Below are positions 1 to 36,887 of a stretch of DNA of 36,887 bases, piece after piece. The notes under the pieces were generated by a model, which did no database searches, was not told the DNA's origin, and saw nothing but the letters and a program-made list of their open reading frames with translations. The position numbers and the translations under genes are program-made. The DNA is from Bacteroidaceae bacterium (GTDB taxonomy: Bacteria; Bacteroidota; Bacteroidia; Bacteroidales; Bacteroidaceae): contig JAFRQD010000022.1 of assembly GCA_017428785.1 (NCBI GenBank), positions 1 through 36,887 on the forward strand. Reading direction: 5' to 3'. Within the stretch, counting starts at the first letter, position 1. Each line of letters opens with the position of its first letter.

Positions 1-21
1 ATTATGAATTATGAATTAAAT
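1..21. repeat. heptamer array upstream of the DUF3078 gene
   Basis: Three consecutive 7-mers are visible: ATTATGA, ATTATGA, ATTAAAT. They lie just before the -7 promoter element. The same 7-bp style recurs at many other junctions in this window. The array may continue left of the window. Confidence 0.6.
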
Positions 22-25
22 GTCC

Positions 26-33
26 TATCTTTG
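26..33 (+). promoter_or_regulatory. Bacteroidetes -7 promoter element (TATCTTTG)
   Basis: TATCTTTG matches the Bacteroidetes sigma-ABfr -7 consensus TAnnTTTG. It lies 16 bases before the ATG at 50, so transcription would start near 38-42 and leave a very short leader. This argues against an upstream start at 20, which would put the promoter inside the gene. No clear -33 TTTG is visible. Confidence 0.6.
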
Positions 34-49
34 CACAAAATTAGGAGAA

Positions 50-1363
50 ATGAAGCGCCTTATAATACTTTTCAGCATCTGCTTGATGGCTCTCAATGCC
101 AACAGCACGACAAGGAAGGAACAAACAGAAGAAGAGCCTGCAGACTCTTCCCTCATATTGAAGAGCTACCTGCAAGCCCTCGATTCTTTGGTTGCCGAAC
201 GTGACTCGCTAAGCAAAGTCGCTCCATTTCCCACCCCCAACGCCTACTACTACCAGATCCTCTCGCGTCCGACGCTCTACAGCACATCGCTGCATCAAGC
301 CATGGGACAGACCGACACCTCTTGCTCCGACATGCAGATACAGCGCATCTTCGCGGCACGAAAGGCGCTTTCTTCTCTCTATGCAAAAGCGCCACAATTG
401 GTGACACAGACGGAGAGCGACATCCTGGGGCAAGCAGGCATCCGCAGCGACATCAACGAGATGCTGCAAACCTCCGACAAACTTGCCGACAAGATTGCCG
501 CCGCCACTTTAGAGCCCGACATGAACGAGCCCATACAGGTCATTACCCGGCGCCCCAACTTCTGGAAGTTCGCAGGCTCAAGCGCATTGCAATTCATGCA
601 GAGCTACTTCTCCGACAACTGGTACCAGGGCGGCGAGAAGAACTATATGTGCAACCTCGACGTCACGCTGCGAGCCAACTACAACGACCAGAGCAAGATT
701 AACTGGGAGAACACGCTGGACATTCAGCTGGGTTTCCAGACGACGGAAAGCGACACGAAACGAACCTTCCGCCCCAACCACAACCTGCTCCGCTACACCT
801 TCAACGGAGGCTACAAGGCGTGGAAGAGCTGGTACTACTCGCTCCAGGTCATCCTCAAGACGCAGATAGCACCCACTTACCAGAAGAACACCGACAATAT
901 TACCTCCGAGTTCCTTTCCCCTCTGGAAGTGACAGTAGCGCCCGGTATGAAGTATGAAATCAAATGGGGAAAGAAGAAAAAGTTCACCGGCCAGCTCAAT
1001 GTCGCCCCGCTTGCCATGCATATCATTTATGTCAAGAACGACGACCTCGTCAAGAACTACGGCATTCCCGAAGGAAAGAACCAGAAGACAACCTTCGGTC
1101 CTAACATCACGCTCAACACAAACTGGCCCATCACAAAGCAAATCAACTGGAGGAGCCGCATGTACTGGATGAGCAACTTCGACTATCACATCTGGGAATG
1201 GGAGAACACCATCGACTTCACCGTGACGAAGCTCATCACAACAACACTATACCTCTATCCGCGATTCGACAACAGCAACGAGAAATACAAGAAAAACAGC
1301 CGCTTCGACACCTACATGATGTTCAAGGAGTGGCTGAGCATCGGCTTGAAGTATAACTTCTGA
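50..1363 (+). CDS. DUF3078 domain-containing protein, probable outer-membrane or periplasmic protein
   Basis: The protein has about 437 residues. I start it at the ATG at 50, where AGGAG lies just upstream and the N-terminus [19 protein letters not shown] looks like a signal peptide; the ATG at 20 overlaps the promoter. The first third is helical and polar. From about residue 170 the sequence alternates aromatic and polar residues ([17 protein letters not shown], then repeated W/Y-rich strands) and ends in an aromatic residue (KYNF), as in outer-membrane beta-barrels. This matches the DUF3078 family of Bacteroidetes, whose function is not established. It is followed after 2 bases by engB and is probably cotranscribed with it. 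The barrel reading is inference. Confidence 0.8.
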
Positions 1364-1365
1364 AA

Positions 1366-1959
1366 ATGACCATAACATCCGCCGAATACGCCATCAGCAG
1401 TGCCCGTGTGGACCAATGTCCCAAGGGAGACCTGCCGGAATTCGCCTTCATCGGACGAAGCAATGTCGGCAAGTCGAGCCTCATCAACATGCTGACAGGC
1501 AGGGCGCATCTCGCCAAGACATCTGCCACGCCGGGCAAGACCATCCTGATTAACCATTTTCTTATCAATAAGGAATGGTTTCTTGTGGACCTCCCCGGCT
1601 ATGGTTACGCCAAGCGAGGGCAGCAGCAAAGGGACGAGCTGCAAAGGATGATAACCGGCTACATCCTGCGCCGCGAGCAGATGATGAACCTCTTCCTGCT
1701 CATCGACTCACGCCACGAGCCGCAACGCATCGACCTCGAATTCATCGAGTGGCTCGGCGAGAACAGCATCCCCTTCAGCATCGTCTTCACCAAAGCCGAC
1801 AAGTTGTCGAAAGGGAAGCTTGCAGCCAACGTCAAGCACTACCTCGCCGAGCTATCCAAACAATGGGAGGAACTGCCTCCGTACTTCGTCACAAGCAGCG
1901 AGACAAAGCAGGGCAAGGACGAACTCCTCGACTACATCGAAAGCATCATCCAAGCGTAA
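1366..1959 (+). CDS. engB: ribosome biogenesis GTP-binding protein EngB/YsxC/YihA
   Basis: This 197-residue protein is full length for the EngB/YsxC family, TRAFAC-class GTPases needed for assembly of the large ribosomal subunit in the cytoplasm. Visible motifs are G1 GRSNVGKSS (about residues 29-37), the G2 threonine in [10 protein letters not shown]3 DLPGYG (about 74-79) and G4 TKAD (about 142-145), with the SAL/SSE-type G5 near the end (VTSSETKQG). The ATG at 1366 follows the previous stop by 2 bases, so translation is probably coupled. The 3' end faces lptD, and the convergent gap contains two repeat arrays. Confidence 0.96.
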
Positions 1960-2050
1960 CGGGACATCTGCCCGCGCAGAGTGGGGAGAAAAATCTCAGA
2001 TGCTGCGGAAATGTTCCGCCTGGCGCATTGGGTTCTTGATACGCAGGTTG

Positions 2051-2130
2051 CGTATGAAGGAATGCAATGTGCGTATGTCTGTACGCAGCCTGCGTCTCTG
2101 CATTTTCAGCTTGCGCATGAAAAAGGTAAG
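2051..2130. repeat. degenerate 21-bp-period repeat in the engB-lptD gap
   Basis: The words CGTA, CGTA, CGTC and CGCA recur at 2051, 2072, 2093 and 2114, exactly 21 bases apart, each preceded by TG or TTG. The rest of each unit is only loosely similar. A small hairpin (ATACGC/GCGTAT) overlaps the left end at 2040-2055. This may be an eroded relative of the 22-bp arrays. The 296 bases between the two convergent genes hold no credible gene. Confidence 0.45.
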
Positions 2131-2156
2131 ATGGCTGAGGGGAAAAGCCAGCACGC

Positions 2157-2244
2157 CGTGTTTAGTTTGCCTGCATACCACGTTTTGTTTGCCTGCATGC
2201 CGTGTTTAGTTTGCATGCATGCCGTGTTTAGTCTGCCAACCAGG
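2157..2244. repeat. 22-bp tandem array, skeleton CGTG-N4-GTT, at the lptD 3' end
   Basis: Four units start at 2157, 2179, 2201 and 2223: CGTG-TTTA-GTT-TGC, CACG-TTTT-GTT-TGC, CGTG-TTTA-GTT-TGC and CGTG-TTTA-GTC-TGC, each followed by a similar 8-base tail. The period is exactly 22. A further CACG at 2245 keeps the phase and runs into the lptD stop codon at 2256. The skeleton CGTG-N4-GTT is shared with arrays at 7297, 19616 and 33621, although the variable bases differ. Confidence 0.85.
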
Positions 2245-2255
2245 CACGCTCTTCA

Positions 2256-5063
2256 TCAATACCACTCTACGTTGCTGCTGTAGGAGCTTTGCTTCTTCCA
2301 TCGGAGGGCATCGGCAAGGGTGCCGGCTTTGCAGGCGAAGAGGAAGTTGAAGCTGGTGTAGGGCGAGATGACCATGCTGAGCGACATGGAGAAGCAGTGC
2401 AGGTCGCGGGCCAAAGACATCGTGGTCATGCTCATCTTCTTGTAGTTGAAGTCGTAGCCCGACGAGAAGTTGATGTTCCAGCCTTCTGCGATGCGGACGT
2501 TGCCTGAGAAGTTGAGCGTCTGCGTGAACCGATAGGGATAACGCATCCTCTTGGGGTTTATCGCCGCACTGGTGTTCTCGCGCATTGAGACGCCGTAGCT
2601 GACGCTGAGGCTCCAGGGCATCTGGAACTTGAGGTAGCCGTCCTCGTCCAGTTCGCTCGAGATGTTATCCTTGGCTCCTGTCATGCCTTTCTTGCGCTCC
2701 GGGTCAAGGTTCTGCATGGTGGGGTCTGTCTCTTCCTCGTCTTCATCCTCTTCATCCTCGTCGTCGCTTCGGCTGCTGAACGTCTTGGACAACTTGTTTC
2801 GCATGCCGAACAGCTTCTTGAGCTTCTCGTTGTTGAGGGTATAGGAGATGTTGTGGCTCATGCCCTGGAAGCGTCCGAAGCGGCCTTTGCCCCACTCCGT
2901 GTGGTCGCCCACATAGACATTGCCGTTTTGGTCGAACTCGTAGGCATAGGTGGCAAAGACGGCGTTCATGGAGAAGGTGTAGCTCTTGGTGAGCTTGAGG
3001 CGGAGGCGCATGCTGAGGTCGCTCCAGGGCTTTTTCTTCGCCGCCATGTTGTAGCTCATGGACAAGCCCAGCTCGTCGATGAGGCTGATTCTCTTCTCGC
3101 CTGTCGAGTCACGGCTGGAGCGCATTTTCATCTCCACATTGTTGGAGACGTCGAACGAGACGCTTCCTGTCATGCCGCTTGGAGCGGTGCCGTATGTGCT
3201 ACCGCTGAAGGGGGAATAGGATACTGTGGAGACATTGCCTTTGGCGTCTGTGCGGACGTATGTGTCATAGAAGCCCCACATCGGTTTGCTGAAGTCGGGC
3301 GCATAGCTGAAGGAGATGCCGGGCGTCATCATGTGTCGGATGGCCTTTATCTTCTTTCCCCCGAACCACGGCATGGGCGTGTAGAAGCCATAGAGCTTGG
3401 TGTTGGCGCTGACGCCCAAGCTGAAGTTATAGACATTGTAGAAGCCATAGACCGTGTCGCGCTGGACGGTGCGCTTCTCATCGTCCCACGACTGCATGAC
3501 TTTCTTCGAGTACATGCGGTCGGTAAAGGTAAAGTTGGGCGTAATGTTTATGTACTTGAGCACAGAGAAGCTGGCATTGATGGGTATCTGGTGGCGCATG
3601 CCGTTGCGCCAGTCCTTCACCAGGCTGCTCTTGAAGAGAAGGTTCTCCTTGGTGTTGATGCTGTTGGTAAGAGAACCGGAGTAGCCCATGCTGATCTTCT
3701 CGTACCACCGCTCCTTGCCTGCCATCTTCTTGCGCTTGAAAGGATAGAAGCGGTTGAGCTGAATGGTGAGGTTGGGCAAGGTGACGGCTATGCTGCTGTC
3801 GCGCACGCTCTGGGCGAGGTTGAAGGTGCCGCCCAGCGTCAGGCCAATGCTGGGGAACGACTTGCTGTAGGAGATACTGCTGGTTCGGGTGCTCTGGGTA
3901 TAGCTCTCGGGATTATACATGCTCACGAGGTTATTGCGCTCGTAGCTGCTCGTGGCGAAATTGACGCTGGCCGAGAAGCTTTGTGTGGGATTGGCCTTCG
4001 CGTCTTGCCGGTGCGTCCAAGCCACCTTGAAGCTCTTGTTGACAGAGAAGTCGGGCATGTTCTTCTCGCCCGTCTGCGTATGCTGGTAGCTGATGAACAG
4101 GTTGCCGGAGAATTTGTAGCGCTTCTTGTAGTTGGATTGCGCCGAAAGCGCCCATGAGCCCTTCGTGTAGATGTCGCCCAGGACCTTGGCATCGACAAAG
4201 TCGCTGAAGGCGAAGTAATAACCGCCCTCACGCAGATAGAAGCCTCGCGACGTCTCATCGCCATAGCTCGGCATGATGAAGCCGCTGCTGTACTTGCTCT
4301 TGAAGGGGAAGAAGCCATAGGGAATGGCCAAAGGCAGCGGCACATCGCAGACAACGAGATAGGTGGGGCCAAAGACTACATCCTTGCCCGGCCGCATCTT
4401 GGCTCGCGTCATGTTCAGGTAGAAGTGTGGGTGCTCGGCATCGCAGGTCGAATAGAAAGCCTTCCTCACATACATCGTTCCCAAGCTGTCACGCTTGCCG
4501 TCCAGACTCTTCATGAAGCCCTCGCCCTGCTGGGTGTAGACATTGGAGATGAAGGCTTTGCGCGTCCGGAAGTTATAGCTGATGCTGTCGGGCTCATACT
4601 CGTCCGAACCCTGCTTGAAGAGGGGCTTGCCGATGACGTTGCCCAAGGAGTCTGTTCTGCTCGTGGCATGAACAAGGCTGCTGTCGATGGAGATGTTGAT
4701 GATTTCGGCTTCGAGCTCCAGGTTCTGATACTGCACCTTGCCCTCTCCATAAAGGTGGGCTCGGGAATTGATATAGTCGAAGGTAATGGAGTCCTTGGCA
4801 GAATAGTTGACGGGCAGGTCGAGGGCATTCTTGCTCCTGGGTGTGGTATCGACAGGAACCGTGTCGGGCGGCACAGAGTCCGGCAGGATGGTATAGGCTT
4901 GCAAGGGCGGTCTCTGTGGCTGCACCTTAGCAGAATCGGGCAAACTGTCCGTGCGAAGAGAGTCAGCGGCATTCCCCGGAAAGACTGCTCTTCCTGCAGG
5001 ACGCGCTGCCAATGATGCCAGAACATAGCATGCCGTCAGTATGGATAATAACCTTGCCTTCAA
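2256..5063 (-). CDS. lptD: LptD/OstA-like LPS-assembly outer-membrane protein
   Basis: The protein has 935 residues. I infer a TTG start at 5063, since there is an in-frame stop two codons upstream and the next residues (KARLLSILTACYVLASLAA) form a signal peptide. Residues about 80-220 resemble the OstA/LptA-like jellyroll (KDSITFDYINSRAHLYGEGK). About 240-270 has the LptD-like stretch PYGFFPFKSKYSSGFIMPSYG, and the rest is a long beta-strand-rich barrel ending in the aromatic NVEWY. In the family, LptD inserts LPS or lipooligosaccharide into the outer leaflet. An acidic run of about 16 Asp/Glu residues lies near 765-780, probably an extracellular or periplasmic loop. Its own -7 element lies at 5088-5095. 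Exact substrate is inferred. Confidence 0.88.
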   Translation of the reverse strand: MKARLLSILTACYVLASLAARPAGRAVFPGNAADSLRTDSLPDSAKVQPQRPPLQAYTILPDSVPPDTVPVDTTPRSKNALDLPVNYSAKDSITFDYINSRAHLYGEGKVQYQNLELEAEIINISIDSSLVHATSRTDSLGNVIGKPLFKQGSDEYEPDSISYNFRTRKAFISNVYTQQGEGFMKSLDGKRDSLGTMYVRKAFYSTCDAEHPHFYLNMTRAKMRPGKDVVFGPTYLVVCDVPLPLAIPYGFFPFKSKYSSGFIMPSYGDETSRGFYLREGGYYFAFSDFVDAKVLGDIYTKGSWALSAQSNYKKRYKFSGNLFISYQHTQTGEKNMPDFSVNKSFKVAWTHRQDAKANPTQSFSASVNFATSSYERNNLVSMYNPESYTQSTRTSSISYSKSFPSIGLTLGGTFNLAQSVRDSSIAVTLPNLTIQLNRFYPFKRKKMAGKERWYEKISMGYSGSLTNSINTKENLLFKSSLVKDWRNGMRHQIPINASFSVLKYINITPNFTFTDRMYSKKVMQSWDDEKRTVQRDTVYGFYNVYNFSLGVSANTKLYGFYTPMPWFGGKKIKAIRHMMTPGISFSYAPDFSKPMWGFYDTYVRTDAKGNVSTVSYSPFSGSTYGTAPSGMTGSVSFDVSNNVEMKMRSSRDSTGEKRISLIDELGLSMSYNMAAKKKPWSDLSMRLRLKLTKSYTFSMNAVFATYAYEFDQNGNVYVGDHTEWGKGRFGRFQGMSHNISYTLNNEKLKKLFGMRNKLSKTFSSRSDDEDEEDEDEEETDPTMQNLDPERKKGMTGAKDNISSELDEDGYLKFQMPWSLSVSYGVSMRENTSAAINPKRMRYPYRFTQTLNFSGNVRIAEGWNINFSSGYDFNYKKMSMTTMSLARDLHCFSMSLSMVISPYTSFNFLFACKAGTLADALRWKKQSSYSSNVEWY

Positions 5064-5087
5064 TTGCTATACAATTATTCCAATTTG

Positions 5088-5095
5088 CAAAGGTA
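5088..5095 (-). promoter_or_regulatory. -7 promoter element of lptD (TACCTTTG)
   Basis: Read on the minus strand the bases are TACCTTTG, matching TAnnTTTG, 25 bases before the TTG start of lptD. No -33 TTTG is seen at the usual 19-21 base spacing. The element suggests lptD can be transcribed separately from the HD-domain gene upstream. Confidence 0.55.
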
Positions 5096-5145
5096 AGATT
5101 ATTTTCCGAGACTTTATGCCTTTTCCTTCTATTATTATGATTTTT

Positions 5146-5679
5146 TCACTCAAAGCGAGCTATCCACGCCTTGAAGACGTCCAATCCTTCACTTCCGAAC
5201 TTCTCCAGACTGCGCAAGGCCTGTTCGGGCGTCTTCTCCCTTTCGGGGTGCGACTTGGAGTAGAACTTGTCGGCATAGCATACGATTTGTTCCTCGATGG
5301 TCTCGGGCCTGAAGTCCTGGCGAGGCAGGGGCAGGTTCTGATGCTCTATCTCGCTTGCAGTAAGGCCAGTGCCTGTGTGCCGCTCCGCCACGCGGGCATG
5401 ACGGGGGAGGCCTTCGCTGCGCAGTATCTCTGCTCCCAGGATGCCGTGACGGATATAGGGCTCTGTGCCGAAGCAATGAATGGAAGGCGCATTGGTGCGA
5501 ACCGAGCCGATGTCGTGTAGCATTGCGGCTTCCCAAAGGAACTGCTCGTCGGCTTCCAGTTCGGGATGTCTCTTTGCTATCTGCAGCGCCCGTCGGGCCA
5601 CATCACCGCTGTGCCGGATGAGCAACGCCTCGAGCGCCTCATTGTCTCCGCAATACTTATGAATCAATTCATTTACCAT
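5146..5679 (-). CDS. HD domain-containing hydrolase
   Basis: This 177-residue protein belongs to the HD phosphohydrolase superfamily, metal-dependent enzymes of the cytoplasm. The HD signature is AAMLHDIGSV (H55-D56). Other candidate metal ligands are H22 in IRHSGDV, the H in RHGILGAEIL and the H in AERHTGTG. Length and pattern fit the small stand-alone HD family annotated as TIGR00295-like. The substrate cannot be read from the sequence. Its ATG at 5679 has a -7 element 10 bases upstream. It sits 82 bases upstream of lptD on the same strand with a separate promoter between, so cotranscription is optional. Confidence 0.85.
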   Translation of the reverse strand: MVNELIHKYCGDNEALEALLIRHSGDVARRALQIAKRHPELEADEQFLWEAAMLHDIGSVRTNAPSIHCFGTEPYIRHGILGAEILRSEGLPRHARVAERHTGTGLTASEIEHQNLPLPRQDFRPETIEEQIVCYADKFYSKSHPEREKTPEQALRSLEKFGSEGLDVFKAWIARFE

Positions 5680-5689
5680 AATTCTTGCA

Positions 5690-5697
5690 CAAAGTTA
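5690..5697 (-). promoter_or_regulatory. -7 promoter element of the HD gene (TAACTTTG)
   Basis: TAACTTTG on the minus strand fits TAnnTTTG and lies just upstream of the ATG at 5679, implying a leader of only a few bases. No convincing -33 TTTG is seen. It stands almost back to back with the plus-strand promoter at 5742. Confidence 0.5.
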
Positions 5698-5709
5698 CAA
5701 AGAAAATAG

Positions 5710-5737
5710 GAATTAAGAAAGAAGAATTGAGAATTAT
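5710..5737. repeat. heptamer array (GAATTAA type)
   Basis: Four consecutive 7-mers are GAATTAA, GAAAGAA, GAATTGA and GAATTAT. They lie between the divergent promoters at 5690 and 5742. They are roughly the reverse complement of the array at 5774-5808, so the two could pair across the plus-strand promoter. Confidence 0.6.
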
Positions 5738-5741
5738 TTCG

Positions 5742-5749
5742 TACCTTTG
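5742..5749 (+). promoter_or_regulatory. -7 promoter element of the DUF1846 gene (TACCTTTG)
   Basis: TACCTTTG matches TAnnTTTG and is 68 bases before the ATG at 5818. The resulting leader contains a heptamer array. No -33 TTTG is evident at normal spacing. Confidence 0.55.
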
Positions 5750-5773
5750 CAGATAATTTGAGTTGCCAAGAGC

Positions 5774-5808
5774 AATTCTTCTCTCTTAATTCTTCACTCT
5801 TAACTACA
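5774..5808. repeat. heptamer array in the DUF1846 leader
   Basis: Five 7-mers in register: AATTCTT, CTCTCTT, AATTCTT, CACTCTT, AACTACA. The array ends 9 bases before the start codon at 5818, within the predicted 5' leader. Confidence 0.65.
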
Positions 5809-5817
5809 TTTGAGGTT

Positions 5818-7281
5818 ATGAAGTACGGTTTCGACAACGACAAATACATCTCGATTCAATCGCAGCACATCCAGGAGCGCATCGCTCAGTTCTCGGGGAA
5901 ACTTTATCTGGAGCTTGGCGGGAAGCTTTTCGACGACTATCATGCGTGCAGAGTTCTGCCCGGCTTCCAGCCCGACAGCAAGCTGCGGATGTTCCAGCAA
6001 CTGAGTTCGAGCGCAGAGATTGTCATCGTCATCAGCGCTCTCGACATCGAGAAGAACAAGGTTCGCCAGGACTTGGGCATCACCTACGATGAGGATGTGC
6101 TTCGCCTTCGGGAGGAGTTCCAGAAGCGAGGCTTCCTGGTGAACGGCGTTGTCATTACCCACTACAACGGCCAAAGCAGCGCGGCCATCTATCGCCGCCG
6201 TTTGGAGCACCTCGGCATCCGCGCCTATTACCATTACAACATTGAGGGCTATCCCAACAATGTGCAGCTGATAAACTCCGACGACGGCTTCGGTCGCAAC
6301 GATTATATCGAGACAACGCGTCCGCTTGTCATCGTGACGGCTCCAGGTCCCGGCAGCGGCAAGATGGCCGCATGCCTGAGCCAGCTCTATCAGGAGCGCA
6401 AGCGTGGCAACGAGGCCGGTTATGCGAAGTTCGAGACCTTCCCCGTCTGGAACCTTCCCCTCAAGCATCCCGTCAACATTGCCTACGAGGCTGCCACTGC
6501 CGACCTGGGCGATGTGAACATGATCGACCCCTTCCACATGGACGCCTACAACGAGGTGGCCATCAACTACAACCGCGACGTGGAGATTTTCCCTGTCCTG
6601 AACACGCTCTTCGAAGGCATCTATGGCGAGTGCCCCTACAAGTCGCCGACCGATATGGGCGTGAACATGGTGGGCTTCTGCATCTGCGACGACGAGGTCT
6701 GCAAGCAGGCAGGCAAGGACGAAATCATACGCCGTTACTACACAGCCCTCAACCAGATGGCCGACGGGGCCTGCAACGATTCGGAAGTCAACAAGATAGA
6801 CCTGTTGCTCAAGCAGGCCAAAATCAGTACCGACGACCGCCGGGTGACCGTGGAAGCGCGCCTCAGGAAGGAGGAATCGGGTGTGCCGTCGTCTGCCATG
6901 GAGCTCGAGGACGGCACTATCATCACGGCAGCCTCCTCTCCCCTACTCGGCACGGCATCGTCGCTCCTGCTCAACGTCACCAAGCACCTTGCAGGCATCG
7001 ACCACGAACTGAAGCTCATCTCGCAGGATTTCATAGAGCCTATCCAACGCACGAAGATAGAGTATCTGGGCGGACACAACCCGCGCCTGCATACCGACGA
7101 GGTGCTTGTGGCGCTCTCCGTGCTGAGCCGTCAGGACGAGAATTGCCGCCGAGCCCTCGCACAGCTGCCCAGCCTGGCCGGTCTGCAAGCCCACACCACC
7201 ATTATGCTCGGGGAGGTTGACCGCAAGATTTTCAAGAAGTTAGGTGTTGACCTTACCTGCGATCCTGTAAAGAAGTTTTAG
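5818..7281 (+). CDS. DUF1846 domain-containing protein
   Basis: The protein has 487 residues when started at the ATG at 5818 (MKYGFDNDKY), preceded by a GAGG. The open frame continues upstream, but that part is heptamer leader sequence. The length and motifs match the DUF1846 family, cytoplasmic proteins of about 500 residues whose biochemical role is not established. A phosphate-binding-like loop APGPGSGKMAA is visible around residue 180, and Asp- and Cys-rich segments follow (CICDDEVCKQAG). I see no signal peptide or membrane segment. It is a single-gene transcription unit, with its own promoter and a strong terminator at 7446-7485. Confidence 0.88.
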   Translation: MKYGFDNDKYISIQSQHIQERIAQFSGKLYLELGGKLFDDYHACRVLPGFQPDSKLRMFQQLSSSAEIVIVISALDIEKNKVRQDLGITYDEDVLRLREEFQKRGFLVNGVVITHYNGQSSAAIYRRRLEHLGIRAYYHYNIEGYPNNVQLINSDDGFGRNDYIETTRPLVIVTAPGPGSGKMAACLSQLYQERKRGNEAGYAKFETFPVWNLPLKHPVNIAYEAATADLGDVNMIDPFHMDAYNEVAINYNRDVEIFPVLNTLFEGIYGECPYKSPTDMGVNMVGFCICDDEVCKQAGKDEIIRRYYTALNQMADGACNDSEVNKIDLLLKQAKISTDDRRVTVEARLRKEESGVPSSAMELEDGTIITAASSPLLGTASSLLLNVTKHLAGIDHELKLISQDFIEPIQRTKIEYLGGHNPRLHTDEVLVALSVLSRQDENCRRALAQLPSLAGLQAHTTIMLGEVDRKIFKKLGVDLTCDPVKKF

Positions 7282-7296
7282 GCCTTACAAACGCCG

Positions 7297-7406
7297 CGTG
7301 CGGCGATTGCAATCCCCGGCTGCGGCGATGACCATTTCCGCGTGCGGCGTTGGCAATCCCCGCGTGCGGCGTTTTTCAGCGCCCCACAGGGGGATTTCGA
7401 TGATGA
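7297..7406. repeat. 22-bp tandem array with palindromic GC core, downstream of the DUF1846 gene
   Basis: Units begin at 7297, 7319, 7341 and 7363: CGTG-CGGC-GAT-TGC, GCTG-CGGC-GAT-GAC, CGTG-CGGC-GTT-GGC, CGTG-CGGC-GTT-TTT. A decayed fifth is at 7385 (CACA-GGGG-GAT). The period is exactly 22. The first unit is preceded by ACGCCG, giving the near-palindrome CGCCGC-GT-GCGGCG. The array is almost the same sequence as the one at 19616. It starts 16 bases after the DUF1846 stop codon. Confidence 0.88.
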
Positions 7407-7445
7407 CTTTTTGGCCTTTTTCCTCCTGCCTGTTTTGACTACAAA

Positions 7446-7485
7446 ACAAAAAGCCTGAGCCGGCAATCCGACTCAGGCTTTCTGC
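7446..7485. terminator. bidirectional intrinsic terminator
   Basis: AAAGCCTGAG at 7450-7459 pairs perfectly with CTCAGGCTTT at 7472-7481, a 10-bp stem with a 12-base loop. It has an A-rich left flank and a T-rich right flank. It lies between the convergent DUF1846 and outer-membrane barrel genes and can serve both. Confidence 0.88.
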
Positions 7486-7512
7486 CTTTATTCTTGTTCT
7501 TTATTCTTACTT

Positions 7513-8307
7513 TTAGTATCTGTAGGCAACACCTATAGTAGCATAGATGGGGTACATCCGGAAGGTGATGGCTTCGAAGTCGCGGTCCCAGATGTCTGTC
7601 AGTCCCCAGTCGAGCAGGCCAAACACATTCAGGTGCTTCATGGCTTTCCAGTCGAAGTCAATCTCCAGACCGAGGTTCATGGGGAGCATGTGGTCGGCAA
7701 AGTCATCGGGATAGGGAGTGGGATTCTCCCTCGACATCAGTATCTTTGCGCCGGTCGGCTTGTCTTCCCGCAGATAGCCGATGCCGTCGTCATTGTCAAA
7801 GACCTCCCCTGTGAAGGTCTGCTTGAAGTAATAACTCAGGTAGGGGCCAAAGCTGAAGTTCCACCGAGGGCTCATGCGCAGCGTGGCAAGCACGGGGATA
7901 GTCACGCCCCACATCTCTGTGTTGGTGACATTCGTGCCCGTGAAGTAGCCTTTCGTTATTTCGTCCTCCTGCTCGAGCCACACATAATAGTTCTTCACGT
8001 CGGCAGCCGTGTGGAAGCCTTCCCAGAAGAAGTGTGCGCCCATGCTGACGCCCCAACGCTTCGTGAACATCCGATAGCCGTCGATTCCCACGCTGATTCC
8101 GCCTTTTGGGCTGAAGGCGTTGATTTTCCTGACCTCGGCAGGCAGCGGGAGAGGCGTGGTTCCGCCGATGACATAACCTGCTCGGGCGATAAAGCCGCCG
8201 CTCTCCAGGCCTTTTGTCGGCCCCCACTTTTCCCAAGCATTCTCTTGGGCGTTTACTGATAGAGCAAGAGAAAAGAGTGCTGCAATGATATAGAGTTTGT
8301 GTTTCAT
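7513..8307 (-). CDS. outer-membrane beta-barrel protein
   Basis: The protein has 264 residues from the ATG at 8307 (MKHKLYIIAALFSLALSVNA, a signal peptide cleaved before QENAWEK). An upstream in-frame start at 8343 would add 12 residues and overlap the neighbouring gene. The mature part has alternating strands rich in Gly, Trp, Tyr and Phe (GGFIARAGYVIGG, WGVSMGAHFFWEG, WNFSFGPYLSYYFKQ) and ends in AYRY, as expected for a barrel of the PorT/outer-membrane-protein type found in Bacteroidetes. The ligand or role is unknown. It follows the lipoprotein gene by 13 bases and is probably in the same operon, so the two products may act together at the outer membrane. Confidence 0.75.
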   Translation of the reverse strand: MKHKLYIIAALFSLALSVNAQENAWEKWGPTKGLESGGFIARAGYVIGGTTPLPLPAEVRKINAFSPKGGISVGIDGYRMFTKRWGVSMGAHFFWEGFHTAADVKNYYVWLEQEDEITKGYFTGTNVTNTEMWGVTIPVLATLRMSPRWNFSFGPYLSYYFKQTFTGEVFDNDDGIGYLREDKPTGAKILMSRENPTPYPDDFADHMLPMNLGLEIDFDWKAMKHLNVFGLLDWGLTDIWDRDFEAITFRMYPIYATIGVAYRY

Positions 8308-8320
8308 GTCTGTCAAAGTG

Positions 8321-9538
8321 TTATTCGCAGATGAGTTGAACATTGTCTATGAAAAGCTTGTTGCCTATGGCTCCCTGGAAGTAAGCTCCCTGCCAACTGC
8401 TGGCAAAGCTGATGACGAGGCTGTAGCCCTTGTTGGCCAGGATGTCCGGATCGACCTCGGCCTTGTAGACCACAGGGATGACGACCTCCTGCCATTCGTT
8501 TGTCAGCCCGTGGATGGGGCTATTGGAGAGCAGGTCGCTGCCATCCGCCTTGAGCCGGTGCGGCAAACGTCCCAGGCCTACGATGTTGGGATTGGTCATG
8601 ACATCGCTGCCGTCAACCTGTATCTTGCCACCGTTCTGGTCTTCGTTGCGATAGAAGACGATGTAGGCATCGGGCTCGTCCACTACCCCCTCCACCACGT
8701 TGCCCTCGCGGTCTTGGAAGGAACCGCCTTGCTCGAAGCGGAGCCAGGCACGGAGCATGACAGGCTTATGGATGAAGGGTGTGCCGAACTGTGTGGCTTT
8801 GAGGGCATCCAGCAAGGCGTTGCCCACATCGAAGATGCCGTTGAACATCGAACCGGAGGCGATGCGCATACCTGCCAACCTGCCGAATGGGCCCGTGTCG
8901 CACGTCTCGAGCTTGAGGCAGGCGCTGCCGTCGGGACCTCCTCCAGCCACAGGTGTGGAGGGATAGTCCATGGGCTTTGCGGAAGACTTGCTGATCTTGA
9001 AGCCCGGGTTGCCGTTCTTCCATTCCCCATCCGTAAAGGCATCCGGGGCATCCCAGATGTAGTACTTGCCCGACGCATCGAGGTGATAGCTCTCGAAGTC
9101 AATGAAGAGATTGCCCTCGCTGGGTTTGTCGTTGACGACTGAAATAGTGTAGTTGCGGCTCCAGGCCTTGTCTTGCGAGACAATATGGAACTGATGAACC
9201 TGATTGTCCGAGAAGTCAACGAGCGAACCGTTCTGGAAGGGCGCCTCAGTTCCGTTAGATGTCTTTATGAAGATGGAAGCCCCTTCGGTCACCCGAAGCG
9301 TGACAGGGATGCTCTGTATGTTGGCATAACTGCGAACGATGAACACGATCTCGGACTCCGACGAGAGGATTGTCTGCATCGAGTCATAGTCGTGATAGAA
9401 GATGTCGGAAGGTGAGTCGAAATGGAGCGAAACGGCTTCTATGTCGCACTCCGTGTTGTCCAGCTCAGCTGCAATGCAAGAAGCCAGAAGCAAGGAACAA
9501 GGGACCAGAAGCCGGAGGATTATTTTATTCATTTTCAT
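8321..9538 (-). CDS. PCMD-like surface lipoprotein
   Basis: The protein has 405 residues with a lipoprotein signal peptide: KIILRLLVPCSLLLASC, with the lipobox Cys near residue 21. Starts at 9538 and 9532 are both ATG; I keep the longer. Residues about 30-150 look like a beta-sandwich. The C-terminal half (from LFIDFESYH) has the pattern of the PCMD family (putative carbohydrate-metabolism domain) of Bacteroidetes lipoproteins: a gly-rich segment VAGGGPDGSACLKLET, an AWLRFEQ strand and a final FIDNVQL. A glycan-related role is a family-level guess. A well-formed promoter precedes it at 9561-9591. Confidence 0.7.
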   Translation of the reverse strand: MKMNKIILRLLVPCSLLLASCIAAELDNTECDIEAVSLHFDSPSDIFYHDYDSMQTILSSESEIVFIVRSYANIQSIPVTLRVTEGASIFIKTSNGTEAPFQNGSLVDFSDNQVHQFHIVSQDKAWSRNYTISVVNDKPSEGNLFIDFESYHLDASGKYYIWDAPDAFTDGEWKNGNPGFKISKSSAKPMDYPSTPVAGGGPDGSACLKLETCDTGPFGRLAGMRIASGSMFNGIFDVGNALLDALKATQFGTPFIHKPVMLRAWLRFEQGGSFQDREGNVVEGVVDEPDAYIVFYRNEDQNGGKIQVDGSDVMTNPNIVGLGRLPHRLKADGSDLLSNSPIHGLTNEWQEVVIPVVYKAEVDPDILANKGYSLVISFASSWQGAYFQGAIGNKLFIDNVQLICE

Positions 9539-9560
9539 GCTTGGTTTCGTAAATCGCGTG

Positions 9561-9591
9561 CAAAGGTACGAAATATAATTAGAACTGCAAA
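9561..9591 (-). promoter_or_regulatory. complete Bacteroidetes promoter of the lipoprotein operon
   Basis: On the minus strand TTTG (9588-9591) is followed after 19 bases by TACCTTTG (9561-9568). This fits the -33/-7 consensus TTTG-N19-21-TAnnTTTG. It lies 22 bases before the ATG at 9538. Confidence 0.75.
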
Positions 9592-9649
9592 ATAAATCAA
9601 CTCAAAATGTGAGCTTGGTGAACTTAGGCAGCGGCGAAAGCCAACCTGG

Positions 9650-9759
9650 CGGGCATCGTTGCACAACGTCGCACGCGATGTTCGTTGATTTATCATGATG
9701 CAGCAATTGAATCATCATGATGCAGCAATTGATTTATCATGATGCAGCAACGAACCAAG
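9650..9759. repeat. 22-bp tandem array between the helicase stop and the lipoprotein promoter
   Basis: Units start at 9650, 9672, 9694, 9716 and 9738, exactly 22 apart: CGGG-CATC-GTT, CACG-CGAT-GTT, then three near-identical units CATG-ATGC-AGC-AA followed by TTGAATCAT or TTGATTTAT. The first two match the CGTG-N4-GTT skeleton of the other arrays; the last three keep only the period and the CATG. The rest of the 304-base gap (9539-9842) holds a promoter, a small GGGCA/TGCCC dyad near 9771-9787 and no gene. Confidence 0.75.
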
Positions 9760-9842
9760 CTGGCGAAGTTGGGCAACTCTCCTGCCCGGGACGCCTCACA
9801 AGGGCTGAAAGAAGGGCAGTCCTGGGGAGGAGGGCAGAAGTC

Positions 9843-12092
9843 CTACTGCACCGTGAGTTTTGCGAAGCGAAGCATGAGAACCTTGGTGCCAGCATTCTCG
9901 AAGCAGACGGTGGCTTTGGCATCGATGCCTGCACCCTCTATGGCTTGCACCACTCCGCGGCCAAAACGGTCGTGGACGACTGTGCAACCAATCGTTACCC
10001 CCTGCAGAACTTGAGGGGAAGAAGCGGGCGACGGAGCGCTCGGACGCGGGGCAAAGGGCGTAGTCCGTTGAGTGTAAAGCGGTTTCATCCTCTGCTCGAT
10101 ACGGGGAACAGCACGCTGACTGCTCTCTCCTCCTGAAGAAGGACGGGATGTGCGATACTGCTCGGGTATCTCCCTGATGAAGCGGCTGGGACGGGAGAAC
10201 TCCATCCTGCCGTTTCGGAAGCGCGACTTGGCAAAGGTAAGGACGACCTGACGCTCGGCTCTGGTCAGGGCAACATAGAAAAGCCGACGCTCTTCTTCAA
10301 GTTCGCGTGGCGACTCTGCCGACAACTCACTTGGGAAAAGCCCTTCTTCCAAGCCTGCGATGAAAACGACGGGAAACTCGAGGCCTTTGGCCGAATGGAT
10401 GGTCATCATGTTCACCTGGTCGGCATCTTTCTCGGCTGTGTTGCGGTCGAAGTCGGTGGCAAGACTGGCATCCTGCAGGTAGTCGCTCAATGAAATCCCA
10501 AGCCCTTGCTCTTGGCTGTCTGCCACAAAAGAGGCGATTCCATCGAGCATTTCCTGGAAATTCTCCTGTTTCGAGACATCCTCGGGCTCGTGTCCGCTGA
10601 AGTAGTATTCTTGCAATCCGCTCTCTTTCGCCACACGAAGCGCAAGGGTGTAGGCATCGTCGGTTGCGGCACTTTCGTGGAACCCTTCTATTATCTCGCG
10701 GAAGGACTTCAAGCGGGCTTGCGTACCGCTGTTGAGGTCGGGACAAGTGCCTGCTCTCAGCACATCCCAGACCGGCCGGTCGGTCCTTCTTGCTTCGAGG
10801 AAGAGCTTGCCGACGGTGGTGTCGCCTATGCCTCGAGCCGGCTTGTTGATGATGCGGCGAAGGGACTCCTCGTCGTAAGGATTGACCGAAAGACGCAGAT
10901 AGCAGAGCATGTCCTTGATTTCCTCGCGCTGATAGAACGATGTGCCGGCATAGACGTGATAGGGCACGCGACCTTGCAGGAAACCATCCTCTATCTTTCG
11001 GCTCTGTGCATTTGTGCGGTAGAGGACGGCTATGCCCTTGTACGGGACACCCGCACGATGAGCGCGCTGCACTTCCCGCAGGATGATATTGGCTTCGTCG
11101 GTATCGCTATAGGCGGGGAAGAGAGCGATGGGATTGCCCACTTCTTTCTCGCTATACACGCTCTTCGTTATCTGTTCGCGGTTGTTGCGAATCAGGCTGC
11201 CGGCAGCATTCACAATGGTCTGCGTGGAGCGATAGTTGCGCTCGAGTTTGAAGAGCTTGGCTCCGGGATAGACTTCGCGGAAACGAAGGATGTTGTCGAT
11301 GTCAGCCCCTCGGAAACTGTAGATGCTCTGTGCATCATCGCCCACCACACAGACGCGCTGCCGACGGTCGGTGAGGAGACGGATAATCTGATGCTGAGCG
11401 AAGTTGGTGTCCTGATACTCATCGACGAGGACGAAGTGGAAGCGCTCTTGCCAATGGGCCGCCACCTCGGGATTGTGCCTGAAGAGGAGCCAGGTGTTCA
11501 GGAGCAGGTCGTCGAAGTCCATCGCATTCGCCTGCCTGCATCGCTCCTGATAGCGGTTGTATATCTCAGGCATGAGTGTGCGGTGATAGAAGGCATCGTT
11601 CTCGCGGAACTCTTGAACTGAGGAATAGCCCGAAGGCAGGACGAGGCGGTTCTTGGCAGTGGAGATGCGGCTTTGGACGGCATTGGGCTTATAGACCTTC
11701 TCGTCGAGTTTCATCTCTCGGATGACCATCTTGACAAGGCTCAGGCTGTCTGCCGTATCGTAGATGGTATAGTTGGTGTCATAACCTAACCGATGCCCCT
11801 CCACACGGAGAATGCGGGCAAAAATGCTATGGAAGGTGCCCATCCAAAGGGACGCGGCCTTCTCGGGAGAGACAAGCGTGGCGATGCGCTCGCGCATCTC
11901 TCTGGCAGCCTTATTGGTAAAGGTCAGGGCGAGGATATTCCACGGCTCCATCCCTTGCTCCAAGAGATAGGCTATCTTATAAGTAAGGACGCGCGTCTTG
12001 CCACTGCCCGCTCCCGCAATGACAAGGGAAGGAGCATCGATGCAAAGCACCGCGTCGCGCTGGCTGGGATTAAGGTCTTCGATGTTGAACAT
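9843..12092 (-). CDS. uvrD: UvrD/PcrA-family ATP-dependent DNA helicase (SF1A)
   Basis: This 749-residue protein has the full set of SF1A helicase motifs. They are Walker A AGAGSGKT (about 26-33), TFTNKAAREM (Ia), VDEYQDTN (II), GDDAQSIYSFRGA (III), ERNYRST (IV), TIHSAKGLEFPVVFIAG (V) and EERRLFYVALTRAE (VI). The C-terminus (GCTVVHDRFGRGVVQ) is the Tudor-like fold that binds RNA polymerase in PcrA/UvrD. The family unwinds DNA 3' to 5' in excision and mismatch repair and removes RNA polymerase or recombinase filaments. PcrA and UvrD cannot be separated here. It is the last gene of the long minus-strand run. A GC-rich repeat element sits 11 bases upstream of its ATG. Confidence 0.95.
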   Translation of the reverse strand: MFNIEDLNPSQRDAVLCIDAPSLVIAGAGSGKTRVLTYKIAYLLEQGMEPWNILALTFTNKAAREMRERIATLVSPEKAASLWMGTFHSIFARILRVEGHRLGYDTNYTIYDTADSLSLVKMVIREMKLDEKVYKPNAVQSRISTAKNRLVLPSGYSSVQEFRENDAFYHRTLMPEIYNRYQERCRQANAMDFDDLLLNTWLLFRHNPEVAAHWQERFHFVLVDEYQDTNFAQHQIIRLLTDRRQRVCVVGDDAQSIYSFRGADIDNILRFREVYPGAKLFKLERNYRSTQTIVNAAGSLIRNNREQITKSVYSEKEVGNPIALFPAYSDTDEANIILREVQRAHRAGVPYKGIAVLYRTNAQSRKIEDGFLQGRVPYHVYAGTSFYQREEIKDMLCYLRLSVNPYDEESLRRIINKPARGIGDTTVGKLFLEARRTDRPVWDVLRAGTCPDLNSGTQARLKSFREIIEGFHESAATDDAYTLALRVAKESGLQEYYFSGHEPEDVSKQENFQEMLDGIASFVADSQEQGLGISLSDYLQDASLATDFDRNTAEKDADQVNMMTIHSAKGLEFPVVFIAGLEEGLFPSELSAESPRELEEERRLFYVALTRAERQVVLTFAKSRFRNGRMEFSRPSRFIREIPEQYRTSRPSSGGESSQRAVPRIEQRMKPLYTQRTTPFAPRPSAPSPASSPQVLQGVTIGCTVVHDRFGRGVVQAIEGAGIDAKATVCFENAGTKVLMLRFAKLTVQ

Positions 12093-12102
12093 TGGGCATT
12101 AC

Positions 12103-12135
12103 GGTTCTCCCCTTTTGAGGAGTTAGAGAGGGGCC
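12103..12135. repeat. GC-rich palindromic element, copy a
   Basis: The plus strand reads GGTTCTCCCC, four AT-rich bases, GAGGAG, TTAGAGAGGGGCC. It closely matches the minus-strand copy inside rimO (GGTTCTCCCC ... GGGGGAG, TTAGAGGGGACC). The tail supplies the last codons and the TAA stop of the small membrane protein, and the element lies in the uvrD leader. Confidence 0.65.
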
Positions 12136-12683
12136 ATCATATATTGTAAGCATTGCCAGCAGAAGGACAGGACAATGGCAAAGGGAATGGCGAGCGGATG
12201 ATTGCGGATGCCGTGAGTGAGCATCTGAGGCCAAGGCTCGCGTTTGTTGTGTCCGTAGCAAAGACAGAAGACAATGAAGGAGAACCATCCGAGGAAGAGC
12301 AAGCCATCGAGCAGCGGACTCCCCGCAAGGCCTCCGGTTATGCTGAGCAGCGGACTCTCGGGAGCAATGGCGGCAAACAGGATGGTGAGGAACACGACGG
12401 CATAGATGGCGGTGTAACGCAGGAAGCTCGGGTCGCGAAAGGCTCGGCCGAGCGGAAGGATGCCGCTCTCCTTTATCACACCCTGCATCATCAGGCAGCA
12501 GAGGGCAAACATCACCAGGCGGCTGTGCAGACAGTCGCTCACATGACGGAAGAGCCAACGCAGGCCTTCGTCATCGATGATGCTTCTGCAAGGCACTCCC
12601 AAAGCCGACAACACCCACGAGAGGAAGGGCAGAACGGCTGCCAGAACCATGCAGAAGACGAACGCTCGCTCTCTATTGTTCAT
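12123..12683 (-). CDS. small multi-pass membrane protein, faintly AbgT-like
   Basis: The protein has 186 residues from the ATG at 12683 (MNNRERAFVF), with at least four hydrophobic segments: about 6-28, 55-72, 90-110 and 127-148, plus one near the C-terminus. The start overlaps the end of the response-regulator gene by 11 bases (ATGAACAATAG), so translation is probably coupled. The segment APESPLL...GSPLLDGLLFL...FCLCYGH has the word order of a conserved part of AbgT-family transporters, but the protein is far too short for a whole transporter (about 500 residues). It could be a remnant or an unrelated small membrane protein. Its final residues (APL and stop) come from a repeat element. Confidence 0.65.
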   Translation of the reverse strand: MNNRERAFVFCMVLAAVLPFLSWVLSALGVPCRSIIDDEGLRWLFRHVSDCLHSRLVMFALCCLMMQGVIKESGILPLGRAFRDPSFLRYTAIYAVVFLTILFAAIAPESPLLSITGGLAGSPLLDGLLFLGWFSFIVFCLCYGHNKREPWPQMLTHGIRNHPLAIPFAIVLSFCWQCLQYMMAPL

Positions 12684-13395
12684 CGGCCACAAGGTTATCG
12701 GGGTCGATAATGTGCAGCTGAATGGCTCTCACCACAAGGCGAACAGCATTGACGCCGCTCCGCTCTCGTTCAGAAAAGAGGCGGTTGGTGAGGTCCACCT
12801 GACGCTTTTCGAGGCTCTTTGTGCTGAAAGGCATCAGACGAAGCCCCGCAATCATGTCCTTTGTGTAACCGAGGGCAAGATGACGCAGGAAACGCTCGTC
12901 GTATTCGTCAATCTCGTACTCTACAAAGGCATCGACGGCAGCCTGCTCCTTGCAGACGACCTTGCGGAAGCGCGCCATCACCTTCTCGAGGAACGGCTCG
13001 TTGAAGACAAGATGACGACCATGCATCACTTGCACTATATCGTCGCGCTGCAAGAGGTTGCCTGTCTTGAGAATGATACCGTCGGCTCCCGCACTAAGCA
13101 CCTCAACCCAAAGGCGTTCGTTGAGAATCTCGCCGGTAAAGACGAGAATCTTCATGTCGGCATACCGCGCACGCAGTTGCCGGCAGATATCCACGCCGAC
13201 AGTTGTGCTGCCGCCAAGTCCGAGGTCGAGCAAAACGAGGTCGGGCTGTCCTTCACGCATCAAACGCCAGAAATCAGTTTCTCCCGAAGCCGTACCGATG
13301 ATTTCCGCTTCCGGCACCTCTGTTTGCAGGATTTGCTGAGTGCCCTTGAGTTCCAGCTTATCGTCCTCGACGATGATTACTTTGAATTTATCCAT
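12673..13395 (-). CDS. response regulator with atypical HTH output domain
   Basis: This 240-residue protein has an N-terminal receiver domain (about 1-120): acidic pocket E10-D11-D12, phospho-acceptor D57 in LVLLDLGLGG, switch residue T in ILVFTGE and conserved K in GIILKTG. The C-terminal part (about 165-235, ERFLRHLALGYTKDMIAGLRLMPF...) has the spacing of a LuxR/NarL-type helix-turn-helix, but with a long basic helix. DNA binding is likely, the target unknown. It starts 17 bases after the sensor kinase gene, so the two should form a two-component system, and it overlaps the next gene by 11 bases. Confidence 0.88.
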   Translation of the reverse strand: MDKFKVIIVEDDKLELKGTQQILQTEVPEAEIIGTASGETDFWRLMREGQPDLVLLDLGLGGSTTVGVDICRQLRARYADMKILVFTGEILNERLWVEVLSAGADGIILKTGNLLQRDDIVQVMHGRHLVFNEPFLEKVMARFRKVVCKEQAAVDAFVEYEIDEYDERFLRHLALGYTKDMIAGLRLMPFSTKSLEKRQVDLTNRLFSERERSGVNAVRLVVRAIQLHIIDPDNLVADEQ

Positions 13396-13412
13396 ATCCG
13401 TATCTGTTTGTG

Positions 13413-16400
13413 TTATCTTTGATTGGCCGCAAGGAGCGAGAAGATGATTCTGTATCCTTGCTCTGTGTTCTCTGCTTCAAGGCGAAGTCCCGGATGTCCG
13501 CAGGCAGTATCGTGTTCGCGAACGATCTGACGCATCACCAGATACTCCAGCCGCTCTGTTTGAGGCGAGAAGAGTTCGGAAAGCTGCTGAGCAGAGAGCG
13601 GCTGTCCCTCTACATTATATATTATATAATACATGCTGCCGCGATGCTCGATGCTGAGTGTGGCGTTGGCCGATGCTACGGCAAACATCTGATCAAGCAA
13701 CAGCAAGAGCAGCGTCTCGTCGCCTTTGACCCAAGCGTCTGTGGGCTGACTCGCCACTCCATGCGACTGGGCATAGGCAAAGAGGTTGCCGACTGCAACG
13801 GCCTGCATCCGCAAAGGAGCTTGGTCTGTTTGCCCTTTTGCCTGTTCATAGAGCAGCATATAGATGTGGCGATAATAGTTAACGAGGTCGAGCAGATTGT
13901 GGCTCGTCTCTGCATCGAAGCCATTTTCCTTCATTTCATCGGTCATTTGCTTGATGCGAGAAGGGAAATACATCGTTTCATGCTTGATGGTGCTCAGCGA
14001 ATTGTCGAGTATCTGATTCATGACATACAGGCGGTCGTGCTCGAAACTCCAGCGCTTTTCTTTCTCCTGAGCGTCTTGAATGGCGACCTCTGTCTCTTGC
14101 AAATGAGACAATCTCGAGGAGAACTGTTGCCGCAACTGCTGCACAGATTCTCGCAACTGCGGTTGCTGAAGACTACGGGCTACGCTTCTCAACTCACTAT
14201 CCATCATCGCAGCATTCTTAGGAAACGAACGGAGAACCGACGAAAGGCGCTGATAAAGGTCGTCGAGCGAAGCACGATGGCGCAGGCGATGGCGCAGCAC
14301 AACCCTATAGAACAAAGTCAGAGAAGCGATGAGAAGTAAGAAAATCAGGACATAAAGCACTCGCGAGTCCTCCGTCATCTTCTCCAGTTTCTTGCAATCG
14401 GAAGCAAGCGTTCCGTCGGTGCTATAAAGGCGATGCAGACGCACACACTCTGCATTGCTCAGCCGATACGAGTCCCAATCTCCGAGAGCCTGTGCGGCAA
14501 TGGCTTGTTCATTATACAATGAGACCAGCAAAGGCGTATCGACCGGCGCTTCAGTCAAGGAGATTGCACTGTCGGAGAAAAGACAAGCGTCGGCATATCT
14601 GCCATCGAGATTGGCTTTGTAGGTAGAGTCATACAGCTCATAGCATCGCTGCGGCATTGACTGGACACAGAGATTAAATAACAAGAAGAACAACAAAGGC
14701 AGCACTCTCGGCAAGCGGAACCAGAAGCGGCTCCCTTTTCCTTGCTCACTTTCAACGCCGAAGTCACAGACATTGAAAAGCGAAGAGAGCTTCTTGTAGC
14801 TGTTGATGATGCCTTTGCAGTTCATGATGCCGAAGCCAAAGCCCTTTTCTTCGCCCGCAACTCCTATATGACTCGGGTCGTAAACCTTGCTGTCGTTAAG
14901 GGTTTTGACATCTTCCGGAGTGAGGCCAATGCCAGTATCGCAGACGCTCACCTCTACATAATCATCGGTGGAATCGAGCAAAATGGAGACCTTGCCTCCT
15001 TCTAGCGTGAACTTGCGGGCATTATCGACAAGCGTGTTCACCATAAACAGCGTCAAAGGCTTATCGGCTTTAACCTGAAGATTTGTCTCAGGAACCTGTA
15101 GCGTAAGCTGCTTTTGGGTGAATGCATACTGCTGCATAGAGATAACATTCAATACATCGCTAAGGGGGAAACGAGAGACTTGCAGGTTGAGGCGCCCTTG
15201 TTGCATCTGTATCCAGTTCGTCAGTCGGTCGTTGATGCCCATCATGCCAGAGCACAATTCCTGGATATACGAGAGGCGTGCAGGAGCATTTTCGCCCATT
15301 TCATCGAGCTTTTTAACCTCAGCAATGACGCGGTCGAGGTAGGGAATGATGGCATAGACAACAGACAATTTAGTGCTTCCGAAGATGTGCCGCTGCTGCT
15401 GTTGGAGGATGCGTTGCTCCATAACCTGGCACTCTTCCCTGCTTTCCTCCAGTTGCTCCTCGCTTTGTTGCAAAAGCATTTGCAGTTTCTGCTCAGCCTC
15501 TTGACAAACTTCGCTGGAGCTAATCTCGCGAACCTTTTGCTCGAAAGAACGAGAGCGATGCCCTAACTGACGGTAATAGATGGCAGAAAGGACACCTACC
15601 ACCACAGCAAGCAACAGCAGCAAAAGGAACTGCATCTGTTCGCTATGAGCCTCCTGGTCAAGCAAAGCTTTGCGGCTATCGAGTTCTCTGTTCTGGCGCG
15701 ACTGGTCGAGAAGGTCAAGATAAGTATTACGGTGGCTATCTGCATTTGTTTTATCACCAAGCGCACTATAAGTAAGGCTGAGGTTCTCGTGTATGCCAGC
15801 CAGCCAAGGGATTACCTGATAAGGTGAACGCTTGCGGTCAGAAGCGAGATGCAAAGCAGAAAGGAAGCTTTTGAGAGCCTCGTCATAGTGTCCGGCTGAG
15901 AAATAAACCTCGCCCAAGGTTCGCTTAGCACAAGCCGTTTGGAAGAGGTCGCGGTACTCCTGGAATAGGGCAACAGCGTGATGGGACAAGGCTGCGGCAA
16001 ACTGATGTCGCAAAGAAAGCGTGCTGTCTGACTGCCACTGAAGGTGCTCGCCATATAGGTAACTGTATGCATCAATACGTTGTTGCTTAATCCAATTAGC
16101 ACGAAGCGAGTCGGCAACCATGGCAGAAAGCGACTGAAGGGCGTTTGCTTCGAAGTAAGTGAAGTGATTGGCCTTTGCCAGAGTATAGACGCGGAAGAGA
16201 TGATTGAACTCCGTGACGGCCACTTCCTCCGGTGTCCCTGTCACAAGCCCGCCGCTTCCTATCATATAATTATAGTAGAGCCATTGCGTCGTATCCGTAT
16301 CAAGATTGACATATTGGGCGGCTTCCTGAATCTCGCTACAAGCCGCGCTGTCCTGTCCGAGATAATAATAATAGGTAGAGGCCACGATATGGAGCTCAGT

Positions 16401-16859
16401 CAAAGCATAATGAAGGCGATGCTTTTGGCGGTCAGTAAGGCTCGCCTCCTCAGAAAGAATGCGTTGAAGACGCTTTTGCGCACGGAGTCGGGCATCGAAG
16501 AATGACTTGCCGTTCCCTATCCTTTGCATCACCTTCATTGTAAGCACGTCGGCACAAAGCAGCTCTAACTGGTTGTGACTGAAGCCATACACACGATTTA
16601 AAAGGCGGAGCGCCCGGTCATAACGCATTTGCTGATAGGCGACATAAGCCATGTTGTTGAGAGCCTCGGCCTGTCCGTCAGAGTTCTTCTTGGAGCAGGA
16701 ATAAGCCTCTTTTGCTGCGTGAAGCGATGCTGAGATATCGGAATAGCGCAGACGATAAGCCAAGTCATTACACTTCATAACCGCCTCTTCCCTTTCATCA
16801 ACCTGCGAACAAGCGATGAAAAGGACCATGAGGGAAAGAAGGGTGGCTTTGGCTTTCAT
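13413..16859 (-). CDS. two-module membrane sensor histidine kinase with lipoprotein-type N-terminus (DUF5112/DUF5113-like)
   Basis: The protein has 1148 residues. It starts with a lipobox (LMVLFIAC, Cys17), then a TPR-like periplasmic region to about 405, TM 409-428, coiled coil 435-490 and a HisKA-like segment with no obvious phospho-His. An intact HATPase follows: N-box N608/N613, G1 DTGIG at 641-645, G2 GFGFG at 673-677. A second half follows: TM 717-735, a short periplasmic loop, TM 833-852, coiled coil 885-935, an H-box-like TIKHETMYFPSRI with His960, and a degenerate ATPase-like end. I believe this layout corresponds to the Bacteroidales proteins carrying DUF5112 and DUF5113, but could not check. 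The paired regulator is 17 bases downstream, and no promoter is visible between it and batE. Confidence 0.85.
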   Translation of the reverse strand: MKAKATLLSLMVLFIACSQVDEREEAVMKCNDLAYRLRYSDISASLHAAKEAYSCSKKNSDGQAEALNNMAYVAYQQMRYDRALRLLNRVYGFSHNQLELLCADVLTMKVMQRIGNGKSFFDARLRAQKRLQRILSEEASLTDRQKHRLHYALTELHIVASTYYYYLGQDSAACSEIQEAAQYVNLDTDTTQWLYYNYMIGSGGLVTGTPEEVAVTEFNHLFRVYTLAKANHFTYFEANALQSLSAMVADSLRANWIKQQRIDAYSYLYGEHLQWQSDSTLSLRHQFAAALSHHAVALFQEYRDLFQTACAKRTLGEVYFSAGHYDEALKSFLSALHLASDRKRSPYQVIPWLAGIHENLSLTYSALGDKTNADSHRNTYLDLLDQSRQNRELDSRKALLDQEAHSEQMQFLLLLLLAVVVGVLSAIYYRQLGHRSRSFEQKVREISSSEVCQEAEQKLQMLLQQSEEQLEESREECQVMEQRILQQQQRHIFGSTKLSVVYAIIPYLDRVIAEVKKLDEMGENAPARLSYIQELCSGMMGINDRLTNWIQMQQGRLNLQVSRFPLSDVLNVISMQQYAFTQKQLTLQVPETNLQVKADKPLTLFMVNTLVDNARKFTLEGGKVSILLDSTDDYVEVSVCDTGIGLTPEDVKTLNDSKVYDPSHIGVAGEEKGFGFGIMNCKGIINSYKKLSSLFNVCDFGVESEQGKGSRFWFRLPRVLPLLFFLLFNLCVQSMPQRCYELYDSTYKANLDGRYADACLFSDSAISLTEAPVDTPLLVSLYNEQAIAAQALGDWDSYRLSNAECVRLHRLYSTDGTLASDCKKLEKMTEDSRVLYVLIFLLLIASLTLFYRVVLRHRLRHRASLDDLYQRLSSVLRSFPKNAAMMDSELRSVARSLQQPQLRESVQQLRQQFSSRLSHLQETEVAIQDAQEKEKRWSFEHDRLYVMNQILDNSLSTIKHETMYFPSRIKQMTDEMKENGFDAETSHNLLDLVNYYRHIYMLLYEQAKGQTDQAPLRMQAVAVGNLFAYAQSHGVASQPTDAWVKGDETLLLLLLDQMFAVASANATLSIEHRGSMYYIIYNVEGQPLSAQQLSELFSPQTERLEYLVMRQIVREHDTACGHPGLRLEAENTEQGYRIIFSLLAANQR

Positions 16860-16865
16860 CGGAAT

Positions 16866-16900
16866 ATTTACATTTTAACCATATACCATTTACTATTTGA
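16866..16900. repeat. heptamer array in the kinase leader
   Basis: Five 7-mers: ATTTACA, TTTTAAC, CATATAC, CATTTAC, TATTTGA. The array ends 7 bases from the kinase start codon (16859) and fills about half of the batE-kinase gap. The ATTTAC word is shared with the array before batB. Confidence 0.55.
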
Positions 16901-16934
16901 CTTGCTCCGGAAGGGAGTTGGTAGTGGTATAGCC

Positions 16935-17690
16935 TCAGATGAGGTCGAAGGACTTCTTGGGAATCCAGCCTTGTTTGCCGTCGGCAATGGTTACTTCGCA
17001 CCATTCGTTGAGACTGCTGTCGAGGATTTCGACCTTACTTCCCTCGTGCAGGACAAAGAGGTCGTTGCCGTTGTCGGCCGGTGTGCTCTTGACTGTGACG
17101 GCCGGAGAGGTAATGATGCCGCTTGTGTGAACCTGCTTGAAGTTCTTTTGCTGCAGGGCACAAATATTGGCAAGAACGGAGATGAGCAGAAGCAAAACTG
17201 CCGATGAAAAGGCCACTTTTCGCACAAAGATGCTGCCGGAGCCCCAGAAGAGGAGCAAGGAGACGAGCATGATGACGAAGGAGAGCAAACCGATGATGGT
17301 CCAGGTACGCAAGGAGAACCAGTTCGTCATGCTGCGGAAGTAGGTGAACAGGATGAATTCATGTTGCGGGATTATCTTGTCGATGGTCTTTGTGCGAGCC
17401 AGCTCGAGGTTGAAGAGCACGTCCTTGTTGCTCGGGTCGAGTTTCAAGGCACGCTCGAACCATAGGACGCTGTGGGCAATATCATCGAGGCGATAGTAGG
17501 CGCAGCCAAGGTTATAGTAAACCTCGGCATCGGGACTCTGCTCGGCCAGTTTGCCATAAAGTTTGACGGCCTTTTCGTAATCGCTTTGCACATAAGCCGT
17601 ATCAGCCAAAGTCTTCATCTCGGCAAGGCTTGCGGCTTGAGTCAAAACAGAGACAAGAGCCAGGGAAAGAACAAAAATATACCGTTTCAT
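16935..17690 (-). CDS. batE: BatE, TPR and SH3-like membrane protein of the aerotolerance cluster
   Basis: This 251-residue protein has a signal peptide ([20 protein letters not shown]) and two to three TPR repeats at about 24-105 ([33 protein letters not shown]). Two adjacent membrane segments follow at about 135-155 and 160-180, then a C-terminal bacterial SH3-like domain ([31 protein letters not shown]). This order is typical of BatE from Bacteroides. The SH3 part would lie in the periplasm. The Bat proteins are thought to form an envelope complex linked to stress tolerance; the biochemical activity is not known. It follows batD by 40 bases. Confidence 0.9.
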
Positions 17691-17696
17691 CGCGAA

Positions 17697-17738
17697 ATTT
17701 CAACTTTTAACCTTATAATTTTTCTACTTTTCACTTTT
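17697..17738. repeat. heptamer array between batD and batE
   Basis: Six 7-mers: ATTTCAA, CTTTTAA, CCTTATA, ATTTTTC, TACTTTT, CACTTTT. The array begins 7 bases from the batE start codon and runs over the batD stop codon (17731). Confidence 0.5.
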
Positions 17739-19569
17739 TCATCGAGGCATTCATCTGTGTAATCACATCCGAGGCCTGCTGGTAAATCTTCTCTTTAGCG
17801 AGGTTGGCATCGGCAGTCGGAGCGTATCGCGCAAACTCGCAATCGCTCAGGACTGCAATGAAGGAATCCACAACAGTCTGCTCCACACCGCGTTCCGTGA
17901 GCTTACTGATGACGTTCTCCTTGTTGAGTTCATTGGTCGGGAGGGACAGCTTGTCGCCTGCATAGCCGAGCAGAGCGCGCATCACCTCATCGTAGAAAGC
18001 GGCATCGTCCTTGGTGTGCATGAGTTTCGATGCTTGCTTCAGTCGGCGAGATGCCACTTTGCCTGCCTTCTTTCCCTTCACGCTCCATGAGTTCGGATTG
18101 AGTTTCTGTTGACGTCTCAGCCAAAGGAAGGCGATGACGAAGGCAGCGAAGAGAAGCAGATAAGTGAGCCAATATGAAGAAGTTCCGAAGAAGTCATCCT
18201 CGTCCTCGCTGGCATACTCGCCCAACTTGATGAAGCGAATGTCGTTGCTCAGCACATTAAGGTCTTCCTGCTCACGGGTGTAGGCGACGGGCTGGCCTTT
18301 TGCCTTGGCAACAGCGAGGTGGAAGGAGTCGGTCTTGACCGTATTGTACTGCTCCTTTTCGGGGTCGAAATAGCAGAATTCAACCGGTGGAATCGAGAAT
18401 TTTCCGCCATGACGGGGCACGACGACATAGTCGTAGGTGATGTTTCCTTTTGCCCCCGTTGCCGTATTCTGCGTCTTGTTGTTCTCCTTGGGGTCATAGA
18501 CCTCGAAGTCCTGCGGGAATCGAATGGTCGGAGCCTTCATGAGCTTCATGTTGCCCTGCCCACTCACAACCAGTCTCAAGGTAGCCGCATCGTTGGCATT
18601 CACCTGGTCGGGCGTCAGTGTGGCGGACACAGAGAACTTACCCACGGCACCCGAGAAGTTGTCGGGCTTCGGCGTGGGGAGGGGCATGACGTCAATCTCG
18701 ATGGCTGGCGCAACGATTGGCTTGCGCACCATCTGCGAGAGACTTCCGCCGCCGAAGAAGATGTCGAAGGGGTCCATCGAGTGGTTCTGCACCTCGACTT
18801 GCGTGTCGAAAGTGATGCTGGGTATCTTGATCTTGCCCGTCTTCTGCGGGAAGAGGACATACTGCTTCCAGACGGCTGTGCCGTAGTTGCGGCCATTGAC
18901 GCGTTCGTACTTGAGCGACATTTGTGCGGCTCGGTCAAGTTCCTGAACATGACAGCCGTCTATCTGAGGCATTTCGCCTGAAATCTGTTGGATGTTTACC
19001 AGCGTGTAGAGCTTGTAGGTCAGCATCACGGCTTCTTGCTCATAAATCTTCTTGCGGTTGGCCGTCACGGTCATGTAGAGGTCGCTTCCGCTTATCTGGC
19101 CACTCGAAGCCTGCCCCTGCTGCTGCCGTTGCTGGCGGGGATTACCGCCTTGCTGCTGGCTCTGGGGCTGTTGGCTCTGTTGCTGACTGGCTGGCAGCAC
19201 TTCGATGCTGGCCGTTCCGCTCTTGACGGCTTTTCCGCCGACTTGAATGGTGGCAGCAGGCACCTTGAGCGTTCCCTCCGTGGTGGGCACGACGGTATAG
19301 GTGAAGGTAGTGGAACTGCTCTGAGTTGTGCGGCCGTTCACCATCGAGAAATTGCTCGAGCGACTCGTGCTGGGACCGTAAAGCACATTGAACCCCTCGA
19401 AGCTTCCGACCTGGAAGTCTTCGATGTCCTGGGTGTTCGCCACATAACTGATGCGGATTCGCTGCCCCACCTCGGCTTGAGAGGGTGCTTGAACCTTGAG
19501 CGTAACTTGCGGAAAGACAGGGCTTAACGCAAGGAATAAGAGTGTGAATATCGTGTAAAGTCTTTTCAT
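17731..19569 (-). CDS. batD: BatD, aerotolerance cluster membrane protein
   Basis: This 612-residue protein has a signal peptide (MKRLYTIFTLLFLALSPVFPQ) and a long periplasmic part of beta-sandwich repeats. The first is typical BatD (TLKVQAPSQAEVGQRIRISYVANTQ). A Gln-rich linker of about 25 residues at 130-158 separates repeats. One membrane helix lies at about 463-484 (YWLTYLLLFAAFVIAFLWLRR), followed by a basic cytoplasmic tail of about 125 residues with helices (SKLTERGVEQTVVDSFIAVLSDCEFARY). Length and layout match BatD. In the family it sits with the two von Willebrand proteins BatA and BatB. It is separated from the batB fusion by 159 bases that hold a 22-bp repeat array. Confidence 0.93.
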   Translation of the reverse strand: MKRLYTIFTLLFLALSPVFPQVTLKVQAPSQAEVGQRIRISYVANTQDIEDFQVGSFEGFNVLYGPSTSRSSNFSMVNGRTTQSSSTTFTYTVVPTTEGTLKVPAATIQVGGKAVKSGTASIEVLPASQQQSQQPQSQQQGGNPRQQRQQQGQASSGQISGSDLYMTVTANRKKIYEQEAVMLTYKLYTLVNIQQISGEMPQIDGCHVQELDRAAQMSLKYERVNGRNYGTAVWKQYVLFPQKTGKIKIPSITFDTQVEVQNHSMDPFDIFFGGGSLSQMVRKPIVAPAIEIDVMPLPTPKPDNFSGAVGKFSVSATLTPDQVNANDAATLRLVVSGQGNMKLMKAPTIRFPQDFEVYDPKENNKTQNTATGAKGNITYDYVVVPRHGGKFSIPPVEFCYFDPEKEQYNTVKTDSFHLAVAKAKGQPVAYTREQEDLNVLSNDIRFIKLGEYASEDEDDFFGTSSYWLTYLLLFAAFVIAFLWLRRQQKLNPNSWSVKGKKAGKVASRRLKQASKLMHTKDDAAFYDEVMRALLGYAGDKLSLPTNELNKENVISKLTERGVEQTVVDSFIAVLSDCEFARYAPTADANLAKEKIYQQASDVITQMNASMKK

Positions 19570-19615
19570 CTTATGGTGTTTCTTTCATTCCCGAATGAGG
19601 GGGTTAAAAACGCCG

Positions 19616-19725
19616 CGTGCGGCGTTGCCCAATTCCGCGTGCGGCGATGGCAATCCCCGCGTGCGGCGTTTGGCATTTCCGCAGGCGGCGTTTTGCAACA
19701 TCTCTGGGGGCGTTTTGAATCGTCA
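19616..19725. repeat. 22-bp tandem array with palindromic GC core, inside the bat operon
   Basis: Units begin at 19616, 19638, 19660, 19682 and 19704: CGTG-CGGC-GTT-GCC, CGTG-CGGC-GAT-GGC, CGTG-CGGC-GTT-TGG, CAGG-CGGC-GTT-TTG, CTGG-GGGC-GTT-TTG. The period is exactly 22. The left edge forms the near-perfect palindrome AACGCCGC-GT-GCGGCGTT. The array fills most of the gap between the batB fusion stop (19729) and the batD start, and is a second copy of the array at 7297. Confidence 0.9.
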
Positions 19726-19728
19726 CTT

Positions 19729-21432
19729 TTACCATTGTTTTTGCAGCTGTTTTTGCTGACGTTTTTGCTGTGCTTTCTGAATCTTTTCCTGCGTAGCTTT
19801 CTCGTCCTGCATAGCGGCATTGAGCATCTGCTCGGCGTTCTCGCGGCTCATCTGCTCGGGCTGAGGTTGTTGTTGCTGCTGGTCTTTCTTATCTTGTTCC
19901 TGTTGCTGCTGTTGTTGTTCTTGCTCCTTCTTCTCGTCCTGACCCTTGTCGTCCTTCTGCTGATCCTGATTGTCCTGACCTCCTTGATTCTTCTTAAGTT
20001 GGAAGAGACTCAAGGCGTAGTTGTACCTCGTCTCATTGTTCGTCGGGTCGTTTCGCAGGGAGTTCCTGTAACAGGCCACGGCCTTGTCGAACTGCTTGGC
20101 ACTCTGCAGCACGACGCCCATGTTGTGATATATCTGAGCCAGACGCGTCTTGTCCTTCTCCAGTCGGGCCGCCGTCTCATACTCCTTCATGGCGTCCTCG
20201 GCCTTGTTCTGATAGAGGAGGGCGTTCCCGAGGTTGAAGTGCGAGATGGGATTCGTGTTGTCCTTCTCGATGGCCTTCTGATACTCGACCTGAGCCTTGT
20301 CGTAAACGCTGTCGCGCATCAGGCGATTGCCGCGACGGATGTAGTCTCTGTCGGTCTGAGCCATTGCCGATATGCTGAAAATCAGCAGGAAGAGTGCGGC
20401 TGCCGGACGGCCTCTGCGGAAGAGGTTGCTGAGCCAAGTCGATTTGCTCTCCCTTTCGAGGAGGAAGACGTCGAGCAGCAAAAGCAGGATGCCGATGAGG
20501 ACGAAGCCCTGGAACTGCTCGTCGTACTCGCTGTAGATCTGGCTCTCCATCTTGGCTTTCGCCAGACGGTCCACCTGCTCCGACAGCTTCTTCTGAGCCG
20601 AGCTGCTGTTGTCGACATAGATGTAGGAACCGCCTCCGGCCGTCGCTATCTCGCGACACATCTCCTCGCTCAACTTCGAGATGACCGTGTTTCCCTCGTC
20701 GTCGATGATGTACTGGCCGGTGCCTGGGATTGGAATGGGTGCGCCGCCGGGGTTGCCAATGCCCAGCACATAGACGCGTATGCCTTGGGAAGCGGCTTGC
20801 TTGGCTGCCTCAACACCTCGAGCCTCGTTGTCCTCGCCATCGGTTATCACGAAGATGGCTCGGGAGACGTCTTCCTGCTGAGTGAAGCTGCGCATCGAGA
20901 GATTGATGGCTTCCGCGACATCTGTGCCCTGGACGCTCATCATCGAGGGCGAGATGGTCTCGAGGAACATCTTGGCGCTCACGTAGTCGCTTGTGATGGG
21001 CAACTGCACGAAGGCCTGGCCGGCAAAGACTATCAGGCCGATCTTGTCGTCCTTCATGCCGTCCACCATGTTGCTGACCATCATCTTCGCCTTCTCCAAG
21101 CGGTTGGGCTTCACATCCTCGGCAAGCATGGAGTTGCTGACGTCGAGCGCGATGATGGCCTCTATGCCCGTGCGCTCGCGAGTGTCGAGGCGCGTGCCGA
21201 ACTGCGGACGGGCCAAAGCAACAATGAAGGATGCCAAAGCAAGCATCGTAATCCAGAACTTCACCTCAGGCCTCCAGCGCGATACACCCAAGAAGAGTTG
21301 CTTGGTCAGCTCAGGGTCGCCGAAGCGTTTCACCTGCTGTTTCTTCTTATATATAATATAATAATGTATAGCGGCCAGTGCCACAAGCACTAACAACAAG
21401 TACAAATATTGCGGACTTTCAAAGCGAAACAT
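19729..21432 (-). CDS. batB: BatB-BatC fusion: von Willebrand membrane protein joined to TPR protein
   Basis: The protein has 567 residues. Residues 1-325 are BatB: two N-terminal membrane helices, a von Willebrand A domain with MIDAS residues D97-x-S99-x-S101, T170 and D198 (ITDGED), and a C-terminal helix at 307-325. A second hydrophobic stretch (RPAAALFLLIFSISAMAQ, 342-359) then looks exactly like a BatC signal peptide. Three TPR repeats (360-480) and a tail of Gln-, Glu- and Lys-rich low complexity (480-567) follow. BatB and BatC are usually two proteins, so this is an in-frame fusion. The join puts the TPR part in the periplasm. The Q-rich tail is encoded by repetitive CTG/TTG triplets on the plus strand. 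Confidence 0.9.
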   Translation of the reverse strand: MFRFESPQYLYLLLVLVALAAIHYYIIYKKKQQVKRFGDPELTKQLFLGVSRWRPEVKFWITMLALASFIVALARPQFGTRLDTRERTGIEAIIALDVSNSMLAEDVKPNRLEKAKMMVSNMVDGMKDDKIGLIVFAGQAFVQLPITSDYVSAKMFLETISPSMMSVQGTDVAEAINLSMRSFTQQEDVSRAIFVITDGEDNEARGVEAAKQAASQGIRVYVLGIGNPGGAPIPIPGTGQYIIDDEGNTVISKLSEEMCREIATAGGGSYIYVDNSSSAQKKLSEQVDRLAKAKMESQIYSEYDEQFQGFVLIGILLLLLDVFLLERESKSTWLSNLFRRGRPAAALFLLIFSISAMAQTDRDYIRRGNRLMRDSVYDKAQVEYQKAIEKDNTNPISHFNLGNALLYQNKAEDAMKEYETAARLEKDKTRLAQIYHNMGVVLQSAKQFDKAVACYRNSLRNDPTNNETRYNYALSLFQLKKNQGGQDNQDQQKDDKGQDEKKEQEQQQQQQEQDKKDQQQQQPQPEQMSRENAEQMLNAAMQDEKATQEKIQKAQQKRQQKQLQKQW

Positions 21433-21439
21433 CGAGATA

Positions 21440-21475
21440 ATTTACAATTTGACGATTTACTATTTACGATTTATT
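21440..21475. repeat. heptamer array in the batB leader
   Basis: ATTTACA, ATTTGAC, one extra G, then ATTTACT, ATTTACG, ATTTATT. It starts 8 bases from the batB start codon and is followed directly by a GC-rich element. Confidence 0.65.
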
Positions 21476-21507
21476 TCTCCCCCTAAAGGGGACAGGGGAG
21501 GCTTATG
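21476..21507. repeat. GC-rich palindromic element, copy b
   Basis: The plus strand reads TCTCCCCCTAAAGGGG, ACAGGGGAGGC, TTATGG. The core CCCCTAAAGGGG and the AGGGGAGGCTTAT tail also occur at 23788-23813 and neighbouring copies. It lies between batA and batB, touching the batA stop codon. Confidence 0.65.
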
Positions 21508-22501
21508 GTATCTTCTTCAATATCGTGTTCCTCAGCAGGATTTCCAGCAAGAGGCAGAGGACGCTGGCGAGCAGGAACATGCCGTAGGCTTCGTAACGCT
21601 TGGAGTACTGCCGGACGTTCATCTTGGTCTTCTCCAGCTTGTCGATTTCCTGATAGACTTCGTGCAGCTTCTGGTTGTTCGTGGCGCGATAGAACTCGCC
21701 GTCTGTCTTGCGGGCTATCGTGGCGAGCGTCTTCGTGTCAATCTCCACAGGGATGTTGACGTATTCTATGCGTCCGCCAACGGGCCAAGGATAGCGAGCC
21801 GTGCCGTTTGTGCCGACGCCGATGGTATAGACGCGTATGCCGAAGCTCTTCGCGATGTCGGCCGCCGTGTTCGGACTAATCTGTCCGCAGTTGTTGGAGC
21901 CGTCGGTAAGCAGGATGATGACCTTGCTCTTCGCCTTGCTGTCCTTGAGTCGCGACAAAGCATTCGCCATGCCCATGCCTATCGCAGTACCGTCTTCGAT
22001 GAGACCGCGCTGTGCCATATCGACCTTCGTGCTGTTCAGCAAGTTCAGGAGAACCGCGTGGTCAACAGTCATGGGGCATTGCGTGTAGGCCTCTCCGGCA
22101 AAAAGCGTGAGGCCAATGTTGTCGTCAGGACGGCCGCTGATGAACTCGAGGGCAACATTCTTGGCTGCCTCGATGCGGTTGGGCTTCAGGTCTTCTGCCA
22201 ACATACTGGTGCTGACGTCCATACAAAGCATGATGTCGATGCCCTCGGTATGCTTGCTGCTCCAACTGTTCGAGGTCTGCGGACGAGCCAAAGCTATCAC
22301 GGCAAGTGCATAACAGGCAAGCCTCAAGAGGAGCGGCAAATGCAGCAAACGTTGCCGAAGGCTCTTGGGAGCCTGGAACATAGCCACTGTGCTGCTGACC
22401 CGGATGGAAGGCGTCGATGACTTATGCTTGAACCAATACCAGACAACGTAAGGTATCGTCAGCAGCAGCAAAAGCAGATATAGTGGGTTTTCAAAGGTCA
22501 T
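21503..22501 (-). CDS. batA: BatA, von Willebrand membrane protein of the aerotolerance cluster
   Basis: The protein has 332 residues from the ATG at 22501 (MTFENPLYLLLLLLTIPYVVWYWFKHK). Upstream in-frame codons translate a heptamer leader and are rejected as coding. Two N-terminal membrane helices (5-24, 55-72) are followed by a von Willebrand A domain with MIDAS D95-x-S97-x-S99 and a TDGSNN motif, and a C-terminal helix (about 308-328). BatA and BatB are paralogues with inside-out membrane topology placing the VWA domain in the periplasm or cytoplasm; which side is not settled here. It follows the Bat-cluster membrane gene by 123 bases. Confidence 0.92.
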   Translation of the reverse strand: MTFENPLYLLLLLLTIPYVVWYWFKHKSSTPSIRVSSTVAMFQAPKSLRQRLLHLPLLLRLACYALAVIALARPQTSNSWSSKHTEGIDIMLCMDVSTSMLAEDLKPNRIEAAKNVALEFISGRPDDNIGLTLFAGEAYTQCPMTVDHAVLLNLLNSTKVDMAQRGLIEDGTAIGMGMANALSRLKDSKAKSKVIILLTDGSNNCGQISPNTAADIAKSFGIRVYTIGVGTNGTARYPWPVGGRIEYVNIPVEIDTKTLATIARKTDGEFYRATNNQKLHEVYQEIDKLEKTKMNVRQYSKRYEAYGMFLLASVLCLLLEILLRNTILKKIP

Positions 22502-22511
22502 AGTTCTTTTT

Positions 22512-22620
22512 ATTGAAGATTGAAGATTGAGAATTGAAAGGTCTTTCTTCCTTATTTCAATCTTCAACAATCAATGTTCAATGTTCTTTATATTTCAATA
22601 TTCAATATTCAATTCTCAAT
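22512..22620. repeat. long heptamer arrays upstream of batA
   Basis: First block 22512-22539: ATTGAAG twice, ATTGAGA, ATTGAAA. Second block 22555-22620: TTTCAAT, CTTCAAC, AATCAAT, GTTCAAT, GTTCTTT, three bases, then TTTCAAT, ATTCAAT, ATTCAAT, TCTCAAT. The two blocks are reverse complements in wording (ATTGAA/TTCAAT), so they could form a hairpin. They fill almost the entire 123-base gap. Confidence 0.75.
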
Positions 22621-22624
22621 AAAA

Positions 22625-23764
22625 TCACATTAGCAGGTCTGCCGAGCGCCATATTATCCATGCCAGCAAAGCAACGGAGAGAACCCCCAGGACTATCATA
22701 GCCACACGCATTATCTTCACTTGCGTGAGGCGCTTCTGGTCGGTCTCCTTGATGATTTCGGGTTCGGGCTTAGCATTCGGGTCAGGTTCTATCTTAGTCT
22801 GGTTGACATATTCTACGGCAGCGACGAGGTTGGCGTCGTTCTCGTTGATGAGCGTGCTCCACTTCGCAAACTTGACGAGGTCGGCGGTACGGAATATCTC
22901 GCGCAGCTCGTCGAGCGCCTCTTCGTTGTTCTCCGAGATGAGACGTTCGATGATTTCGTTCGACGTCATCTCCATCGCGTTGAATCCGTAGCGGTCGCGG
23001 ATGTAGTTGCGCAGGGTGTCGGTCAGCAGGGTGTAGTACTCCTTGCTGTCTTCCTCTGCCCACTTCCGCTCGCTCTTGATGCGCTCTATCTCTGTCATAG
23101 CGACTTGATGCGGCGGCAGTTTCTTCTTCCTACGGATGAAGCGAACGATGGGTTTGCCGTGCTTGACGTGATACCAGAGGTATGCGATGCAGGCCAGCAT
23201 CAGCAGGAACAAGAGGCCTCCCAGCGCTACCATGCGCCATTCATCCCAGAGGAAGGGCAGCTCCATGATGTCGTTTGGCGGGAAGAACTGGTCGAGGTGA
23301 AGCGTATCGACATCGACCGTATAGACTTTCAGCGCGAGGCTCTTCGACTCGTAGCGTGTAGTATCGACCATCACCTGCATTGGCGGCAGGTAATAGAACG
23401 CGCTGTCCCACGCCGTGATGGTGTAGGCTTGGCTGACGGTCATGCGTTTGCCGTCGTTGAGGATAGCGGTGTCGAGCTTGCCGACCTCCACGACCTCGAC
23501 GTCGGGAATGAGTTCCTGTCCCTTCTTGATGTCGGGCATCCGTAGCTTCTGCTTCGTGTCGAGGGTGACAGAAAGCGTGAGGCCTGTCTGCTGACCGATA
23601 AAGAGCTGAAGCGAATCGAGCTTCACATCGACCTGCACCTGCGCCTTGGCAGACCCCCCGACCCCCTTTAGGGGGAGAAGGAAGCAAAGGAACAAAAAGA
23701 CACCCAATCCCCCTTTAGGGGGAAAGCCTATTGTTTTCAACTTATTTCTTATTTCGCGTATCAT
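22625..23764 (-). CDS. Bat-cluster membrane protein between DUF58 and BatA (DUF4381/BatD-like)
   Basis: The protein has 379 residues, started at the ATG at 23764. A TTG one codon upstream is also possible. The signal peptide is unusual: two copies of a GC-rich repeat element encode GFPPKGGLG (13-21) and LPLKGVGG (30-37) around a hydrophobic core VFLFLCFL, ending SAKAQ. A periplasmic domain (about 42-175) resembles a short BatD-like sandwich. It is followed by a membrane helix (about 179-199), a basic cytoplasmic helical domain (ERIKSERKWAEEDSKEYYTLLTDTLRNYI) and a second helix (about 355-375). A gene of this kind sits in this position in other Bacteroides bat clusters. Family name is tentative, function unknown. 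Confidence 0.8.
   Translation of the reverse strand: MIREIRNKLKTIGFPPKGGLGVFLFLCFLLPLKGVGGSAKAQVQVDVKLDSLQLFIGQQTGLTLSVTLDTKQKLRMPDIKKGQELIPDVEVVEVGKLDTAILNDGKRMTVSQAYTITAWDSAFYYLPPMQVMVDTTRYESKSLALKVYTVDVDTLHLDQFFPPNDIMELPFLWDEWRMVALGGLLFLLMLACIAYLWYHVKHGKPIVRFIRRKKKLPPHQVAMTEIERIKSERKWAEEDSKEYYTLLTDTLRNYIRDRYGFNAMEMTSNEIIERLISENNEEALDELREIFRTADLVKFAKWSTLINENDANLVAAVEYVNQTKIEPDPNAKPEPEIIKETDQKRLTQVKIMRVAMIVLGVLSVALLAWIIWRSADLLM
23651..23681. repeat. GC-rich palindromic element, copy c (translated)
   Basis: On the minus strand: CTTCTCCCCCTAAAGGGGG then TCGGGGGGTCT. It lies wholly inside the coding region of the Bat-cluster membrane protein and encodes LPLKGVGG of its signal peptide. Confidence 0.75.
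23702..23728. repeat. GC-rich palindromic element, copy d (translated)
   Basis: On the minus strand: GGCTTTCCCCCTAAAGGGGG then ATTGGGTG. It lies inside the same coding region as copy c, in the same orientation, and encodes GFPPKGGLG. The two copies bracket the hydrophobic core of the signal peptide. Confidence 0.75.
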
Positions 23765-23787
23765 CAATTCTATCCTTATTATTATTC

Positions 23788-23844
23788 CGCCCCATGGGAG
23801 AGGAGAGGCTTATTATTCCCCCAAAGGGGGTTAGGGGGTCTTTC
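23788..23844. repeat. paired GC-rich palindromic elements, copies e1 and e2
   Basis: Copy e1 (about 23788-23813) reads GCCCCATGGGAGAGGAGAGGC, TTATT. Copy e2 (23815-23844) reads TTCCCCCAAAGGGGG, TTAGGGGGTCTTTC. They fill the gap between DUF58 and the next gene. On the minus strand copy e2 supplies the last codons and the TAA stop of DUF58 (ACC-CCC-TAA). Confidence 0.7.
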
Positions 23845-24706
23845 TTTTGGCAAATAGCCCTCTTAACACACTCACATAATCTTGGTCGGTTCGGACGCTG
23901 ACGGCATCGACTTGGCTGCGACTGAAGGTGTCCTTGAGGCGCATTGTCTGCTGCTTCCACCATCTTGCCTGCGCATCACGAACAGCCCTGCTGCTCGTAT
24001 CAATCACCTGCTCCTGCCCTGTCTCGGCATCGTGCACCTTCAGCAGTCCGATGTTGGGCAGCTCGGCCACACGTTTGTCATAGACCTGAATGGCTACGAC
24101 GTCGTGCTTGTGGGCTGCGATGGAGAGGGGTTGCATGAAATGATGCTGGTCGAGGAAGTCGCTCAGCACGAAGGCGATACAGCGTCGCTTGATGGCTCTC
24201 GTCATATACTCGAGGGCATAAGCGATGTTCGTCTGCTGGCTCTCGGGCTTGTAGTCGAGGAGTTCGCGGATGATGTATAGGATGTGCTTGCGGCCCTTCT
24301 TGGGCGGAATGAACTTCTCGATCTTGTCGGAGAAGAAGATGACGCCGATCTTGTCGTTGTTCTGAATGGCAGAGAAGGCGAGCGTGGCTGCAATCTCGGT
24401 CACCATGTCGCGCTTGAACTGCTTGACGGAACCGAAGTCGAGACTGCCGCTGACGTCAACCAGCAGCATGACCGTCAGCTCGCGTTCCTCCTCGAAGACC
24501 TTGACGTAAGGCTTTCCGAAGCGAGCCGTCACGTTCCATTCGATGTCGCGAATGTCGTCGCCGTACTGGTACTCGCGCACCTCGGAGAAAGTCATGCCGC
24601 GCCCCTTGAAGGCAGAGTGGTACTCGCCCGCAAAGATATTGCTGCTCAGGCCACGAGTCTTAATCTCGATCTTGCGGACCTTCTTTAGAATCTCACTTGT
24701 TTCCAA
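23831..24706 (-). CDS. DUF58 domain-containing protein (VWA-like partner of MoxR)
   Basis: The protein has 291 residues. The start is a TTG at 24706 (METSEILKKVRKIEIKTRG); the frame upstream reaches a stop in seven codons without an ATG, and the N-terminus matches the family. DUF58 signatures are visible: FAGEYHSAFKGRGMTFSEVREYQYGDDIRDIEWNVTAR, then VMLLVDVSGSLDFGS (a VWA-like MIDAS, D-x-S-x-S). These cytoplasmic proteins regularly accompany MoxR ATPases. The last residues (RKTP) and the stop codon overlap a GC-rich repeat. It lies 48 bases after moxR and 66 before the next gene. Confidence 0.93.
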   Translation of the reverse strand: METSEILKKVRKIEIKTRGLSSNIFAGEYHSAFKGRGMTFSEVREYQYGDDIRDIEWNVTARFGKPYVKVFEEERELTVMLLVDVSGSLDFGSVKQFKRDMVTEIAATLAFSAIQNNDKIGVIFFSDKIEKFIPPKKGRKHILYIIRELLDYKPESQQTNIAYALEYMTRAIKRRCIAFVLSDFLDQHHFMQPLSIAAHKHDVVAIQVYDKRVAELPNIGLLKVHDAETGQEQVIDTSSRAVRDAQARWWKQQTMRLKDTFSRSQVDAVSVRTDQDYVSVLRGLFAKRKTP

Positions 24707-24716
24707 TTCTCGCTCG

Positions 24717-24751
24717 TTAACTATGAACTATGGACTCTTAACTATGAACTC
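24717..24751. repeat. heptamer array in the DUF58 leader
   Basis: Five 7-mers in perfect register: TTAACTA, TGAACTA, TGGACTC, TTAACTA, TGAACTC. They occupy nearly all of the moxR-DUF58 gap, between the moxR stop (24755) and the TTG start at 24706. Confidence 0.75.
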
Positions 24752-24754
24752 TTT

Positions 24755-25750
<996 letters not shown>

Positions 25751-25804
25751 GTTTCTACAAATTTAAGTGGGAGCGAAAATGGGAGTAAAGCCAGCATGTG
25801 GACT

Positions 25805-25883
25805 GGAAGTAAAGCACTTCGTGCTGATAAACATCTTATAGACTATCAAAGCTATCGTCCACGAGCGCAGCGACTTTACTTCC
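25805..25883. repeat. inverted repeat in the moxR leader
   Basis: GGAAGTAAAG at 25805-25814 is the exact reverse complement of CTTTACTTCC at 25874-25883. The enclosed 59 bases contain a small hairpin (AGCAC-TTC-GTGCT). The unit lies within the predicted moxR leader RNA and could be a structured leader or a tiny inserted element. Nothing links it to a known riboswitch. Confidence 0.5.
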
Positions 25884-25938
25884 TTCTTTTACTTCCTCTT
25901 ATTACTTCCTTTTTTATTTCTTTTTTTCTTTTCGCGTG

Positions 25939-25970
25939 CAAAATTACTGCTTTCCGCGCTATCTGCCAAA
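25939..25970 (-). promoter_or_regulatory. promoter of the moxR-bat run
   Basis: On the minus strand TTTG (25967-25970) is followed after 20 bases by TAATTTTG (25939-25946), matching TTTG-N19-21-TAnnTTTG. The leader to the moxR ATG is about 180 bases. The 683-base region 25751-26433 otherwise holds the leader inverted repeat, a terminator (26075-26121) and the octamer arrays; I see no gene in it. Confidence 0.75.
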
Positions 25971-26074
25971 TGAGAAATGATAAATAAAGTTATAAGGGTG
26001 TTTAACTTTGTTAAAATAGTAGCAAAAGGCACATGTTTTTGGCTCAGGTTGCCTCCCGACATCCCGATAAAGGA

Positions 26075-26121
26075 AAAAACAAAGGGCGACAGAATACCGA
26101 TATCGGTGCTCTGTCGCCCTT
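26075..26121 (-). terminator. intrinsic terminator downstream of the HU-like gene
   Basis: AAGGGCGACAGA (26082-26093) pairs perfectly with TCTGTCGCCCTT (26110-26121). The loop holds a further palindrome ACCGATATCGGT. Read on the minus strand the stem is followed by TTTGTTTTTT. It probably ends transcripts of the HU-like gene, about 310 bases after its stop. Confidence 0.85.
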
Positions 26122-26284
26122 ACCTGATAACTATGAATTACAACCCGCTTCAGCCGTCGGCCTTCGATTCAGCCTTCATCCTCTCTCAACTAAGCTCTTA
26201 CACTTATCCGAAAAGCGTGCCAACTGCCATATCATTGCCATTTTTAATTATTCATTTAAGTTTCGGATGTTATGAATGTATTTG

Positions 26285-26404
26285 TAGTTAAGTAGTTAAG
26301 TAGTTATCGCTTCGCTAGTAGTTAAGCCGAATGTTTGGGGAGCTGCAATTTAAGCGATTTATGTATTGGCTTAACTACTTAACTACTGTCTACTTAACTA
26401 CTTC
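26285..26404. repeat. opposed octamer arrays forming long inverted repeats
   Basis: The left arm is GTAGTTAA repeated (26285-26309). The right arm is CTTAACTA repeated (26370-26404, one unit 7 long). GTAGTTAAGTAGTTAAG pairs perfectly with CTTAACTACTTAACTAC over 17 bp, and AGTAGTTAAGCC (26317-26328) pairs with GGCTTAACTACT (26368-26379). The structure lies immediately after the HU-like stop codon at 26434. Confidence 0.7.
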
Positions 26405-26433
26405 AGAAACTTCAGTTATTCAGGGTTCGATAT

Positions 26434-26895
26434 TTACTCGAGACCCTGAATCGTATCGGTGTTCTTGATGACCTCGATGGCGTCGGCTGCGAGCTTGCGA
26501 CTGGGTACAAGCTGGAAAGTGGCCTCCCGACGGAGGTTCTTGAAGCTGTCGCTGGGCGTCCAACGGATGTTGACGTTCTTGATGTTGGTAGAAGAGAAGT
26601 CCTCCGTGGTGACTGCGCCTTCGGTGTCAAGTTCTACGTGAAAATCTCCCAGGTCGCCGAGCTTCACCTTGTTGCCGGCAAGCATCTGCTCACGGAGGCA
26701 GGAAACGGCATCGCAGAGAACACCCTTGATGGTTCCCTTGGAGAAGGGCGAATGGTGGTCGGCAATATGCTTGCAGAAAGCGTCGAGGTCGAGGATTTCA
26801 TCCACCTGTGCTGAGCCGTAAGCCTTGGTGTGATTGATGTTTTCCTTCTTGGTGCCGGGCTTGGCACTCATGATAGAGATACTGTACTTAATCAT
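26434..26895 (-). CDS. HU-like DNA-binding protein of the Bacteroidetes type (HU-HIG)
   Basis: The protein has 153 residues. The N-terminus (MIKYSISIMSAKPGTKKE) lacks the usual HU start. It is followed by a helical HU-like region (VDEILDLDAFCKHIADHHSPFSKGTIKGVLCDAVSCLREQMLAGNKVKLGDLGDFHVEL) that fits the HU-like domain common in Bacteroidales (annotated HU-HIG), then a C-terminal segment with FSSTNIKNVNIRWTPSDSFKN. Such proteins are thought to bind DNA, but their roles are mostly unstudied. It stands alone, divergent from the restriction-modification genes, with a terminator and octamer structure downstream. No consensus promoter is obvious upstream. Confidence 0.85.
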   Translation of the reverse strand: MIKYSISIMSAKPGTKKENINHTKAYGSAQVDEILDLDAFCKHIADHHSPFSKGTIKGVLCDAVSCLREQMLAGNKVKLGDLGDFHVELDTEGAVTTEDFSSTNIKNVNIRWTPSDSFKNLRREATFQLVPSRKLAADAIEVIKNTDTIQGLE

Positions 26896-26986
26896 AAATA
26901 ATAAAGTTTAAAGGATTAATAATTAAAATAATAAATGTTTCGCGCGAGGGCAGCGAAGACGTCTCACAGGTAGTCGACAAACCATG

Positions 26987-27014
26987 CACGTGAAGTTGGC
27001 CAAGCTGGCACGTG
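26987..27014. repeat. paired CACGTG sites around TTGGCCAA
   Basis: CACGTG occurs at 26987-26992 and again at 27009-27014, 22 bases apart, flanking the palindrome TTGGCCAA. The spacing equals that of the 22-bp arrays (CGTG to CGTG), so this may be a decayed member or a dyad operator for the HU-like gene. The remainder of 26896-27140 is AT-rich with no gene. Confidence 0.35.
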
Positions 27015-27140
27015 TCAATGACCGTCTTTTGCAGAACCCTCACGCTATTATATACTCGACACCCCCCATTTTGTTAACCCCTAAAGCAAAAAATTTTATA
27101 TAAAAGTTTGTTTTTGTCATCTACTATGCCTTTTTTTTCG

Positions 27141-27148
27141 TATCTTTG
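27141..27148 (+). promoter_or_regulatory. -7 promoter element upstream of the methyltransferase leader
   Basis: TATCTTTG matches TAnnTTTG. A TTTG lies upstream at 27113-27116, with a spacer of 24, longer than the usual 19-21. Transcription would begin near 27153 and give a leader of about 325 bases before the methyltransferase ATG. Confidence 0.55.
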
Positions 27149-27154
27149 CAGTCG

Positions 27155-27190
27155 AAAGGGCATGATATCACCTCAGCGGAGGTGCCCTTT
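27155..27190 (+). promoter_or_regulatory. first leader hairpin
   Basis: AAAGGG (27155-27160) pairs with CCCTTT (27185-27190), and CACCTC (27169-27174) pairs with GAGGTG (27179-27184) around an AGCG loop. An 8-base bulge lies on the left side. It sits at the predicted transcript 5' end. There is no T-run directly after it, so a terminator role is uncertain. Confidence 0.55.
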
Positions 27191-27224
27191 GAATCTTATT
27201 AAAAACAGCATTCGCTATTATTTC

Positions 27225-27405
27225 GCGTTCAGCCAAAAGCGTAGGAAACTTATTGGGAATAAACGCAACGAGATAATACGTAACAAGGTGACCGTAAAGG
27301 GACATCTTACGCAGTCTTATTAATGGGAATGCATTCACATAGGTGTGATGCATACTTTGTAAGACTGCGGAGGTTCCCTTCCTACGCTACCTCTAAGCTG
27401 AACGC
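27225..27405 (+). ncRNA. candidate structured RNA: nested inverted repeats upstream of the methyltransferase
   Basis: Five nested pairings are exact. GCGTTCAGC 27225-27233 pairs with 27397-27405, GCGTAGGAA 27239-27247 with 27379-27387, GGGAA 27255-27259 with 27374-27378, and CGCAGTCTTA 27310-27319 with 27360-27369. ATGCAT-T-CACA 27329-27339 pairs with TGTGATGCAT 27344-27353 around a TAGG loop. Together they give one long rod with a side region of about 50 bases (27260-27309). It could be a cis-regulatory leader, an independent small RNA such as a 6S-like rod, or a MITE-like DNA element. I found no match to tmRNA, RNase P or SRP RNA signatures. Confidence 0.5.
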
Positions 27406-27415
27406 AACAAGGTGC

Positions 27416-27476
27416 ATCACGCCTTTTTGCGTTATGGCGTGATTGATAGTTGGATGCGCTTAACAATTATCAATCA
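27416..27476 (+). promoter_or_regulatory. mutually exclusive hairpins before the methyltransferase start
   Basis: Hairpin F pairs ATCACGCC (27416-27423) with GGCGTGAT (27436-27443). Hairpin G pairs TGATTGATA (27440-27448) with TATCAATCA (27468-27476). They share bases 27440-27443, so only one can form. Hairpin G ends 3 bases before the ATG at 27480 and would hinder ribosome loading. Confidence 0.5.
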
Positions 27477-27479
27477 CTT

Positions 27480-28481
27480 ATGTCCGGAAAAAAAGAGAAA
27501 GCAGGCAGAAACAGGACCTTATCTGTTACTCCAAATGAGAAAACATTTCTTGAACCTTTAATTCATTCACTTGACAAACTGAAGAATGGTTTTGAAAGAG
27601 ATGTAGTTGTAAATGCGGATTTATTGGATTGTTTGGATTATATTCCCAACAATTCATTCGATTTGATCATTATTGATCCCCCTTATAATTTAGATAAAAA
27701 TTTTCATGGGAAAAAGTTCTCTTCCATGAGCAATGTAGATTATGAGGACTACCTGCGTAGTTGGTTCACATCCGTATGCGACAAGTTGAAAAATAATGGT
27801 TCTCTTTATATGTGTGGTGACTGGAAATGTTCTTCAGCAATGCAAAGAGTAATTGAAGAAAAACTAACTATCATCAATAGGATAACATGGCAAAGAGAGA
27901 AAGGTCGTGGAGCATTGAAAAACTGGAAAAACGGGATGGAGGATATTTGGTTTGCCGTAAAAAACCCCAAAGATTACTACTTTGACATTTCGTCAGTAAT
28001 GATGAAGCGAAAAGTTATAGCGCCATATAAAGTCGATGGGAAACCAAAAGACTGGGAAGAAAGTGAAAAAGGCAATTTCAGAATGACATACCCTTCTAAT
28101 TTCTGGGACGATATAAGCATTCCTTTTTGGTCTATGCCCGAAAACACAGATCATCCGACTCAAAAACCCGAAAAGCTATATGCAAAAATTATATTAGCTT
28201 CTTCTAAATCTGGAGATTTTATTTTTGACCCTTTCTTGGGTAGTGGTACTGCAGCAGTTGTTGCACACAAACTTGGCCGAAAGTATTTTGGAGTTGAAAT
28301 TAACCACGAATACTGTTGCTGGGCCATCAAGAGATTAATGAACTCCGATACAGACCCTTCTATTCAAGGATATTTTGATGGTGTATTTTGGGAACGTAAT
28401 ACACTTAACGACCAAAAGAAATCTGTAAAAAAGAGAAACAAGAAAGATGTGCAATTACTTAATTTCGAAGAACTGATATGA
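27480..28481 (+). CDS. beta-class DNA methyltransferase (N6-adenine or N4-cytosine) of a type II system
   Basis: The protein has 333 residues from the ATG at 27480; the open frame extends 10 codons up to a TTG but that stretch is leader hairpin. Motif IV is IIIDPPYNL (DPPYNL at 66-71). After the target-recognition part come motif X (ENTDHPTQKPEKLYAK) and motif I DPFLGSGT (250-257), followed by GRKYFGVEI. This order (IV, recognition region, X, I) marks the beta class, and DPPY favours N6-adenine. The middle (WQREKGRGALKNWKNGMEDIWFAVK) is strongly patterned. The recognition sequence cannot be read. The gene is AT-rich and overlaps the next gene by 4 bases. Confidence 0.92.
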   Translation: MSGKKEKAGRNRTLSVTPNEKTFLEPLIHSLDKLKNGFERDVVVNADLLDCLDYIPNNSFDLIIIDPPYNLDKNFHGKKFSSMSNVDYEDYLRSWFTSVCDKLKNNGSLYMCGDWKCSSAMQRVIEEKLTIINRITWQREKGRGALKNWKNGMEDIWFAVKNPKDYYFDISSVMMKRKVIAPYKVDGKPKDWEESEKGNFRMTYPSNFWDDISIPFWSMPENTDHPTQKPEKLYAKIILASSKSGDFIFDPFLGSGTAAVVAHKLGRKYFGVEINHEYCCWAIKRLMNSDTDPSIQGYFDGVFWERNTLNDQKKSVKKRNKKDVQLLNFEELI

Positions 28482-29647
28482 ATGCAACTTGCAAGGATTT
28501 TGTCCACTTCATTATACAAGAGGCTCCCAAACACAATAAAACGCGTGTAGAAGATGCCGTTTCGTACAAATACAATCTTATAAAAGACAGAAAGGTATAT
28601 CACAATCAATATTTTGCCGTAAGATTCAGCTATTCTAAATCTTCATCCGATTCTTTTTCTAATACAGTTTTATCACTATCTGCTTTGGAGAAATATGACA
28701 AAATTCCATTCTTTGTAGTATTAGTACGTCAATCTGCCGATAATCTTATCATGTTGGCTAACACAACTTTCCTTAAGAAAATAAGTCATAGTTCTCAGGA
28801 GTTAAGTATGACCAACATCAAGGGGAGTTTTAACGGTTCAGATATTATGAGAGACTATGACGGGAGAAGTAATACTGCAAGCAACTTTGATTATCTGTTT
28901 GCTATTCATCAAGGACTTGAGTGGGAAGATAATTTAATGCGCCTTGTTGATGCAACATCAAACATCACACCAACAAGCCAAAAGTTCGTTCCTTCACAAC
29001 TTGAAAAAAATAATATCTTTGAATCAGTTGAGAGAGCCGAAAATTTCATACAATCCGAATACTATCATGTATTGAACGATGATTTAAACGAAAGATGTAA
29101 CAAATGTCGAAACGAGATACTTATTGCGTCCCATATTGAAAACACGAACATACGTGGAAGACTTATTGAAAGTTTGATAACGTCTGACGATAAAGAAAGG
29201 GAAATGATAATAAAGAATCTACAGAATATGGAAAGTGCCCTACCATCATATGACACAAAAAATGGCTTGGGAGATTATCATGTTGAGTATGAAAATGCAG
29301 ATACATACACTGATATTAAGACAAAAGTTATCTATCTAAATTCTAATCCAAAAGCATACAATGTTGATAAATTCTTAAAACAAATGGCTGACTCAAGAAG
29401 CGTTTTCATGTTTTTCTTTATTGGCGTTGATACAAATGATATATTCAGTACACTATTGTGTTCTGTTTACCATGATAAACTTATTAGTAACACAATTCTT
29501 CAGTTTCATTGGGCAGGACGTTCTTCTCGTGGTGTCGCTCAATTCAATGGTTCTGCAATTGATGAAATGTTGAAAAAAGAACACTTTCATAATAATATCA
29601 TCAACACACAAGCAATTAAGTTCTTAGAAAATTTATTAAATCGCTAA
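28478..29647 (+). CDS. probable type II restriction endonuclease
   Basis: The protein has 389 residues and starts with ATG overlapping the methyltransferase stop by 4 bases (ATGA). No family name is certain, but position, codon style and a PD-(D/E)xK-like motif support a restriction enzyme: GDYHVEYENADTYTDIKTK, with D266 and D279-x-K281 as candidate catalytic residues, followed by strand VIYLNSN. There is no signal peptide or membrane helix. Like the methyltransferase, it is much richer in A and T than the flanking genes, which suggests acquisition as a unit. It is followed by a bidirectional terminator. Confidence 0.75.
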   Translation: MNATCKDFVHFIIQEAPKHNKTRVEDAVSYKYNLIKDRKVYHNQYFAVRFSYSKSSSDSFSNTVLSLSALEKYDKIPFFVVLVRQSADNLIMLANTTFLKKISHSSQELSMTNIKGSFNGSDIMRDYDGRSNTASNFDYLFAIHQGLEWEDNLMRLVDATSNITPTSQKFVPSQLEKNNIFESVERAENFIQSEYYHVLNDDLNERCNKCRNEILIASHIENTNIRGRLIESLITSDDKEREMIIKNLQNMESALPSYDTKNGLGDYHVEYENADTYTDIKTKVIYLNSNPKAYNVDKFLKQMADSRSVFMFFFIGVDTNDIFSTLLCSVYHDKLISNTILQFHWAGRSSRGVAQFNGSAIDEMLKKEHFHNNIINTQAIKFLENLLNR

Positions 29648-29689
29648 ACAACAAAAAGGAACAAACCCAACATTCATATTAACAAACAA

Positions 29690-29720
29690 AAGAAAGCCGC
29701 TCATGACGGGCGGCTTTCTT
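29690..29720. terminator. bidirectional intrinsic terminator
   Basis: AAGAAAGCCGC (29690-29700) pairs perfectly with GCGGCTTTCTT (29710-29720), an 11-bp stem with a 9-base loop. A-rich sequence lies to the left and T-rich to the right. It separates the convergent restriction endonuclease and HU/LysM-like genes. Confidence 0.88.
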
Positions 29721-29727
29721 GTTATCT

Positions 29728-30825
29728 TTACTCAATCTTCTCGAGCTCGGGCAGTTTGATTTCCATATCGACGGGGACGTTGTCGGGGTCGGGGAAAGCG
29801 TTGTGCACGATGATGTACGGAGCGAAGTCCTTGTTGCCGTACTCCTCGATGGCGATGCGGGTGATGAACTCGCCGGGCTTCATGATGTGCGTCTTGCGAG
29901 TGCCCACTATCCTGTACTCGCCGCCAGGAACCTGAGCGTACTCAACCTTGGGTGCGGGAGCTTCGACGGGTTTCTTCACTTGAGGCTCAGCAGCAGCTGG
30001 CTCCACGTTTGCTGACTTCTGCGTCAAGGAGCGAGTCGCAAAGAACACTATCACGCAAAGCAGCAAGAGACCCAATGCCCAAGCCCATAAGCGATGGCCC
30101 TTACCATCTCCTGATGGAGAGGAACCTGTAGGCTCTTCCTTTGCGGAAGGTTCAGGAGCAGGTGCTGGTTCAACTTCAGGCTTCGGCTCTTCCTTTACCT
30201 CGGGCTTAACTAGAGGCTCGGGATTAACTGCAGGCTCGGGGATTGGTTCTTTCTTTACCTCGGGCTTAACCTCGGGTTCGGGAACTACTTCCTCCTCTTT
30301 CTGTTCTTCTTTGACCTCTGGCTCTGGTGTTTCAGGCTCAGGTGTTGTCTCAGGCTCAGGCTCGGAAACAGGAGTGAATGCTTGAACAGGCTGTACTGCA
30401 ACTTCAGGCTCTTTATCATCTGCTTCAGATTCTTTCTCTAGAGAGGGTTGGGAAGTCTGAGTCGCTTCTTGAGGCACCCATTCCATCTCCTCGATGCTCG
30501 TCCCTTCGTTGATGACAGTAGTTTGGAAGTCTGCGAAAGGCTTGTTGATGAGGTCCTTGAGGGCAGTCTCGGGAATGAAGGAGAGTTTCGAATGTCCGGG
30601 TATCACGATGCGTTCGCCTGTATTGACATTGACGCTCTCTCGGTCGAGCACCTCAATCAGCTTGAACGTGCCCAAGCCCTTTATCTTGACAAGCTTGTCG
30701 ATGGTGACGTTTTGAACGATGGAATCGAAGAATTCTTTCAGGAAAGCCTCGGCATCCTTCTGCGAAATGGCATGTTTCTGAGCCAGCGTTTTGGCAAGCT
30801 GGGGAAGGGTTATCTTGTTAGCCAT
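29728..30825 (-). CDS. membrane-anchored HU-domain protein with C-terminal LysM-like domain
   Basis: The protein has 365 residues. Residues 1-95 are an HU/IHF-type DNA-binding domain (TLPQLAKTLAQKHAISQKDAEAFLKEFF, VKIKGLGTFKLIEV, the beta-arm NVNTGERIVIPGHSKLSF). Residues about 130-240 are a Pro/Glu/Lys-rich linker. One membrane helix follows (RLWAWALGLLLLCVIVFFATR, 245-265), then a basic/Pro/Ala linker and a C-terminal domain at about 300-360 with LysM-like pattern (YRIVGTRKTHIMKPGEFITRIAIEEYGNKDFAPYIIVHNAF, NVPVDMEIKLP). The layout implies DNA binding in the cytoplasm and peptidoglycan binding in the periplasm; that link is inference. It follows a second HU gene by 7 bases. Confidence 0.85.
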   Translation of the reverse strand: MANKITLPQLAKTLAQKHAISQKDAEAFLKEFFDSIVQNVTIDKLVKIKGLGTFKLIEVLDRESVNVNTGERIVIPGHSKLSFIPETALKDLINKPFADFQTTVINEGTSIEEMEWVPQEATQTSQPSLEKESEADDKEPEVAVQPVQAFTPVSEPEPETTPEPETPEPEVKEEQKEEEVVPEPEVKPEVKKEPIPEPAVNPEPLVKPEVKEEPKPEVEPAPAPEPSAKEEPTGSSPSGDGKGHRLWAWALGLLLLCVIVFFATRSLTQKSANVEPAAAEPQVKKPVEAPAPKVEYAQVPGGEYRIVGTRKTHIMKPGEFITRIAIEEYGNKDFAPYIIVHNAFPDPDNVPVDMEIKLPELEKIE

Positions 30826-30832
30826 AATACTC

Positions 30833-31108
30833 TTATTTCTTAACTCTTAATTTCAAGGATGTGTTGGGTTTGAAGTTCACCGTCATCTTTGGCGGCACAA
30901 GCATTTTCTGCTTGGTTGTTGGATTGACGAGGACACGCTCCAGCTTCTTCTTCACCTCAAAAGTGCCGAAGCCAGGAACGAAGATGGAGTTCTCTTCCAG
31001 CAGCTCGCCTATGATGGCAGAGACAGTAGCACTTGCCAACGAAGCGGCTTCCTTACTGCTCAACTTGGTTCGGCTGGCCAAGTCGGTTATAAATTCTTTG
31101 TTGTTCAT
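30833..31108 (-). CDS. HU family DNA-binding protein
   Basis: The protein has 91 residues, the normal size for HU/IHF. It has the dimerisation helices (MNNKEFITDLASRTKLSSKEAASLASATVSAIIGELLEENS), the turn FVPGFGTFEVKKK and the beta-arm RVLVNPTTKQKMLVPPKMTVNFKPN. It bends or wraps DNA as a dimer. The C-terminal codons (LRVKK) and the stop lie in a TTAAGAGTTAAG-type word repeat that continues into the next gene's leader. Start ATG at 31108, 18 bases after the rimO stop, preceded by an octamer array. Confidence 0.93.
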   Translation of the reverse strand: MNNKEFITDLASRTKLSSKEAASLASATVSAIIGELLEENSIFVPGFGTFEVKKKLERVLVNPTTKQKMLVPPKMTVNFKPNTSLKLRVKK

Positions 31109-31109
31109 A

Positions 31110-31138
31110 TTTAGTCGTTTAGTTGTTTAGTCGTTTAG
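31110..31138. repeat. octamer array at the rimO-HU junction
   Basis: TTTAGTCG, TTTAGTTG, TTTAGTCG, TTTAG on the plus strand. It covers the last codons and stop of rimO (stop at 31127-31129) and reaches to 2 bases from the HU start codon. The period is 8 rather than 7. Confidence 0.75.
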
Positions 31139-32476
31139 GATTGCAAAAAGGTCGAATTCATCGGCACTTTCTATCTTCGCTTGCACGAACATTCCCGGCT
31201 TGAGGTTGGGCGATTCGACTTTCTTGATGAGCACCTCAGGGTCAACTTCCGGGGAATCGAACTCCGTTCTGCCAATGAGATAGCCACCTTCCTCGCGGTC
31301 GATGATGACTTTCATCGTTTGCCCTACCTTGTGGGCTTGAACCTCTTCACTTATCTGTTGCTGGACGCGCATCAACTTGCTGAGACGCACCTGCTTCACT
31401 TCTTCCGGGACATCGTCCTTGTAATGCTCTGCGGCATAAGTTCCCTCTTCTTCACTATAGGCAAAGGCACCCATTCGCTCGAACTTCGCCCACTTCACGA
31501 AGTCGATGAGTTCCTGAAAGTCCTCATCTGTCTCGCCGGGGAAGCCCACCATGAGTGTCGTGCGAAGATGAATGCCGGGCACTTCCCTGCGGATTTTCTC
31601 GATGAAATCGTAGGTTTCTTGCTTCGTGATGTGTCGACGCATAGCCGAAAGCTGACTGTCGGAGATGTGTTGAAGAGCAATATCAAGGTACCTGCAGACG
31701 TTCTTGTGACGCTTCATCACCTCCAAGAGTTCCCAAGGGAAATGGGCAGGATAACCGTAGTGAAGCCTTATCCACTCCACACCAGGCACCTCAGCAATGC
31801 GGTCGATGAGTTCTGCTATCATCTGCTTGCCGTAGATGTCTGTCCCGTAGCCCGTCAACTCCTGCGCGATGACCTGAAACTCCTTGACTCCCTTTGCCAC
31901 CAAACCTTCCACTTCAGCCACGATTTCTTCGATGGAATGGGACTTTTGTTTGCCTGTGATGATAGGAATGGCACAATAAGCACAATGCCGATTGCAGCCC
32001 TCACTTATCTTTAGGTAGGCATAGTGCGAGGGCGTTGTGAGGTGCCTTTCATTGGAGGCGTCCTTGTGATAAGTGCCATTCAGGTCGGTGATGATTTGCT
32101 CCCAATCGAACTTGCCGTAGAACTTATCTACTTCGGGCAGTTCCTGCTGAAGTTCCTCGAAGTAACGCTGCGAGAGGCAGCCCATCACGATGAGTTGCTT
32201 GATCTTGCCTTGTTCCTTGCGCTGCGCAAGTTCGAGTATCATGTTGATGCTTTCCTCCTTCGCATCGCCGATGAAACCGCAGGTGTTGACGATAGCAATC
32301 TCCCCCTCGGGTTCCTCTGCATCGTGCGTCACCTTGAAGCCGTTCAGTTCCAACTGACGGATGAGCTTCTCGCTGTCAACAAGGTTCTTGCTGCAACCGA
32401 GGGTGATAATATCAACAGAGGTCCCCTCTAACTCCCCCTTTATGGGGAGAACCTTTGGCGGAAGCAGATTCTTCAT
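31127..32476 (-). CDS. rimO: ribosomal protein S12 methylthiotransferase RimO
   Basis: The protein has 449 residues. RimO is a radical-SAM enzyme that methylthiolates the conserved aspartate of ribosomal protein S12. The N-terminal MTTase domain has the three cluster cysteines C28 (TLGCSKNLVDSE), C66 (VNTCGFI) and C100 (VMGC). The radical-SAM motif CNRHCAYC is at 161-168, and a TRAM domain ends the protein. The first about 19 residues (MKNLLPPKVLPIKGELEGT) are an extra piece encoded by a heptamer array plus a GC-rich repeat. The conserved protein starts at VDIITLGC, and no alternative start lies between. It follows ftsY by 16 bases. Confidence 0.95.
   Translation of the reverse strand: MKNLLPPKVLPIKGELEGTSVDIITLGCSKNLVDSEKLIRQLELNGFKVTHDAEEPEGEIAIVNTCGFIGDAKEESINMILELAQRKEQGKIKQLIVMGCLSQRYFEELQQELPEVDKFYGKFDWEQIITDLNGTYHKDASNERHLTTPSHYAYLKISEGCNRHCAYCAIPIITGKQKSHSIEEIVAEVEGLVAKGVKEFQVIAQELTGYGTDIYGKQMIAELIDRIAEVPGVEWIRLHYGYPAHFPWELLEVMKRHKNVCRYLDIALQHISDSQLSAMRRHITKQETYDFIEKIRREVPGIHLRTTLMVGFPGETDEDFQELIDFVKWAKFERMGAFAYSEEEGTYAAEHYKDDVPEEVKQVRLSKLMRVQQQISEEVQAHKVGQTMKVIIDREEGGYLIGRTEFDSPEVDPEVLIKKVESPNLKPGMFVQAKIESADEFDLFAILND
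32419..32455. repeat. GC-rich palindromic element, copy f (translated in rimO)
   Basis: On the minus strand: GGTTCTCCCCATAAAGGGGG then AGTTAGAGGGGACC. It nearly equals copy a at 12103-12135. It lies in frame near the 5' end of rimO and encodes residues about 9-19 (VLPIKGELEGT). Confidence 0.75.
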
Positions 32477-32502
32477 TCTTCACTCTTCATTCTTAATTCT
32501 TG
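32468..32502. repeat. heptamer array at the ftsY-rimO junction
   Basis: Five 7-mers: ATTCTTC, ATTCTTC, ACTCTTC, ATTCTTA, ATTCTTG. The array covers the ftsY stop codon (32493) and the rimO start codon (32474-32476). Confidence 0.75.
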
Positions 32503-33446
32503 AATAAGGAGTCAACAAACTCTCTACGATTGAATGGCTGCAAGTCTTCTGCCCGCTCGCCTAAACCGATGTAGCGGACAGGTATCTTGAACTGGTCGCT
32601 GATGCCGATGACTACACCGCCCTTGGCACTTCCGTCAAGCTTCGTGATGGCCATACTTGTGACCTCCGTCGCAGAAGTGAATTGCTTGGCTTGCTCGAAG
32701 GCATTCTGGCCGGTACTGCCATCGAGGACGAGCATCACATCGTGCGGCGCATCGGGCATGAGCTTCTGCATCACGCGCTTTATCTTCGAAAGCTCGTCCA
32801 TGAGGCCTTTCTTGTTGTGCAGACGACCCGCAGTATCGATGAGGACGACATCTGCGTTGTTGGCTATTGCGCTGTTCAACGTATCGAAAGCCACGCTGGC
32901 TGGGTCGCTGCCCATCTTCTGCTTCACGACAGGCACCCCTACCCTTTCAGCCCAGATACATATCTGCTCGACAGCAGCGGCGCGGAACGTATCAGCAGCA
33001 CCAAGCACGACCTTCAAGCCAGCCTCCTTGAACTGATAGGCGAGCTTGCCGATAGTTGTGGTCTTGCCAACGCCGTTCACGCCCACAACAAGGATGACAT
33101 ACGGACGCTTGTCGGCAGGAATCTGGAAGCCTTCGGTATCGTCTGTGTTGTTTTCCGTGAGCAATTGTGCGATTTCATCGCGAAGAATGTTGTTCAGCTC
33201 GCCGGTGGTGACGTACTTGTCTCGAGCCACTCGTTCCTCGATTCGCTTGATGATGTTGAGGGTCGTCTCAACCCCCACATCGCTTGTCACGAGGACTTCC
33301 TCGAGGTTGTCGAGCACCTCGTCATCAACCTTCGACTTGCCTGCAACGGCACGCGTCAGTTTGCCGAAGAAACTTTCCTTCGTCTTCTCAAGCCCCTGGT
33401 CGAGCGTTTCCTTCTTCTCTTTGCTAAAGAAATTAAAGAATCCCAT
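32493..33446 (-). CDS. ftsY: signal recognition particle receptor FtsY
   Basis: This 317-residue protein has the N and G domains of FtsY without a long acidic A domain, as usual in Bacteroidetes. N domain about 20-95 (TRAVAGKSKVDDEVLDNLEEVLVTSDVG). The GTPase part has G1 GVNGVGKTTT (122-131), the DTFRAAAVEQ insertion-box region, G3 DTAGRLHNKKGLM, G4 TKLDGSAKGG and the closing GLGERAEDLQPF. It receives the SRP-ribosome complex at the inner membrane. Own promoter at 33475-33507; probable first gene of ftsY-rimO-HU-HU/LysM. Confidence 0.97.
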   Translation of the reverse strand: MGFFNFFSKEKKETLDQGLEKTKESFFGKLTRAVAGKSKVDDEVLDNLEEVLVTSDVGVETTLNIIKRIEERVARDKYVTTGELNNILRDEIAQLLTENNTDDTEGFQIPADKRPYVILVVGVNGVGKTTTIGKLAYQFKEAGLKVVLGAADTFRAAAVEQICIWAERVGVPVVKQKMGSDPASVAFDTLNSAIANNADVVLIDTAGRLHNKKGLMDELSKIKRVMQKLMPDAPHDVMLVLDGSTGQNAFEQAKQFTSATEVTSMAITKLDGSAKGGVVIGISDQFKIPVRYIGLGERAEDLQPFNRREFVDSLFKN

Positions 33447-33474
33447 ATCTTCCTTTGCTTAGTTATTTCGCGTG

Positions 33475-33507
33475 CAAATTTAGCAAAAAAAGGCCAATCC
33501 ATCGCAA
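33475..33507 (-). promoter_or_regulatory. promoter of the ftsY operon
   Basis: On the minus strand TTTG (33504-33507), a 21-base spacer, then TAAATTTG (33475-33482). This fits the Bacteroidetes consensus. The -7 element is 28 bases before the ftsY ATG. Confidence 0.75.
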
Positions 33508-33552
33508 ATAATACCGAAATTTTAGTATTTATTAAGTAATGTAAGGCAACAG

Positions 33553-33584
33553 AAAAAGCTCCTCCGCCTCGCGACGAAGGAGCT
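33553..33584 (-). terminator. intrinsic terminator after the M56 peptidase gene
   Basis: AGCTCCT (33557-33563) pairs with AGGAGCT (33578-33584). On the minus strand the stem is followed by TTTTC. The terminator lies about 120 bases past the M56 stop codon, so the 22-bp array between them belongs to the 3' untranslated region. Confidence 0.75.
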
Positions 33585-33620
33585 ATCTGAAAACATCACG
33601 TGGGATAATCGCAAACTTAA

Positions 33621-33702
33621 CGTGTCATGTTGTCAAAAATAACGTGTGATGTTGTCAAAAATAACGTGTGATGTTGTCATACTTAACGTGTCGTGTTGGG
33701 AA
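33621..33702. repeat. 22-bp tandem array in the 3' region of the M56 peptidase gene
   Basis: Units start at 33621, 33643, 33665 and 33687: CGTG-TCAT-GTT-GTC, CGTG-TGAT-GTT-GTC, CGTG-TGAT-GTT-GTC, CGTG-TCGT-GTT-GGG, with an AT-rich tail (AAAAATAA) in between. The period is exactly 22. The last unit ends one base from the M56 stop codon. Confidence 0.9.
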
Positions 33703-33703
33703 G

Positions 33704-35653
33704 CTACTGTAGTCGGAACATGACAGGCAGGTTGAAGATGCTGCGGACAGGATTGCCTTCCTTATCTTTGGCAGGCTCCCACTTTGGCATCAGCTCCATC
33801 ACGCGCTTGGCTTCTCCGAATAGCAGGTCGCCGAGGTCTTGTCCTGCCTTGAGTTGCTCCGGGCTGTCGGGATGTTCCTTTTTGTAGGACGTTACTTCCA
33901 CCTCCGAGAGTGTCTTTCCCGCTCCACGAACCTTCTCAATATGTGTGATGCTGCCGTCCTTCTCAATCACAAATCGTACAATGACACGTCCCTGCACGCC
34001 AAAATATTGGCAGAGTTTGGGGTAGCGGACGTTCTCGGAAAGGAACTTGAAGCACTCTTCATCGCCTCCAGGGTACTGAGCCCTCTCCTTCACCACATTA
34101 TAGATGGTGTCGTTATTGTTTAAGACTTCCTTATCATTGAGCATTATCTTGGCGACGCTCTTGCCGCCCACTGTGATATTGCCGTCGCCATCCATTTCAG
34201 CTCCAGGCAGTTTCTTGACGAGGTCCTTGAGAACAGGGTCATTAGTTCCTGTCTCCTTGTTATAGACAACATTCTGTCTCTCGGGTTCCTTCGTCTCTTT
34301 CTTGGTCGCAATTACGATGGCACCATTGGAACCTTTGGCGCCCCACTTGGCAGTGGCGGCATCCTTCTGAAGCACGGCGATGCTCTCAACATCCTCGGCA
34401 TTGATATTCAGCAGTTTCGTGAGCTGCTCCTCGGAGTTGATGTCCTTCACCGCATCCTTAGGGATTTCGTAGATTTTGCCGTTGAGGACAATCAGGGGCT
34501 GTGGTGCATCCTTATACCCTCTCGTCTTTATCGAGAGTGCTTCAGAGCCATCAGGCTGGGTGATAAGACTGTTTTGTATTTCTTTGCCTTTCACAGCCTC
34601 CATAGCCTCTTGAGGCGTCATCTCTTTGCCATTGACAAGAACTTTTGAAACATTCTTTAATTCAACAAGCTTTCTTTCTTCCTCAAAAGCTTGCAGGTTA
34701 AGAGAATTCTCCGTACCTTTGCCCTCGAGTTTAGTTACTGTCTCCTCAATCGGAGCGACGAACTTAGGCGTTGCGAAGGCCGAGAGCGCCAACGCAGCGA
34801 CTGGGATGACATAGAGCGCCTTGCTCTTCATCCAAGGATTTGATTTTGACTTCTTCATCATAGTGATACGTTTTTTAGTTAAACTATGGTTAAAGCTGTT
34901 GGCGAAAGCGTAGGAACCGGAGCCAACGGCTTTTCTTATAAGCAATAACTGATAACCTTGTGCCGAAACGCCCTGCTCGAGGACGAAGTTGTCGGCCTCG
35001 TATTCGTGAACGTCACGCAGGCTGATGCCCAGCACGTAGCAGAGCGGATTCCACCACTGAAGCATCTGCACGAGGGTGAGCAGCACGACGTCCCACGAGT
35101 GGCGGCCCTGTATGTGTCCCATCTCGTGAAGGACAATCTCGCGACCTGCCTCGTCGTAGTCCTTCTCGTTAAGCACGATGTTCTTCATCCAACTGAACGG
35201 CGCCACATCTCCCGAATGGCAATAGATGCGGACGCCCTGCTCGTCGCTGTGCCAAAGCACACCCCGCTTCAAGCCGAACTGCAGGCGAGCAATCTGCCAA
35301 AGCCTCATCGCGAGCAACGACACCATACCTATTATATATATAAAGGTGAAAAGGTGAAAGAGGGAAAAAGTGAAAAAACTTTCCTCTTGCTTCTCTGCCA
35401 AGACTTGTACCTCGGGCAAGACGTGGACGGGAATGCCCAGCTCGAGCATCTGCAACTGTGCCGCTTGCACGACAGGCTGGTGGTCGAGCGACATCCAAGG
35501 AATGTTGCAGAGCGGCAGGACGAGCGACAGCAACAGGATGCTCAAGAGCACCATGCGGTTGAAGCGGAAGAAACTCTCGCGCCTAAGCATCAGCATGTAG
35601 GGCAAGTACAGCATTGACAGTACGATTGCTGACTTGATGGAATAAAGAAACAT
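33704..35653 (-). CDS. BlaR1-like M56 peptidase with plug-like and TonB C-terminal domains
   Basis: The protein has 649 residues. Membrane helices lie near 5-22, 33-50, 100-118 and about 272-292. The zinc-peptidase motif HEMGH (176-180) is followed by a downstream Glu in HEYEADNF, as in M56/BlaR1. After the last helix comes a periplasmic part with a carboxypeptidase- or plug-like piece (ESIAVLQKDAATAKWGAKGSNGAIVIATKK, about 410-440) and a TonB C-terminal domain (about 535-649, YPGGDEECFKFLSENVRYPK, QGRVIVRFVIEKDG). This combination is common in Bacteroidetes. It presumably senses an envelope signal and cleaves the BlaI-type repressor encoded upstream. Residues 91-108 are Phe-rich and encoded by an octamer-like repeat. 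Confidence 0.9.
   Translation of the reverse strand: MFLYSIKSAIVLSMLYLPYMLMLRRESFFRFNRMVLLSILLLSLVLPLCNIPWMSLDHQPVVQAAQLQMLELGIPVHVLPEVQVLAEKQEESFFTFSLFHLFTFIYIIGMVSLLAMRLWQIARLQFGLKRGVLWHSDEQGVRIYCHSGDVAPFSWMKNIVLNEKDYDEAGREIVLHEMGHIQGRHSWDVVLLTLVQMLQWWNPLCYVLGISLRDVHEYEADNFVLEQGVSAQGYQLLLIRKAVGSGSYAFANSFNHSLTKKRITMMKKSKSNPWMKSKALYVIPVAALALSAFATPKFVAPIEETVTKLEGKGTENSLNLQAFEEERKLVELKNVSKVLVNGKEMTPQEAMEAVKGKEIQNSLITQPDGSEALSIKTRGYKDAPQPLIVLNGKIYEIPKDAVKDINSEEQLTKLLNINAEDVESIAVLQKDAATAKWGAKGSNGAIVIATKKETKEPERQNVVYNKETGTNDPVLKDLVKKLPGAEMDGDGNITVGGKSVAKIMLNDKEVLNNNDTIYNVVKERAQYPGGDEECFKFLSENVRYPKLCQYFGVQGRVIVRFVIEKDGSITHIEKVRGAGKTLSEVEVTSYKKEHPDSPEQLKAGQDLGDLLFGEAKRVMELMPKWEPAKDKEGNPVRSIFNLPVMFRLQ
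35343..35379. repeat. octamer-like repeat inside the M56 coding region
   Basis: The plus strand reads AAAGGTG, AAAAGGTG, AAAGAGGG, AAAAAGTG, AAAAAAC, next to TATATATATA. The words resemble intergenic arrays such as AAAAGTG before batE. On the coding strand it gives the Phe-rich stretch FFTFSLFHLFTF between the second and third membrane segments. Confidence 0.5.
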
Positions 35654-35657
35654 TGTA

Positions 35658-35713
35658 GAGTTAAGAGTTAAGGGTTAAGAGTTAAGGGTTAAGAGTTAAG
35701 GGTTAAGAGTTAA
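35658..35713. repeat. eight-copy heptamer array directly upstream of the M56 start
   Basis: Eight 7-mers without interruption: GAGTTAA, GAGTTAA, then GGGTTAA and GAGTTAA alternating three times. The array begins 5 bases from the start codon (35651-35653). It is the most regular word repeat in the window. CTTAACTCTTAACT near 35790-35803 at the blaI 3' end is complementary to it. Confidence 0.9.
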
Positions 35714-35791
35714 GAAAGATAGTCTGTCACAGTTAGGAGTTAAATCTAGAGTTATAATATGTATAGCCGCGTTTGGTATTTTTCTTAATTC

Positions 35792-36181
35792 TTAACTCTT
35801 AACTAACTCAAACAGTTCCTTCACTTCATCGGCTGAGAGGTTCTCTTCTGTGACGAAGTAGTTGAGCATTGACTTCACGCTGCCACCGAAGAAGTTCTGC
35901 TTCACCTCCTGCATCGTGCGACGTGTGTATTCAGCCCGAGTGACGAGCGGCACATAGCGATGCGTCTTGCCCTGACCGCCCACTTTGTGGAAGTCGAGAT
36001 AACCTTTCTCGTAGAGCACTTTCAGGTAGGTCGCGATAGTCGTATAGGCAGGCTTGGGCTCTTTGTAGTGCTCCAGAACATCCCACGCACAAGCCGCTCC
36101 GTCGATGTCCCAAATGATGTTCATCACTTCGAACTCAACCTTTGTCAATGTGTTGTCGTTGCGTTTCATATCATTCAACAT
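35792..36181 (-). CDS. BlaI/MecI/CopY-family transcriptional repressor
   Basis: The protein has 129 residues when started at the ATG at 36181; an ATG at 36169 is an alternative, and a TTG at 36199 is less likely. It has a winged-helix domain (LTKVEFEVMNIIWDIDGAACAWDVLEHYKEPKPAYTTIATYLKVLYEKGYLDFHKVG) and the C-terminal dimerisation helices (NYFVTEENLSADEVKELFELV), as in BlaI/MecI. Such repressors are cleaved when the M56 partner is triggered. The M56 gene lies 138 bases downstream on the same strand, with a heptamer array between them. The gene probably represses itself and its partner; the operator is not identified. Confidence 0.93.
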   Translation of the reverse strand: MLNDMKRNDNTLTKVEFEVMNIIWDIDGAACAWDVLEHYKEPKPAYTTIATYLKVLYEKGYLDFHKVGGQGKTHRYVPLVTRAEYTRRTMQEVKQNFFGGSVKSMLNYFVTEENLSADEVKELFELVKS

Positions 36182-36196
36182 GTTTGTTTCCGAGAG

Positions 36197-36204
36197 CAAA
36201 GTAA
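36197..36204 (-). promoter_or_regulatory. possible -7 element of the blaI-like gene
   Basis: On the minus strand TTACTTTG resembles TAnnTTTG with one mismatch. It lies 16 bases before the ATG at 36181. No -33 TTTG is clear. Confidence 0.3.
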
Positions 36205-36314
36205 GGGAGTTTTCTTGAATCTCGCAATGTTTAGATATTGGAAAGTATAGATATTGACTGCTTTTTAACGTTTATTTGTAGTTATTGAACAGTTATTCGT
36301 AGTAATAGAGCGAA

Positions 36315-36354
36315 ATAAAAAAGCCCCGACTGGCTTCGCAGCTGGTCGAGGACA
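36315..36354 (-). terminator. intrinsic terminator of the right-edge gene
   Basis: On the minus strand CCTCGACCAGC, a TGCGAA loop and GCCAGTCGGGG form an imperfect stem followed by CTTTTTT. It lies about 60 bases after the stop codon of the partial gene at 36411. Confidence 0.75.
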
Positions 36355-36410
36355 TGAAAAGAAAAAATACCTTTAAATTTAACGAGAATACTACTTGTTA
36401 CTTTGATTGC

Positions 36411-36887
36411 TTACTTTTTATGCATTTGCATTAGCAGATCGCGCGCCTTCTGGAAGTTCACTCGGTCTGTCTCGGTCTTCGCCACTTCTATTAAAGAGTC
36501 AATGTCGGCCATTACCTTCTCCCACTTCTCTGTAGAGTCGGGAAGCTGGAAAGCTCCAAACCTGACGCCCAGCCTGCAGAGGTCATAGATGCCGATTGCT
36601 GTCATCTCCGTCAATTCATGATTCATGTAATAATCTTTCAAGCTGTTGAAGTTACGGATGAAAGCGTCGTCGTTCGTCATCTCATTGAAGAACGGGTTTA
36701 TTGGGTTGGAAGGAATGCCCATGCCTATAACGGTGGTTGTCTGTGCCGAAGGTATCTTGGCGTACGTCACGATGTATCGGGCGAAGACATTTCCCTTGTG
36801 GTCTTCCTTCCATTCGAGGGCGTATGCGTAGCGATGCGTCTTGGTGGTGTCGCTGGCATCAAGTATATTGATGTTGATGTAGTTGCC
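36411..36887 (-). CDS. protein of unknown function, 5' end outside the window
   Basis: The frame is open from the right window edge to the stop at 36411, giving at least 158 residues. A GTG at 36770 could be read as a start, but the frame continues upstream without a stop (GNYININILDASDTTKTHRYAYALEWKE), so the gene almost certainly begins beyond the window. Visible features are strand-like stretches near the start and a helical C-terminus rich in charged residues (EKWEKVMADIDSLIEVAKTETDRVNFQKARDLLMQMHKK). I recognise no motif. It is followed by an intrinsic terminator and is separated from blaI by about 230 bases with no gene. Confidence 0.7.
   Translation of the reverse strand, partial: GNYININILDASDTTKTHRYAYALEWKEDHKGNVFARYIVTYAKIPSAQTTTVIGMGIPSNPINPFFNEMTNDDAFIRNFNSLKDYYMNHELTEMTAIGIYDLCRLGVRFGAFQLPDSTEKWEKVMADIDSLIEVAKTETDRVNFQKARDLLMQMHKK

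Follow-up and report, generated by a model that had tools for sequence, protein, structure and literature searches.

The 36,887-nt stretch of Bacteroidaceae DNA analysed here (the window) carries five arrays of tandem units with a 22-bp period. All five had been picked out in an earlier note as lying outside genes, and all were recovered by TRF, with agreeing unit registers and an overlap with called genes of only 0-6%. The arrays, none of which is assigned a strand, are as follows.

2144..2252, no strand: array 1, about 4-5 units of the word CGTGTTTAGTTTGCCTGCATAC (TRF 2160-2237; dyad alone, p 0.53), in the convergent gap between the YsxC/EngB GTPase gene and the LptD gene
7284..7386, no strand: array 2, A-type word CGTGCGGCGTTGGCAATCCCCG (TRF 7294-7371; dyad p 0.04), in a convergent gap after the DUF1846 gene
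9650..9765, no strand: array 3, two skeleton units and three C-type units (TRF 9685-9750; dyad p 0.22), downstream of the PcrA/UvrD-like helicase gene
19602..19728, no strand: array 4, A-type (TRF 19613-19692; dyad p 0.01), between the BatB/BatC-like gene and the BatD gene
33588..33709, no strand: array 5, word CGTGTGATGTTGTCAAAAATAA (TRF 33618-33698; dyad p 0.10), between the BlaR1/M56-like gene and ftsY

Taken singly, the arrays at 7284 and 19602 are the only two of the five whose palindromic character exceeds chance. In array 1, CACG replaces CGTG in one unit. Array 3 is composite: the CGTG-N4-GTT skeleton is present only in the first two units (9650-9693), as previously described, and the C-type units that follow (~9685-9750) consist of a different word, CATGATGCAGCAATTGATTTAT, with edges GTTCGTTG and CAACGAAC. 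The nearness to stop codons reported for these loci holds within the window (edge-to-stop distances of 12, 16, 84, 4 and 2 bp in the ORF list) but is nothing special genome-wide: a stop was no farther than 90 bp away for 45 of 60 arrays, compared with 41.0 ± 2.8 for random positions in the same gaps.

Abundance and distribution of the arrays

The arrays belong to a genome-wide family, as had been proposed. Using a criterion of 31/44 matches, 42 period-22 arrays were identified in 436,887 bp of the source genome (G000; the window plus 20 stretches, equivalent to a 13% sample plus the window), versus none in first-order Markov sequence, for which the whole sequence rather than intergenic DNA alone was randomised. 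The extrapolated total is ~290 arrays per genome. Every other basic period gave at most 8 arrays (14 and 21 being the highest), and the 31 arrays of period 44 correspond to 2 × 22. Period-22 arrays were present in all seven sampled genomes of the clade, where they reach densities of up to ~100 per Mb between genes, and in 12 of 17 other genomes of the genus, but outside the genus they were rare, with 4 in 562 kb; part of this wider-species survey was counted irrespective of gene overlap. Array spans ranged from 3 to 9 unit lengths.

Quasi-palindromic units in strict phase

The reported skeleton, CGTG-N4-GTT, is the reverse complement of AAC-N4-CACG and thus one half of an imperfect palindrome, AAC-N4-CACG-N4-GTT, followed by a 4-bp spacer, with the locus-specific words forming its mid-stem. 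For a survey of dyads, 98 of 105 arrays were retained as noncoding after removal of exact duplicates (seven were set aside as coding by the gene caller, some of them perhaps mis-called); these 98 include eight from similarity-fetched loci (L006-L014), one from L003 and one 11-bp-period array (G029). At least two CACG at 22-bp spacing occurred in 60 of the 98, and 58 were palindromic at p < 0.05 relative to column-permuted units, leaving 40 with no significant dyad alone. Outside the clade, significant dyads were found in 9 or 10 of 25 arrays from the genus and in none of four from other genera. The skeleton recurs in most clade arrays, but other words replace it in more distant species, where the 22-bp period persists; it is clade-typical rather than universal.

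With units aligned on CACG, the two mid-stem arms covary across loci (score 0.332, versus 0.165 when shuffled and at most 0.166 when slid), and 59 cells showed two-sided change compared with 33.8 ± 4.0 in shuffles (0/500). Pairs with two-sided change numbered six, with no excess over shuffles (430/500). Species word sets account for part of the covariation: with same-species partners as the reference, pairing was 0.595 and the null 0.509 ± 0.025. As for the suggestion that the units are sites for a modular binding protein, the shared anchors and variable words are supported, but in that form the suggestion is not: the words do not look like modules that are read singly, and are in good part complementary palindrome arms.

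The exact two-turn spacing noted in the window also held. Among unit pairs 21-23 bp apart, 165 of 173 sit at exactly 22, the rigidity of site spacing expected of a phased protein-binding array, even though adjacent units have diverged at 5.80 of their 22 positions (26%). The eight off-phase pairs (at 21 or 23) stand against ~957 substitutions, while other intergenic DNA in the closest species pair shows 199 gap events per ~960 substitutions, a rough comparison. Similarly, noncoding CACG/CGTG pairs in the clade numbered 166 at a distance of 22, 117 at 44 and 62 at 66, versus six at 21 and two at 23; the 30 pairs each at 20 and 24 probably derive from overlapping CACG/CGTG. The arrays constitute a single kind of intergenic DNA element made of tandem 22-bp units in strict phase, and clade units are mostly quasi-palindromes with an AAC/GTT stem base, a covarying mid-stem, a usual CACG/CGTG apex and a 4-bp spacer.

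Turnover of words

The words are replaced from locus to locus and from species to species, but the period is retained. The proposal that arrays spread by copying and are then homogenised locally is supported by the likeness of units within arrays and by the presence of the A word at 18 of 43 listed loci in the source genome, where C-type words occupy a further five. Words were on average more alike within than between genomes (13.5 versus 11.6 of 22 with the source genome excluded; 0/1000 permutations), in a comparison that left out L006-L014, L003 and G029. This likeness lies mainly in the source genome and G008, and no within-genome excess was found in G005, G020 and G024. Flips of the CACG/CGTG apex also occur inside arrays.

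Orthologous gaps carry arrays with differing words. For example, the BatB-BatD gap bears an array in six species and measures 116, 138 (four species) or 159 bp; these arrays share anchors but not words, and in the five relatives the words differ from those of array 4 of the window. Arrays are also gained and lost between relatives: the BatB gap of G013 has none, and the 33.6-kb place occupied by array 5 in the source genome is without an array in the four relatives compared. Between G012 and G024, five comparable orthologous noncoding arrays have equal unit numbers, no gaps and 4.7-7.7% divergence, versus a median of 13% in other intergenic windows; four of nine G012 arrays were excluded (two called coding, two lacking an aligned orthologous gap). 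Array-gap figures are taken from this five-array comparison because one of the six array-bearing gaps in the gap-event comparison is probably coding. The zero gaps are weak evidence, since many other windows are also gap-free (75 of 161, and 71 of 107 at divergence ≤0.20).

Candidate explanations and closest known systems

We tentatively favour, at a probability of about 0.42, the view that the arrays are two-turn-phased dyad sites acting at the DNA level for a putative factor, held by their architecture while their words are replaced by copying. Dyads recurring two turns apart would face the same side of the helix, where each could be read as a symmetric duplex or an extruded hairpin by a putative chromosomal dyad- or structure-recognising factor. 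Such a factor would need phase, symmetry and a few anchors, and would not require a fixed sequence. New words may arise by whole-unit copying, through conversion within arrays, spread between loci and arm-to-arm template switching, and would survive provided that phase and dyad are kept. The dominance of period 22, the shortage of off-phase units, the significant dyads in 58 of 98 arrays, the covariation of the arms and the near-equal G-T and A-C stem mismatches on the mRNA strand favour the DNA-site reading, as do the equal unit numbers and below-median divergence in G012 and G024 and the recurrence of arrays in the BatB-BatD gap. The lack of a dyad in 40 of 98 arrays taken singly (three of five in the window), the scarcer dyads outside the clade, the gain and loss of arrays between relatives and the share of the covariation due to species word sets count against it. 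A broader form, in which arrays are genus-wide chromosomal sites recognised by architecture rather than sequence, as phased dyads (possibly extruded hairpins) bound by a putative nucleoid factor that would tolerate the exchange of entire words, so that period, symmetry and many positions last while each lineage acquires words of its own, is more doubtful.

Almost as likely, at nearly equal and slightly lower odds, is a self-copying minisatellite without host function, in which slippage and conversion homogenise units, template switching pairs the arms and ectopic copying spreads words, the 22-bp length being inherited because units are copied whole. The spread of near-identical words is equally expected from such a selfish repeat, and the uniformity within arrays, the repeated A-type and C-type loci, the within-genome likeness of words, the apex flips and the restriction of the 33.6-kb array to one of five genomes all accord with it. 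It sits less well with the strong lack of off-phase units despite the divergence of neighbours, with equal unit numbers in all five orthologous arrays of the closest pair at below-median divergence and with the array-bearing BatB-BatD gap in six species. Bacterial repeat families are mostly defined by sequence; here, sequence varies while period and dyad are constant, and similarity searches would miss such arrays. Selection on the phase would lead one to expect, in these gut bacteria, a factor that organises or insulates the chromosome; without such selection, the arrays would be an unusually clean minisatellite of frozen length in which copying and template switching keep changing the words.

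There is little likelihood that the arrays are tandem 3' UTR hairpins working in either direction as transcription terminators or mRNA stabilisers. By counts only, and with one fold lacking a z-score, both strands of 43 arrays gave 52 of 86 folds at z < -2 compared with 15 of 77 control intergenic stretches; all five window arrays lie near stops, and 11 of 71 arrays fall in divergent gaps, for which gap length predicts 19.2 and gap number 12.5. Against this, a search for an RNA-strand signature found none: mRNA-strand stem mismatches were G-T in 104 cases and A-C in 107 (58 co-directional arrays; cells not independent), and the apex occurs in both orientations (CACG 52, CGTG 36). Hairpins needed on both strands would mask a G-U preference. 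A-type arrays start with AAAACGCCGC and finish with GCGGCGTTTT, like an opened terminator; this terminator reading was rejected because separate U-tract terminators adjoin other arrays (by eye) and RNA-strand bias is lacking. Rfam gave no matches in the window at gathering score.

Similarly improbable is a non-autonomous mobile element of the MITE or REPIN type whose array ends would serve as the substrate of a transposase. BIMEs and REPINs are grouped with REP palindromes. Copies are many and dispersed, C-type arrays have discrete inverted edges, and arrays' own edges pair better than those of other arrays from the same genome (18.34 versus 14.44 ± 0.49). Yet the 40 bp flanking an array on either side do not form inverted repeats (12.24 versus 12.40 ± 0.26), excluding for these flanks a long inverted repeat extending past the array, and the Y1 transposase PF01797, which has matches in the source genome and G013, has none in the array-bearing drafts G005, G008, G012, G020 and G024 (62-89% complete), on which ground a REP/RAYT reading was rejected.

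DNA uptake sequences come in species-specific versions of one short motif found across the genome, frequently as inverted pairs, and are scattered singly, genes included. The arrays resemble them in the species-specific variation but differ in that their motif sits mainly in arrays, and an uptake reading was rejected on this distribution: 15 of 18 copies in G008 (15 in arrays, 1 in other noncoding and 2 in coding DNA; 12.0, 0.13 and 0.022 per kb) and 47 of 87 copies of the A motif in the source genome (47, 16 and 24; 7.1, 0.32 and 0.063 per kb), with an at least 20-fold lower density outside. Uptake-sequence dialects are the subject of PMC3630211. A phage or plasmid origin was dismissed, one A-type array having no match in either collection at E 1e-5.

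The closest known systems are REP palindromes and BrickBuilt. REPs are short intergenic palindromes, often clustered, mainly in unidirectional or convergent gaps, with classes that differ by species; they bear a GTAG or CGTC tag, GTAG REPs being tied to RAYT transposases (PMC3733652). The arrays share the short intergenic palindromes, clustering, gap types and species-dependent sequence classes, but run head-to-tail at a strict 22-bp period and are not tracked by the Y1 transposase. Among the open-licence matches listed in literature searches on tandem or 22-bp repeats, minisatellites and REPs in Bacteroidetes, Bacteroidales and Prevotella, no such arrays appeared beyond BrickBuilt of Porphyromonas gingivalis. 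BrickBuilt is presented (PMC4596501) as a minisatellite/MITE with a 23-nt repeat, 19 loci per genome and one consensus family, with a leader, a tail and IS5-like TIRs (like GAGACCTTTGCA) on which transposase action is proposed; the same paper credits Nelson et al. 2003, a genome paper, with the description of 22-nt tandem repeats in P. gingivalis W83. Both systems are intergenic tandem repeats of Bacteroidales with near-equal length, imperfect units, predicted long stem-loops and variable sites, but BrickBuilt has 23 nt, 19 loci and one consensus, and the arrays 22, ~290 loci by extrapolation and many words. Their sequence shows no likeness to the BrickBuilt consensus (9.59 versus 9.69 shuffled), and the TIR (≤2 mismatches) is no commoner in the window than chance (2 matches versus 3.99 expected), a further point against mobility by this route. 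The intergenic tandem quasi-palindrome is a trait of both: it is seen here in the 98 of 105 noncoding arrays and their 58 significant dyads, and the BrickBuilt consensus as printed, set in tandem, is itself a quasi-palindrome (0.75 paired versus 0.57 shuffled, p 0.008).

Abundance and distribution of period-22 arrays

All five arrays of 22-bp units that the earlier note claimed for the window were present on re-examination. The source genome is a draft of 2.98 Mb in 71 contigs and is 84% complete; all genomes compared here are drafts, sampled at 11–437 kb per genome, and genes beyond the window were called with a simple in-house ORF and codon-usage caller. One relative (L001), 'Bacteroidaceae bacterium isolate RGIG7250', originates from water buffalo cecum. 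Family searches assigned the array-neighbouring genes as follows:

YsxC/EngB GTPase, LptD and DUF1846
BatB/BatC-like protein, BatD and FtsY
PcrA/UvrD-like helicase (best model pcrA, score under the model cut-off)
M56/BlaR1-like TonB protein

A motif-free scan of periods 10–60 in the window and 20 stretches of 20 kb from the same genome, a sample not strictly random as its contigs were picked among those matched in an earlier search, recovered 42 arrays of period 22, against 8 each for 14 and 21, the basic periods that followed in frequency, and no period-22 arrays in Markov sequence. Extrapolation from 43 arrays per 437 kb (slightly different merging) gives ~290 arrays per genome. With one threshold throughout, and coding and noncoding arrays counted alike, the window's genome (G000) and six relatives (G005, G008, G012, G013, G020 and G024; together, the clade) held 82 arrays in 877 kb. 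The counts were 25 in 621 kb for 17 further genomes in the genus, 4 in 562 kb for 21 other genera of the family, and 1 in 281 kb for 13 genomes from other families; the true unit of this last array is 11 bp. At least one period-22 array occurred in all seven clade genomes and in 12 of the 17 from the rest of the genus.

Outside the clade, period 22 is retained although the words (the variable letters of the unit) are unlike those of the clade, with a likeness of 10.04 of 22 letters versus 10.15 for shuffled units. Nine or ten of these 25 genus arrays were palindromic at p < 0.05 (one value is printed as 0.05), as were none of the four from other genera (p 0.06–0.49); in the latter genera 22 was the sole non-multiple of 3 among periods 16–30 with matches, though four arrays are few. 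Two outside-clade arrays of period 22, L148:4077-4178 (genome G017; GTGCCA-TNNG-TGGCAC) and L180:7455-7562 (genome G050; GGTGG-AGTG-CCACC), have 5–6 bp stems around other tetranucleotides. In a more distant relative, an uncultured Bacteroidaceae bacterium from red deer, the 22-bp array at L003:14967-15096 has a very different word, GGACTCATGAGCCC-ATGTGCGT, and shows strong palindromy (pairing 0.81, p 0.01).

Unit anatomy and palindromy

Aligned units read AAC-N4-CACG-N4-GTT plus a spacer, for example TGCC. The skeleton CGTG-N4-GTT described in the earlier note is present, but it is the opposite strand of AAC-N4-CACG and not the whole motif. Words in this frame include:

word A: AACGCCG-CACG-CGGNNAT
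word B: AAATCCA-CACG-TGAACTT, plus variants
word E: AACTTAA-CACG-TTAAGTT
a further word, among others: AAGATGG-CACG-CCATCTT

A second word group (C and D) has the apex, or central tetranucleotide, CATG and the junction CAATTG.

When the best dyad axis of each array was compared with the same array after permutation of its 22 columns, pairing was 0.646 versus 0.495, and 58 of 98 arrays reached p < 0.05. A register set by CACG alone and blind to pairing was available for 60 of the 98; in it, 49 distinct arm pairs matched at 0.554, compared with 0.413 ± 0.023 for re-dealt arms (maximum 0.487 in 2000 deals). Paired cells (63.8% versus 52.4 ± 1.8 shuffled), cells with two-sided change (59 versus 33.8 ± 4.0) and arm covariation (0.332 versus 0.165 ± 0.021) each exceeded all 500 shuffles, covariation falling to ≤0.166 after sliding by 1–3 columns. 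Further pair types numbered 23 versus 18.1 ± 1.8 (1/500), while pairs with any two-sided change (6) showed no excess over shuffles (6.1; 430/500). The excess of arm pairing over re-dealt arms was smaller within species (0.595 versus 0.509 ± 0.025; maximum of 500 deals 0.585). When the five window arrays were folded as single-stranded DNA, two clearly beat shuffles (z −2.4 and −2.8) and three did not (z −1.0, 0.1 and −0.9).

Phase, turnover and level of action

In clade noncoding DNA, CACG/CGTG pairs numbered 166 at distance 22, 117 at 44 and 62 at 66, against 6 at 21 and 2 at 23; the 30 each at 20 and 24 are probably due to CACG/CGTG that overlap. No comparable peak appeared in coding DNA (46 at 21, 48 at 22, 21 at 23), where somewhat elevated counts at 22 and 44 perhaps reflect arrays wrongly called as coding. 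On average, a unit differs from its neighbour at 5.80 of the 22 positions. Other intergenic DNA of the closest species pair had 199 gap events in 7970 aligned bases at 12.1% divergence, about one per five substitutions; for arrays the figure is close to one off-phase pair for every 120 substitutions. The ratio is rough, as the former is species against species and the latter unit against unit.

Words turn over between relatives. The gap between the BatB/BatC-like gene and BatD carries an array with common anchors and differing words in G000, G005, G008, G012, G024 and G020. The gap measures 159 bp, 116 bp and, in four of these genomes, 138 bp; the 38-bp gap of G013 carries no array. Arrays with differing words lie 3' of the helicase gene in G000, G008, G020 and G024, with none detected there in G005 and G012, and G013 has one upstream of the gene; at the 33.6-kb place none was detected in G005, G008, G012 or G024. 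Word likeness averaged 13.5 letters within and 11.6 between genomes (G000 excluded; 0/1000 permutations), much of it carried by G008 (17.0 within), with no within-genome excess in G005, G020 and G024. In a small test, five comparable orthologous noncoding arrays of G012 and G024 kept equal unit number without gaps at 4.7–7.7% divergence, so the arrays are not hypervariable; other intergenic windows diverged by a median of 13%, with 75 of 161 gap-free (71 of 107 at divergence ≤0.20).

The 58 co-directional arrays examined bear no sign of selection for a single transcript, either in mRNA-strand stem mismatches (G-T 104, A-C 107, other 417; 1154 paired cells) or in apices (CACG 52, CGTG 36). The 71 clade arrays lay in 46 co-directional, 14 convergent and 11 divergent gaps, where gap number predicts 46.7, 11.8 and 12.5 and gap length 42.2, 9.6 and 19.2; divergent gaps are therefore array-poor for their length.

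Any reading must reconcile a two-turn period that stays fixed, arms that covary, words that are often replaced and the lack of an RNA-strand signature. We favour dyad sites that act at the DNA level and are maintained through their phase and symmetry; a hypothetical factor would recognise them, and new words would arise by whole-unit copying and arm-to-arm template switching. Nearly as likely is a neutral origin, in which copying alone explains everything and the 22-bp length is merely inherited. The scarcity of off-phase units tips our preference away from neutrality; out-of-phase units may simply escape copying, yet this scarcity is still the best evidence for a spacing constraint.

Known systems and other window features

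The nearest published system found is BrickBuilt of P. gingivalis, which PMC4596501 describes as imperfect tandem repeats of a 23-nt unit that occupy 19 intergenic loci and are predicted to form stem-loops; section 8 of the paper refers to repeats giving long stem-loops and to short elements with dyad symmetry, and the printed consensus, set in tandem, is a quasi-palindrome. The present arrays are like BrickBuilt in kind but are not members, since both its TIRs (in the window) and its sequence are missing. REP elements (PMC3733652) resemble the arrays in palindromy and in where they lie but have no strict tandem period, and the REP-type transposase does not go with these arrays, its Y1 family PF01797 giving no match in five array-bearing draft genomes.

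A low-GC stretch (0.38–0.42) at 26434-29647, which also contains a HU-HIG gene, includes:

27450-28481, N6/N4 DNA methyltransferase gene
28478-29647, its partner ORF, no Pfam match

None of the three proteins had a match when the syntenic regions of six relatives were searched, and the stretch is probably an inserted restriction-modification island. Heptamer/14-bp tandem repeats (GTTAAGAGTTAAGG and kin), a second class distinct from the 22-bp arrays, occur at 35657-35715, 22512-22621 and 32468-32501 and in further heptamer rows; periods 14 and 21 rank second to 22 in the genome sample, with 8 arrays each. The gap between two genes at 16860-16934 spans 75 bp in the window, 32 bp in three relatives and 743–990 bp in G005, G013 and G020; judged by eye, the enlarged gap of the latter three seems to contain an extra ORF resembling a PAP2-type membrane phosphatase.
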